From Rhizobiaceae bacterium (GTDB lineage Bacteria > Pseudomonadota > Alphaproteobacteria > Rhizobiales > Rhizobiaceae), in assembly GCA_019635715.1 (NCBI GenBank), contig JAHBYY010000034.1, forward strand, positions 1-47,343: a stretch of 47,343 nucleotides of DNA. Direction: 5' to 3'. Below, piece after piece: positions 1 to 47,343 of the stretch (the stretch's first letter is position 1; each line of letters starts with the position of its first letter). The position numbers were made by a program, and so were the translations under genes. The notes under the pieces were generated by a model that saw only the letters and a program-made list of their open reading frames with translations, did not search any database and was not told where the DNA came from.

Positions 1-30
1 ACGGCGGCTTCGGTCTCCGATCGTCGCGTC

Positions 31-196
31 GCCCCTCACTGCCCTGCCGGGCATCTCTCCCCGCAGGCGGGGAGAGAAACGCCTCGTTCATGGTTTCGCC
101 AATCGCCAGGCGTTGCAGAGTGCGCGCCGTCCTGGCGGCCGGCGTTCTTCTCCCCGTCCTTCACGCGGAGAAGTGCCCGGCAGGGCGATGAGGGGC
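31..196. repeat. Imperfect inverted-repeat intergenic element
   Basis: Two 30-base arms (31-60 and 167-196) are inverted complements at 26 of 30 positions. Inside the left half, 55-64 and 67-76 form a perfect 10-bp hairpin (CTCTCCCCGC/GCGGGGAGAG). The GCCCCTCA...CTCTCCCCGC type of sequence resembles palindromic intergenic elements that are abundant in rhizobial genomes; that resemblance is from memory and was not searched. No coding signal is seen in bases 1-318. Confidence 0.7.
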
Positions 197-318
197 AGGA
201 ACCCTCAAGCCCCGACCCGCCCTGCGGCCCGGCCCGGATGAGCGCCCGGCCGGTTTCCTGTTTACCGCATGCACATCAATCTGTACCCATAGTATGGATC
301 GCTTTCCTGCTGGAGATG

Positions 319-915
319 ATGAGCGTGCGTGGTGTGGGGCTGGCTGTTCTGGCGATCTTCGCGCTGCCGGCGGCGGCGAACGCCGGCGTCAAGACCCATG
401 CCAAGGTCGAGACTTACGCCATCTCCGGCAAGAGCGGCCAGGCCCTGATGGATGCGATGGACCGCAAGGGGCCGCGCCACGGTTTTATGGCGCGCGCCAT
501 CGCCCAGACGCGCTATTCCGTCGGCTGGGAACTCGGCTGGTCGGTGTCGGGCCAAACATGCCGGCTCGCCGAAGCCAACGTGGTCCTTTCGGTGAGCTAC
601 CGCTACCCGGCGCTCGGCGGCCCGGTCACCCCGGCCATGGCGCGCAAATGGGCGAGCTTCATCAAGGGCGTGCAGAGGCACGAGCAGATGCATGGGCGGA
701 TCGCGCGCCGCATGGCCGACGCGGCCTATCGCGCCGCGCTCAAGGTGCGCACGCAGCGCGACCCGCATTGCGCCCTCGCCAAGCACCAGGTCACCCGCAT
801 CGTGCAGGCGACCTATGCGAAATACGAGGCCGAGCAGCAGCGCTTCGACGCGATCGAGCATCAGCCCGGCGGCACCGTGGACAGGCTGGTCTCGAGCCTG
901 ATCCGCCGCCACTGA
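319..915 (+). CDS. DUF922 family secreted protein, putative Zn-dependent protease-like
   Basis: Exported protein of about 198 residues. The first 22 residues (MSVRGVGLAVLAIFALPAAANAG) minus the last form a Sec signal peptide ending in an AxA-type site. The mature part carries a HEQMH (HExxH) motif about two-thirds along, followed by an Ala/Arg-rich helix, and two cysteines; this matches the DUF922 family (Pfam PF06037). HExxH suggests zinc binding, but no peptidase activity is established for the family. I chose the ATG at 319 because the signal peptide starts there and GGAG lies just upstream. The frame is open from an ATG at 238, which would add 27 unlikely residues, and an adjacent ATG sits at 316. 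The gene stands alone, converging on the nuclease-family gene downstream. Confidence 0.75.
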   Translation: MSVRGVGLAVLAIFALPAAANAGVKTHAKVETYAISGKSGQALMDAMDRKGPRHGFMARAIAQTRYSVGWELGWSVSGQTCRLAEANVVLSVSYRYPALGGPVTPAMARKWASFIKGVQRHEQMHGRIARRMADAAYRAALKVRTQRDPHCALAKHQVTRIVQATYAKYEAEQQRFDAIEHQPGGTVDRLVSSLIRRH

Positions 916-930
916 TCCCGGGTCCGGGGA

Positions 931-1944
931 TCAGTCGCTCCGCAGCTCCGCCAGTTCGCTGATCTCGCTTTCCGGCGGTGTCGCGCGCGGCTCCACCGAA
1001 AACTCCACCAGCACCGGCAGGTGGTCGGATGCGATATCCTCCAGCGTCCGGATGCGATGGATGCGCACCGCGCCTTTGGCGAACACCTGGTCGATCGGCA
1101 GGCCGGCGAAGAACAGGAACTCCGGCAGCCGGAAGCTCAGCCATGTCGCGCCGGGGGAGGGCATCAGCGTCAAGCCGCCGGCCGCCGCGACACGCACCAC
1201 GGTATGGCTCCAGGGCACGGCGTTCATGTCGCCGGCCAGGATCGCCGGCTCGCGGATCGATTCCAGATAGGGCGTCAGGCCGCCCACCTGCCAGGCCTGC
1301 TCGAACGGCCAGGGCCAGCCGAGATGCATGGTGGCGACGCTCACCCAGCGGCCGCCGAAATTGAGCACGGTGGCGGCAAAGGCGCCGCGCGGATCGCAGC
1401 GCGGCGCCTCCGCGGCGGCGAAAGGCCGGCGCGACAGGATGGCGACGCCCCAGACATCCGCCAGATGCGGACAGACGATGCGGTAGGGATAGGCCGAGTC
1501 GAGCAGTCTCAGCTTTTCGGCCCAGGCGTCGGAAACCTCGTTCAGGGTGATCACGTCCGGCTGGACCCGGCCGACCAGCGACAGGAACCGGCCGGGTTGA
1601 TGATTGTCGTAGCGCAGATTGGCCTGGAGAAGCCGATAGACGGGCTGTTCGGGATCGACCGGGTAGAGCGGGCCGTACTGCATGCCGATCGCCGGGATCG
1701 GCACGGTGCCCGACGTCGTGGCGATCGCCAGCAGCGCCGCGAAGATCGCCAGCGCTCCGGCCTTCAGGAGGCGGGTGGCAAGCAGCGGCAGCGCGCTGAT
1801 CGCCATCAGCACCGCGAAATACACCCGCAGATGCGCAAAGGAATCGAAGGCGCGATGCACCGCGCCGAAGTAGCCCGCCGCTACCGCCGCCGCGAAGCCG
1901 AGGGTTGCGATGGCGGACATCACCGATAGCGCCCGAATCTTCAT
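931..1944 (-). CDS. Endonuclease/exonuclease/phosphatase (EEP) family protein with N-terminal membrane segments
   Basis: A 337-residue protein. The first ~85 residues hold two to three hydrophobic segments, so the catalytic domain is probably anchored at the inner membrane. The rest is an EEP domain (DNase I/sphingomyelinase fold). Visible motifs in order are QANLRYDN, DVITLNEV (metal-binding Glu), ATMHLG, AGDMNAVPWS, PIDQVF and ASDHLPVLVEF (catalytic Asp-His). All catalytic residues appear intact, so it should be an active phosphodiesterase or phosphomonoesterase. The substrate (nucleic acid, phospholipid or inositol phosphate) cannot be told from sequence. It lies 54 bases downstream of amn on the same strand and could be read through from it, although no functional link is known. 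Confidence 0.85.
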   Translation of the reverse strand: MKIRALSVMSAIATLGFAAAVAAGYFGAVHRAFDSFAHLRVYFAVLMAISALPLLATRLLKAGALAIFAALLAIATTSGTVPIPAIGMQYGPLYPVDPEQPVYRLLQANLRYDNHQPGRFLSLVGRVQPDVITLNEVSDAWAEKLRLLDSAYPYRIVCPHLADVWGVAILSRRPFAAAEAPRCDPRGAFAATVLNFGGRWVSVATMHLGWPWPFEQAWQVGGLTPYLESIREPAILAGDMNAVPWSHTVVRVAAAGGLTLMPSPGATWLSFRLPEFLFFAGLPIDQVFAKGAVRIHRIRTLEDIASDHLPVLVEFSVEPRATPPESEISELAELRSD

Positions 1945-1998
1945 TCGCGAAACCCGGCGGAATGGGACACTGGCGTCATCGGCGGCGAGCGCCAGGCC

Positions 1999-3501
1999 TT
2001 ACTGGAACGCCGTTTCCAGAAAACTGCGCAGCTTGCGCGAGTGAAGCCGGTCGAGCGGCATTTCGGCCAGCTTCTCCATGGCGCGGATGCCGATCCGCAG
2101 GTGTTGCGAGACCTGGCGCTTGTAGAAGTCGCTGGCCATGCCGGGCAGCTTGAGCTCGCCGTGCAGCGGCTTGTCGGAGACGCAGAGCAGCGTTCCGTAG
2201 GGCACGCGGAAGCGGAAGCCGTTGGCGGCGATGGTGGCCGACTCCATGTCGAGCGCGATGGCGCGCGACTGCGACAGGCGCTGCACCGGCCCGCGCTGCT
2301 CGCGCAGCTCCCAGTTCCGGTTGTCGATGGTGGCGACGGTGCCGGTGCGCATGATGCGCTTCAGGTCGTAGCCGTCGAAGCCGGTGACTTCGGCGACGGC
2401 CTCCTGCAGCGCCACCTGGACCTCGGCCAGCGCCGGGATCGGCACCCAGACGGGCAGGTCGGCATCGAGCACATGGTCCTCGCGGACATAGGCATGCGCC
2501 AGCACGTAGTCGCCCAGCGCCTGGGTGTTGCGAAGGCCGGCGCAATGTCCGAGCATCAGCCAGGCATGCGGCCGCAGCACGGCGACGTGGTCGGTGATCG
2601 TCTTGGCGTTGGACGGGCCGACGCCGATATTGACCATGGTGATGCCGGTGTGGCCCGGCTTGACCAGGTGATAGGCCGGCATCTGCGGGGCGCGGGGCGG
2701 CGTGGAGCCGCTGGCCGGGCCGGACCGCCCGGCTGGCGTGATCAGATTTCCCGGCTCGACGAAGCTGGTGAACCCGGCGCCGCCTTCCGCCATCAGGTCG
2801 CGGGCGTAGACGCAGAATTCGTCGATGTAGAACTGATAATTGGTGAAGAGCACGAAATTCTGGAAATGCTCGGGCGACGTCGCCGTGTAGTGCGGCAGGC
2901 GATGCAGCGAATAGTCGATGCGCTGCGCGGTAAACGGCGCCAGCGGCCGCGGCTTGCCCGGCTCGACCTCGTAGGTGCCGTTGGCGATCAGGTCGTCCGT
3001 GCCGTCGAGATCCGGAACGTCGAACAGGTCGCGGATCGGCCGCCCGAGCTTCTCGGTGATCGAACCGTCGACATGGGTGCCCTCGGCGAAGGCGAAATGC
3101 AGCGGGATCGGCGTGTCCGATTCCGAAACCTCGATCGGCATGCCGTGATTGCGGATCAAGAGCTGCAACTGCTCGACCAGATAGGTGTGGAACAGTTCAG
3201 GCCGCGTGATCGTGGTGGTGAAATGCCCGGGCGACGGCATATGGCCGTAGGCCTGCCGCGTGTCCACCTGCGAATAGGACGCGGTGGTGATGCCGACCTC
3301 CGGATAATAGGCCCGGTAGCGCGTCGACAGGTCGCCGCCGCCGGCCAGCGCCGCGAAGGAGGAGGTCAGGAATGCGGTGTTGCGGCGGTAGAGCGCAATC
3401 AGTGCCTCGACCGCTTGGCCCGCGTCCATGAAGCTCCGGCGCTCATAGGGCTCGGGCGAGGTGATCTTCTGGATGGGTTCGGCGTGGATGCGTGTCTTCA
3501 T
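1999..3501 (-). CDS. amn: AMP nucleosidase
   Basis: Hydrolyses AMP to adenine and ribose 5-phosphate, a cytoplasmic step in purine salvage and adenylate balance. The 500-residue length is normal for the proteobacterial enzyme. The N-terminal AMP-nucleosidase domain spans about residues 20-190. A nucleoside-phosphorylase-like catalytic domain follows, with GVGPSNAKTITDHVAVLRP near residue 300 and the DMESATIAANGFRFRVPYGT signature, including the conserved Glu, near residue 420. The start ATG at 3501 has AGAGG just upstream. The gene is transcribed towards the EEP-family gene. The family is clearly recognisable and no key region looks missing. Confidence 0.93.
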   Translation of the reverse strand: MKTRIHAEPIQKITSPEPYERRSFMDAGQAVEALIALYRRNTAFLTSSFAALAGGGDLSTRYRAYYPEVGITTASYSQVDTRQAYGHMPSPGHFTTTITRPELFHTYLVEQLQLLIRNHGMPIEVSESDTPIPLHFAFAEGTHVDGSITEKLGRPIRDLFDVPDLDGTDDLIANGTYEVEPGKPRPLAPFTAQRIDYSLHRLPHYTATSPEHFQNFVLFTNYQFYIDEFCVYARDLMAEGGAGFTSFVEPGNLITPAGRSGPASGSTPPRAPQMPAYHLVKPGHTGITMVNIGVGPSNAKTITDHVAVLRPHAWLMLGHCAGLRNTQALGDYVLAHAYVREDHVLDADLPVWVPIPALAEVQVALQEAVAEVTGFDGYDLKRIMRTGTVATIDNRNWELREQRGPVQRLSQSRAIALDMESATIAANGFRFRVPYGTLLCVSDKPLHGELKLPGMASDFYKRQVSQHLRIGIRAMEKLAEMPLDRLHSRKLRSFLETAFQ

Positions 3502-3604
3502 GGCCTCTTATAGAGGGAGGTTTCGAGGCGCGGGAGGGGGGTGCGGGCGCACCCCGAGGTCTTTTCGCGGCGTGCGTCGCCGCTTTGCCGCCGGCGGCGC
3601 TGGA

Positions 3605-3793
3605 TCAGCGCTGCAGGCTGACCAGAAGGACGAAGCCGGCGCCGATCTTCTTGGGGGCGGGAGCCTCGATCTGCTGGCCCTTGTCGTCGCCGAGCGCCGG
3701 AACGGCCAGCACCGGGGCGGCCAGCGCCAGGCTGATCAGCGCGGTGCGGATGATCAGCGAAACGGCGCGGAACGGGCGGACTGAGCGGGACAT
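3605..3793 (-). CDS. Small hypothetical secreted or membrane protein
   Basis: A 62-residue ORF starting MSRSVRPF, with a hydrophobic stretch (residues 11-32) ending near an A-x-P/A-L-G-D boundary. That looks like a signal peptide or one membrane segment, followed by a short polar tail (DDKGQQIEAPAPKK) and a second short hydrophobic end. AAGGA lies almost directly against the ATG, closer than ideal. I do not recognise a family. It lies between amn and the DUF2147 gene on the same strand. It may be real, as Rhizobiales encode many small exported proteins, or simply an open frame in G+C-rich DNA. Confidence 0.4.
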   Translation of the reverse strand: MSRSVRPFRAVSLIIRTALISLALAAPVLAVPALGDDKGQQIEAPAPKKIGAGFVLLVSLQR

Positions 3794-3980
3794 TTCCTTC
3801 GGCTTTCGGTGGGTTCGTCTTCGTGTTGTGCGGACTATGCCGCACGGCCACTGAACCGCCCGTGATGCCGTCGTTCATCCCTCGTTCAGGCTGCCGGTGC
3901 CGCCGGCCCGCCGTGTCGATGCGCGAAACATTCCGCGCCGGACGCGGCCGCCGGAGACCGGCGGCGGCCGGCCTTCGCCG

Positions 3981-4322
3981 TCAGAGCCGCGTCCAGCTTT
4001 GCGACTTGCAGAAGATCTTCAGCGCGCAGCCGGTCAGCTTGAGCTTCGTGCCGGACACGGTGGCCGAGCCCGAATAGGTCTTGTCGTCCTTCGGGTCGGT
4101 GATCGTCCCGGAATAGGAGCCGCCGCCGTCGGACTTCAGCCGGCCGATCTGCTTGCCGGCGAACTTGCCCGATTTCAGCGTGATGCAGAAGGACGAGCCG
4201 CAGGCGCCGATGCCGGCCGTCGGGCCGTCCGCGGTCCTCCAGTTGCCTTCGATGTCGTCGGCGAAGGCGGCGCCGGAAAGCGCGGTCATCATCGCGGCAG
4301 CCAGCAGAACTCTCTTCATCAT
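3981..4322 (-). CDS. DUF2147 domain secreted protein
   Basis: A 113-residue exported protein. The signal peptide MMKRVLLAAAMMTALSGAAFA is followed by the DUF2147 start (DDIEGNWRT) and the domain's usual pattern of glycine-rich beta strands. Four cysteines (in GACGSSFC and GCALKIFC) probably form two disulfides in the periplasm. The family (Pfam PF09917) is a small beta-barrel protein of unknown function, common in alphaproteobacteria. The start is well supported by GGGAGG eight bases upstream; a second ATG follows directly at 4319. It stands as a single gene and no ligand can be named. Confidence 0.88.
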   Translation of the reverse strand: MMKRVLLAAAMMTALSGAAFADDIEGNWRTADGPTAGIGACGSSFCITLKSGKFAGKQIGRLKSDGGGSYSGTITDPKDDKTYSGSATVSGTKLKLTGCALKIFCKSQSWTRL

Positions 4323-4730
4323 CTCTCATCCTCCCGTTGGCCGCCCGTCGACCGGCAGCTTACGCAAACGTCAATAAAACAATATGCGCCGCTTCGGAAG
4401 GTGCTGACGCCGGGGCATTGCCGGAGTTTTTCCGGCCGGAGAGACTCCGGCGTGCTTTGCCATCGCGCGGCCGGCTCGGATCGTGGTGAAGGAAGGGTGC
4501 ACGCCGACAAGGTAAACTGTCGGAGAATTTTCGTCGAAAGCCGCGCAACGCAAGGCCTCCGATACTTAACGAAATCCGTCGTTTACCCGTTGTTTTCGTT
4601 TCATTTGCAGCACGTTAAGGACGCGATTTAACGGCGGATTCAAGCCCGCCCGGCATCCTCGCAAGCATCGAAAGAGCGAGCCCGCAGCCAAGATCGGGAA
4701 GCTCTCGGGACAGGAACAGGGGATAGTCAG
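4323..4730. other. 408-base intergenic region with no supported gene
   Basis: Divergent promoter region between the DUF2147 gene (minus) and the Sel1 gene (plus). It is more A+T-rich than its surroundings near 4365-4385 and 4520-4635, as expected for promoters. Overlapping minus-strand ORFs of about 60 residues at 4319-4553 show no family similarity and overlap one another in different frames. Two TTAA words at 4615-4618 and 4628-4631 are nine bases apart, not the seven of a CtrA site. I can support no RNA gene here. Confidence 0.5.
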
Positions 4731-4997
4731 ATGGCACGTTTTGAAATGGCCGACGCCGAATTCGGCACCATGGGAACCTCGGCTCAGGCCGACATTCTCT
4801 TCGAGCTCGGCCTGATGTATGCGACCGGCCGCGATTGCGACGCCGATGTCGTGGCCGCCCACAAATGGTTCAACATCGCCGCGATCAAGGGCTCCGCCCG
4901 CGCCGCCGAGCTGCGCTCGGAACTGTCGGCGACGATGACCAAGGCCGAGATCGCCCAGGCGCTGCGCCAGGCCCGCGAATGGATGACCATGCACTGA
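4731..4997 (+). CDS. Short Sel1-like repeat protein
   Basis: An 88-residue cytoplasmic protein with no signal peptide. Residues 20-58 (ADILFELGLMYATGRDCDADVVAAHKWFNIAAIKGS, positions only) form one classic Sel1/TPR-like helical repeat, with the usual L-G-x-M-Y and A-x-x-W-F/Y-x-x-A-A spacing. A charged helix follows, ending AREWMTMH. Single-repeat Sel1 proteins of this size are typical of Rhizobiales; their partners are mostly unknown, and the fold usually serves as a protein-protein adaptor. The start follows AGGGGAT. It is a stand-alone gene converging on the YitT gene. Confidence 0.8.
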   Translation: MARFEMADAEFGTMGTSAQADILFELGLMYATGRDCDADVVAAHKWFNIAAIKGSARAAELRSELSATMTKAEIAQALRQAREWMTMH

Positions 4998-5013
4998 GCG
5001 GCATCATCGGGCG

Positions 5014-5631
5014 TCAGCTAACGCCCATGTACCGGCCCGGCCTGTGGTTGATGGCCAGCGTCAGGTTGATCGCCGCCGCGCCGACCAGCGAAAGTCCGAG
5101 CTTCTCCAAAGGCAGGATGAAGGCGGCGCCGATCAGGATCATCACGTCGAGCGCCAATTGCACGTAGCCGGCCCGCCAGCCGTAGGTGTCCTGCAGGTAG
5201 ACGGCGAGGATGTTGAAGCCGCCGAGCCCGGCCCTGTGGCGGAACAGCGCCAGCAGTCCGATGCCGACCAGGACGCCGCCGCAGACCGCGGCGTAGAGCG
5301 GCTCGATCGCCTCGATCGAGATCCATTGCGGCGTCAGCCGCGACAGCACCGAGACCATCGCCACGGCGATGAAGGTGCGGATCGTGTAGGGCCAGCCCAT
5401 GCGCCGGATCGAGAGCAGGTAGAACGGCAGGTTGACCAGGAAGAAGATGGTCCCGAAGCCGTAGCCGCTCGCATATTGCAGAAGCAGCGACAGCCCGGCC
5501 GTGCCGCCGACGACCAGCGTCGCCTTGGCGTAGAGGGCCAGTCCGAGCGCCACCAGCAGCGTGCCCGTCACCAGGGCGACCGCGTCTTCGTACAGCCTGT
5601 GGCGTTCGGCGATGGGCGGGGCGGTTGTCAT
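5014..5631 (-). CDS. YitT family membrane protein
   Basis: A 205-residue integral membrane protein with five to six hydrophobic segments, starting MTTAPPIAERHRLYEDAVALV. The pattern GTLLVALGLALYAKATLVVGGTAG-L (positions about 22-48) and the later GLLALFRHRAGLGGFNILAVYLQ-type loop match the YitT/YczE-like family. It lacks the cytoplasmic DUF2179 domain of longer Bacillus relatives. Function is not established; the family is annotated as putative transporters. I chose the ATG at 5631 because AAGGAG precedes it at ideal spacing; the open frame continues to 5736 without family similarity. It is a single gene, convergent with the Sel1 gene. Confidence 0.85.
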   Translation of the reverse strand: MTTAPPIAERHRLYEDAVALVTGTLLVALGLALYAKATLVVGGTAGLSLLLQYASGYGFGTIFFLVNLPFYLLSIRRMGWPYTIRTFIAVAMVSVLSRLTPQWISIEAIEPLYAAVCGGVLVGIGLLALFRHRAGLGGFNILAVYLQDTYGWRAGYVQLALDVMILIGAAFILPLEKLGLSLVGAAAINLTLAINHRPGRYMGVS

Positions 5632-5746
5632 CGGCTCCTTTTCGCAGGCGCCAGGAGACCACGCAATCCGGCTGTGCGGCGCTATTCGAATGCGCAGGGT
5701 CGTTCCGCGGCGCTCCGCGGCTCGGATCTGGGGCAAAGTCGGCGGG

Positions 5747-6130
5747 CTAACGGATCAGTTCGACAGGGCAGGGCAGATCGAGTTCCGCCCAGACGCGGTC
5801 GGCGGTGACCACGGTCGCGCCCGCCCGGATCGCCGTGGCGATGCAGGCGCGGTCGCCGAGCGACAGCACGCCCCGCGGCGCACGCGCGCTCAGCCGCCCG
5901 GCGAGTCGCGCGTCGTCGAAGCCAAAGTCGACGATGTCGATGTTGCTGTTCCTCACATAGTCCATCGCCACCGGTTCAGGCACCGCCCTTTCGGCGCATT
6001 TGCCGATGATCTCGGCGATGCTGACGCTGCTGATCAGCGCGCCTGCCGAGACCCGCGCTGCCGCCTCGCCACCCGGCTCGCCGAAAACGACGGCCAGGAT
6101 GACCGAGGAATCGAGAACCCGGACCGTCAT
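5747..6130 (-). CDS. PIN-domain (VapC-like) toxin
   Basis: A 127-residue PIN-domain ribonuclease. The acidic residues of the active site are visible: Asp in VLDSSVIL near the N-terminus, Glu in SIAEII near residue 40, Asp in LSLGDRACIATA near residue 93 and Asp in VTADRVW near residue 108. Members of the type II VapC family cut tRNA or rRNA under stress when not held by the antitoxin. The ATG at 6130 overlaps the antitoxin stop by ATGA (6127-6130), indicating translational coupling. The frame could open further upstream (6163), but that start lies inside the antitoxin. The RNA target cannot be predicted. Confidence 0.87.
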   Translation of the reverse strand: MTVRVLDSSVILAVVFGEPGGEAAARVSAGALISSVSIAEIIGKCAERAVPEPVAMDYVRNSNIDIVDFGFDDARLAGRLSARAPRGVLSLGDRACIATAIRAGATVVTADRVWAELDLPCPVELIR

Positions 6131-6498
6131 TCGAGGGGCGGCAAGCCATGCGCGGCGCGCCACGCATCGGCCTCCTCGAGCTCCCTGCGCGCCTCGGCCC
6201 GGCGCCCCGCGATCAGATCGTCGACCACGCCGATGCCGGGATGCTCCGCCTTGAATGTCTCCGCGAAGGCCTGCACGCGCTTCAGCGCGACATCCGGCGA
6301 GACGATGCTGAACGCCCCCTCGATCACCTGCGCCGTCACCGTGTCGCCAGGCCCGACCATCATCGCCGCCCTCATCTCCGCCGGTATGACGATGCGCCCC
6401 GCGGCGTCGATCTTGAGCCGCGCATGAGCCACCGAGCGCAGCGGGCTCTGCCTCTCAAAGGGCCGCTGCTCTTCGGAAAGACCTGCTCCACGCGGCAT
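6127..6498 (-). CDS. AbrB/MazE/SpoVT-type antitoxin
   Basis: A 123-residue DNA-binding antitoxin. Residues about 25-70 form a swapped-hairpin AbrB domain (AHARLKIDAAGRIVIPAEMRAAMM, positions only; the R-I-V-I-P-A-E-M-R core is diagnostic). An acidic, Glu/Ala-rich C-terminal tail probably wraps and blocks the PIN toxin. It precedes the toxin and overlaps it by four bases, the usual autoregulated order, and probably represses its own promoter with the toxin as co-repressor. GGAGG lies eight bases before the ATG. The AbrB plus PIN pairing is a well-known VapBC arrangement. Confidence 0.87.
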   Translation of the reverse strand: MPRGAGLSEEQRPFERQSPLRSVAHARLKIDAAGRIVIPAEMRAAMMVGPGDTVTAQVIEGAFSIVSPDVALKRVQAFAETFKAEHPGIGVVDDLIAGRRAEARRELEEADAWRAAHGLPPLE

Positions 6499-6614
6499 CG
6501 AAGCCTCCTGTCATTCGACAGAGGACTACCATATTGCGATCTATCTGGCAATTTTCCGACAATTGGCAGAAAAGAGATCGCTTGGGAGGTCGGCGCCGAA
6601 ACTGCCTTCCGCCC

Positions 6615-7778
6615 TCAGCCGGCTTCCCCCATGATCTCCCTGCCGATCAGCCAGCGGCGGATCTCGCTGGTGCCGGCGCCGATCTCGTAGAGTTTTGCGT
6701 CGCGCAGCAGCCGCCCCGGCGCATAGTCGTTCATGTAGCCGTTGCCGCCGAGCAACTGGATGCAGTCGAGCGCCATCTGGGTTGCGCGTTCGGCCGAGAA
6801 CAGGATGCAGCCGGCCGCGTCCTTGCGCGTCGTCTCGCCGCGGTCGCAGGCGGCGGCGACCGCGTAGACATAGGCGCGCGCCGCGTTCATCACCGTGTAC
6901 ATGTCCGCCAGCTTGCCCTGCACGAGCTGGAAGTCGCCGATCGCCTGGCCGAACTGCCGTCGCTCGCGCACATAGGGCACGGCGACGTCGAGGCAGGCGG
7001 CCATGATGCCGAGCGGGCCGGCGGCCAGCACCGTGCGTTCGTAGTCGAGGCCGGACATCAGCACCTCGACGCCGCGCCCCTCTTCGCCGAGCACGTTCTC
7101 CAAGGGCACCTCGACATCGCGAAAGACCAGTTCGCCGGTGTTGGAGCCGCGCATGCCGAGCTTGTCGAGCTTCTGCGCCACCGAGAAGCCGGGCATGGCG
7201 CTCTCGATGATGAAGGCGGTGATGCCGCGCGAGCCCATGGTGGCCTGAGTCTTGGCGTAGACGACGAGCGTGTCGGCGTCGGGTCCGTTGGTGATCCACA
7301 TCTTGGAGCCGTTGAGCAAATAGCGGTCGCCGGCTCGCTCCGCCCTGAGCTTCATCGACACGACGTCGGAGCCGGATCCCGGTTCCGACATGGCGAGCGC
7401 GCCGACATGGGTCCCGGCGCACAGCGGCGGCAGGTACTTCTCTTTCTGCGCCTGCGTTCCCCAGCGGTGGATCTGGTTGACGCACAGGTTGGAGTGGGCG
7501 CCGTAGGACAGGCCGACGGAAGCCGATGCGCGCGAAATCTCCTCCATCGCCACGGCATGCGCGAGATAGCCCATGCCGGAGCCGCCGAAGGCCGGGTCGA
7601 CGGTGACGCCGAGCAGCCCGAGGCCCCCGAGCTCGGCCCACAGCGGGGCGGGGAAGTCGTTGTCGCGGTCGATCGATGCGGCGAGCGGCGCGATCCGCTC
7701 CTGGGCGAAGCGCCGCACCATCTCGCGCAGCGCCTCGATCTCCTCACCCTGTCCGAAGCGCAGCACGTTCTCGTACAT
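6615..7778 (-). CDS. ivd: Isovaleryl-CoA dehydrogenase
   Basis: A 387-residue FAD-dependent acyl-CoA dehydrogenase that oxidises isovaleryl-CoA to 3-methylcrotonyl-CoA in leucine breakdown, passing electrons to ETF. Motifs are [15 protein letters not shown] (very typical of isovaleryl-CoA dehydrogenases), [22 protein letters not shown] and [13 protein letters not shown] with the catalytic Glu at the isovaleryl-type position near residue 245. The C-terminus has [12 protein letters not shown] and GTSEIRR. I chose the ATG at 7778 over 7796 because GGGAGAGAG lies about seven bases before it. It overlaps the end of the upstream TetR gene by 35 bases, so the two are co-transcribed. The rest of the leucine pathway (carboxylase, hydratase, lyase) is not in this window. 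Confidence 0.93.
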
Positions 7779-8385
7779 CGTCTCTCTCCCGATCATCCGC
7801 GCCGACGAGGCGCAGCGTCATCGCGACATAGGTCGCCGTGACTTCCTCGACGTTCAGCCGCTCGCCCGGCCGGAACCATACGACCACGCCGGTGATCATC
7901 TGGATCACCGCCATCGACGTCAGCGCGACGTCCTCGCGGGCGAAATCGCCGGCATCGACGCCGTCGCGCAGGATCTGCCGCAAATCCTTTTCGTAGGTGC
8001 CGCGCAGCCTCAGAATCTGGCTGAGGCGGTCGCGCGACAGGCTGCGCAGCTCGAGGTTCGACACCTGGGTGGAATGGCGGCGCGCTACGTGAAAGGCGAT
8101 GTGGTGCGCCACGAAGGCCGCGAGCCGCGCCGCGGCGGAGCCCAGCCGGGGCCGCGCTGCCGTCCAGGAGGCGATCAGCATATCCATATGCGCCCGCATC
8201 AGGGAGAACAGCAGCTCTTCCTTGGTCGGAAAGTAGCGATAGAGGGCCGCGGCCTGCACCCCGACCTCGGCTGCCAACTGGCGCATCGTGACGGCGTCGA
8301 AGCCGTGGCGCGCAATCAGCGCCAGCGCCGCCTCGCGGATCGCCGCTTCGGTCCTGCCGCCCTCCGATCCCGCCGTGCGCGCCAT
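7744..8385 (-). CDS. TetR/AcrR family transcriptional regulator, probable regulator of ivd
   Basis: A 213-residue one-component repressor. The N-terminal helix-turn-helix spans about residues 12-58, with [32 protein letters not shown] as the recognition region (positions only). The C-terminal domain, about 60-190, should bind an effector and dimerise. ATG 8385 has GCAGGAGGC upstream; the frame could extend to 8466 but without a ribosome site. The gene comes first in an operon with isovaleryl-CoA dehydrogenase. By analogy with TetR-type acyl-CoA regulators such as LiuQ, it probably senses a leucine-derived acyl-CoA. That assignment is inferred from context; orthology was not tested. Confidence 0.88.
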
Positions 8386-8491
8386 CCGATGCCTCCTGCC
8401 GGAAATAATAAAACAAACGTTCAATTCATTCAAGTGATCTTGCCCATCTGCGCAGGGGAATCGCATATGAGTCGCGAGCCGGATGGTCCCG

Positions 8492-8649
8492 CCGTCATCC
8501 TCGGGCTTGTCCCGCCGTCATCCTCGGGCTTGTCCCGAGGATCTGCCGCGGCTGGCCGCGTTTCGTCAGACCGGCGCCTGCGAACGGGAGATATTCGCGC
8601 CTACCTGCCGTCATGCGGCAGATCCTCGGGACAAGCCCGAGGATGACGG
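8492..8649. repeat. Palindromic intergenic repeat, inverted 35-bp arms plus a partial direct copy
   Basis: Arms 8515-8549 and 8615-8649 are perfect 35-base inverted complements separated by 65 bases. The core CCTCGGGCTTGTCCCGAGG is itself a hairpin. A third, truncated copy (8492-8514) abuts the left arm directly. The element sits in the 484-base gap between tetR (minus) and the DGPF gene (plus), upstream of both. The CGTCATCCTCGGGCTTG-type core is, from memory, widely dispersed in Rhizobiales. The rest of the gap shows no gene. Confidence 0.85.
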
Positions 8650-8869
8650 CGTCAAGGCGGATTGCCATACCCGCCATAGGCGATTGCCCTGCCCATCTGC
8701 GGAGCAATCGCTTCATCGGTCGTCGCCCTGTGCTCATCTGCCCCAATGCAATCGCCCATCGGCCCATCCCCCGCGCATCCCGTTGGTTTTGCCGCCGCCG
8801 CGGACTATTTTCTCCGCTCATGTCGGATGGCGGCGCGTGGCAGCGTCGTTCGGGAGAAGGATGCGTTCG

Positions 8870-9244
8870 ATGCTCTATGCGGTGCTCTGCTACAATGACG
8901 AAGCCGTCACCTCCGCCTGGTCGAAGGAGGAGGACGACGCGGTGATGGCGAAGCTTGCCGTGGTCAATGGCAGGATGGCGGCCAAGGGAAAACTCGGCCC
9001 GGTTGCGCGCCTGCTGCCGACCACCGCCGCCACGACGCTGCGCAAGACCGCGGACGAGCCGATCGTCATCGACGGACCCTTCGCCGAGACGAAGGAGCAG
9101 TTCCTCGGCTTCTACGTGGTCGATTGCAGGGATCTCGACGAAGCGCTCGGCTTCGCGCGCGAATTGAGCATTGCCAATCCCGGGGTCGGCTCCTACGAGA
9201 TCCGGCCGATTTCCGCCTATTTCCCCGCACAGTTGAAGACATGA
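8870..9244 (+). CDS. YCII-related DGPF-domain protein
   Basis: A 124-residue protein of the YciI-like/DGPF family, starting MLYAVLCYND. The motif VIDGPFAETKEQFLGFYVVD, around residues 66-85, gives the family its name, and the ferredoxin-like fold pattern is complete. Family function is uncertain; many members are encoded beside ECF42-type sigma factors and are thought to act in the same response. The ATG at 8870 is preferred over 8861 because GGGAGAAGG ends at 8860 and would touch the earlier start. Its stop overlaps the sigma factor start by ATGA (9241-9244), so the two are translationally coupled. Confidence 0.9.
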   Translation: MLYAVLCYNDEAVTSAWSKEEDDAVMAKLAVVNGRMAAKGKLGPVARLLPTTAATTLRKTADEPIVIDGPFAETKEQFLGFYVVDCRDLDEALGFARELSIANPGVGSYEIRPISAYFPAQLKT

Positions 9245-10512
9245 CCGACCAGGCCTGGATGGAAGCCGCCCTCGCGACCGCACGGCCGCAGGCGGTGAGC
9301 GCGCTGCTCCGCTACTTTCGCGACCTCGACACCGCCGAGGAAGCCTTTCAGGAGGCGTGCCTGCGCGCGCTGCGGACCTGGCCGAAGAACGGGCCGCCGC
9401 GCAACCCGGCATCCTGGCTGATCTTTGTCGGGCGAAACGCCGGCGTCGACACGGTGCGCCGGCTGAAGCGGCAGACCGAACTCCCCGAGGAGGACAAGCT
9501 GTCCGACCTCGAAGATGCCGAGGCGGCGGCGGTCGACCGTCTCGACGGCGCCGACTACCGCGACGACATCCTGCGGCTGCTGTTCATCTGCTGCCATCCG
9601 GACGTGCCGCCCGCTCATCAGATCGCGCTGGCGCTGCGCATCGTCTCGGGTCTCTCGGTCAGGCAGATCGCCCGCGCCTTCCTGGTGTCCGAGGCTGCGA
9701 TGGAACAGCGCATCACGCGGGCCAAGGGCCGCATCGCCGGGGCCGGCGTGCCTTTCGAGACGCCGGGCGCCGTCGAGCGGTCGCAACGGCTCGGCGCGGT
9801 CGCCGCGATGCTCTATCTGCTCTTCAACGAGGGCTATTCCGCCGGTTTCGAGGATGCGCCCGGCCGCGCCCCGCTCTGCGACGAGGCGATCCGCCTCGGC
9901 CGCCTGCTGCTGCGGCTGTTTCCCGCCGAGCCGGAGATCATGGGGCTGACCGCCCTGATGCTGCTGCAGAATGCCCGCGCCGCCAGCCGCTTCGACGCCG
10001 CCGGCAACGCGATCCTGCTGGAGGACCAGGACCGCACCCGCTGGAACCGCAAGATGATCGACGAGGGGCTGGCGCTCGTCGACAAGGCGCTGCGCCATCG
10101 CCGTCCCGGCCCCTACCAGGTGCAGGCGGCGATCGCCGCGCTGCATGGCCGGGCTTCGACCCCGGCTGAGACGGACTGGCCGCAGATCGAACTTCTCTAT
10201 GCACGGCTGGAAACCCTGACCCCGTCGCCGGTTGTGACGTTGAACAGGGCCGTCGCGGTATCGAAGGTCGGCGGCCCGGGCGAGGCGCTGGCGATGATCG
10301 AGCCGCTGGCCGATCGCTTGTCGGGCTATTTCTATTTTCACGGCATGCGCGGCAAGCTGTTGCTCGAACTTGGCCGCGGGACGGAGGCGCGCGAGGCCTT
10401 CAACCGCGCCGTTGCGCTGGCCGGCACGGCGGCGGAAGCAGCGCATATCCGCATCTATCTCGACCGGCTGGTCACCGACACGGCGGCGGCGAAACTGCGC
10501 GGCGCGCAGTGA
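9241..10512 (+). CDS. ECF RNA polymerase sigma factor, ECF42-type with long C-terminal domain
   Basis: A 423-residue sigma factor. Region 2 lies in the first ~80 residues (DLDTAEEAFQEACLRALRTWP, positions about 28-48). Region 4 follows at about 110-165 (HQIALALRIVSGLSVRQIARAF-type helix-turn-helix). A 250-residue C-terminal extension (DUF6596 plus TPR-like helices, including ALMLLQNARAASRFDAAG and VTLNRAVAVSKVGGP) marks group ECF42. These sigma factors have no classic anti-sigma factor; the extension is thought to control activity, with the DGPF protein as genetic partner. The start overlaps the DGPF stop (ATGA). The helix-turn-helix and polymerase-binding parts look complete, so it should be functional. 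Confidence 0.92.
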   Translation: MTDQAWMEAALATARPQAVSALLRYFRDLDTAEEAFQEACLRALRTWPKNGPPRNPASWLIFVGRNAGVDTVRRLKRQTELPEEDKLSDLEDAEAAAVDRLDGADYRDDILRLLFICCHPDVPPAHQIALALRIVSGLSVRQIARAFLVSEAAMEQRITRAKGRIAGAGVPFETPGAVERSQRLGAVAAMLYLLFNEGYSAGFEDAPGRAPLCDEAIRLGRLLLRLFPAEPEIMGLTALMLLQNARAASRFDAAGNAILLEDQDRTRWNRKMIDEGLALVDKALRHRRPGPYQVQAAIAALHGRASTPAETDWPQIELLYARLETLTPSPVVTLNRAVAVSKVGGPGEALAMIEPLADRLSGYFYFHGMRGKLLLELGRGTEAREAFNRAVALAGTAAEAAHIRIYLDRLVTDTAAAKLRGAQ

Positions 10513-10592
10513 TCTGGTGATGCGCTGTCGGATCGCGTCGCCGGCCGGCGTCCTTGTCGCGGAGATGACCGACAGGGAGAGGAGAGACGGCA

Positions 10593-11009
10593 ATGTGGGA
10601 ACAGCCGGAAATGAAGGTCGCGGGCGTCATACCCTATCTGCAGCTATCCGACGCCAAGGCTGCCGTGGCCCTTTACGAAAAGGCCTTCGCGGCCAAGGAG
10701 ATCGACCGCCGCCCCGTCGAGGACGGCCGCCTGATGCACTGCCACCTGGAGATCAACGGCGGCGCGCTGATGCTGTCGGATGCCTTTCCGGAATACGGCA
10801 TGCCGCTGAAGGAGATCTCGGGCGTAACCCCGCATATCGCCACCCTCAATCCGCAGGACTGGTGGGACCGCGCCGTCGCCGCCGGGCTCGAGATCGTCCA
10901 TCCGATCAAGGTCGAGTTCTGGGGCGACATGTACGGCCAGCTCAGGGATCCCTTCGGCGTCACCTGGGCGATCGTCGGTCCCGCGCCGGCCGCGGGCGAG
11001 GCGGCTTGA
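10593..11009 (+). CDS. VOC (glyoxalase/bleomycin resistance-like) family protein
   Basis: A 138-residue protein with two beta-alpha-beta-beta-beta halves of the vicinal oxygen chelate fold, PhnB-like subtype: VIPYLQLSDAKAAVALYEKAF at the start and YGQLRDPFGVTWAIV at the end (positions about 11-31 and 108-123). Possible metal ligands His and Glu are seen in LMHCHLEING and DPFGV. The substrate is unknown. GGAGAGGAG precedes the ATG. It lies 80 bases behind the ECF42 gene on the same strand; DGPF and VOC proteins are both typical neighbours of ECF42 factors, so all three probably belong to one stress operon. Confidence 0.87.
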   Translation: MWEQPEMKVAGVIPYLQLSDAKAAVALYEKAFAAKEIDRRPVEDGRLMHCHLEINGGALMLSDAFPEYGMPLKEISGVTPHIATLNPQDWWDRAVAAGLEIVHPIKVEFWGDMYGQLRDPFGVTWAIVGPAPAAGEAA

Positions 11010-11036
11010 AGCCTGAACCGCTCGAGGGTTGAGGCG

Positions 11037-12146
11037 TCAGCCGGCGGCGGCCCGCAGCGCCGCCGGCAATTCCTCGGCGAACACGTCGAGTTCGTGGTCG
11101 AGCCCGACGCTGACGCGGATGCAGCGGTTGAGCACCGGCACCATCGGCTTGCGGATGAACACGCCGCGCGCCAGCAGGTTCTGCAGGACCTTGAGCGCGT
11201 GCTCTCCGTCGCCCAGGCAGTCGATCGTCACGAAATTGGTGGCGGAAGCGATCGGCACCAGGCCGTTGTCGCGGGCGATGCCGGCGATGCGCTGGCGTCC
11301 GGCGGCGACCCGCGCCACCACCGATGCCAGATAGTCCTGGTCCTCAAGCGCCGTGATGCAGGCGATCTGCGCCATGCGGCTGGAGGCATAGTGATCGCGG
11401 ATCTTTTCAAAATCGGCGATCGTCTGCGCGTCGCCGATCGCATAGCCGCAGCGGATGCCGGCCAGCCCGTAGGCCTTCGAGAAGGTCCGGAAGCGCAGCA
11501 CGTTCGGCCGCGACAGATCGATCGGCGGCAGGGCGGAGGCCGGCCCGAGCTCGCCATAGGCCTCGTCCAGGCACAGCACGGTGGTTTCGGGCAGCGCCTC
11601 GATGAAACGCATGATCTCGTCCGCCTCCCACCACGTCCCCATCGGATTGTCGGGGTTGGACAGGTAGACCATCTTGGCGTTCTCGCGCTTCGCGGTGGCC
11701 AGCAGGTCGTCCAGGCTCTCCTTGTCGTTGACGTAGGGCAGCTTGATCAGCCGTCCGCCGAAGCCGTCGACATGGAAGTTGAAGGTCGGATAGGCGCCGA
11801 GCGAGGTCACCACCGTCTCGCCGGGCGCCACGAACATGCGCACCGCGAGATTGAGCAGTCCGTCGATGCCGAGCCCCACCACGACGTTCTGCGGAGCGAC
11901 GCCGACATGCGCCGCGGCCGCCGTCCGCAGGTCGTGATTGTCCGGATCGCAGTACATCCACTGGTCCGGCGCGATCTCGCGCATCTTCGCGATGACAGAG
12001 GGTGCCGGGCCGAAACTGCTCTCATTGGCGCCGATGCGCGCCCGGAACGGCTTGCCGCTGGTGCGCTCCATGGCCTCCGGCCCGACGAAGGGCACCACGA
12101 CGGGCAGGGCGGCGACGATGGGCGACTGCTGCGGACGAACGGCCAT
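11037..12146 (-). CDS. hisC: Histidinol-phosphate aminotransferase-like PLP enzyme
   Basis: A 369-residue fold-type I aminotransferase of the HisC branch. PLP contacts visible in order are GLGIDGLL near residue 93, SNPDNPMG near 165 (Asn), DEAYGE near 195 (Asp/Tyr) and RTFSKAYGLAGIR near 220, which contains the Schiff-base Lys. An Arg near the C-terminus (NRCIRVSVG) would bind the substrate carboxylate. It may convert imidazole acetol phosphate to histidinol phosphate, or act on aromatic amino acids. It is not next to other his genes, so a broad-specificity HisC2-type role is equally likely. I placed the start at the ATG at 12146; a TTG lies two codons upstream. It is convergent with the VOC gene. 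Confidence 0.85.
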   Translation of the reverse strand: MAVRPQQSPIVAALPVVVPFVGPEAMERTSGKPFRARIGANESSFGPAPSVIAKMREIAPDQWMYCDPDNHDLRTAAAAHVGVAPQNVVVGLGIDGLLNLAVRMFVAPGETVVTSLGAYPTFNFHVDGFGGRLIKLPYVNDKESLDDLLATAKRENAKMVYLSNPDNPMGTWWEADEIMRFIEALPETTVLCLDEAYGELGPASALPPIDLSRPNVLRFRTFSKAYGLAGIRCGYAIGDAQTIADFEKIRDHYASSRMAQIACITALEDQDYLASVVARVAAGRQRIAGIARDNGLVPIASATNFVTIDCLGDGEHALKVLQNLLARGVFIRKPMVPVLNRCIRVSVGLDHELDVFAEELPAALRAAAG

Positions 12147-12245
12147 GGACAAGGTTCCAAACGACGGGCGGCGCGGTGTGAGCCGCGCCGCGCATAGCAG
12201 ACTTCCTGGACCCCTAGCAATCGAGCGCTGCAGCGGCGCCTTGGC

Positions 12246-15200
12246 TCAATGTGCCTCGACCGGATGCCGGGGCGCGTCGGGGTTCGGCATCTCGGCCTTT
12301 GGCGCCAGCTCCTTGCGCGAGATCAGCGTGTAGAACATCGGCACCACGAACAGGGTGAACATCGTGCCGACGAGGATGCCGGAGAAGATGACGAGGCCCA
12401 TCGAATAGCGCGCCGCGGCACCCGCGCCGGCCGCGATGATCAGCGGCACGACGCCCAGCGCCATCGCCGCGGTCGTCATCAGGATCGGCCGCAGCCGCAC
12501 CTTTGCCGAGGCGATGATCGCCTGGAACCGGTCCATGCCGTGCTCCTCGCGCTGCTGGTTGGCGAATTCGACGAGCAGGATGCCGTGCTTGGTGATCAGC
12601 CCGATCAGCGTGATCAGCCCGACCTGCGTGTAGATGTTCAGCGTCCCGAGCCCGAGATTCAAGGGCACGATCGCCCCGAAGATCGACAGCGGCACCGACA
12701 TCATGATGATCAGCGGGTCGCGGAAGCTCTCGAACTGTGCCGCCAGCACCAGGTAGATCACCACGACGGCCAGCCCGAAGGCGATCAGGATGGTGCTTCC
12801 CTGTTCCTTCTCCAGCCGCGACTGGCCCGAATAGTCGACGAAGAAGCCTTCCGGCAGCAGCGGGTTGGCGATGTCCTCGATCGTCTTCAGCCCGTCGCCG
12901 GTGGTCACCGAGGGCAGGGGCAGCGCCGAGATGGTCGCCGAGTTGAGCTGGTTGAACTGCTCGATCGAGGCGGGAGACGAATTGGTCGAGATATGGACCA
13001 CCGCCGACAGCGGCACCATCTCGCCCGAGACGCTGCGCACATAGTAGCGGCCGAGTTCCTCGGGGTTGAGCCGATAGCGCGGCGGTACCTGCAGGATGAT
13101 GTCGTAGCTGTTCGAGTCCCGGTCGAACTGCGCCACCGAACCGCCGCCGACCATCAGGCCGAGCGTCGTGCCGACCTCGCTGATCGGCAGGCCCAGCGCC
13201 GCGGCGCGATCGCGGTCGATAGTGACCGTCACCTGGGGGGCGTCGAAGGTCAGCGAGTTCTGGACGATGATGAAGCGGCCGGAGGCCTGCGCCTTGTTCT
13301 TGATCTCCTCGGCCACTTCGAACACCTGGCTCGGATCGCCGGTCGACTGAATGACCATGGAGATCGGCAGGCCGCCGCCGGCGCCGGGCAGCGAGGGTGG
13401 CGCGAAGACGAACGCCTGGACCCCGGCGATCGGCGCGATGCGCGCCTGGATGTCGCCCTGGATGATCTTCTGGGATCGCGTCCGATCCGCCCAATCCTTC
13501 AGCGCCCACACCGCGAAGCCGCTGTTGGTGGCGCCGCCCATGCCGACGATGGAGAAATAGGCGCGCATCTCCGGCAGATCCTGGGTGAGGTCGCGGATCT
13601 GCTTGGCGTAGAGCGACGTGTAGTCCGTCGTCGCATAGCGTGGCGCGTTGATCACCGAAAACAGCGCGCCGCTGTCCTCCTCGGGCGCCAGTTCGGACGA
13701 GGTTTTCATGAACATGTAGCCCGTCACCGAGACCAGCGCGATGACGACCATCAGGGTCACCGGACGGTATTTCAGCGAGCCCGACACCAGCCGTTCGTAG
13801 CCGTTCGCCAGCCGGTCGAAGGTCCGGTCGACGAATTTCTGGAAGCGGCTGTGGTTGCCGGCCGTCAGCACGCGGGCCGTCATCATCGGCGTGATGGTCA
13901 GCGCCACCAGGCCGGAGATCACCACCGCGCCGGCCAGCGTCAGCGCGAATTCGCGGAACAGCGAGCCGGTCAGGCCGCCGGTGAACATCAGCGGCGCGAA
14001 CACGGCGGCAAGCGTGATCGTCATCGACACCACCGGCCCGGCGATCTCCTTCATGCCGATGAAGGCGGCCTGCATGGGCGACAGGCCCTCCTCGATGTGC
14101 CTGTGGATGTTCTCCAGAACCACGATGGCGTCGTCGACCACCAGGCCGATCGCCAGCACCATCGCCAGCAGCGACAAAAGGTTGATCGAATAGCCGGCCA
14201 TGAAAAGGATGAAGCAGACGCCGATCAGCGACAGCGGGATGGTCACCACCGGCATCAGCACCGAGCGGAACGATCCGAGGAACAGCAGGATCACCACGAC
14301 GACGATCGCCACCGCTTCCGCGATGGTGCTGAACACCTCGTCGATCGATGCGCTGATCGTCTCCGTGGCGTCGTAGACCATCTGGATGGTCATGCCCTGC
14401 GGCAGGCTCGACTGGATCGCCGGCAGCTCCTTGACGACCGCCGCCGCGGTGTCGAGCGGGTTGGCGGCCGGCGTCGGGAAGATGCCGATGAAGGTGCCCG
14501 GCTTGCCGTTGAAGCTGACCTGCGTGTCGGTGCTTTCGGCGGCCAGTTCGACGTTCGCCACGTCGCGCAGCCGCACGATGCCGTTCGGGTCGGATTTCAG
14601 CGCCAGCGCGCCGAAGGCCTCCGGCGTCTGCAGCGTCGACTTCAGCGTGATCGAATAGGTGACGTATTCGTTCTTCGTTTTGCCGGGCGCCGACAGGAAG
14701 TTCGATGCGCGGATCGCCGCGAGCACTTCGGCGGCGGTCATGCCGCGCGCCGCCAGCCGCACCGGGTCGATCCACACGCGCATCGAATAGTTCTGTGCGC
14801 CGAGAACCTGCACCTCCGCCACGCCCTCGACCGTCGAGATGCGCGGCCGGATGACGCGCTCGATGTACTCGGTGAGCTGTTCCGACGTCATGTTCGGGTT
14901 CTGCATCGCCAGGTACATGATGGCGAACTGCTGTCCGGTGCCCTTGACGATGGTCGGCGGGTCGGCGTCGGGCGGCAGTTGCCCGGTGACCTGCTGGACC
15001 TTGGACAGCACCTCGGTGAGCGCGACGTCCGGATTGGACCCCAGCTTCATCTGGACGGTGACGACGCTCGCCGACGGCGAGCTCTGCGAGGTGACGTAGT
15101 CGATGTTCTCCGTGGTCGCCACGGCGCGCGCCACCGGCGCGGTGATGAAGCCCTGGATGAGCTCGGGTGCGGCGCCGGCATAGGTCGTGGTGACCGTGAT

Positions 15201-15332
15201 CACGGTCTCCTCGACCTCCGGATACTGTCGCACCGACAGGTTGAACAGGCCCTGGAACCCCAGCAGCAGGATCATGAAGGCCAGGACGGTGGACAGCACC
15301 GGCCGGCGGATGAAGATGTCCGAGAAGCTCAT
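12246..15332 (-). CDS. RND multidrug efflux permease (HAE1 family, AcrB/MexF-like)
   Basis: A 1028-residue inner-membrane proton/drug antiporter, normal length for the AcrB family. It begins MSFSDIFIRRPVLSTVLAFMI, the usual first membrane helix. TM4 carries the proton-relay pair in GLVVDDAIVVLENIHRH near residue 400, and TM10 has the partner Lys in GLITKHGILLVEFANQ near residue 930. Two large periplasmic loops follow TM1 and TM7. It pumps hydrophobic drugs, dyes or bile-like compounds through the adaptor and a TolC-type channel; no outer-membrane channel gene is nearby. Its ATG overlaps the adaptor stop (ATGA, 15329-15332). The exact substrate cannot be read from sequence. Confidence 0.95.
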   Translation of the reverse strand: MSFSDIFIRRPVLSTVLAFMILLLGFQGLFNLSVRQYPEVEETVITVTTTYAGAAPELIQGFITAPVARAVATTENIDYVTSQSSPSASVVTVQMKLGSNPDVALTEVLSKVQQVTGQLPPDADPPTIVKGTGQQFAIMYLAMQNPNMTSEQLTEYIERVIRPRISTVEGVAEVQVLGAQNYSMRVWIDPVRLAARGMTAAEVLAAIRASNFLSAPGKTKNEYVTYSITLKSTLQTPEAFGALALKSDPNGIVRLRDVANVELAAESTDTQVSFNGKPGTFIGIFPTPAANPLDTAAAVVKELPAIQSSLPQGMTIQMVYDATETISASIDEVFSTIAEAVAIVVVVILLFLGSFRSVLMPVVTIPLSLIGVCFILFMAGYSINLLSLLAMVLAIGLVVDDAIVVLENIHRHIEEGLSPMQAAFIGMKEIAGPVVSMTITLAAVFAPLMFTGGLTGSLFREFALTLAGAVVISGLVALTITPMMTARVLTAGNHSRFQKFVDRTFDRLANGYERLVSGSLKYRPVTLMVVIALVSVTGYMFMKTSSELAPEEDSGALFSVINAPRYATTDYTSLYAKQIRDLTQDLPEMRAYFSIVGMGGATNSGFAVWALKDWADRTRSQKIIQGDIQARIAPIAGVQAFVFAPPSLPGAGGGLPISMVIQSTGDPSQVFEVAEEIKNKAQASGRFIIVQNSLTFDAPQVTVTIDRDRAAALGLPISEVGTTLGLMVGGGSVAQFDRDSNSYDIILQVPPRYRLNPEELGRYYVRSVSGEMVPLSAVVHISTNSSPASIEQFNQLNSATISALPLPSVTTGDGLKTIEDIANPLLPEGFFVDYSGQSRLEKEQGSTILIAFGLAVVVIYLVLAAQFESFRDPLIIMMSVPLSIFGAIVPLNLGLGTLNIYTQVGLITLIGLITKHGILLVEFANQQREEHGMDRFQAIIASAKVRLRPILMTTAAMALGVVPLIIAAGAGAAARYSMGLVIFSGILVGTMFTLFVVPMFYTLISRKELAPKAEMPNPDAPRHPVEAH

Positions 15333-16507
15333 TGGGCGGCCGCCTGCTTGTCGGGGGTGACGTCATTGTTGATGGTCACCGGCGCGCCGTTGGACAGCCG
15401 GTTCTGCCCGGACGTGACGACGATGTCGTCGGCGGCGACGCCCGACACGATCTCGACCCTGCCGTCCGACTGGCGGCCGATCTTGACGAAAACCTGCTTG
15501 GCGACGAGCGCCGGTGCGGCCGGCTGCGCCGGCGCGGCGGCATCCGCCGCCGCCGCCTGGCCCTCGGCGGGCGCGGGGGCCGCCGCCGGCTTGGCGTCGT
15601 CCGCAACGACCACATAGACGTAGTCGCCATAAAGGCTGGTCACCACCGCGGTCTGCAGCACGGCGATCACGCCGCTCTCCTGGGGGAGCTGCACCCTGAC
15701 CTGAACGAACTGACCCGGGCTCAGGCGGTTTTCCGGATTGGCGACCTCCGCCCGGACGGAGACCAGGCGCGTCGCCGGATCGACCTTCGGATCGATGCCG
15801 GTGATCTCGCCGGTGAACGGCCAGTTGGCCTGGTCGACGCCGAGCCGCACCGCCTGGCCGATGCTGAGCTTGGCCAGCTCCTGTTCCGGCACGGTGAAGT
15901 CCGCGCGCATCGTGTCCATGTCCTGCAGCGTCGCGACGAGGGTGCCGGGCGCCAGATACTGGCCGTCGTCGATCTTGGGAATGCCCATCGTGCCGCCGAA
16001 CGGCGCCTTGAGCTGCTTCTGGTCGAGCACGGCCTGCAGCTTGGCGACGTTGGCGGCCGAGGTCGTGGCGGCCGCACTCGCCGACTCGACGTTGACGCTC
16101 GACCCGACGCCCTTCCTCTGCAGTTCCAGGGCGCGGTCGAGCGCCTGCTTGTCCAGCGCCGCCTGGGCTTTTGCCGCCTCGAGGTCGGCGCGCTGCACCG
16201 CATCGTCCATCTGCACCAGCACCTGGTCGCGCGCCACCTTCTCGTTGGCGCGGAACATGATGTCGTGGACGACGCCCGTGGTTTCCACGGTGAGGTCGAC
16301 GCCGCTGCGGGCGTTGACCGTGCCGATCGCCTCGATGCCCGGCGTCCAGGTCACCGGCACGACCTTCTCCGTCGAGACGGCCAGCGACGGGCGCGGCATG
16401 TTGGCGAAGTAGGCCTGGATGGCCTGGTCGCGGAAGATGTTGAAATAGACGATACCGCCGCACACGATTGCCAGGAGCACGAACGCGATGAGGAAGCGCT
16501 TGATCAT
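15329..16507 (-). CDS. RND efflux periplasmic adaptor (HlyD/MFP family)
   Basis: A 392-residue membrane-fusion protein that bridges the permease and an outer-membrane channel. The N-terminus MIKRFLIAFVLLAIVCGGIVYF is a membrane anchor with no lipobox Cys. Then come the lipoyl half-motifs (TGVVHDIMFRANEKVARDQ near residue 75 and APFGGTMGIPKIDDGQYLAPG near 160), an alpha-hairpin with coiled-coil pattern between them (about 95-155) and a beta-barrel domain. Near the C-terminus there is an unusually Ala/Pro-rich insert (about residues 320-350). I chose the ATG at 16507 because the membrane anchor begins there. It is the first gene of the pump operon, divergent from tetR. Confidence 0.93.
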   Translation of the reverse strand: MIKRFLIAFVLLAIVCGGIVYFNIFRDQAIQAYFANMPRPSLAVSTEKVVPVTWTPGIEAIGTVNARSGVDLTVETTGVVHDIMFRANEKVARDQVLVQMDDAVQRADLEAAKAQAALDKQALDRALELQRKGVGSSVNVESASAAATTSAANVAKLQAVLDQKQLKAPFGGTMGIPKIDDGQYLAPGTLVATLQDMDTMRADFTVPEQELAKLSIGQAVRLGVDQANWPFTGEITGIDPKVDPATRLVSVRAEVANPENRLSPGQFVQVRVQLPQESGVIAVLQTAVVTSLYGDYVYVVVADDAKPAAAPAPAEGQAAAADAAAPAQPAAPALVAKQVFVKIGRQSDGRVEIVSGVAADDIVVTSGQNRLSNGAPVTINNDVTPDKQAAAQ

Positions 16508-16600
16508 GTGAGCACCGGTTGTCTGGGCTGGGCCCGGCGGCCGGCCGGGGAGACGAAACTGTTGCGGCATTGCCGCTTGAATGCCAAGGGCGCTTTACTG

Positions 16601-16616
16601 TACCGTCTGGACGGTA
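16601..16616. promoter_or_regulatory. Palindromic operator of the RND pump/TetR divergent promoter
   Basis: TACCGTCTGGACGGTA consists of perfect 7-bp inverted arms around a TG centre. It lies in the 152-base gap between the adaptor gene and tetR, 44 bases before the tetR ATG and 94 before the adaptor ATG. The spacing and symmetry are those of a TetR-dimer operator (AcrR/TtgR type), so the adjacent TetR protein should repress both directions from here. Confidence 0.8.
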
Positions 16617-16659
16617 ATGTCAATTGTCGCGGAAGTGCCGACAAGCGGAAGGAAGATTG

Positions 16660-17220
16660 ATGGCGACGAGCCGTAGGGCCGATGCCGCGGCCTCGGGCGG
16701 GGCGCGCGAGCGCATATTGGAGGCGGCCGATCTGCTGGCCCACGAGGCCGGGCCGGGCCATCTGGCCCTCGACGCGGTAGCGGCGCGCGCCGGCGTCTCG
16801 AAAGGCGGCCTGCTCTATCATTTTCCGAGCAAGACCCACCTGCTGACCGCGCTGGTCGACCGCCATATCGCGCGCTTCGAGGCAGAGATCGACCGCAACG
16901 AGGGCGCCGGCCCCGGCCAGCGCCGGCTGGCCGCCTATTTCGAGGCCTCGCTTGAAGAGTGCTCGAAAAAGGACAGGCACGCCTCCGGCGCGCTCGCCGC
17001 GATGGTTCAGAATCCGGAGATGCTGGTGCCGATCCGCAGCTTCAAGCGGCGCATGCTCGACCGGCTGACCGCGGCCGGCGGCGACAAGGCCATGGTTCTG
17101 CTGGTCTTCCTGGCGCTCGACGGGCTGCGCAGCATGAAACTGCTCGACCTGGACATCCTGACCAGCGAGGAGGTCGAAGTGGCGGTCTCCGCCATGCGCG
17201 GGCTGATGGTCGACACCTGA
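16660..17220 (+). CDS. TetR/AcrR family repressor of the RND pump
   Basis: A 186-residue repressor. The helix-turn-helix is at residues about 15-62 (DAVAARAGVSKGGLLYHFPSKTHLL, positions about 33-57). The C-terminal part matches the TetR_C-type ligand-binding domain with conserved SFKRRMLDRLTAAG and LDGLRSMKLLDL. The ATG at 16660 has GGAAGGA upstream; the frame opens at 16624 without support. It is transcribed away from the pump genes with a palindromic operator between, the standard local-repressor arrangement. Binding of a pump substrate would release DNA. A weak hairpin (17231-17247) follows the stop. Confidence 0.92.
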   Translation: MATSRRADAAASGGARERILEAADLLAHEAGPGHLALDAVAARAGVSKGGLLYHFPSKTHLLTALVDRHIARFEAEIDRNEGAGPGQRRLAAYFEASLEECSKKDRHASGALAAMVQNPEMLVPIRSFKRRMLDRLTAAGGDKAMVLLVFLALDGLRSMKLLDLDILTSEEVEVAVSAMRGLMVDT

Positions 17221-17230
17221 TCCGGCCGGC

Positions 17231-17247
17231 GGTGCCGAACCGGCACC
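17231..17247 (+). terminator. Short hairpin after tetR, weak terminator candidate
   Basis: GGTGCCG-AAC-CGGCACC forms a 7-bp G+C-rich stem 10 bases after the tetR stop. No T-run follows, so rho-independent termination is uncertain. Confidence 0.35.
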
Positions 17248-17329
17248 TTGAATCTGGCCCATTGATCGTCTTCGGATTGACCTGCACAATTCCAACGTTG
17301 CTTCGGTTGAGCAAGGTGAGGAATAGATC

Positions 17330-19369
17330 ATGCCCGTGGTGAGCGACTATACAGGCATTCTCTCCGGCGCTTCCTGGAGCGGGGTCGACGATCCGAACAA
17401 CAGCCCGACCTTCGTTACCTTTTCCTTCGAGAGCGTCCTGCAGCCCTATGTGACGACGTCGCTGTTCACGCAGGCCTTTCTCGATTCGATGCGATCCTTC
17501 ACCGAGGCGGAGAAGACAGCCGCCCGCGCCGCCCTGGCGCAATGGGCGGACGCGTCGGGGCTCGTGCTGCTCGAAGTGCAGCCTGGCGAAGGCGACATCC
17601 GCTTCGGTTCGTATGATTTCAACCTCGATCCGAACACCAAGGGGTTCACCGGGCAGGGATATCGGCCCTATTCCTATGTCGAGGAATGGTTCGCCCATCG
17701 CGACCTGCTCGGCGGCGACGTCTTCATCGACTACGGCGATGCGACCGCCACCAGCCTCCTGCTGCACGAGATTGGCCACGCGCTCGGCTTCAAGCATCCG
17801 TTCGAGGGCGACACTACGCTGGACGCGGCGCATGACGACCAGAGCTTCACCGTCATGAGCTACAACGGCGCGCCGTCCAGCGTGCTGTCGCCTTTCGATG
17901 TCGAGGCGGTCCAGCACGTCTATGGCCTGAACACCGCCGACGGCGCGCAGGTTTTCTCCTGGTCCTGGAACGCTGCCGACCGCATCCTGACACAGGTCGG
18001 CTATTCGAGCGGCGACACCATCTTCGGCACCTCGGTGACCGACATCGTCGATGGCGGCGACGGCAGCGACTGGCTCGGCGGCTTCCAGGGCAACGACCAG
18101 TTGTCCGGTGGCGACGGCGACGACCGCCTGTTCGGCGGCGACGGCGACGACACGCTGACCGGCGGCGCCGGCATCGACACCTATTTCGGCGGCACTGGCG
18201 ACGACACCTACGTGATCACCGACGCGGATGATTACTGGATCTACGAATATGCCGGGGAAGGCAGCAAGGACACGGTGCTCGCCTCGCTGACCTACGACCT
18301 GCTCGCCGGCATGGACATCGAGAAACTGGCGACCACCGACGAAACCGCCACGACCAAGATCAACCTCTACGGCAACGAGATCGCCCAAGAGATCATCGGC
18401 AATGCCGGCGCCAACCTGATCTCCGACGGCGGCAAGGGCGGGGCCGACGTGCTCAAGGGGCTGGGCGGCGACGACACCTACCGTGTCTACAACAGCGGCG
18501 ACACGATCATCGAAGGGGCCGCCGAGGGTGCCAACGACACGGTGCTGGTGAATGTCAGCTTCGACCTGCTGGAAGACATCCATATCGAGACCTTCGGCAC
18601 GCTCGACGCCGCGTCAACCAGGACCATCAACCTCTACGGCAACCGGCTGGCCCAGGAGATCACCGGCAATGCCGGCAGGAACATCATCTCGGACGGCGGC
18701 AAGGGCGCGGCCGATGTGCTCAAGGGCCTCGCCGGCAACGACACCTACCGCGTCTACAATTCGGGAACCGTCGTCGTCGAAGGCGCCGGCCAGGGCCTGA
18801 GCGACACGGTGCAGGCCGCCGTCAGCTACACGCTGAAGGCGGGCGTCGAGGTCGAAGTGCTGACCACCACCAGCGCTTCGGGCAAGTCCGCCATCTCGCT
18901 CTACGGCAACGAGCTCGACCAGACGATCACCGGCAATGCCGGCGCCAATGCGCTGCGCGGCTATGACGGCGACGACACGATCAACGGCGGGGCCGGCGAC
19001 GACAGGATCTCGGGCGGTCTGGGCAACGACACGCTGGCCGGCAATGCCGGCGCCGACACCTATTACTTCTCCTATGCGCTGGACGAGGCGACCAATGTCG
19101 ACACGATCAAGGGCTTTTCCGGCATCGACCTGATCTCGCTCAACGCATCGATCTTTGCGCAGGCCGGCCCAGCCGGTGCGCTGGCGGCCGCCGCCTTCGC
19201 CGCCAGCGCCGACGGCAACGCCACCACGGCGGCGCATCGCATCACCTACGAGACCGACACCGGCATCCTGCGCTACGATGCCGACGGCACGGGCGCTGCG
19301 GCGGCGGTCGCCTTCGCCATCATGCAGGGCCTGCCGTCCATGAACGCCGGCGACTTCGTCATCGCCTGA
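17330..19369 (+). CDS. Serralysin-like RTX metalloprotease (peptidase M10B type)
   Basis: A 679-residue secreted protein without a Sec signal, as expected for type I secretion. The zinc site HEIGHALGFKH is at residues 146-156 and the Met-turn TVMSY at 174-178, so the metzincin catalytic centre is intact. RTX glycine-rich calcium repeats (GGDGDDxLxGG) occupy about 235-290 and again about 545-580. Between them lie three diverged modules of 89-90 residues, each with DDTYRVYNSG...INLYGN...GNAG, an internal duplication visible in DNA at about 18201, 18471 and 18738. The C-terminus is an M10-type domain ending DFVIA. No ABC/HlyD secretion genes or inhibitor are nearby. AGGTGAGGAA precedes the start. 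Confidence 0.9.
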   Translation: MPVVSDYTGILSGASWSGVDDPNNSPTFVTFSFESVLQPYVTTSLFTQAFLDSMRSFTEAEKTAARAALAQWADASGLVLLEVQPGEGDIRFGSYDFNLDPNTKGFTGQGYRPYSYVEEWFAHRDLLGGDVFIDYGDATATSLLLHEIGHALGFKHPFEGDTTLDAAHDDQSFTVMSYNGAPSSVLSPFDVEAVQHVYGLNTADGAQVFSWSWNAADRILTQVGYSSGDTIFGTSVTDIVDGGDGSDWLGGFQGNDQLSGGDGDDRLFGGDGDDTLTGGAGIDTYFGGTGDDTYVITDADDYWIYEYAGEGSKDTVLASLTYDLLAGMDIEKLATTDETATTKINLYGNEIAQEIIGNAGANLISDGGKGGADVLKGLGGDDTYRVYNSGDTIIEGAAEGANDTVLVNVSFDLLEDIHIETFGTLDAASTRTINLYGNRLAQEITGNAGRNIISDGGKGAADVLKGLAGNDTYRVYNSGTVVVEGAGQGLSDTVQAAVSYTLKAGVEVEVLTTTSASGKSAISLYGNELDQTITGNAGANALRGYDGDDTINGGAGDDRISGGLGNDTLAGNAGADTYYFSYALDEATNVDTIKGFSGIDLISLNASIFAQAGPAGALAAAAFAASADGNATTAAHRITYETDTGILRYDADGTGAAAAVAFAIMQGLPSMNAGDFVIA

Positions 19370-19432
19370 GGGGGCGTTCGTCGCGCCGAAATCCGCCGGC
19401 GCCCGGGAGGTCGTCGGCGCCGCTCGGCCTGA

Positions 19433-19448
19433 GCCCGGCATGCCGGGC
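19433..19448. terminator. Palindrome after the serralysin gene, possible terminator
   Basis: GCCCGGCATGCCGGGC is a perfect 16-base palindrome 63 bases beyond the protease stop. It could form a stem in RNA, but no T-run follows. Confidence 0.3.
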
Positions 19449-19544
19449 GGGCAGCGTGTGCCGGCGGGTCCGGCGGCCATCCCGTCAACTTTCCATGTGA
19501 CGGCTCGGCTTTGGGGCGCATTAGCGTTTGAACGTGGCCGCATC

Positions 19545-19556
19545 TTGGTATACCAA
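19545..19556. promoter_or_regulatory. GntR-type operator, site 1 (perfect palindrome)
   Basis: TTGGTATACCAA is a perfect 12-base palindrome 20 bases before the hydroxyacid dehydrogenase start. A TTGAAC (19528-19533) upstream and the TATACC inside the palindrome could be the -35 and -10, so binding would block transcription. Related sites occur at 24782, 28920 and 33519. Confidence 0.75.
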
Positions 19557-19576
19557 TATTATCCCATGAGGATTCC

Positions 19577-20572
19577 GTGTCGCGCCGCATGCCGAAGTGC
19601 CTGATCGTCCAGCCCATCCATCCGGATGCCGTCGCCCATCTCGAGAAGCATGACGTGAAGGCCGTCGTTTCGCGCGCCACCGACGAGGCCGGCCTGCTCG
19701 ACGAAGCGGTCGAGGCCGATGCCGCCATCACCCGCAATGCCGGTCTGCCGCGCGCCGCCATCGCCGTCTGCCGTCGCCTCCGTATCATCGCCATTCACGG
19801 GATCGGCACGGATGCCGTCCCCGTCGACCTGGCGACGGAAAGCGGCATCGTCGTCGTCAACACGCCCGATGCCAATCTTCAGTCCGTCGCGGAACACGCG
19901 CTGTCCTTGCTGCTTGCCGTGGCCAAGCGGCTTCCCGATGCCGACCGAGCCACGCGTGCCGGCGACTTTGCCTTCAAGTTCCGCGCTCCGTCGCGGGAAG
20001 TGTCCGGCGGGGTGCTCGGCCTTGTCGGGTTCGGCAAGATCGCTGGGCGCGTCGCCGCGATGGCGCGGGCCTTCGGCATGCATGTCGTGGCCCTGTCGCC
20101 GAACCAGCCGGATGAGGCATTCCAGCTCGCCGGGGTGGAGCGGGTCCCCGATCTCCGTACCCTGCTGACAAAGTCCGACTTCGTGTCGCTCCACCTGCCG
20201 CTGACACCTGCCACGCGCCACATGATCGGCGAGCCCCAGCTCAGATTGCTGCGCAGCGACGCCATCCTCGTCAACACCAGCCGCGGCGCGATCGTCGACG
20301 AGATCGCGCTCGCCGATTGGCTCGCCCGCAATCCCGGGGCCGGTGCCGGACTCGACGTGTTTTCGGTCGAGCCGCCGCCGCTCGATCATCCGCTGCTTGG
20401 ATTGCGCAACGTCGTGCTCAGTCCCCATACGGCGGCGTCGAGCGAGGCCGCGCTGCGCCGCACCGGCATCGAAGCCGCCGAGGCCGTTCTGACCGTTCTT
20501 GGCGGGGGCATTCCGCGCAATGTCGTCAATCCCGACGTGTTCGGTCGCCTGCGCGGATTGGAAGCCTCGTGA
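19577..20572 (+). CDS. D-isomer-specific 2-hydroxyacid dehydrogenase
   Basis: A 331-residue NAD(P)-dependent dehydrogenase that interconverts a 2-hydroxy acid and a 2-keto acid. The Rossmann motif GLVGFGKIAGRVA lies near residue 150. The catalytic Arg is in LVNTSRGAIVDE near 240, Glu in LDVFSVEPPP near 265 and His in LSPHTAAS near 285, all intact. It resembles SerA/hydroxypyruvate-reductase relatives without the ACT domain; the substrate is not clear. The start is GTG at 19577 with GAGGA four bases before it; an ATG four codons in (19589) is the alternative. Its stop overlaps the next gene's GTG. The perfect palindrome upstream places it in the GntR regulon. Confidence 0.88.
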   Translation: MSRRMPKCLIVQPIHPDAVAHLEKHDVKAVVSRATDEAGLLDEAVEADAAITRNAGLPRAAIAVCRRLRIIAIHGIGTDAVPVDLATESGIVVVNTPDANLQSVAEHALSLLLAVAKRLPDADRATRAGDFAFKFRAPSREVSGGVLGLVGFGKIAGRVAAMARAFGMHVVALSPNQPDEAFQLAGVERVPDLRTLLTKSDFVSLHLPLTPATRHMIGEPQLRLLRSDAILVNTSRGAIVDEIALADWLARNPGAGAGLDVFSVEPPPLDHPLLGLRNVVLSPHTAASSEAALRRTGIEAAEAVLTVLGGGIPRNVVNPDVFGRLRGLEAS

Positions 20573-21834
20573 CCGACCAGCGCACCGGGCCGGACGGCAT
20601 AGACGGGCTGGCCGCCAGCTTTCTCGCGGACCTCGAAGCCCGCACCGCCGACCCGCCGGGCGTGACGCGCCAGGCCTATGGATCGGGTGAGGCGGCTGCG
20701 CACCGATTGCTCGCCGCCTATGCCGGACGGCTCGGCCTGCCGGTGGAGACGGACCGCGCCGGCAACCTCTATGTGACGCTGCGGGGTCGCGATCCTGCAG
20801 CGCCGGTCTGGATGATCGGATCGCATCTCGATTCTGTGCCGCATGGCGGCAATTTCGACGGAGGGGCAGGGGTTGCCGCCGGTCTCGCGGTGCTCGCGGA
20901 GATCAAGCGCCGTGCCGTGCAGCCGCGCCGCTCCATCGTCCTGGTGGCGATACGGGCCGAGGAGAGCACCTGGTTTCCCGCCTCCTACATCGGCAGCCGC
21001 GCCGCCTTCGGGCTGCTCGCCGCGCCCGAACTCGACCTGAAGCGCAGCGACACGGGCGAGACGCTCGCGGTCCATATGCGCCGGGAGGGCTTTCCGCCCG
21101 AGCGGCTTCTCGGCGAACCCGGATATCTCGACCCGGCGCGGCTTCACGGCTTCATCGAGGTCCATATCGAGCAGGGTCCGACGCTCGTGCTTGATCGCAA
21201 GCCGATCGGGCTGGTCTCCGCCATCGCCGGCAGCTTCCGCTATCGCTCGGCGCGGGTGCGGGGCGCCTATGGGCACTCCGGCGCCGTGGCCCGCCGCCAC
21301 CGGCACGATGCCGTGTTCGCCTTCGCCGACATGGTGGCGGCGCTGGACCGGTTGTGGGCCGATCTCGACGCCGCCGGCAAGGCGGCGACCATCACCTTGG
21401 GCGAAGTATCCACCGATCCGGAGATGCACGCCTTCAGCAAGATTCCCGGCGAGCTGTGCTTCAGCCTCGACGTGCGCAGCGGCGATTCGCAGGTGCTCGC
21501 CGAGATCCGGCGCGACCTCGAGGCCATCGCGAAGCGGATCGAGGACGCCCGCGGCGTCAGCTTCGATTTCGGATTGCTGACCGCCAGCACGCCGGCGGTT
21601 CTGGATGCCGGCATCCGCGAGGCCCTGGCCGAGCAGGCGCGGCGGCATCGCATCGGCTATGTCGTGCTGCCCAGCGGGGCGGGACACGACGCCGCCGTCT
21701 TCGCCCAGCAGGGGGTGGCGACGGCCATGATCTTCGTGCGCAACGAGAACGGCAGCCACAACCCCGACGAGGCCATGCAGCTCGAAGACCTCGGCTGCGC
21801 GCTCACCATTCTGGTCGACCTTCTGGCCGAATAG
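20569..21834 (+). CDS. M20-family amidohydrolase (hydantoinase/carbamoylase type)
   Basis: A 421-residue Zn/Mn-dependent hydrolase of the group holding N-carbamoyl-L-amino-acid hydrolase, beta-ureidopropionase and allantoate amidohydrolase. Metal and substrate motifs in order are GSHLDSVPHGGNFDGGAGV near residue 85, RAEESTWF near 125, VHIEQGP near 200, YGHSGA and RHRHDA near 240, and SGAGHDAAVFAQQG near 370. Expected reaction: cleavage of an N-carbamoyl or similar amide to a free amino acid. The start is a GTG overlapping the dehydrogenase stop (GTGA, 20569-20572); the frame upstream is open but lies inside that gene. The two form a coupled operon under operator site 1. Confidence 0.88.
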   Translation: MTDQRTGPDGIDGLAASFLADLEARTADPPGVTRQAYGSGEAAAHRLLAAYAGRLGLPVETDRAGNLYVTLRGRDPAAPVWMIGSHLDSVPHGGNFDGGAGVAAGLAVLAEIKRRAVQPRRSIVLVAIRAEESTWFPASYIGSRAAFGLLAAPELDLKRSDTGETLAVHMRREGFPPERLLGEPGYLDPARLHGFIEVHIEQGPTLVLDRKPIGLVSAIAGSFRYRSARVRGAYGHSGAVARRHRHDAVFAFADMVAALDRLWADLDAAGKAATITLGEVSTDPEMHAFSKIPGELCFSLDVRSGDSQVLAEIRRDLEAIAKRIEDARGVSFDFGLLTASTPAVLDAGIREALAEQARRHRIGYVVLPSGAGHDAAVFAQQGVATAMIFVRNENGSHNPDEAMQLEDLGCALTILVDLLAE

Positions 21835-21847
21835 CCGGGCCCGGGAG

Positions 21848-21893
21848 TTCGGATCTCTCCGGCCTGTCGCTTCGGATCTCTCCGGCCTGTCGC
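21848..21893. repeat. Tandem direct repeat, 2 x 23 bp
   Basis: The 23-base unit beginning TTCGGATCTCTCCGG occurs twice back to back, 21848-21870 and 21871-21893, in the 130-base gap between the convergent M20 and permease genes. Each unit holds a small hairpin (CGGATCTCTCCG is near-palindromic). Confidence 0.85.
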
Positions 21894-21964
21894 TCCGCGC
21901 CATCGCATTGGGGGGTACGCAGCCGCGGACCCGCCGGTCCACGGCCACAGGCGGCAGTCCTGCT

Positions 21965-22756
21965 CTATCCCTGGCGGCGCTTGCGCAAGGTCTGGTCGGC
22001 GAACAGCAGCAGGGCGCTGAACACGATCAGCAGCACCGCGACGGCGGCGATCGACGGATCGAGATCCTCGTTGATGCCGTCCCAGATCTGCCGGGGCAGG
22101 GTGAGGATGTTGCGGCTGGCGATGAACAGCACGACGATCAGCTCGTCCCAGGAGCTCAGGAAGGCGAACAGCGCGCCGGAGAAGATGCCGGGCGCGATGA
22201 TCGGCAGCACGATCAGCCGCAGCCGGTCCACCGGGCCGGCGCCGAGCCCGGCCGCGGCGGCTTCCAGCCTGCGGTCGAAGCCGGAAAGCGCCGCGCTGAC
22301 CGTGATGATCACATAGGGCATGCCCATCATGGCGTGGGCAAGGATGACGCCGGTATAGGTGTCGAGGATCTTGAGGTCGATCCACAGGCGGTAGACGCCC
22401 AGCGCATACACGACCGGCGGGATGACCGCGGGCAGCACCATGATCGCGCGGATGGACGAGGAGATGCGGCCCCCGGCGCGCCAGCAGCCGAGCGCGCAGA
22501 GCGTGCCGGCGACCGTCGCGATCAGCGTGGCGACCAGGCCGATCACCACGCTCTGGCCGAAGGCCGGCAGCCAGGCCGCATCGCTCCACAGGGCCTTGTA
22601 GTGGGCCAGCGAGAGGCCTTCCGACGGAAGCGACAGATAGCTTCGGTCGGTCAGCGAGATCGGCAGGACGAAGATCAGCGGCACCAGCAGGAAGGCCGCG
22701 ACGACCACCGCCAGCGCCTGCACGCCGAATGTCGGACGGGTGCCCTGATCGACCAT
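21965..22756 (-). CDS. ABC transporter permease, PotC-like (importer A)
   Basis: A 263-residue inner-membrane permease with six predicted helices. The EAA loop, EAAAAGLGAGPVDRLRLIVLP near residue 170, contacts the ATPase. It matches the spermidine/putrescine/iron-type permease family (COG1177). The start ATG at 22756 lies two bases after the stop of the PotB-like gene, so the two are co-translated. It is the last gene of the minus-strand operon ATPase-permease-permease. The binding protein of this importer is probably the divergent one at 26263. The true substrate may be an amine or amino-acid derivative rather than a polyamine. Confidence 0.9.
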   Translation of the reverse strand: MVDQGTRPTFGVQALAVVVAAFLLVPLIFVLPISLTDRSYLSLPSEGLSLAHYKALWSDAAWLPAFGQSVVIGLVATLIATVAGTLCALGCWRAGGRISSSIRAIMVLPAVIPPVVYALGVYRLWIDLKILDTYTGVILAHAMMGMPYVIITVSAALSGFDRRLEAAAAGLGAGPVDRLRLIVLPIIAPGIFSGALFAFLSSWDELIVVLFIASRNILTLPRQIWDGINEDLDPSIAAVAVLLIVFSALLLFADQTLRKRRQG

Positions 22757-22758
22757 GG

Positions 22759-23604
22759 CTATCGCTCCGTCCGCGAATGGGAGGGGTCGAAGAAACGCGA
22801 CAGCAGCAGCAGCAGCGCGATCGTCACGACGACGAGCACGGTTGCCAGCATCGCGCCGACGCCCCAGCGCGGCAGGACCAGGATCTGCGTGGTGATGTAC
22901 TGCGCGATCATCATGGTGCGGCCGCCGCCGAGGATGGCGGGGGTCGTGTAGAAGCCGAAGGTCAGGATCAGCACCAGGATCGCCGAGGCGGCGATACCGG
23001 GCATCGACAGCGGCAGGAACACCTCGCGGAAGGCGCGGCCGCGCGAGGCGCCCATGCCGCGCGCCGCCTCGACAAGGCGGATGTCGATCGCCGCCATCGA
23101 CGCCAGCAGCGGCAGGACGGCGTAGGGGATCATGTAGTGGACCATGCCGACGATGACGCCGAACTCGTTCCAGATCAGCGGCAGCGGCTGGTCGATGACG
23201 CCCAGCGACTGGAGGAACTGGTTCACCAGGCCGCGCCGCTGCAGCAGCGTCACCCAGACGAAGGAGCGCACCAGCGCCGAAACCCAGAGCGGCAGCAGCA
23301 CGCCGTAGAGCATGAACGTCCGCATGCTCCGCGAGCCGATGGTGATGACATAGGCCATCAGATAGCCGAGCGGCACGGCGATCGCCGTCGTGATCAGGCA
23401 GATGCGGGCGGTCGCGGACAGCACCGCCTGGATGCCGCTCGAGGTGAACAGCATTTCGTAATTGCCGAGGCCCGGTGTCGGCTCCAGCACGCTGAGCGAC
23501 AGGACGCGGCCGACCGGGAAGAGGTAGAACAGCAGGAGCAGGAGCAGCGCCGGGGCGGCAAGCAGCAGCCCGGTCCGTGCGGCGGCCGATTTGGTCTCTC
23601 CCAC
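22759..23604 (-). CDS. ABC transporter permease, PotB-like (importer A)
   Basis: A 281-residue permease with six predicted helices and the EAA loop EAARGMGASRGRAFREVFLPL near residue 185. It matches COG1176 (PotB family). I placed the start at GTG 23604 (VGETKSAAARTG), because it lies two bases behind the ATPase stop and the first helix begins soon after. The open frame runs on to 23820 inside the ATPase gene without similarity. It pairs with the PotC-like permease to form the heterodimeric channel. Confidence 0.9.
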   Translation of the reverse strand: MGETKSAAARTGLLLAAPALLLLLLFYLFPVGRVLSLSVLEPTPGLGNYEMLFTSSGIQAVLSATARICLITTAIAVPLGYLMAYVITIGSRSMRTFMLYGVLLPLWVSALVRSFVWVTLLQRRGLVNQFLQSLGVIDQPLPLIWNEFGVIVGMVHYMIPYAVLPLLASMAAIDIRLVEAARGMGASRGRAFREVFLPLSMPGIAASAILVLILTFGFYTTPAILGGGRTMMIAQYITTQILVLPRWGVGAMLATVLVVVTIALLLLLSRFFDPSHSRTER

Positions 23605-23606
23605 GC

Positions 23607-24704
23607 TCAGCGCTCCGAAAGCAGCGTTGCGGCATGCGCCGACCAGCCGAGCGCCACCGGCTGGCCCTCGCCGAAGGCCGTTGCCCCGCCGCCGCCGTCG
23701 GGTGCCCAGGCCGCCGCGGTCGACAACAGGAGGCCGATCCCCTCGACCTCGGCCTCGATGGCGATGCTCGATCCGAGGTAGGTGCGGCTGCGCAGCATGC
23801 CTTCGACGACGTTGGCGCATGATCTGGCAGCGTCGCCGACCGCGATGCGCTCGGGGCGCAGCGTCAGGGTGACCTCCGTTCCGGCTTGCAGGCGCTCCGG
23901 CGAGATCGCCAGCAGCCGAAGGCCGCCGACCCGCACGGCGACTTCATCGCCGCGCTGTTCCTCGACGTCGCCGGAGAAGAAGTTGCTCTGGCCGAGGAAG
24001 CCGGCGATGAACCGGTTGGCCGGCCGCTCGTAAAGGTCGGCCGGCGTGCCGATCTGCGCCAGGCGCCCGTTGTTCATCACCGCCACCCGGTCGGACAGCG
24101 ACATGGCTTCGTCCTGATCGTGGGTGACGAAGATGAAGGTCAGGCCGAGATCGCGATTGAGTTCCCTGAGTTCGCGCTGCACCTCCGAGCGTAGCTGGCG
24201 GTCGAGCGCGCTCAGCGGTTCGTCGAGCAGCAGGAGGTTGGGCTCGAAAGCGATGGCGCGGGCCAGCGCCACGCGCTGCTGCTGGCCGCCGGACAACTGG
24301 CGCGGCAGCCGATCCTCGAATCCGTCGAGGCGGACGCGCGCCAGGACGGTGCGGACCCGCTCCGCGATCTGCGCTTTGGGCCGTCCGCGCATCCGCAGCC
24401 CGAAGGCGACGTTCTGCGCCACCGTCATGTGCGGGAACAGCGCATAGCCCTGATAGACCATGCCGAAGGCGCGCTTCTCCGGCCCCCAGGCGGTAATGTC
24501 CTGGCCCCTCAGATGCAGCCTCCCGGCGTCCGGCGCGGAAAAGCCGGCGATCATGCTCAGGACGGTCGACTTTCCGGACCCGGAGGGCCCCAAAAGCGTA
24601 AGGAATTCGCCAGGTTGGATGTCGGCGCTGAAGTCGTCGACGGCGACCACCGGACCATAGCGCTTCGTCAGGTTGCGGGCGGAAAGGGCAGGGGTTCCGT
24701 TCAT
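23607..24704 (-). CDS. ABC transporter ATP-binding protein, PotA-like (importer A)
   Basis: A 365-residue ATPase. Walker A is GPSGSGKST near residue 40, the Q-loop VYQGYALFPH near 85, the signature LSGGQQQRVALARA near 137, Walker B LLLLDEPLSALD near 157 and the switch His THDQDEA near 195. A TOBE domain fills the last ~110 residues. The start ATG at 24704 follows a weak GAG; the frame opens further upstream to 24803 without support. It is the first gene of the importer A operon, divergent from the M24 gene, with operator site 2 78 bases upstream. Confidence 0.92.
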   Translation of the reverse strand: MNGTPALSARNLTKRYGPVVAVDDFSADIQPGEFLTLLGPSGSGKSTVLSMIAGFSAPDAGRLHLRGQDITAWGPEKRAFGMVYQGYALFPHMTVAQNVAFGLRMRGRPKAQIAERVRTVLARVRLDGFEDRLPRQLSGGQQQRVALARAIAFEPNLLLLDEPLSALDRQLRSEVQRELRELNRDLGLTFIFVTHDQDEAMSLSDRVAVMNNGRLAQIGTPADLYERPANRFIAGFLGQSNFFSGDVEEQRGDEVAVRVGGLRLLAISPERLQAGTEVTLTLRPERIAVGDAARSCANVVEGMLRSRTYLGSSIAIEAEVEGIGLLLSTAAAWAPDGGGGATAFGEGQPVALGWSAHAATLLSER

Positions 24705-24781
24705 CTCAATACTCACTGCGGGACCGTCGATGCACCGGCGAAATGCCCTCCCATGCAAAGCCGTAGACAAGTGGCGTGCAT

Positions 24782-24793
24782 TTGGCATACCAT
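24782..24793. promoter_or_regulatory. GntR-type operator, site 2
   Basis: TTGGCATACCAT matches TTGGTATACCAA at 10 of 12 positions. It lies in the 324-base divergent gap between the importer A ATPase (minus) and the M24 gene (plus), which otherwise shows no gene, so it could control both. Confidence 0.65.
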
Positions 24794-25028
24794 GATTGCA
24801 CAAGTTTTGACTATGCCCAATTTCTCGGCATTGGGCGGTACGCTCTGGGTCTCGACACCTTGGAACTCACACGGCCAGGACAATGTGACGGGCAGGCGCC
24901 GATGGGCAGCGCCGGCGTCAGCCTGCCGGCCTTGCCGCGGCGTGCCGGCGCGCCTGGTCCCCAGCCCGAAAGGCCGCGCCGCGGGCCCGCGGCGCAATCG
25001 AAATTCAGTCCCGGAATGGCAGTTCAGC

Positions 25029-26225
25029 ATGGCAAATGAGTTTCTGACCGACGTCGACGGGCGCACGGTAACGCTGCGCTTCGAGCGAAGCGAGCACGAG
25101 GAGAGGATCGCCCGGACAAGGGCGATCCTGAGGGAGCGCGACCTCGCGGCCCTTCTCGTCTTCGCGCAGGAGAGCCACTATTACCTCACCGGCTACGACA
25201 CCAGCGGCTACGTCTATTTCCAGTCCGGCGTGATCACCGCCGACGAGGGCCGCAAGGTTCTGCTGACGCGTCGGCCGGACCAGTCGCAGGCCGAGGACAC
25301 CTCGCTCTACGAGGATATCCGCATCTGGCTCAACGCCGAGGATGTCAATCCGGCCGACGAGCTCCGCAAGATTCTCCAGGAACTCGGCCTCCAGGGCCAG
25401 AGGATCGGCATCGAACTCGCGACCTACGGCCTGACCGGCTACAACTACGAACGCGTGCGCGTCGCCATGGAAGGCTTCTGCACGCTCGTCGATGCCTCGG
25501 ATGTCGTGCGGTCGCTGCGCGTGCGCAAATCGCCGAGCGAGCTCGCCTATGTGCGCCGGGCGGGCGAACTCGCCGACGATGCCGTTCATGCGATGGTCGA
25601 GGCGGCGCGGCCCGGCATCTCCGACAGCCTGGTGACGTCGGCCTGCATCCACGCCATGCTGGTCGGCGGCGGCGACATGCCTTCGGGCGATCCGATGGTC
25701 AATTCCGGCCCCCGCGCCGTCTACGGCCGCGGGCTCGGTGTGCCGCGCATGCTGGAGACCCAGGACCAGTTGATGCTGGAGCATGCGGCCTCCTACTGCC
25801 GCTATACGGTGGTGACGGAGCGCACCGTCGTGCTCGGCACGCCGCCGGAGCGTCAGCGCACTATGTTCAAGGTGGCGACCGACACGCTCTACGAGATCAT
25901 CGACTATGCCCGGCCCGGCCGGCTGATCGGCGAGCTCGACGACATCCATCGCCGCAATCTCGACGCCGCCGGATACGAGAAGTACCGCTTCTCGGCCTGC
26001 GGCTACTCGCTCGGCACGACCTTCCGTCCGACCTGGATGGATCCGCCGCCCATGCTCTATTCCGGCAACCGCACGCCGATCGAGACCGGCATGGTGCTGT
26101 TCTGCCATGTCGTCATCGGGGACCGCGACCACGGCCTCACCGCTGCCACCGGCCTGACCTTCCATGTCGGCGAAAGCGCGACCGAGATCCTCAGCGCGAT
26201 CCCGATGGAACTTCACGTGAAGTGA
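25029..26225 (+). CDS. M24 'pita-bread' hydrolase with altered metal site (creatinase-like), copy 1
   Basis: A 398-residue protein with an N-terminal creatinase/prolidase domain (about 15-165) and a C-terminal M24 domain (about 175-390). In active M24 metallopeptidases an Asp-x-Gly and a second Asp bind metal; here the equivalent stretch reads LEHAASYCRYTVVTERT, so both Asp are gone, and the usual EP motif near the end reads GMVLFCHVV. The ERT is kept, as in creatinase, which also works without metal. It is therefore probably a metal-free C-N hydrolase and not an Xaa-Pro peptidase. The start ATG at 25029 gives the normal family length; the upstream open frame is unsupported. The importer A binding protein follows it. 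Confidence 0.82.
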   Translation: MANEFLTDVDGRTVTLRFERSEHEERIARTRAILRERDLAALLVFAQESHYYLTGYDTSGYVYFQSGVITADEGRKVLLTRRPDQSQAEDTSLYEDIRIWLNAEDVNPADELRKILQELGLQGQRIGIELATYGLTGYNYERVRVAMEGFCTLVDASDVVRSLRVRKSPSELAYVRRAGELADDAVHAMVEAARPGISDSLVTSACIHAMLVGGGDMPSGDPMVNSGPRAVYGRGLGVPRMLETQDQLMLEHAASYCRYTVVTERTVVLGTPPERQRTMFKVATDTLYEIIDYARPGRLIGELDDIHRRNLDAAGYEKYRFSACGYSLGTTFRPTWMDPPPMLYSGNRTPIETGMVLFCHVVIGDRDHGLTAATGLTFHVGESATEILSAIPMELHVK

Positions 26226-26262
26226 ACCTCCCAGCCAGTCATAACCAAAAGGGGAACCGAAC

Positions 26263-27369
26263 ATGACCTGGAATCCATTCCACCGCGAGATGAACGACCT
26301 CATCGCCGAAGGCATCGCCTCCGGCCGTCTCAGCCGGCGCGACGTGCTGGTCGGCCTCGGCGCGGCGTCCGCGGCGCTCGCCATGGGAGCCGGCGCCAGC
26401 TTCGCCCAGGCCAAGGAGATCGTGCTTGCCAACTATGGCGGCGACGCCGCGAAATCCATGGATGAGAGCTTCGGCAAGCCCTACACCGCCGACACCGGCA
26501 TCCCGGTGGTGATCGACGGCTCCGGTCCGTCGCTGGGCAAGATCCGGGCGATGGTGCAGAGCGGCAACGTCACCTGGGACGTATGCGATTCGTCGCCGGG
26601 CGATTCTTACATCCTCGGTCGCGCCGGCGAGCTCGAGGAGATCGACTACTCGATCGTCGACAAGAACAACATGCTGCCGGGCTTCGACATGCCCTACTGC
26701 GCCGGCATCTCCGCCTACAGCTTCGTGCTCGCCTACGACAAGGCGGCCGTCGGCGACACCCCGCCGGCGAGCTGGGCCGATTTCTGGGACGTCAAGAAAT
26801 ATCCGGGCAAGCGCGGCCTGTGGCACGACATGACCGGCGTGCTGGAAGCAGCGCTGATGGCCGACGGCGTGTCGCGCGACGCGCTCTACCCGCTCGACGT
26901 CGATCGCGCCTTCAAGAAGATCGAGGAGATCAAGGAGCACACGATCTTCTGGTCGTCGGGCTCCAACAGCCAGCAGTTGCTGCGCGACGGCGAGGTCGTC
27001 ATGGCGCAGATCTGGAGCACGCGCGCCCGCATCCTCTCCGACGAGACGCAGGACCGGCTGTCCTGGACCTGGAATGACGGCCTGCTGCTCGCCGGCGTCT
27101 TCTCGGTGCCGAAGGGCAACCCGGCCGGCAAGGAAGCGATGAAATTCATCAACTCGGTGCTGACGCCCGAGCGCCAGATCGCCTTCCTGCGCACGCTGGG
27201 CAGCGGCCCCTCCAACCCGGCCGCCGCCAAGATCGTCCCGGCCGACCTGGAGCGCGTCAACCCGACCTCCGAGACGGCGCGCGCCCTGCAGGGCATCTGC
27301 AACGACGGCTGGTACGCCGACAATTACGAGAAGACCTTCGAGCGCTATCTCGAACTCATCGCTAGCTGA
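26263..27369 (+). CDS. ABC transporter substrate-binding protein, PotD-like, Tat-exported (importer A)
   Basis: A 368-residue periplasmic binding protein (COG0687 family). Residues 22-48 hold a twin-arginine signal (LSRRDVLVGLGAASAALAMG) ending FAQA. The mature part has the family hallmarks VTWDVCDSSPGD near residue 103, ASWADFWDVKKYPGKRGL near 170 and NDGLLLAGVFSVPKGNP near 265. Export by Tat rather than Sec suggests it folds before export. It lies 37 bases after the M24 gene, in the same operon and divergent from the importer A ATPase and permeases. A strong hairpin follows the stop. Spermidine/putrescine binding is not assured; ligand residues were not compared. Confidence 0.9.
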   Translation: MTWNPFHREMNDLIAEGIASGRLSRRDVLVGLGAASAALAMGAGASFAQAKEIVLANYGGDAAKSMDESFGKPYTADTGIPVVIDGSGPSLGKIRAMVQSGNVTWDVCDSSPGDSYILGRAGELEEIDYSIVDKNNMLPGFDMPYCAGISAYSFVLAYDKAAVGDTPPASWADFWDVKKYPGKRGLWHDMTGVLEAALMADGVSRDALYPLDVDRAFKKIEEIKEHTIFWSSGSNSQQLLRDGEVVMAQIWSTRARILSDETQDRLSWTWNDGLLLAGVFSVPKGNPAGKEAMKFINSVLTPERQIAFLRTLGSGPSNPAAAKIVPADLERVNPTSETARALQGICNDGWYADNYEKTFERYLELIAS

Positions 27370-27375
27370 TGCTCG

Positions 27376-27405
27376 ATGGCCGTGCCGCTCCGGCGGCACG
27401 GCCAT
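27376..27405. terminator. Bidirectional hairpin terminator between the binding protein and GntR genes
   Basis: A perfect 13-bp stem (27376-27388 with 27393-27405) closes a TCCG loop, six bases after the binding-protein stop. It sits between convergent genes, so it can end transcription from both sides. No long T-run is present. Confidence 0.65.
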
Positions 27406-27432
27406 TCCGCTGCCGCGCGGCGGTGACTGCGT

Positions 27433-28077
27433 TCAGGCCGACGACCCGCGGCCGTAGCTGTTGATCCAGGCGACGATGCTGGAGCGCACATTCTCCAGAT
27501 GCGTCGAGATGGCGGCGCGCGCCGCCTCGGCATTGCCGTCGATCAGCGCGTCGATGATCGCCACATGCTCGTCGATCACCGGCCGCGCCCGCTCGGGAAT
27601 GCGCCCGACATTGAACATCGCCGTCTTCTTGCGCAACTGGCCGACGATGGTGGCGAGCGTGCGGTTGCCGGAATAGGCCAGGATCGTGCCGTGCAGGTCG
27701 CTGTCGAACGCCGCGCTCTCGGCCTTCGAGCTTCCCGAGATGGTTTGCGCCCGCGTCTTCAGGCGCTGCAGTTCCTCCAGCGGGATCTTGCCGCAGGCCA
27801 GCCCCACCGCCTCGGTCTCCAGCAGGCTGCGCACATGCAGGATTTCCAGGAAGTCCTGCAGCGTGATCGTCCGGACCACGGAAACGCGCTGCTCGCGCGT
27901 CACCAGTTCCTCGTTTTCCAGCCGGCTCAGCGCCTCGCGGACCGGCGTGCGCGACAGCGACAGTTCTTCGCCGAGGCGGCGTTCCTGCAGGCGCGAGCCC
28001 GGCTTCAGCCGCCCGTCGAGGATGCGTCCGAGGATCGCCTCGTAGGCCGTCTCGGTCAGCGATTGCTCCTGGTTCAT
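27433..28077 (-). CDS. GntR family regulator, FCD subfamily; probable regulator of the 19.5-41 kb island
   Basis: A 214-residue repressor. The winged helix is at residues about 8-72 (ELSLSRTPVREALSRLENEELV near 38-59 is the diagnostic helix-turn-helix). An all-helical FCD domain follows at about 80-205, with metal/ligand-binding His in SDLHGTILAY, EHVAII and STHLENV. FCD-type GntR proteins often bind carboxylates or amino-acid derivatives. The ATG at 28077 overlaps the pxpA stop by ATGA; the open frame continues far upstream inside pxpA. It probably binds the four TTGGTATACCAA-like palindromes, one of which lies before its own pxpA-gntR operon. That assignment is inferred from location and site type. 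Confidence 0.88.
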   Translation of the reverse strand: MNQEQSLTETAYEAILGRILDGRLKPGSRLQERRLGEELSLSRTPVREALSRLENEELVTREQRVSVVRTITLQDFLEILHVRSLLETEAVGLACGKIPLEELQRLKTRAQTISGSSKAESAAFDSDLHGTILAYSGNRTLATIVGQLRKKTAMFNVGRIPERARPVIDEHVAIIDALIDGNAEAARAAISTHLENVRSSIVAWINSYGRGSSA

Positions 28078-28865
28078 GCGGTTCTGGTCTCCCCGTTGCG
28101 TGCGGCGGCGAAGCCGGTCACGCGGTAGCCGTTGGCCTCCAGCAGGTCGCGCAGCACCCGCGCCATGGTGGTCGCGCCCGGCGTGTCGCCATGGACGCAG
28201 ACGCTGTCGATCTCGGCCGGGATGCGCTTTCCCGAGAGGCAGCGGATCGCGCCGTCGTCGAGCATGGCGAGAACGTTCGCCGCCGCGGCGTCGGCATCCT
28301 CGATGACGGCGCCCGGCACCGAGCGCGAGACCAGGTTGCCGCTGTCGGCATAGGCGCGGTCGCAATAGATTTCGCGCATCATGCCGAGGCCGTGCGCCTG
28401 CGCGGCGCGCTCGGTCGCCATGTTCGGCATGACCATGAAATAGAGCTGGCGATCGACGCTGCGGATGGCGCGCGCCACCGCATTGGCGAGGTCGTCGTTC
28501 TCCGCGGCGATGTTGCCGAGCGTCCCGTGTGTCTTCACATGGGTGACCTTGGCGCCGGCATTCGCCGCCACGCCGATCAGCGCCCCGATCTGGTAGGCGA
28601 CCTGGCGCTCGATGTCGGAAGGTGATTCCCCGAGGATGGTGCGCCTGCCGAAACCGTAGAGGTCGAGGAATCCGGGATGCGCTCCGATGCCGACCCCCTT
28701 GGCAGATGCGCTGCGAACGGTATCGTACATCACCTTGGGGTCGCCGGCATGGAAACCGCAGGCGATGTTGGCGGAGGTGACGATGCCGAGCATCGTTTCG
28801 TCGTCGCCCATCTTCCAGGCGCCGAAGCCCTCGCCGAGGTCGCAATTGAGGTCGATCGTCCGCAT
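28074..28865 (-). CDS. pxpA: 5-oxoprolinase subunit A (LamB/YcsF family)
   Basis: A 263-residue protein, usual family length. It starts MRTIDLNCDLGEGFGAWKMGDD, the YcsF signature, with ANIACGFHAGDP near residue 32, GAHPGFLDLYGFGRR near 60, HVKTHGTLGN near 105 and SVCVHGDTPGA near 220. With PxpB and PxpC it opens 5-oxo-L-proline to L-glutamate using ATP, in the cytoplasm. Unusually, it is transcribed divergently from pxpBC with 94 bases between, and its end overlaps gntR. Operator site 3 lies in the gap. Given the island context, it may act on a related cyclic amide; this is inference. Confidence 0.93.
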   Translation of the reverse strand: MRTIDLNCDLGEGFGAWKMGDDETMLGIVTSANIACGFHAGDPKVMYDTVRSASAKGVGIGAHPGFLDLYGFGRRTILGESPSDIERQVAYQIGALIGVAANAGAKVTHVKTHGTLGNIAAENDDLANAVARAIRSVDRQLYFMVMPNMATERAAQAHGLGMMREIYCDRAYADSGNLVSRSVPGAVIEDADAAAANVLAMLDDGAIRCLSGKRIPAEIDSVCVHGDTPGATTMARVLRDLLEANGYRVTGFAAARNGETRTA

Positions 28866-28919
28866 GCGCGTCCACTCTGGGTAGTGTTCGCTTCAAGCAG
28901 ATTGTGCTTTGGAATGCAA

Positions 28920-28931
28920 TTGGTGTACCAG
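28920..28931. promoter_or_regulatory. GntR-type operator, site 3
   Basis: TTGGTGTACCAG matches TTGGTATACCAA at 10 of 12 positions and lies in the 94-base divergent gap between pxpA and pxpB, 29 bases before the pxpB ATG and 55 before the pxpA ATG. One site can serve both directions and gntR itself. Confidence 0.65.
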
Positions 28932-28959
28932 ATGTTTTGCCAATTGCGTGACTGTCCCG

Positions 28960-29685
28960 ATGTATCCGACACCGAGATTCCTGCCGAGCGGCGATTGCGC
29001 GCTGACCGTCGAGTTCGACAGCCGCATCAGCGCCGAGGCCAGCGAAGCCGTCGTGGCGCTCGACCGGGCGATCGCCGCGGCGGCGATTTCCGGCGTCCGC
29101 GAGACGGTCCCGACCTACAGGTCGCTGCTCGTCTTCTTCGATCCGCCGACCATCCGGCGCGCCGCGCTGGTTTCGGCGATCGCCGCCCTGTGGCCGGTCG
29201 GCGAGCAGGGCAAGACCGCCGGCAGGCGGTGGCGCATCCCAGTCGCGTTCGGCGGTGCGCATGGCGAGGATCTCCCGCTGGTCGCCGAGACGCACGGCCT
29301 GAGTGAAGCAGCGGTGGTGGAGATTTATCTGTCGTCCGCCTACCGGGTCGCCATGATCGGCTTCGCGCCCGGCTTCGCCTATCTCTCCGGTCTCGATCCA
29401 CGGCTCGAGACCGGCCGCCGCACCGAACCCCGCCGCGCCACGCCGCCCCGCAGCGTCTCGATCGGCGGTGTCCAGACGGCGATCTCGCCGCCGCTGTCGC
29501 TGCCCAGCGGCTGGCAGATGATCGGGCGCACGCCGGTACGTTCCTTCGATCTGTCGCGCCGAGTGCCGTTCCTGTTCGAGGCCGGTGACGACATCCGCTT
29601 CGAGCGCGTCGACGCCGCCGAGTATGACGCGCTGGATCAGCGCGCCGCCGCCGGCGAGCCCGTCGCCAGGCGGGAGGACGGCTGA
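28960..29685 (+). CDS. pxpB: 5-oxoprolinase subunit B (KipI-like)
   Basis: A 241-residue member of the PxpB/KipI family, homologous to one half of urea-carboxylase/allophanate-hydrolase associated domains. Motifs are FLPSGDCALTVEF at the start, MIGFAPGFAYLSGLD near residue 132 and SIGGVQTAISPPLSLPSGWQ near 165 (residues about 165-184), then MIGRTPV. It works with PxpA and PxpC in ATP-dependent lactam opening. The ATG at 28960 fits the family N-terminus; a GTG at 28948 is possible. Its stop shares one base with the pxpC start (TGATG), so the two are coupled. Confidence 0.92.
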   Translation: MYPTPRFLPSGDCALTVEFDSRISAEASEAVVALDRAIAAAAISGVRETVPTYRSLLVFFDPPTIRRAALVSAIAALWPVGEQGKTAGRRWRIPVAFGGAHGEDLPLVAETHGLSEAAVVEIYLSSAYRVAMIGFAPGFAYLSGLDPRLETGRRTEPRRATPPRSVSIGGVQTAISPPLSLPSGWQMIGRTPVRSFDLSRRVPFLFEAGDDIRFERVDAAEYDALDQRAAAGEPVARREDG

Positions 29686-30632
29686 TGCGCGGCCATCTGA
29701 CGGTCATCGACGGTGGCTTCTCGACCACCGTCCAGGATCGCGGCCGGACCGGCAGCCAGCGATTCGGCGTGTCCGCCTGTGGCGCCATGGACCTTGCCTC
29801 GCTGGCCATCGCCAATGCGCTGGTCGGCAACGCCGAGGATGCGGCGGCGCTCGAACTGACCTTTTCGGGAGGGGCCTACCGGGTCGACGCCGACGCGCTG
29901 CGCATCGCGGTGGCCGGCGCCGCCATGCCGCTGATGCTCGACGGCGCGCCCGCTGATCCGCAACGCTCCCATACGGTCGGGCGTGGAACACGCATCGACA
30001 TCGGACCCTCGGCAAGCGGCGTGCGGGCCTATCTCGCGGTCTCCGGAGGCGTCGCCACCCAGCCCGTGCTGGCAAGCCGCTCCACGCATCTGCGCTCCGC
30101 GATCGGCGGATATGAGGGCCGGGCGCTGCGTGGCGGCGACGAGCTGCCCGTCGGCGGCACCGGCCCGACGGGAGTGGATCGACGCCTGCGCCATGACCGC
30201 CGGCCCTATTTCGGCGGCGTCATCCGCATCGTGCCGGGGCCTCAGGACGACGCCTTCGCGGACGGCGCGCTCGACCTCCTGACCTCTGGCCGCTACCGCA
30301 TCTCGCCCCAGTCGGACCGCATGGGCGCCGTGCTCAGCGGCCCGTCGCTGCCGTTTCGCGGCGGATTCAACCTCGTCTCCGACGGGGTGACGATGGGCAG
30401 CATCCAGGTACCGGGCCACGGGCGGCCCATCGTTCTGCTGTCCGACCGCCAGACGACCGGCGGCTATCCGAAGATCGCCACCGTCACGACGCCGGACCTC
30501 GGCAAGTTCGCGCAGCGCCGCCCCAACGAGCGCGTCGTCTTCCATGCCGTCTCGCCCGACGAGGCGGAGGAGCGCTACATCGCATGGCGCGCGGCGCTGG
30601 ACGATATTCCGGACTGGCTCGAGCCCGCCTGA
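29685..30632 (+). CDS. pxpC: 5-oxoprolinase subunit C (biotin-dependent-carboxyltransferase-like domain)
   Basis: A 315-residue protein matching PxpC/KipA (AHS2 domain). Landmarks are TTVQDRGRTGSQRFGVSACG near residue 14-33, then AMD, AYLAVSGGVATQPVLASRST near 115-134, and the late ISPQSDRMGAVLSGP near 205 and DRQTTGGYPKIATV near 260. It forms the PxpBC complex. It starts at ATG 29685, overlapping the pxpB stop by one base. It is the last gene of this plus-strand unit; a palindromic repeat follows before the convergent SDR gene. No key family segment is missing. Confidence 0.93.
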   Translation: MRGHLTVIDGGFSTTVQDRGRTGSQRFGVSACGAMDLASLAIANALVGNAEDAAALELTFSGGAYRVDADALRIAVAGAAMPLMLDGAPADPQRSHTVGRGTRIDIGPSASGVRAYLAVSGGVATQPVLASRSTHLRSAIGGYEGRALRGGDELPVGGTGPTGVDRRLRHDRRPYFGGVIRIVPGPQDDAFADGALDLLTSGRYRISPQSDRMGAVLSGPSLPFRGGFNLVSDGVTMGSIQVPGHGRPIVLLSDRQTTGGYPKIATVTTPDLGKFAQRRPNERVVFHAVSPDEAEERYIAWRAALDDIPDWLEPA

Positions 30633-30651
30633 ACGGCGCTCGGAGACTGTC

Positions 30652-30776
30652 TGGACAATGCGTCAGGGCGTAGCGAAAATGGTGATGTCCGAGCATCGGA
30701 GCGGAGCGTACTTGCAGTACGTGAGCACCGAAGCGCAGGGCAACGCCATTTGCAGCTCGCCCTGACGCATTGTCCA
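30652..30776. repeat. Palindromic intergenic element with perfect 19-bp arms
   Basis: Arms 30652-30670 and 30758-30776 (TGGACAATGCGTCAGGGCG and its complement) are perfect inverted repeats enclosing 87 bases that carry a GTACTTGCAGTAC palindrome. The element fills the gap between convergent pxpC and SDR genes and could act as a bidirectional terminator. The inner sequence is of a type I remember as dispersed in rhizobial intergenic regions; not searched. Confidence 0.85.
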
Positions 30777-30785
30777 ATCAGTCTA

Positions 30786-31490
30786 TCAGCGCCCGCCGGT
30801 CACCGGGATATTGGCGCCGGTGACATAGCTCGCGGCATCGCTCAGCAGGAACATCGCGACCTTGGCGATCTCGTCCGGCTCGGCGGCCCGCTTCATCGGC
30901 ACCTGCGACACCCAGAATTCGTACTCCTCGGCGGTCATGAAGGCGCGGCCCATCGGATTGTCGACCAGGCAGGGCATGATGCCGTTGATGCGGATGCCGA
31001 GCCCGCCGAATTCGGCCGACAGATGCCGGACCAGCCCGTTCAGCCCCCATTTGCTGACCGTGTAGTGCGGACCGCCGCCGGGGCTGCGGTCGAGCGCCGC
31101 CGTCGACGACACGATGACGACGCTGCCGCCAGCGACCATCGACGGCACTGCCGCGTGGAGGATCGCGTAGACGCTGTTCAGGTTGACGTCGATCATGCGC
31201 CGCCAGCGCTTCGGCGGCACATCGGCCATCGGCCCCTGTTCGAGCAGGCCGTGGGCGAGCACGACGTGATCGATCGGCCCGAAGCCGGCAACCGCCGCGG
31301 CGAGCGCGTCGTCGTCGGCGAAATCGGCGACCGCCCCGCCCTGGCCGGGAAGATGGGTCAGCACCAGCACCTCGGCGCCGTCCTCGACCAGCCGCGAGCG
31401 AACCGCTTCGCCGATGCTGCCGCCGGCACCGGTCAGCAGCACGCGCGCCCGCGCGGACCCGGCCCGGCCGGGTACGGAGATTTCGATCAT
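30786..31490 (-). CDS. Short-chain dehydrogenase/reductase (SDR), island copy 1
   Basis: A 234-residue classical SDR. The cofactor motif is TGAGGSIG near residue 20, with catalytic Ser in IVSSTAAL near 124, and Tyr and Lys in PHYTVSKWGLNGL near 137-149. C-terminal family end: YVTGANIPVTGGR. It should reduce or oxidise a hydroxyl/keto group with NAD(P)H. It is closely similar along its length to the SDR at 32748 (shared FAHG/LAHG-ML-E-GP, SSTAA, GPHYT, GANxPVxGG), so the two arose by duplication on either side of the amidohydrolase gene. The ATG overlaps the amidohydrolase stop (ATGA, 31487-31490). Confidence 0.88.
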   Translation of the reverse strand: MIEISVPGRAGSARARVLLTGAGGSIGEAVRSRLVEDGAEVLVLTHLPGQGGAVADFADDDALAAAVAGFGPIDHVVLAHGLLEQGPMADVPPKRWRRMIDVNLNSVYAILHAAVPSMVAGGSVVIVSSTAALDRSPGGGPHYTVSKWGLNGLVRHLSAEFGGLGIRINGIMPCLVDNPMGRAFMTAEEYEFWVSQVPMKRAAEPDEIAKVAMFLLSDAASYVTGANIPVTGGR

Positions 31491-32737
31491 GCTGTCCTCA
31501 CGGATCTGCTGGACGCATTGCGCCGGTCCACGGCGAGCCTGCCGCCCTGGACGACGAGGCGCAGATGCAGATCGGGCCGCGCCAGAGCCTCGATGGTATG
31601 CAGCGGATCGGCGTCGAGCCCGACCAGATCGGCGACCGCGCCCTCGGCGATCACGCCGCGCCTGTCCGTGCCGCGCAGCAGCATCGCGTTGACGCGCGTC
31701 GCCGAGGCGATCACCTCGCTCGCCGGCATGGCCTGAGCCTTGAGCCGGAATTCGTCGCTCTGGAACGCATGCGCACTGCCCTCCAGGTCGCTGCCGTGGC
31801 CGATCGCGACCCCGAACAGCCGGGCCGTCTCGATGCTCGCATAGGACTGGTCGAGGATACGCGCGGCGACCTCGGCCACCGGGCCGTTGCCCCTGGCGAC
31901 CTCGTCGAACACCACGAGCGTCGGCACCAGCACGACGCCCTTGGCCGCCATCAGCGCCGCCGTCGGCCCGTCGAGGCCGCTGCCGTGCTCGATCGAGCCG
32001 ATGCCGGCCTCGACGCAGCGCCGGATCGCCTCCGCGCCATAGGCATGCGCCATGACCGGCAGCCCGGCCGCCGCCGCCTCGCCGACGATGATCGCAAGGT
32101 CCTCGCGGCTGAACTGCGGTGTCTCCGGACCCTCCGGCGAGGCGATGCCGCCCGACGCCATCACCTTGATCTGCGTCGCGCCCGCCGCGATCTCGTCGCG
32201 CACCGCGGCCCGGATGGCGTCGGTCCCGCGCACCAGGCGCGTGATGCTGCGCCGCGATGCGCAGCAGGGACAGCCGAGGTCGGCCTCGCCTTCCGCCCGG
32301 AAATCGCCCTGTCCGCCGGGCGGCGCCAGGCCGCGTCCGGCCGGGAAGAGGTGCGGGCCCTTGAACAGCCCGCGCTCGACGGCCGAAGCGAGGCTCCCGT
32401 CGGCGCCGCCCGCGTCGCGCACCGCGGTGAAGCCGCGCGACAGCATGTCCTCCAGGACGCGCGCCGCCTTGGCCGCGACGAGATAGGCCGGCTGGCGATG
32501 CAGCGTGCGCAGATCGTCCTCGACCCCGATCGTGTGGACATGCGCATCGATCAGCCCCGGCAGCAGGAACAGTCCGGCGGCGTCGACCTGAGGCTCGCCC
32601 GGCTCCGCCTCCAGTCGTTCGGAGAGCGCGGCGAAGCGTCCGTCGCGGATACGCAGGTCGCAGGACCGGTAGCCGCGCGCCGCCGCATCCGGCACGCGTC
32701 CGTTGCGGATCAGCAGCGACGATGCCGGCGCGTTCAT
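31487..32737 (-). CDS. Metal-dependent amidohydrolase (imidazolonepropionase/prolidase-like, COG1228)
   Basis: A 416-residue amidohydrolase-superfamily enzyme with a binuclear metal centre: HVH in LIDAHVHTIG near residue 65, a Lys for carboxylation in TQIKVMASGGI near 190, His in VMAHAYG near 230 and SIEHGSG near 250, and Asp in IGHGSDLEG near 320. Relatives hydrolyse Xaa-Pro/Xaa-Arg dipeptides, imidazolonepropionate or other cyclic amides, so a lactam or N-acyl amino acid substrate fits the island. There is no signal peptide, so it is cytoplasmic. The start is ATG 32737 with GAGGAG upstream, 10 bases after the stop of the preceding SDR. It is the middle gene of SDR-amidohydrolase-SDR. Confidence 0.88.
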   Translation of the reverse strand: MNAPASSLLIRNGRVPDAAARGYRSCDLRIRDGRFAALSERLEAEPGEPQVDAAGLFLLPGLIDAHVHTIGVEDDLRTLHRQPAYLVAAKAARVLEDMLSRGFTAVRDAGGADGSLASAVERGLFKGPHLFPAGRGLAPPGGQGDFRAEGEADLGCPCCASRRSITRLVRGTDAIRAAVRDEIAAGATQIKVMASGGIASPEGPETPQFSREDLAIIVGEAAAAGLPVMAHAYGAEAIRRCVEAGIGSIEHGSGLDGPTAALMAAKGVVLVPTLVVFDEVARGNGPVAEVAARILDQSYASIETARLFGVAIGHGSDLEGSAHAFQSDEFRLKAQAMPASEVIASATRVNAMLLRGTDRRGVIAEGAVADLVGLDADPLHTIEALARPDLHLRLVVQGGRLAVDRRNASSRSVRTA

Positions 32738-32747
32738 CGACACTCCT

Positions 32748-33425
32748 CTATCGATAGCCGCCCGAGACAGGAAGGTTGGCTCCGGTGACATAGCCGGATT
32801 TGGCGTCGAGCAGGAAGGCGACGACCTCGGCGATCTCCGAGGCCTCGGCGGCGCGCCCCAGCGGGATGCCCTTCAGCGACTCCATATAGTCGGCTTCCGA
32901 AAGCAGGGCGCGCGCCATCGGCCCCTCCACGGTTCCGGGGCAGACCGAGTTGATGCGGATGCCGCGCGGACCGAGATCGAAGGCCAGGTGCCGCACCAGG
33001 CCGTTCAGCGCCCATTTGCCGGCCGTGTAGTGCGGACCGCCGACCGGGCTGTGGTCGAAGGCGGCCGTCGAGGAGACGACGACGATCGACGCGCCGGGCC
33101 GCAATTGGGGGAGGGCGTAGTGGATCATCGTATAGATGCTGTCGAGATTGACCGCCATCATCTGCCGCCAGGCCGCCGGCGTGACGCGGTCGACCGGCCC
33201 CGGCTCCAGCATGCCGTGGGCGAACACCATGCCGTCGAGCGCCCCGCCGACCGCCGACATGGCGCTCCTGAGCGAATCCTCCGACCTGAAGTCGGCCAGG
33301 AGGTCGGCCAGCCCCGCCCTGTGACCGATCGTCGTCACGGTCCAGCCGCTCGCCGACAGACGCGTCTGCACCCCGCTCCCGACGGTGCCGTCGGCACCGG
33401 TCAGCACGATACGACGCTGCGACAT
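32748..33425 (-). CDS. Short-chain dehydrogenase/reductase (SDR), island copy 2
   Basis: A 225-residue classical SDR. The cofactor motif is TGADGTVG near residue 8, Ser in VVSSTAAF near 115, and Tyr/Lys in GPHYTAGKWALNGL near 128-141, all present. It is paralogous to the SDR at 30786. I chose ATG 33425, preceded by GAGGAG; the frame opens to 33476 without support. It is the first gene of the minus-strand operon SDR-amidohydrolase-SDR, under operator site 4, which it shares with the divergent amidotransferase operon. The substrate is unknown, but the pairing with an amidohydrolase suggests oxidation or reduction of a side chain in the same pathway. Confidence 0.88.
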   Translation of the reverse strand: MSQRRIVLTGADGTVGSGVQTRLSASGWTVTTIGHRAGLADLLADFRSEDSLRSAMSAVGGALDGMVFAHGMLEPGPVDRVTPAAWRQMMAVNLDSIYTMIHYALPQLRPGASIVVVSSTAAFDHSPVGGPHYTAGKWALNGLVRHLAFDLGPRGIRINSVCPGTVEGPMARALLSEADYMESLKGIPLGRAAEASEIAEVVAFLLDAKSGYVTGANLPVSGGYR

Positions 33426-33518
33426 CGACGTCTCCTCAACCATCGGCACTGCGATCTGCACAGCATCTGTGCACACCGGCGAACTGCCCGAAAGACCGGC
33501 TTGCGTCTTGGTACGTTA

Positions 33519-33530
33519 TCGGTATACCAA
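33519..33530. promoter_or_regulatory. GntR-type operator, site 4
   Basis: TCGGTATACCAA matches TTGGTATACCAA at 11 of 12 positions. It lies in the divergent gap, 94 bases from the SDR ATG and 107 from the amidotransferase start. TTGCGT (33501) and TATACC (33523), 16 bases apart, make a plausible plus-strand promoter overlapped by the operator. Confidence 0.72.
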
Positions 33531-33636
33531 TTGTGTGGCAAGTCGCAGCCTTTGGCCTGCAGGCGGTTGCCAGGGTAGGCGCAGCGCCTCGTCCAGGGCA
33601 TCGGCGCCGCCCGCCAACGGGGATTGGAATACGGTC

Positions 33637-34365
33637 TTGACGTCACGCCGCCTCGCCTATCTCGACAACGGTCGCACGCCGGACCGTTTCAGCGGACTGC
33701 CGGAATTCTTCACCGCCGCCGGCATGGAGGTCGTCACCTTCCGCGCCTATGACGAGGTCTTTCCCGACGATGCCGCGGCGTTCGATGGCATCCTCCTGTC
33801 GGGCAGCGCCCACGGCGCCTATGACGACGTGCCGTTCATCCACCGCGAGCACGATTTCATCCGCGACGCGGCGGATGGCGGGACGCCGATGCTCGGCCTC
33901 TGCTTCGGCAGCCAGATCCTCGCCTCGGCGCTGTGCGGCCGCGATCAGGTCTTTCGGCGTCCGACCTGCGAGGTCGGCCACGCGCGGCTCGCCATGACGC
34001 CGGCGGCCGGGAGCGATCCGCTGGCAGGCGGCTTCGGCAGCGAGATCGGCATGTTCGTCTGGCACAATGACGAGGTCCGTCACGCCCATCCCGACATGGT
34101 GGTGCTCGCCTCGACCGCCGCATGCCCCAATCAGATCTGGCGCTTTCGCGATGCCCCGGTCTGGGGAATCCAGGGGCATCCGGAACTGACCCGGGCCAAT
34201 GCCCGCGACTGGATCGGCAAGGCCGCCGACGCGCTGCGCAAGGACGGCGCCGATCCGGATCAACTCATCCTCGAAACCGAAGACAGCCGTGCAGGTCTCG
34301 GCATGCTCCGGAATTTCGCACGGATCTGTCAGTCGACAGCTCATTCAACGAAAACAGGGGAATAG
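33637..34365 (+). CDS. Class I glutamine amidotransferase-like protein (possible gamma-glutamyl hydrolase)
   Basis: A 242-residue stand-alone amidotransferase domain. The nucleophile Cys is in MLGLCFGSQILASAL near residue 87, and the His-Glu pair is in WGIQGHPEL near 178; the triad is complete. Stand-alone members of this fold hydrolyse gamma-glutamyl bonds (PuuD-like) or supply ammonia to an unknown synthase. No synthetase domain is attached or nearby, so hydrolysis is more likely. The start is difficult: no ATG lies between the operator and the conserved domain. TTG at 33637 with GGGGA/GGAA upstream gives the correct family N-terminus (TSRRLAYLDNGRTP). It is the first gene of the long plus-strand importer B operon. 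Confidence 0.82.
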   Translation: MTSRRLAYLDNGRTPDRFSGLPEFFTAAGMEVVTFRAYDEVFPDDAAAFDGILLSGSAHGAYDDVPFIHREHDFIRDAADGGTPMLGLCFGSQILASALCGRDQVFRRPTCEVGHARLAMTPAAGSDPLAGGFGSEIGMFVWHNDEVRHAHPDMVVLASTAACPNQIWRFRDAPVWGIQGHPELTRANARDWIGKAADALRKDGADPDQLILETEDSRAGLGMLRNFARICQSTAHSTKTGE

Positions 34366-34368
34366 AAC

Positions 34369-35418
34369 ATGCGCATGGCATCGAGGATCGGGGCCGTCGG
34401 CCTCTCAGTCCTGCTGGCGGCGGGCACCGTCGCGGCTTCCGCCAAGGAATTCGTCTTCGTCAGTTGGGGTGGCGCCTATCAGGACGCCATCCGCGAAGCC
34501 TGGCTGAAGCCGTTCATGGAGGCGACCGGCACCAAGGTCACCGAGGAGACCTCGCCTGAAACCGCAAAGATCCAGGCCATGGTGACCTCCGGCGCCGTCA
34601 CCTGGGACATCGTCACCGACGGTGGTCTCGGTGTGACGCGTGGCGCCAAGGCCGGTCTCTTCGAAGAGATCACGCCCGAGATGGTCGACCAGTCCGGCCT
34701 CTATCCGGAGATCCTCAACAAATACGGCGTGCCCTCGGAAATCTTCTCCACGGCCTTCGCCTTCTCGACCGAGGCCTTCCCGGACGGCAAGCCGCAGCCC
34801 GAAAGCTGGGCCGATTTCTGGAACGTCGAGAAGTTCCCCGGGTCGCGCGCCCTGTTCGGCCAGCCGCAGAGCGTGCTCGAGGCTGCGCTGATGGCCGACG
34901 GCGTTGCGCAGGCTGATGTCTACACGGTGCTCGCCACCAAGGAAGGCCAGGACCGGGCGTTCGACAAGGTGCGCGAACTGAAGCCGCATGTCGGCCTGTG
35001 GTGGACCGGCGGCGCGCAGCCGGTGCAGGCGATCGGCAGCGGCGAAGTCGTCATGGCCAATGGCTGGAACGGCCGCCTGCAGGCCGGCATCACCGAGGGC
35101 CTGCCGCTCAAGATCGTCTGGAACGGCGCGGTTGCCGAGGTCGGCTACTTCATGCTGGTCAAGGGCGCCCCGCACCGCGACGACGCCATCGAGTTCCTGC
35201 GCTGGGTCACCAAGCCGGAATCGCAGGCGCAGTTCCACAAATACGTCTCCTACGGCCCGACCATGCCGGGCGCCTGGGAATTCATCCCGCAGTCCGAGTG
35301 GGGCCGCCTGCCGTCCTCGCCCGATATCCTGAAGCAGTCGATCTTCCTGAACGTCGACTGGTGGCTGGAGAACGAGGCCGCGATGGTCGAGCGCTACAAC
35401 GCGCTGATGCAGGAATAG
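34369..35418 (+). CDS. ABC transporter substrate-binding protein, PotD-like (importer B)
   Basis: A 349-residue periplasmic binding protein (COG0687). A Sec signal (MRMASRIGAVGLSVLLAAGT, cleaved after VAASA) precedes KEFVFVSWGGAYQDAIREAW. Landmarks are VTWDIVTDGG near residue 82, ESWADFWNVEKFPGSRALF near 145 and WTGGAQPVQAIGSGEVVMANG near 208. It starts 4 bases after the amidotransferase stop with AGGGGAA. It is a distant paralogue of the Tat-exported protein at 26263 but uses Sec. The two may bind related ligands. A strong hairpin follows before the M24 gene, which should stabilise this part of the transcript. Confidence 0.9.
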   Translation: MRMASRIGAVGLSVLLAAGTVAASAKEFVFVSWGGAYQDAIREAWLKPFMEATGTKVTEETSPETAKIQAMVTSGAVTWDIVTDGGLGVTRGAKAGLFEEITPEMVDQSGLYPEILNKYGVPSEIFSTAFAFSTEAFPDGKPQPESWADFWNVEKFPGSRALFGQPQSVLEAALMADGVAQADVYTVLATKEGQDRAFDKVRELKPHVGLWWTGGAQPVQAIGSGEVVMANGWNGRLQAGITEGLPLKIVWNGAVAEVGYFMLVKGAPHRDDAIEFLRWVTKPESQAQFHKYVSYGPTMPGAWEFIPQSEWGRLPSSPDILKQSIFLNVDWWLENEAAMVERYNALMQE

Positions 35419-35442
35419 AACCGCCTCGCGCCAAGGCCGAAG

Positions 35443-35469
35443 GTCTCCGGCGGGCAGCCCGCCGGAGAC
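35443..35469 (+). promoter_or_regulatory. Intra-operon hairpin after the binding-protein gene
   Basis: GTCTCCGGCGGGC and its complement form a stem of at least 12 bp around a 3-base loop, 25 bases after the binding-protein stop and 24 before the M24 start. It has no T-run. Such hairpins commonly protect the 3' end of the binding-protein message so that this subunit is made in excess. Confidence 0.6.
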
Positions 35470-35492
35470 GATTCAATGATCCGGAGACCTGA

Positions 35493-36632
35493 ATGACCAG
35501 CCTCATGTGGTTCACGCGCGACGAATATGCGTCGCGTCTTGCGCGGGTGCAGCGCGAACTCGTCGGCATGGGTCTCGACGGGCTGGTCGCCTACCAGCCG
35601 GAGACGGTCACCTGGACGACCGGCTTCTACACCAAGGCCTATACCAACTACCACATGGCCGTCATTCCCGCCGAGGGACAGCCGTCCCTGCTCTGCCGCG
35701 ACGTCTCGCGCTACTACGCCGAGCGCACCTTCGCCTTCGACGAGGTGCGCTATTGGACCGACGGACAGGACCAGGACGAGCTTGCGGTGGCGCTGGTGCG
35801 CGACCGCCTCGGCGATCGTGCGCGGCTCGGCATCGAACTGTCGTCCTGGATGATGCCGGTGACCCGCTACCGCCGCTTCGGCAAGGCGCTGCCCGGCGTC
35901 GAATGGGTCGATGTCGGCGATCTGAATCCGCGCCTGCGCATCATCAAGTCGCCGGCCGAGATCGCCTACCAGCGCCACGCGGCGCGCGCCGCCGAGGCTG
36001 CGATGACCGCCGCGCTGGACGCCGCCGCGCCGGGTCGCAACGAACTCGACGTCGCCGCCGCTGCCACCGCCGCGCTGGTGAAGGCGGCGAGCGACACGCC
36101 GGGTCCGGGCGTCTTCTCGTCGGGCGAGCGCGCCATGCACCTGCATGGCGGCTATATCGACCGCGTCCTGCGGCGGGGCGACACGATCCAGTACGAGCCG
36201 ACGCCGCATGTGCGCCACTACAACGCCCGCTTCATGCGCACCATCAAGGTCGGCTCGGCGACCGACGAGGAACTGCGTCTCGCCGAAGCGTTGATTGCGA
36301 TTCAGGATGAAGCGCTTGCGGCCGTGCGTCCAGGTGTTGCCGCAACCGTTCCCGATGCCATCTATCGCGCCGGCATCGAGGCGACCGGCAAGGTCAGGTG
36401 CTACACCAACAAGACCTTCTACTCGCTCGGCATGCTGATGACGCCGAGCCACGCCGAGCCGCTGGAGGCGACGCCGGTGGCGACATGGACCTTCCAGCCG
36501 GGCATGGTCTTCCACAGCTACCTGCTGGTCGGCGATTTCGGCATGTCGGAGACCATCCACGTCACCGAGACGGGCGTCGAGCGGCTGACCGGCTACCGGC
36601 GCGATCTCCTCGTCTCGGGGCAGGGCGGATGA
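35493..36632 (+). CDS. M24 'pita-bread' hydrolase with altered metal site, copy 2
   Basis: A 379-residue protein with an N-terminal creatinase-type domain (about 8-135) and a C-terminal M24 domain (about 150-375). The first metal-binding stretch reads YEPTPHVRHYNARFMRT, where active peptidases have D-x-G...D-x-T-R-T; the first Asp is Glu and the second is Arg. The late EP motif is replaced by GMVFHSYLL, but SETIHVTETG keeps its Glu. It is related to the copy at 25029 yet differently altered. It is likely a metal-independent amide or C-N hydrolase like creatinase or ectoine hydrolase, not a true aminopeptidase. Its stop overlaps the permease start (ATGA, 36629-36632). Confidence 0.82.
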   Translation: MTSLMWFTRDEYASRLARVQRELVGMGLDGLVAYQPETVTWTTGFYTKAYTNYHMAVIPAEGQPSLLCRDVSRYYAERTFAFDEVRYWTDGQDQDELAVALVRDRLGDRARLGIELSSWMMPVTRYRRFGKALPGVEWVDVGDLNPRLRIIKSPAEIAYQRHAARAAEAAMTAALDAAAPGRNELDVAAAATAALVKAASDTPGPGVFSSGERAMHLHGGYIDRVLRRGDTIQYEPTPHVRHYNARFMRTIKVGSATDEELRLAEALIAIQDEALAAVRPGVAATVPDAIYRAGIEATGKVRCYTNKTFYSLGMLMTPSHAEPLEATPVATWTFQPGMVFHSYLLVGDFGMSETIHVTETGVERLTGYRRDLLVSGQGG

Positions 36633-38326
36633 CCGTTCTCGCCGGAGACGAGGCAGCGAGACCGCCGCCGTCCCGACTGCCGCTGCTGCCGCGCGGCGCC
36701 GGACTGGCGGCCGGCCTCGTCGTGCTCGTCTTCGCCGTCCTGTTCGTCTGGCCGATCGTGCGATTGATCGCGACCACCGTCTTCGTCGATGCGCGGGGAT
36801 GGACGGCCTTCGCGACCATCGTCTCGTCGCCGATGTATCGCACCGCCTTCACCAACACCTTCTTCATTTCCGGGCTGGTGACGCTGATCACCCTGCTGGC
36901 CGCCTATCCGATCGCCTATTTCATGGCGACGGTGCAGCCGCGCACCGCCAAGCTCATCGCTTTCGTGGTCCTGCTTCCGTTCTGGACCAGCGCCCTCGTG
37001 CGCACCACCGCCTGGATGGTGCTGCTGCAGCGCCGCGGCATCGTCAACAGCCTGCTGATGAACACCGGCATCACCGACGCGCCGATCCCGCTGCTCTACA
37101 ATCTGTCGGGCGTCATCATCGGCATGGTGCATGTGCTGCTGCCGTTCATGGTGCTGCCGCTCTATGCGACCTTCCTGTCGGTCGACCAGCGGCTGATCGC
37201 GGCGGCCGAGGGGCTCGGCGCGCCGCGCTTCACCGTGCTGCGCCGCATCGTCCTGCCGCTGACCGCGCCCGGCGCGGCGGCCGGCGCGCTGATCGTCTTC
37301 ATGTCGGCGATCGGCACCTTCATCACGCCGGTGCTGATGGGCGGCCCGCGCCAGATGATGATCGCCCAGGCGATCAGCTACCACATGCAGAAGCAGCTCG
37401 ACTGGCAGATGGCCGGCGCGCTGTCGCTGGTGCTGCTCGCCGTCACGCTGGTGCTGTTCCTGGTCTATCGCCAGGTCTTCGGCCTCGACCGGCTGGTCGC
37501 CGCCGACGCCGGTGTCGCCGGCGATCCCGACGGGCCGCTGCGCGGCGTGCTCGGCCTCGGGCGGCTGCCGGCCGGCATCATGGCCGTTGCCGTCGGCCTG
37601 TTCCTGATCGCGCCGATCGCCATGGTCTATCCGCTCAGCATCTCGTCGTCGCCGTTCCTGCAGTTTCCGCCGGCCCGCTGGACCTTCGACTGGTACGCCA
37701 AGCTGGCCGACGACCCGAAATGGCTGCGCGCCGCGCTGTCCAGCCTGCGCGTCGCCGCTGAGGCCATCGCGCTGTCGGTGATCCTCGGCACGGCAGCCGC
37801 CGTCGCCGCCAGCCGCATCGCGCCGCGTCTGCGCGCCGGCATGGAGGTGCTGATCCTGCTGCCGATGGTCGTCCCGACCATCATCACGGCGATCGCGCTC
37901 TACAGCCAGTATGCCCCTCTCGGCATTCTGGGCTCGCCCGAAAGCCTGGCGATCGGCCACACGATCCTTGCCGCGCCGTTCGTCTTCATCACGGTCAGCG
38001 CCTCGCTGAAAAGCTTCGACCGCAATCTCGAGCTCGCAGCACTCGGGCTTGGCGCGTCCTGGAGCGCGATGTTCCGGCGGATCATGCTGCCGGCCATCCT
38101 GCCCGGCATCCTTGCCGGAGCGGTGTTCGCCTTCATCACGTCCTTCGACGACGTCGTTCTCTCGATCTTCCTCACCAACTCGGCCAGCCGCACCCTGCCG
38201 CGCGTCATCTACGAGGGAATCAAGGACGACACCGACCCGGCGGTCGTCGCGCTCGCGGCGATCCTGATCACCATCTCCTTCGGGGCCTTCCTGCTCAGCC
38301 TTCTCGCGAGGGACAGACGCGCATGA
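36629..38326 (+). CDS. ABC transporter permease, two fused PotB/PotC-like domains (importer B)
   Basis: A 565-residue protein made of two complete permease domains, about 12 membrane helices. EAA loops are seen twice: AAAEGLGAPRFTVLRRIVLPL near residue 195 and LAALGLGASWSAMFRRIMLP near 475. A linker of about 30 residues (VAADAGVAGDPDGPLRGVLG, near 295-314) joins the halves. Importer A has the same two domains as separate genes. The fusion resembles FbpB-type iron permeases in layout, but the local binding protein is PotD-like. The start overlaps the M24 stop and the end overlaps the ATPase start, both by ATGA. Confidence 0.9.
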   Translation: MTVLAGDEAARPPPSRLPLLPRGAGLAAGLVVLVFAVLFVWPIVRLIATTVFVDARGWTAFATIVSSPMYRTAFTNTFFISGLVTLITLLAAYPIAYFMATVQPRTAKLIAFVVLLPFWTSALVRTTAWMVLLQRRGIVNSLLMNTGITDAPIPLLYNLSGVIIGMVHVLLPFMVLPLYATFLSVDQRLIAAAEGLGAPRFTVLRRIVLPLTAPGAAAGALIVFMSAIGTFITPVLMGGPRQMMIAQAISYHMQKQLDWQMAGALSLVLLAVTLVLFLVYRQVFGLDRLVAADAGVAGDPDGPLRGVLGLGRLPAGIMAVAVGLFLIAPIAMVYPLSISSSPFLQFPPARWTFDWYAKLADDPKWLRAALSSLRVAAEAIALSVILGTAAAVAASRIAPRLRAGMEVLILLPMVVPTIITAIALYSQYAPLGILGSPESLAIGHTILAAPFVFITVSASLKSFDRNLELAALGLGASWSAMFRRIMLPAILPGILAGAVFAFITSFDDVVLSIFLTNSASRTLPRVIYEGIKDDTDPAVVALAAILITISFGAFLLSLLARDRRA

Positions 38327-39417
38327 CCGCAACTTCGAAACCGGAAAGCGCCGGAAAGCGCGTCCAGATCAGCGGCCTTTCCAAGCTCTACGGCGGCCAT
38401 CCGGCGGTCGACCGGGTGTCGATCGACATCGCCGCCGGCAGTTTCTGCACCATTCTCGGCGCCTCCGGCTCCGGCAAGACGACGCTCCTCAAGATGGTCG
38501 CGGGGTACGAGCAGCCGACGGAAGGACGCATCGAGATCGACGGCCGCGACGTGGCGTCGATGCGCGTCGCGGCGCGCAACATCGGCATGGTCTTCCAGAA
38601 CTATGCGCTGTTCCCCCACATGACCGTCGCCGCCAACCTGGCGTTTCCCCTGGAGATGCGCGGCCTGGCGAAAGCCGATATCGTCGCGCGCGTCACGGCC
38701 ATGCTCGAGCTCATCGGACTTGCAGGATTTGGCAGCCGGCTGCCGCGCGAACTGTCGGGCGGACAGCAGCAGCGCGTCGCGCTCGGCCGCGCCCTGATCT
38801 TCGAGCCGGACATCCTGCTCATGGACGAGCCGCTGGGCGCGCTCGACAAGAACATGCGTCAGGCCATGCAGCGCGAGATCCGCGCGATCCATCGCAAGGT
38901 CGGCGTGACGGTCCTCTACGTCACCCACGACCAGGACGAGGCGATGAACATGGCCGACCTCGTCGTCGTCATGGACAAGGGGCGCGTCGCGCAGACCGGC
39001 TCGCCGCTCGACATCTACAATGCGCCGCGCACCGACTTCGTCGCCACCTTCCTCGGCGACTGCAACCTGATCGACGTCGAGCGTGGCCGCGACGGCGTCA
39101 GGCGGCTGGCGCTTGCCGGCGGCATCGCCATTCCGGCTGGCGTCAAATCCGGTCGCGCCGAAATGGTCGGCGTGCGGCCCGAGCGGATCAGCGTCGGCGC
39201 CGACCCGATACAGCGGGACATCGTGCTCTCCGGCACCGTCGTCGAAACCCATTTCAACGGCGCCGACCATGACGTCGTGGTCGACGTCGACGGCAGGCCG
39301 GTGCGCGCCCGGCTCGCCAATGGCGGCCAATTGCCGCCTTCGATCGGAAACCGGGCCTATCTCGGTTGCGATTTCGCCGACCTCATTCCATTGGAAGCAA
39401 TCGGCGCAACACGCTGA
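38323..39417 (+). CDS. ABC transporter ATP-binding protein, PotA-like (importer B)
   Basis: A 364-residue ATPase. Walker A is GASGSGKTT near residue 48, the Q-loop FQNYALFPH near 92, the signature LSGGQQQRVALGRA near 145, Walker B ILLMDEPLGALD near 165 and the switch His THDQDEA near 205. A TOBE domain fills about 285-360. It is complete and typical of polyamine/iron importers. The ATG overlaps the fused permease stop. The aldolase gene follows after 28 bases. It is a paralogue of the ATPase at 23607. Confidence 0.93.
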   Translation: MTATSKPESAGKRVQISGLSKLYGGHPAVDRVSIDIAAGSFCTILGASGSGKTTLLKMVAGYEQPTEGRIEIDGRDVASMRVAARNIGMVFQNYALFPHMTVAANLAFPLEMRGLAKADIVARVTAMLELIGLAGFGSRLPRELSGGQQQRVALGRALIFEPDILLMDEPLGALDKNMRQAMQREIRAIHRKVGVTVLYVTHDQDEAMNMADLVVVMDKGRVAQTGSPLDIYNAPRTDFVATFLGDCNLIDVERGRDGVRRLALAGGIAIPAGVKSGRAEMVGVRPERISVGADPIQRDIVLSGTVVETHFNGADHDVVVDVDGRPVRARLANGGQLPPSIGNRAYLGCDFADLIPLEAIGATR

Positions 39418-39445
39418 AACATCAAGAAACGACAGGAGGAGCGCC

Positions 39446-40393
39446 TTGGCCGAAACAAGGATCGGACGCGACACGAAGGGCGTCTACATCATCGCCGCCA
39501 CACCGTTCGCCGACGACGGTTCGATCGACTTCAGGAGCGTCGACAGCATGGTCGACTTCTATCTGGAGCATGGCGTCAACGGCATGACCATTCTCGGCAT
39601 GATGGGCGAGGCCAACAAGCTGACCGAGGACGAGTCGCGCCGGTTCGCCTCCCACATCCTGCGCCGGCTGAAGGGCAGCCTGCCGGTGATCGTCGGCGTC
39701 TCGGGCGCCGGCATCGACAACCTCAGGGACCTTGCCGGGTTTGCGATGGGCGAGGGCGCCGCCGGCATTATGGTGGCGCCGACGCCGGGGCCGGCCGTCG
39801 AGGACCGCATCCTCGGCTATTTCGCGCAGGTCTGCGACGCCGTCGGGCCCGACGTGCCGATCTGCTTCCAGGACTTTCCGCAGGTGACCGGCGTGCCGGT
39901 CTCCTCGAACACCATCCTGTCGCTGACGCGCAACCATCCGCAGATCGTCATGCTCAAGCACGAGGACAGCCCCGGCCTTGCCAAGGTCGAGACCGTTCGC
40001 ACCAAATCCGGCACGGCCGACACGCCGCGCATGTCGATCCTGTGCGGCAATGGCGGGCTCTACCTGCCGCTGGAGCTGGCACGCGGCGCCGATGGCGCGA
40101 TGACCGGCTTCGCCTATCCCGAAATGCTCGTCCAGGTGGTGAACAGGCATGCCGCCGGCGACGTCGACGGCGCCGAGGCCCTGTTCGACGCCTATTTGCC
40201 GATCCTGCGCTACGAGCAGCAGCTCGTCTTCGGGCTCGCGGCGCGCAAGGAGATCCTGCGGCGCCGCGGCGCCATCGCTTCCGCCTTCGTGCGCAGGCCG
40301 GGTCCGCGCCTGTCGCCGGCCGACCATCGCGACATCGACCGCCTGATGCGCCGTACCGAGGATTACGTCAGGAGGCTCGGCAATGCAGCTTGA
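39446..40393 (+). CDS. DapA-family (N-acetylneuraminate lyase superfamily) aldolase with altered active site
   Basis: A 315-residue Schiff-base aldolase/synthase. The Lys that forms the imine is present in QIVMLKHEDSPG near residue 170. The usual LYNxPxRTG motif reads CFQDFPQVTG, so the catalytic Tyr is replaced by Gln. GMMGEANKLTEDE near residue 50 stands where GTTGE is usual. It is therefore not lysine-pathway DapA; it probably adds or removes pyruvate or a similar keto acid from an unknown aldehyde. The start is TTG at 39446 with AGGAGGA five bases upstream, a strong choice. Its end overlaps the SDR by 11 bases. Confidence 0.85.
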   Translation: MAETRIGRDTKGVYIIAATPFADDGSIDFRSVDSMVDFYLEHGVNGMTILGMMGEANKLTEDESRRFASHILRRLKGSLPVIVGVSGAGIDNLRDLAGFAMGEGAAGIMVAPTPGPAVEDRILGYFAQVCDAVGPDVPICFQDFPQVTGVPVSSNTILSLTRNHPQIVMLKHEDSPGLAKVETVRTKSGTADTPRMSILCGNGGLYLPLELARGADGAMTGFAYPEMLVQVVNRHAAGDVDGAEALFDAYLPILRYEQQLVFGLAARKEILRRRGAIASAFVRRPGPRLSPADHRDIDRLMRRTEDYVRRLGNAA

Positions 40394-41171
40394 ACTCGAA
40401 GGACGCCGCGCCCTTGTCCTGTCGTCGTCGCGCGGCCTCGGCCTGGGTGTCGCCGAAGCCCTGGCGGCGGAAGGCGCCGATGTGGCGATCTGCGGACGCA
40501 ACGGCGAGCGGCTGGAGGCTGCCGCGGCCGCCATCACCGCCCGAGGCGGCGGACGCGCCGTGGCGATCCGGGCCGACCTGAGCGAATTGAATTATTCCAG
40601 CCGGGTCGTGGCCGAGGCGACCGGCAGGCTGGGCGGCATCGACATCCTGGTCAACAATTCCGGCGGTCCGCCGCCCGGCACGGCCTACGCCATCGACCAG
40701 GCGCAGCTCCACCAGCACTTCGCCCAGATGGTCGCCAAGCTCATCGAGGTGACCGGCCTCGTCCTGCCGGCGATGCGCCAGCGCCGCTGGGGGCGGGTGC
40801 TGACGATCGCCTCGTCCGGCGTCGTCCAGCCGATCCCCAACCTGGCCCTGTCCAACACGCTTCGCGCCGCACTGATCGGCTGGTCGAAGACCCTGTCGGC
40901 GGAGGTCGCGGCGGACGGGGTCTGCGTCAACGTCCTGCTGCCGGGCCGAATCGCCACCGACCGCGTCGACGAGCTCGACGAGGCGGCGGCCAGGCGGACT
41001 GGCAAATCGATCGACGAGATTCGTACCCAGTCGCGTGCGACCATCCCGTCCGGCCGCTACGGCGAGGTCCGGGAGTTCGCCTCCGTCGCGGCTTTCCTGT
41101 GCTCGGGGCCGGCGAGCTACGTCAATGGCAGCGTCGTGCGCTGCGACGGCGGCGCCATCCGCTCGATCTGA
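40383..41171 (+). CDS. SDR-family oxidoreductase lacking the standard catalytic Tyr-Lys
   Basis: A 262-residue SDR-fold protein, last gene of the importer B operon. The cofactor turn reads SSSRGLGLG in place of TGxxxGxG, and the catalytic segment reads ALSNTLRAALIGWSK, where classical members have YxxxK. This matches a known FabG-like subgroup (BKR-like) with a degenerate active site. NNSGG near residue 90 and the C-terminal YVNGSVVRCDGG are normal. It may still be an enzyme, using other residues, or only bind nucleotide. It overlaps the DapA-like gene, so the two probably share a substrate. Confidence 0.85.
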   Translation: MQLELEGRRALVLSSSRGLGLGVAEALAAEGADVAICGRNGERLEAAAAAITARGGGRAVAIRADLSELNYSSRVVAEATGRLGGIDILVNNSGGPPPGTAYAIDQAQLHQHFAQMVAKLIEVTGLVLPAMRQRRWGRVLTIASSGVVQPIPNLALSNTLRAALIGWSKTLSAEVAADGVCVNVLLPGRIATDRVDELDEAAARRTGKSIDEIRTQSRATIPSGRYGEVREFASVAAFLCSGPASYVNGSVVRCDGGAIRSI

Positions 41172-41407
41172 ACCGCCCTCGCACGAACCGATTCGCCGCG
41201 CCGCGCGGGCGAGTGACGCCGGACTTTCCCGGACTGGGCCGATTCTGCGCAGATCAGGTCCGGTGACGCTTCGCCAGCGCCCGCCGGCGAAATTGTCGGC
41301 GTTTTTCCGGCTCCCGAAGATCGTCTCAACCTATTGAAATCATTGTCGCTGGAAGGAACTTTCAGAAACTGTCGGGCGGCTTCGCGGCGAGCGCGCCGGC
41401 CGGCAAA

Positions 41408-41423
41408 TTAACCGACCGTTAAC
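41408..41423. promoter_or_regulatory. CtrA-type binding site upstream of minC
   Basis: TTAACCGACCGTTAAC is an exact TTAA-N7-TTAAC match to the alphaproteobacterial CtrA consensus, 40 bases before the minC ATG. Control of min genes by the cell-cycle regulator CtrA has been reported in Sinorhizobium meliloti. The 292-base gap upstream of minC holds no gene. Confidence 0.8.
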
Positions 41424-41463
41424 CATTGCGCCGCTACATCTGGGCAACCGAAAATTTACCAAG

Positions 41464-42198
41464 ATGACCGCCGTGTTAACGCAACCCAGGCCTATCCGCC
41501 TCAAGGGACGCTCCTTTCTTGCGCTCGCCTTGACCCCCGAGCTGCCCTTCGAGGACTGGCTCATCAGGCTCGACGACCTCGCCGGCCGCTCCGCGGGCTT
41601 TTTCCTGCGCCGCCCCGTGGTCCTCGACGTCGACGGGCTGGACATCGACCGCGCCGAGCTGCGCGGGCTGGTCGAGCAGCTCGGCAGGCGCAATGTCCGC
41701 ATCATGGGCATCGAGGGCGCCCGGCCGTCGCTGATGGGCGCCGATCTGCCGCCGGCCATGACCGACGGCCGCGCCGCTTCCGACTTCGAGGCGCCCGACG
41801 CCGCCCAGGCGAGCCAGCCGGAACTCCCGCCGCCCGCCATCCAGGCCGAGCCGCAGGCGCTGCGCGCCGCGCCGTCGCTGGTGATCACCGACCCCGTGCG
41901 CTCCGGACAGTCGATCCTCTTCCCGGAAGGCGACGTGACCGTCGTCGGCTCGGTGGCCTCCGGCGCCGAGATCGTCGCGGGCGGCTCGATCCATGTCTAC
42001 GGAACGCTGCGCGGACGTGCCATGGCCGGCACGACCGGCGCCGCTTCGGCCCGCATCTTCTGCCGCAAGCTCGAGGCCGAGCTGATCGCCATCGACGGCT
42101 TCTACCGGACGGCCGAGGACCTCGACCCCGATCTGTGGGGCAGGGCGGTCCAGATCTGGCTGGAAGGCGAAGCGATCAAGGCGGGAATACTCGGCTGA
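41464..42198 (+). CDS. minC: Septum site-determining protein MinC
   Basis: A 244-residue inhibitor of FtsZ polymerisation, kept at the poles by MinD. The N-terminal FtsZ-inhibiting domain covers about 1-105; a Pro/Ala/Gln-rich linker follows (about 110-140). The C-terminal right-handed beta-helix has the MinD-binding motif VRSGQSILFPEGDVTVVG near residue 145-162, plus GGSIHVYGTLRGRA near 175. No clear Shine-Dalgarno sequence is seen before the ATG at 41464. It is the first gene of minCDE, with a CtrA box in its promoter. Confidence 0.95.
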   Translation: MTAVLTQPRPIRLKGRSFLALALTPELPFEDWLIRLDDLAGRSAGFFLRRPVVLDVDGLDIDRAELRGLVEQLGRRNVRIMGIEGARPSLMGADLPPAMTDGRAASDFEAPDAAQASQPELPPPAIQAEPQALRAAPSLVITDPVRSGQSILFPEGDVTVVGSVASGAEIVAGGSIHVYGTLRGRAMAGTTGAASARIFCRKLEAELIAIDGFYRTAEDLDPDLWGRAVQIWLEGEAIKAGILG

Positions 42199-42232
42199 GC
42201 CGGGCACCGATCGACAAGAACAGGAGAGGCGA

Positions 42233-43048
42233 ATGGGCAAGGTCATCGTGGTCACATCCGGCAAGGGCGGCGTCGGCAAGACGACGTCGTCCGCCGCGCT
42301 CGGCGCCGCACTGGCGCAGAACGGCGACAAGGTCGTCGTCGTCGATTTCGACGTCGGCCTGCGCAATCTCGACCTCGTCATGGGAGCGGAGCGCCGCGTC
42401 GTCTACGATCTGGTCAACGTGATCCAGGGCGAGGCCAAGCTGACCCAGGCGCTGATCCGCGACAAGCGGGTCGAGACGCTCTACCTGCTCCCCGCCTCGC
42501 AGACGCGCGACAAGGACAACCTGACCCCGGAAGGGGTCGAAACGGTCATCAACACGCTCAAGAAGGCGTTCGACTGGGTCATCTGCGACAGCCCGGCCGG
42601 CATCGAGCGCGGCGCCACGCTGGCGATGCGCCACGCCGACGTGGCCATCGTCGTGACCAACCCGGAGGTCTCCTCGGTCCGCGATTCGGACCGCATCATC
42701 GGCCTGCTCGATTCCAAGACCTTGAAGGCCGAGAACGGCGAGCGCATGGAGAAGCACCTGCTGCTGACCCGTTACGACCCGGCCCGCGCCGAGCGCGGCG
42801 ACATGCTGAAGGTCGACGACGTTCTGGAAATTCTCTCCATCCCGCTGCTCGGCATCATCCCCGAGAGCATGGACGTGCTGCGTGCCTCCAACCTCGGGGC
42901 ACCGGTGACGCTGGCCGACGGCAAATGCGCCCCGGCCGTCGCCTATTTCAACGCGGCGCGCCGGCTGGCCGGCGAGGAACTGCCTGTCGCGGTGCCCGGA
43001 GAGAAGCGCAGCTTCTTCGGCAAGATCTTCGGAAGGAAGGCGGCATGA
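42233..43048 (+). CDS. minD: Septum site-determining ATPase MinD
   Basis: A 271-residue ParA/MinD ATPase. The deviant Walker A GKGGVGKTTSS is near residue 11, FDVGLRNLDLVMG is near 41, and CDSPAGIERG near 118 is the switch II region. The C-terminal amphipathic helix KRSFFGKIFGRKAA binds the membrane. It recruits MinC and is stimulated by MinE to oscillate and restrict division to midcell. CAGGAGAGG precedes the start. Its stop overlaps minE (ATGA, 43045-43048). Confidence 0.97.
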   Translation: MGKVIVVTSGKGGVGKTTSSAALGAALAQNGDKVVVVDFDVGLRNLDLVMGAERRVVYDLVNVIQGEAKLTQALIRDKRVETLYLLPASQTRDKDNLTPEGVETVINTLKKAFDWVICDSPAGIERGATLAMRHADVAIVVTNPEVSSVRDSDRIIGLLDSKTLKAENGERMEKHLLLTRYDPARAERGDMLKVDDVLEILSIPLLGIIPESMDVLRASNLGAPVTLADGKCAPAVAYFNAARRLAGEELPVAVPGEKRSFFGKIFGRKAA

Positions 43049-43335
43049 ACCTTCTTCGACTTTTCTCCCGCACGCCAACGGCGCCGTCGGCGCGCGAGCG
43101 GCTGCAGGTGCTGCTGGCCCACGAGCGGGTGGCCTTCGGCGACTCCGATCTGGTCAGCAAGCTGCGCGACGAAATCCTCGCAGTGATCGCCAGGCACGTG
43201 CAGATCGACGGCGACAAGGTGACCGTCAAGATGGAGCGCGGCGCGCAGATGTCGACGCTGGCCGTCGACATCGAGATTCCGTTCGACGCCACCAAGAAGA
43301 AGCTCGACGCGGCGAAGAACAAGAAGGCTGCATGA
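43045..43335 (+). CDS. minE: Cell division topological specificity factor MinE
   Basis: A 96-residue protein. The N-terminal membrane-binding helix is MNLLRLFSR, the MinD-contact segment SARERLQVLLAHERV is near residue 15-29, and the dimerisation part contains LRDEILAVIARHVQID and VTVKMERGAQMSTLAVDIE (residues about 42-75). The lysine-rich C-terminus is common in Rhizobiales. It stimulates MinD ATPase activity and drives its release from the membrane. It starts inside the minD stop, so expression is coupled. Confidence 0.96.
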   Translation: MNLLRLFSRTPTAPSARERLQVLLAHERVAFGDSDLVSKLRDEILAVIARHVQIDGDKVTVKMERGAQMSTLAVDIEIPFDATKKKLDAAKNKKAA

Positions 43336-43396
43336 TCGTCCCCGTCGGGCGCGGCTGCCTCGGAGCCATCGGAGTCAACTCGGCAAAGGAGAGATC

Positions 43397-43561
43397 ATGA
43401 CCCGTCTCGCACTTCTGGAGAAGCTGAAGGAAGTCCAGCAGATGCCGCGCTACCAGGGGCGCGACATCACCACGATCAGCGCGGTGCTTTCGAACCAGGC
43501 GCTCGCCAGGCATGTCGAGGTCTGCGAGCAGGCCGCGGCGGCCGTGCCCAAGACGCACTGA
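43397..43561 (+). CDS. Small 54-residue protein downstream of minE
   Basis: Starts MTRLALLEKLKEVQQMPRY and ends AAAAVPKTH. AAAGGAGAGA lies at good spacing before the ATG, and the gene follows minE by 61 bases on the same strand, so it is probably the last gene of the min transcript. The sequence is helical and amphipathic with one Cys and no membrane segment. I do not recognise a family. It is a believable small protein on ribosome-site and context grounds only. Confidence 0.55.
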   Translation: MTRLALLEKLKEVQQMPRYQGRDITTISAVLSNQALARHVEVCEQAAAAVPKTH

Positions 43562-43573
43562 CGGCCGCCGGCC

Positions 43574-44890
43574 CTACGTCGAGGCGGCGGCGCGGCCGAC
43601 GCCGTGATAGGAAAAGCCGTGGCGCCGCACGTCCGCGCCACGGTAGATGTTGCGCAGATCGACCAGGACCGGCTGGCGCATGGTCTGCTTCAGCCGATCG
43701 AAGTCGAGCGACCGGAACTCGTTCCATTCGGTGACGATGACGATGCAGTCCGCGGCCTCCGCCGCCGAATAGGCATCGTCCACGAAGCGCACTCCCTCGA
43801 GCAGCGAACGGGCGCTGTCCATCCCTTCCGGGTCGTAGGCGGCGATCTCGGCGCCGCCGTCCAGCAGCGCCCGGATGACGGAGAGCGACGGTGCCTCGCG
43901 CATGTCGTCGGTGTTCGGCTTGAAGGTCAGGCCGAGCACGGCGATCCGCCTGCCGCGGACCGTGCCGCCGCAGGCGGCGATCACCTTGCGGCCCATCGCC
44001 CGCTTGCGGCGGTCGTTGACCTCCACCGTCGCCTCCACCAGCCGCAGCGGCGTGTCGAGGTCCTGCGCCGTCTTGACCAGCGCCACCGTATCCTTGGGGA
44101 AGCAGGAGCCGCCATAGCCGGGGCCGGCATTGAGGAATTTCGGCCCGATCCGCTTGTCGAGGCCGATGCCGCGCGCCACGTCCTGCACATCGGCGCCGGC
44201 CTTCTCGCACAGATCCGCCATTTCGTTGATGAAGGTGATCTTCATGGCCAGGAAGGCGTTGGCCGCATATTTCGTCAGCTCTGCCGTGCGGCGGCTGGTG
44301 AACACCAAAGGTGCCTGATTGAGGTAGAGCGGCCGGTAGACCTCCTCCATCACGGTGCGGGCGCGAGGGTCGTCGGTGCCGACCAGGATGCGGTCCGGCC
44401 GCTTGAAATCCTCGATGGCCGCGCCCTCGCGCAGGAACTCGGGGTTGGACACCACCGCCACGTCGGCGTCGGGATTGACCTCCCGCATGATGCGCTCCAC
44501 CTCGTCGCCGGTGCCGAGCGGCACGGTCGACTTGGTGACGACGGTGGTGAACCCCTTCACGGCGCGGGCGATCGACGCCGCCGCGGCATGCACATAGGTG
44601 AGATCGGCGTGGCCGTCGCCGCGCCGCGACGGCGTGCCCACCGCGATGAACACCACGCTCGCCGACGCGACCGCTCCGTCGATGTCGGTGGTGAAGGAGA
44701 GACGGCCGGCCGCGGCATTGTCGGCGACGAGCCGGTCGAGGCCGGGCTCGAAGATCGGGATGCGGTTGGAACGCAGCGCCTCGATGCGGCCCGAGTCGAG
44801 GTCGACGCAGGTCACCTGGTGTCCGAAATCAGCCAGGCAGGCGCCGCTCACCAGCCCGACATACCCCGCTCCGATCATGGCTATACGCAA
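43574..44890 (-). CDS. ugd: UDP-glucose 6-dehydrogenase
   Basis: A 438-residue enzyme that oxidises UDP-glucose to UDP-glucuronate with two NAD+, for exopolysaccharide, capsule or lipid A sugars (rkpK in rhizobia). NAD motif GAGYVGLVSGACLADFGH is near residue 7, catalytic Lys in AMKITFINEMAD near 210, catalytic Cys in GPGYGGSCFPKD near 260, and TFKPNTDDMREAPS near 325. I set the start at TTG 44890 (LRIAMIGAGYVG) because GGAGAG lies five bases upstream and it matches the family N-terminus. The frame remains open upstream to 45070 without similarity. It is convergent with the small ORF behind minE. Confidence 0.94.
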   Translation of the reverse strand: MRIAMIGAGYVGLVSGACLADFGHQVTCVDLDSGRIEALRSNRIPIFEPGLDRLVADNAAAGRLSFTTDIDGAVASASVVFIAVGTPSRRGDGHADLTYVHAAAASIARAVKGFTTVVTKSTVPLGTGDEVERIMREVNPDADVAVVSNPEFLREGAAIEDFKRPDRILVGTDDPRARTVMEEVYRPLYLNQAPLVFTSRRTAELTKYAANAFLAMKITFINEMADLCEKAGADVQDVARGIGLDKRIGPKFLNAGPGYGGSCFPKDTVALVKTAQDLDTPLRLVEATVEVNDRRKRAMGRKVIAACGGTVRGRRIAVLGLTFKPNTDDMREAPSLSVIRALLDGGAEIAAYDPEGMDSARSLLEGVRFVDDAYSAAEAADCIVIVTEWNEFRSLDFDRLKQTMRQPVLVDLRNIYRGADVRRHGFSYHGVGRAAAST

Positions 44891-45059
44891 ATCTGCTCTC
44901 CGGCTTGCGATGAAGGTCCGAACCGGCAGGCCGCCGATCCGCTCCCTCTCTGCTAATTGGAATGTTTTGTCACCTCCCGCCAAAGAGCAGGGCGCTCGCA
45001 TATGGACAAAGTAGTTTGTTTGGCCCCCGCACCTCCTCGCTTCGCTACGCACCTTGCCA

Positions 45060-45200
45060 GGGCGAGACACTTGTCTCGCCCGTCTTTCGGACCCCCCACT
45101 TCGTAGGGGAGAGGAAGCGCCGGCCGCGAAGCCGGGCTCCTTTCCTCTCCCTCCGGAGGGGGGAGAGGTGGCCCGTAGGGCCGGAGAGGGGGAAGGCGGT
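45060..45200. repeat. Hairpin-rich intergenic repeat element
   Basis: GGGCGAGACA/TGTCTCGCCC (45060-45069 and 45072-45081) is a perfect 10-bp hairpin. It is followed by a second stem of CCTCTCCC...GGGAGAGG around 45143-45168 and GGCCC-GTA-GGGCC. It occupies most of the 392-base gap between the ugd start and the end of the MFS gene. Its composition resembles rhizobial dispersed repeats, like the element at 31-196; not searched. No gene is seen here. Confidence 0.7.
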
Positions 45201-45282
45201 ATTCATATCCGATGCCCTGCGCTACAAAGGGAGGCGGATGCAGCGCACGATGTGCCCGGCGCTGGTGAGGCGACAAACCAGG

Positions 45283-46518
45283 CTATGCGGCGATTGCCCG
45301 CGAGCGCCGGCGTCGAAGTCTGGGCAACAGGACCAGCCAGCTTACCAGGGCGAGATTCACGCAGTTCCACAGGAAACCGTGCAGGAACGCCAGGCGGTAT
45401 GAACCCGTGGCGTCGAAGATATAGCCGGCGGCAAGGCCTCCGCAGGCCATGCCGAGCACCGTCGCCGTCAACACCAGGCTGATGCGCGCGCCGGCCTCCC
45501 GTGGCGGCAGAAACTGACGGATGATCACCGCGTACATCGGTACGATGCCGCCCTGGAAAAGCCCGAACAGGCCGGAAATCAGGTAGAGCGACGATTTGCT
45601 GCTGAAGAACAGGTACATCAGCAGCGCCAGCGCCTGCATCGACGATCCGACGATCAGCATCGGCCCGGCCCCGATCCTGTCGGCCAGCGCGCCGGACGCC
45701 AGTCGGCTCACCACCCCCAATCCCAGCATCAGGGCGATGATCTGGGTGCCGACCGCCACGCCGTAGCCGAGGTCGCCGCAATAGGCGACGATATGGACCT
45801 GCGGCATCGACATTGCCATGCAGCAGGAGAAGCCGGCGACGACGAGAATGGCCTGCAACACGTTCGGCTTGAGGCCGAGCTCGTCGCGCGCCGCAACGGT
45901 CAGCGCCTCGGCTTCGGCATAGGCCGTCGTCTGGAGGCGCCGCCTGAGGAGCAATGCCAGCGGCACCATCACCACGGGAAGGAACAGGCCGATGCCGATA
46001 TGGGTCGCCCGCCACCCCTGCGTCGCCTGAAAATGCTCGACGACGAGCGGCCAGACGGCGCCGGCCAGATAGCTGCCCGAGGCGGCGAACGCCACCGCAA
46101 GCGCTCGGTACTTTCGGAACCAGTGAGACAGATCGGAGATCAGTGGCGCAAATCCCGCCGCCGATCCGAGGCCGATCACGAACGAAATGACGGCGAACTG
46201 CCAGATGTCCGTCGTGAAGGCGGCCACGATGTAGCCGATGGACAGCAGAAACGCCCCGACCACCACCGGCCCGACGATGCCGACCCGGTCGACCAGCCGC
46301 CCCATCAGCAATCCGCCGAGCGCAAAGCCGAGCATCGTGCCGGTATAGGGCAGCGACGCGCCGCCGCGCACCGTTCCGAACTCCAGTTCCAGGGTGGGCA
46401 GGAGAACCACCACCGACCAGTTTCCGACGCAAGCCACCGTGCCGAGAATGAGCGTCAGCAGCAGGCGCCACCACGCATATCCGGAGTCGACTTCCGCGGC
46501 CGTCTTGTCCAACACCAT
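45283..46518 (-). CDS. Major facilitator superfamily transporter (oxalate/formate antiporter-like)
   Basis: A 411-residue inner-membrane transporter with about 12 helices in two halves. The loop 2-3 motif GRLVDRVGIVGPVVVGAFLL near residue 73-92 and its repeat in the second half, SGALADRIGAGPMLIVGSS near 280, are clear. The fold pattern suits the monocarboxylate/oxalate-formate group (MCT-like), so an organic acid is a reasonable guess, but the substrate is unknown. GGAGGA precedes the ATG at good spacing. It stands alone between repeats and the tRNA gene; no regulator is adjacent. Confidence 0.87.
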   Translation of the reverse strand: MVLDKTAAEVDSGYAWWRLLLTLILGTVACVGNWSVVVLLPTLELEFGTVRGGASLPYTGTMLGFALGGLLMGRLVDRVGIVGPVVVGAFLLSIGYIVAAFTTDIWQFAVISFVIGLGSAAGFAPLISDLSHWFRKYRALAVAFAASGSYLAGAVWPLVVEHFQATQGWRATHIGIGLFLPVVMVPLALLLRRRLQTTAYAEAEALTVAARDELGLKPNVLQAILVVAGFSCCMAMSMPQVHIVAYCGDLGYGVAVGTQIIALMLGLGVVSRLASGALADRIGAGPMLIVGSSMQALALLMYLFFSSKSSLYLISGLFGLFQGGIVPMYAVIIRQFLPPREAGARISLVLTATVLGMACGGLAAGYIFDATGSYRLAFLHGFLWNCVNLALVSWLVLLPRLRRRRSRAIAA

Positions 46519-46791
46519 GCCAGAATTCCTCCGGCCCCGCTCCCGACGACGGACGTCAGCCCGTCGCCGGCCTGTCGAGGCCCACCATCCTTAGGCGAGA
46601 CGCGAGGCTTTCCGGCAGCGGAGGGAGCGAAAATACGTTGGGCCAGGACGGTCGGACGATGCCGGAGCGCGCCTGTCCGCTGGGCAACGCCCTGGCCAGC
46701 GCTATCAGGCGCGCCGATGCCGGGGCAACCGCCTCAGGCGGTGCCCATGCCTCGGCTCGGCCCAAACTTCGGAAATGTCGGATTGCAATTC

Positions 46792-46881
46792 TGGCGGAGA
46801 GGAAGGGATTCGAACCCTCGAGAAGCTTTCACCTCTACGCCCTTAGCAGGGGCGCGCCTTCGACCACTCGGCCACCTCTCC
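46792..46881 (-). tRNA. tRNA-Ser (anticodon GCU)
   Basis: Reading the minus strand, a 7-bp acceptor stem GGAGAGG/CCTCTCC, a D-arm GGCCGAGTGGTCGAAGGC and an anticodon arm CGCCC-CTGCTAA-GGGCG give anticodon GCT. A long variable arm, as in all serine tRNAs, and a T-arm GAGGG-TTCGAAT-CCCTT follow. The CCA end is encoded (46792-46794). All stems pair, so it should be functional; it reads AGC/AGU codons. Confidence 0.97.
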
Positions 46882-47343
46882 GGTGCGCCGGTGGATAGAG
46901 AAAAGACCGCGGCTAGGCAATAAGCTCGGCCTCGAAAGCCGAAAAAAACGGAGTCGGCCGGCGCGGCCCGCCTGCGGCCCTGGCCGCGAGTCGTGACGCC
47001 CGACTCGATTCGCCCGTCCGCAAGCGGAGAATCGCCGTCTTTTCGCCGGCCCGGCCCGGCCGAAGCGCGGCCGGATCTGAATGACGGGTGCCGTGGCGGC
47101 GGCGCAGGGTTAATAGTGTGTAAATGGTGGGTATCAAATCGTGTCATTTGTGCCACACGACTTTCCGATCCCGCCTGAGGGGCCGCGCCGGCCGCATGAT
47201 CTGTGTTGAACGCCCCGGAACGATGAGTAATGTCGGTATCGAGAAAGGGCGAGCGATCGTGTCTTTTTCCGGACTAGGGGATGGGGCAGGGAACGCTGTC
47301 CTTCAGCAAAAAATACCCAGACCCGTTTTTTAACTTTTGACTG
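46882..47343. other. 462-base stretch without a supported gene
   Basis: Upstream of the tRNA on its strand. It is less G+C-rich from about 47105. Only short unrelated ORFs are found; one of 69 residues (47124-47333, plus) has no family similarity and no clear ribosome site. TTAATAGTGTGTAAA (47110-47124) is a one-mismatch half-CtrA-like word, too weak to call. It may be the promoter region of a gene beyond the window. Confidence 0.5.

Follow-up and report, generated by a model that had tools for sequence, protein, structure and literature searches.

Do the 21 genes between positions 19577 and 41171 of the window (the whole stretch of 47,343 nucleotides analysed from a Rhizobiaceae bacterium) form one catabolic system, and which class of compound would it degrade? 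An earlier note had proposed an island of tightly overlapping operons with two importers, seven hydrolases or lyases and four dehydrogenases under one regulator. These counts hold, and every family that it named was found within this span by Pfam and by NCBIfam profiles, the latter covering 20 of the 21 genes (all but the importer b ATPase). The genes are real, but they do not form a single operon: seven inferred transcription units are distributed over both strands.

The first part of the question can be approached through the predicted operators. The palindrome TTGGTATACCAA or a close variant is present in four gaps that head all seven units: in its perfect form upstream of the pair 2HADH-M20 (19545..19556), as TTGGCATACCAT between the potA-like gene and M24a (24782..24793), as TTGGTGTACCAG between pxpA and pxpB (28920..28931) and as TCGGTATACCAA between SDR2 and GAT (33519..33530). 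The site at 19545..19556 is the sole exact TGGTATACCA in the 4.57-Mb genome, which holds 28 sites with at most one mismatch, compared with 81 for the reversed control pattern; four of the 28, including the exact one, lie in the island, a count that is partly circular because the pattern was derived from the island itself. The 12-base form with three mismatches occurs six times in the window, a number reached by 6 of 100 shuffles, and is thus not clearly enriched.

The only GntR gene within the island encodes a GntR/FCD regulator (27433..28077, minus strand, start at 28077; PF00392, PF07729) and shares one inferred unit with pxpA. The palindrome adjoins relatives of this regulator from other species (at least 37% identity) in 12 of 17 cases, the remaining five having no site, and in 2.02 Mb of loci there are 11 exact copies, versus zero or one for each of five control palindromes. 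It is common to a wider GntR clade that includes an unrelated Variovorax cluster, and a GntR paralogue of the same genome is also among the palindrome-associated regulators. A site at the promoters that is conserved beside the regulator is what membership of a GntR/FCD regulon would predict, and the sequence evidence supports a single regulated catabolic island with a shared putative operator. The claim of one regulator has therefore gained evidence, in the form of a shared palindrome that heads all units and is conserved beside GntR relatives.

As to the compound, we regard the chances as evenly balanced that the island is an accessory regulon for taking up and hydrolysing a cyclic amide or ureide that carries a carboxylate and resembles a lactam or hydantoin, with amino and keto acids as end products. 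We infer that the GntR/FCD repressor, the product of the pxpA-gntR unit, would bind TTGGTATACCAA-type sites in the four promoter gaps and silence all seven units until the imported compound or a metabolite, probably a carboxylate, releases it. In the order of steps and for the substrate class that we infer, a small carboxylated nitrogen compound would be taken up by two ABC importers whose binding proteins resemble GABA/opine receptors; C-N bonds would be cut by DoeA/creatinase-like and probably metal-free M24 proteins, an amidohydrolase and a hydrolase of class I amidotransferase fold; PxpABC would use ATP to open the ring of a lactam or cyclic ureide; the M20 enzyme would take off an N-carbamoyl or N-acyl group; and 2HADH, the SDRs and the DapA-like lyase would complete the processing of the resulting amino or keto acid.

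The enzymes themselves are described most readily by family. The M20 protein (20569..21834, plus strand) passes the family cut-offs for hydantoinase/carbamoylase-type amidases (NF009527, 483.1 versus 461; TIGR01879, 258.5 versus 204) and has allantoate amidohydrolase as its best PDB match. The D-2-hydroxyacid dehydrogenase (2HADH; 19577..20572, plus strand, start at 19577 or 19589; PF02826, 1.3e-53) is phosphoglycerate dehydrogenase-like and lies under every NCBIfam equivalog cut-off among the matches listed. On the minus strand, the prolidase/imidazolonepropionase-like amidohydrolase (31487..32737; PF01979; 3feq, 1.4e-85), whose best NCBIfam score among the matches listed is 182.6 for NF051886, below the cut-off of 500, is flanked by SDR1 (30786..31490) and SDR2 (32748..33425), both PF13561 with the YxxxK motif kept. 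On the plus strand, the class I glutamine-amidotransferase-fold hydrolase (GAT; 33637..34365; PF00117) keeps its Cys and HPE motifs, and the DapA-like lyase (39446..40393; PF00701; 3dz1, 3.3e-79) keeps its Lys and has Gln in place of the Tyr of YNVP. SDR3 (40383..41171, plus strand; PF13561) is without YxxxK, and its gene often adjoins the DapA-like gene in relatives.

With hydantoin/dihydropyrimidine utilisation clusters (HydA, racemase, carbamoylase), in which some GntR and DapA relatives are located, the island has the M20 carbamoylase-family enzyme in common. It differs from them in that the amidohydrolase scores 32.9 against the D-hydantoinase cut-off of 393.25, leaving the island without a HydA over the cut-off, and in that the Pfam and NCBIfam matches listed contain no Asp/Glu racemase; the combination of HydA and hydantoin racemase that marks such clusters is thus not found in the island. 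Three of the four annotated loci chosen by DapA (L032-L034, but not L036) have hydantoinase-type, Asp/Glu racemase or carbamoylase annotations near the DapA relative, as do three of the six chosen by GntR (L129, L132 and L133) near the GntR relative; this context leans towards cyclic ureides or lactams.

The island could instead combine two adjacent pathways for two substrates under one shared repressor, importer b serving GAT, M24b, the DapA-like lyase and SDR3, and importer a serving PxpABC, 2HADH, M20 and M24a; this we take as a serious possibility, held with less than even confidence. Two modules recur in relatives, one consisting of GntR, amidotransferase, binding protein, M24 and importer, the other of PxpABC, 2-hydroxyacid dehydrogenase, M20, GntR and M24, and these are joined in the island but usually apart elsewhere. 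They are separate in six of the eight closest M24b loci, GAT was not found in six of seven Pxp-module loci, both importers are complete, and a palindrome can be common to related GntR regulators; only two of the seven Pxp-module loci (L070 and L080) carry it. On the other hand, a site stands at all units with a single GntR in the island, and both modules occur together in the other two M24b loci, those of Rhizobium sp. SSA_523 (L070) and G529 (L060/L074/L075), which are without the binding protein of importer b beside M24b. Among the relatives, M24b and gntR are present in Nitratireductor sp. B36, and M24b, gntR and pxpA in Rhizobium sp. SSA_523. The synteny check for independent assortment that the earlier note had called for therefore gives a divided answer: parts of the set recur in relatives, but the modules partly assort alone.

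Two single genes were rejected as markers of coupling. M24a has a match in 78 of 385 genomes of the class, its own included, and most of its relatives in the neighbourhoods examined stand alone: in 16 neighbourhoods (one from its own genome), PxpABC, M20 and GntR were found in none and a one-mismatch palindrome in one (L088). M20 has matches in 26 of the 385 genomes, its own included, at 36 places, and its relatives are mostly located elsewhere; in 20 neighbourhoods (one from its own genome), PxpABC or a DapA-like gene was found in none, 2HADH nearby in five, GntR in three and the palindrome in one (L110). Eleven window proteins from outside the island, used as controls in the neighbourhood BLAST, had no match in L080-L101 or L129-L134; scattered MFS, aminotransferase, RND/HlyD and acyl-CoA dehydrogenase matches occurred in 5 of the 20 M20 neighbourhoods, and one aminotransferase match in L035. 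A search of genome contigs with M24b found a single true relative, in Nitratireductor, besides a match of only 27 residues, and a search of viral contigs with GAT returned no match.

All three PxpABC subunits are present, with pxpA divergent from pxpBC: PxpA (28074..28865, minus strand; PF03746; NF003814, 350 versus 226), PxpB (28960..29685, plus strand; PF02682; TIGR00370, 153.2 versus 145.55) and a PxpC-like protein (29685..30632, plus strand; PF02626; TIGR00724, 282 versus 230). PxpA scores over the subfamily-model and under the equivalog-model cut-offs of NCBIfam, and PxpC, over the cut-off of the broader TIGR00724, reaches 238.3 against its equivalog cut-off of 500. The island might scavenge pyroglutamyl or gamma-glutamyl conjugates, with the hydrolases releasing 5-oxoproline or glutamate amides and PxpABC yielding glutamate. 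PxpA and PxpB exceed cut-offs, the island PxpA is the only PF03746 match in the genome, a gamma-glutamyl-GABA hydrolase annotation lies close to M24b (46-49%) in three of four plasmid loci (L066, L067 and L069), and there is a precedent in Corynebacterium glutamicum, where a GntR regulator senses 5-oxoproline and represses pxpTABC (PMC13274462). However, such scavenging has no need for a DapA-like lyase, 2HADH, M20 and three SDRs, PxpC stays below its equivalog cut-off, and the genome is 85% complete, so that a second PxpA could be missing; we consider this explanation rather unlikely. The pxpTABC/PxpR system resembles the island in placing PxpABC under a GntR repressor, but its operator, given as agattgttcaacaatct, differs (PMC13274462), its transporter is of another type, and the island has 17 genes beyond gntR and pxpABC.

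The importers had been described as two full PotABCD-like systems. There are indeed two, but in importer b the permeases are fused, so that it is not a four-gene system. Importer a comprises PotC-like (21965..22756) and PotB-like (22759..23604) permeases (both PF00528, NCBIfam scores under the cut-offs) and a PotA-like ATPase (23607..24704; PF00005, PF08402) on the minus strand, and a GABA/opine-receptor-like binding protein (26263..27369, plus strand; PF13416; PDB search). Importer b, on the plus strand, comprises a mannopine/GABA-receptor-like binding protein (SBPb, 34369..35418; PF13416; 4i1d, 1.3e-59; MotA, 8.8e-51), a 565-residue permease with two BPD domains (36629..38326; PF00528 in two stretches) and an ATPase (38323..39417; PF00005, PF08402); a predicted hairpin between SBPb and M24b (35443..35469, plus strand) is a possible attenuator. 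The ATPase of importer a is of the PotA type (TIGR01187, 359.1 versus 355.6), but neither binding protein is of the PotD type (44.7 and 35.9 bits versus a cut-off of 582, NCBIfam), and the ligand class implied by the label is doubtful. In the PDB ranking, GABA, mannopine and agropine receptors are far ahead of PotD. Polyamine import is disfavoured on the PotD scores, whereas the chains 4eq7 and 8jv1, labelled polyamine or spermidine, also rank well ahead of PotD and speak against full dismissal.

Catabolism of an opine- or Amadori-type compound, akin to mannopine/agropine use, would fit the mannopine receptor MotA and the agropine permease among the binding-protein matches, and agropinic acid is a lactam. 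Nevertheless, it appears improbable: GABA sensors and unassigned receptors belong to the same binding-protein group, and the family matches listed for the island genes include no opine-oxidase type. The binding-protein family is shared with mannopine/agropine uptake (MotA, AgaA), but no opine catabolic genes were recognised in the island.

M24a (25029..26225, YGRG type) and M24b (35493..36632, HLHG type), both on the plus strand with PF00557/PF01321, belong to the family that had been claimed for them, but a peptidase label is doubtful: the best PDB match of both is the ectoine hydrolase DoeA, and most of the metal ligands of M24B metallopeptidases (Asp, Asp, His, Glu, Glu) are gone. In 28 aligned rows (the G529 gene twice), with prolidase 1pv9 as reference, the first Asp is Glu and the second Asp is replaced in all 28; in the 26 rows that reach these positions, His is always Tyr, one Glu is kept in 12 (M24a among them; M24b has Gln), and the other is always Ser or Gly, followed by Glu in the M24b-type rows. 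The replacement of most binuclear metal ligands argues against an M24B metallopeptidase (Xaa-Pro peptidase) for either protein. A variant of ectoine or hydroxyectoine catabolism, also entertained by the earlier note, is scarcely credible, although DoeA tops the PDB matches and ectoine clusters (eut/doe, EnuR) likewise combine an importer, an M24-fold ring-opening hydrolase, an amidase, a transaminase/dehydrogenase finish and GntR-superfamily control (PMC5924519): it is contradicted already at family level, with the M24 proteins at 166.3 and 142.4 bits for DoeA_2 (cut-off 575) and 117.8 and 106.8 for EutD (cut-off 613), an FCD regulator (PF07729) rather than the MocR/GabR-type EnuR of those clusters (PMC5924519), and no DoeB-type match among the NCBIfam matches listed. 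The island also differs from those clusters in its PxpABC, DapA-like, 2HADH and amidohydrolase genes.

For the carboxylated cyclic amide or ureide preferred here, a bolder version can be put forward tentatively and with some doubt: a catabolic system not described so far would break down a compound of the cyclic ureide or lactam type. In it, PxpABC would be the ATP-dependent ring opener for a substrate other than 5-oxoproline, the metal-free M24 proteins, of two types with His or Arg at the catalytic place, would be amidine or amide hydrolases, and the DapA-like/SDR couple with its unusual active sites would finish the carbon skeleton. A description of this gene set was not found in CC-licensed PMC full text. 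In genome annotation, the genes of such clusters appear as Xaa-Pro peptidases, ABC importers and dihydrodipicolinate synthases, of which the peptidase and synthase names seem to be mistaken in this case. The metal-poor M24, DapA-like/SDR and PxpABC groups are met repeatedly on plasmids from rhizobia, methylobacteria and roseobacters. If the regulon is true, it would point to an overlooked nitrogen source, and it would provide functions for the metal-poor M24 proteins, for the DapA-like/SDR pair and for PxpABC beyond plain 5-oxoproline use.

Scans with Pfam and NCBIfam profiles bore out the gene list that the earlier note had proposed for a catabolic island at 19577-41171, and with it the observation as a whole; NCBIfam was applied to 20 of the 21 genes and Pfam alone to the ATPase of importer b, and start codons were placed using profile matches and upstream sequence. 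No description of this gene set was found in the literature searched, the CC-licensed full text in PMC. Judged from gene spacing and strand, the island would comprise seven transcription units: 2HADH-M20 (2HADH, a 2-hydroxyacid dehydrogenase), potA-potB-potC, M24a-SBPa, pxpA-gntR, pxpB-pxpC, SDR2-amidohydrolase-SDR1, and GAT-SBPb-M24b-permease-ATPase-DapA-SDR3, where GAT is a class I amidotransferase-fold hydrolase, M24a and M24b are DoeA/creatinase-fold proteins, and SBPa and SBPb are the binding proteins of importers a and b.

The source genome (4.57 Mb in 151 contigs, 85% complete) contains the window as the whole of contig C80, in which the island is flanked by MinC and MinD on the right and by an RTX/matrixin-type gene on the left. 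The latter encodes an RTX-repeat protein (17330-19369) with a weak matrixin match, and an ECF-type sigma factor with DUF6596 lies at 9124-10512. SBPa and gntR converge, and between their ends lies a strong, terminator-like hairpin (27365-27440). The gap between pxpC and SDR1 holds a long hairpin (30636-30782) that is a dispersed repeat with 17 matching stretches genome-wide, two of them being the window copy and its own inverted arm, and three beginning at the end of a contig or close to it (C99, C22 and C77). Paralogues are present of M20 (53%; C66:39319-40545), with only weak 2HADH (28%) and SDR (33%) matches nearby, and of M24a (41%; C131:2558-3706), with no further island gene nearby.

The claim that one regulator controls the island was strengthened by reading the promoter gaps, which revealed TTGGTATACCAA, a palindrome, at 19545-19556 as well as close variants of it at 24782-24793, 28920-28931 and 33519-33530. 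These four gaps head all seven units, so that all 21 genes belong to site-headed units, and sites recur beside relatives of the island's GntR/FCD gene. At up to one mismatch, TGGTATACCA occurs at 28 places in the genome assembly, four of them inside the island, while the genome density predicts 0.13 sites per 21.6 kb (Poisson P(>=4) = 1.2e-5), an enrichment that is partly circular because the pattern was derived from the island's own sites; the single exact copy in the assembly also lies inside the island. Two comparisons gave no support: the reversed control pattern outnumbers TGGTATACCA genome-wide (81 places versus 28), and within the window TTGGTATACCAA at up to three mismatches showed no clear enrichment (six found, a number reached by 6 of 100 shuffles). 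GGYNTACC was enriched (11 matches, palindromes being counted on both strands; shuffle mean 3.8, reached by 0 of 100 shuffles).

Footprinting in other species offered an independent test. In loci fetched for other reasons, a site was present 44 to 185 bases upstream of GntR relatives (at least 37% identity over at least 120 residues) in 10 of 10 cases; the island gntR is the second gene of its own unit, and the site precedes pxpA. Among six loci chosen by GntR similarity, sites stand beside the gene in L130 and L132 and were not found in L129, L131, L133 and L134, nor was one found in L105, which has a partial GntR relative (39%), giving 12 of 17 GntR relatives with a site overall. GntR matches of 35% or less had none, the exception being L066-L068, three related plasmids of rhizobia that have a TGGAATACCA variant. 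Exact TGGTATACCA has 11 copies in 2.02 Mb of fetched loci versus 0 to 1 for five control palindromes; at one mismatch, the numbers are 33 versus 5 to 48. In L132, a Labrenzia plasmid, the GntR gene adjoins hydA and two exact palindrome copies lie at 11922 and 12718.

The site-bearing Variovorax locus L130 has a gene set different from that of the island, and a GntR paralogue in the own genome (41% over 95 residues, contig C24) has two such sites. The palindrome thus connects the island with this type of GntR, and by itself it is no proof of a common substrate; the GntR clade using it is wider than the island's pathway. The paralogue's locus on C24 (L123, 3281-6796), the second of GntR/FCD type, has two TGGCATACCA sites and adjoins AA_synth, alpha/beta hydrolase and flavin-reductase family genes.

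When conserved synteny was checked, two modules were found to recur, one of GntR, amidotransferase, binding protein, M24 protein and importer, and a Pxp module of PxpABC, 2HADH, M20, GntR and M24, but among the closest M24b loci both are joined only in Rhizobium sp. SSA_523 and in genome G529, there without detected PxpBC. At 53-58% identity, the eight M24b loci nearest to that of the island come from G307, G487, G529, G452, G411, Nitratireductor sp. B36, Roseomonas haemaphysalidis and SSA_523. Within the fetched stretches, GAT is found in all eight, GntR in seven (the remaining locus being a contig of 6.5 kb), the importer b binding protein in six, the DapA-like gene in four, and amidohydrolase, M20 and PxpA in two each. 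An SBPb-type receptor is absent from SSA_523 and G529, the SSA_523 locus (L070) having only a 26% match farther off. Seven loci selected for matching PxpBC, GntR and M24 (L035, L070, L080-L083 and L129) have M20, 2HADH and PxpA in six cases each and the palindrome in two (L070 and L080). A D-amino-acid type transaminase occurs in clusters L081-L083 and a class III transaminase in L075, L066 and L067. The gene sets are rare: 2 of 385 genomes of the class have GAT (E < 1e-40) and 5 of 150 genomes of the order have M24b (E < 1e-60), the own genome being counted in both.

Ectoine hydrolase DoeA is the top solved relative of both M24a (25029-26225) and M24b (35493-36632). Read against prolidase 1pv9 across 28 aligned rows (one gene present twice), the first metal Asp is Glu and the second is replaced in every row, and the metal His is Tyr in all 26 rows reaching that position. 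One of the two Glu ligands is retained in 12 of 26 rows, including M24a, with Gln at this place in M24b; at the other, all 26 rows have Ser or Gly, and M24b-type rows have an adjacent Glu. As the metal ligands are mostly replaced, M24a and M24b are unlikely to be metallopeptidases, and metal binding is possible. The residue aligned with the catalytic His of creatinase is retained as His in M24b, its relatives and the proteins of L035 and L081-L083, and is Arg in the M24a group, including the stand-alone copies in L084 and L099. Ligand loss is not general among M24-fold catabolic enzymes, since DddP is a true metalloenzyme (PMC4108388).

The GAT Cys is retained in 9 of 9 and the HxE motif in 11 of 11 relative rows covering them, one gene being present twice. 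The M20 protein scores over its family cut-off, and in it and in the amidohydrolase the metal-ligand motifs look intact by eye. In the DapA-like protein (39446-40393), the Schiff-base Lys is kept and Gln replaces the Tyr of the usual YNVP motif in 34 of 34 relative rows of at least 45% identity; in SDR3 (40383-41171), no YxxxK pair stands where one would be expected in any of the 13 rows of at least 42%, each count including one G529 gene twice. For both binding proteins, the matches to 4i1d, GABA sensors, the mannopine receptor MotA and agropine permease are far stronger than that to PotD, and chains 4eq7 and 8jv1, labelled polyamine or spermidine, likewise rank well before PotD.

In Corynebacterium glutamicum, a GntR regulator sensing 5-oxoproline represses pxpTABC (PMC13274462); its operator is unlike the island palindrome. 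For ectoine clusters, the regulator is the MocR-type EnuR (PMC5924519). The island may be an accessory catabolic regulon under a GntR/FCD repressor, a reading in which our confidence is evenly balanced, lowered by the presence of the palindrome in only two of the seven Pxp-module loci and by the lack of the importer b receptor at both two-module loci. Of four annotated loci chosen by DapA, three have hydantoinase-type, Asp/Glu racemase, dihydroorotase-like or carbamoylase annotations in the vicinity of the DapA relative, as do three of six loci chosen by GntR in the vicinity of the GntR relative. Together with PxpABC, the M20 protein and the M24 proteins, these neighbours favour a carboxylated cyclic amide or ureide as the compound that such a regulon would break down.
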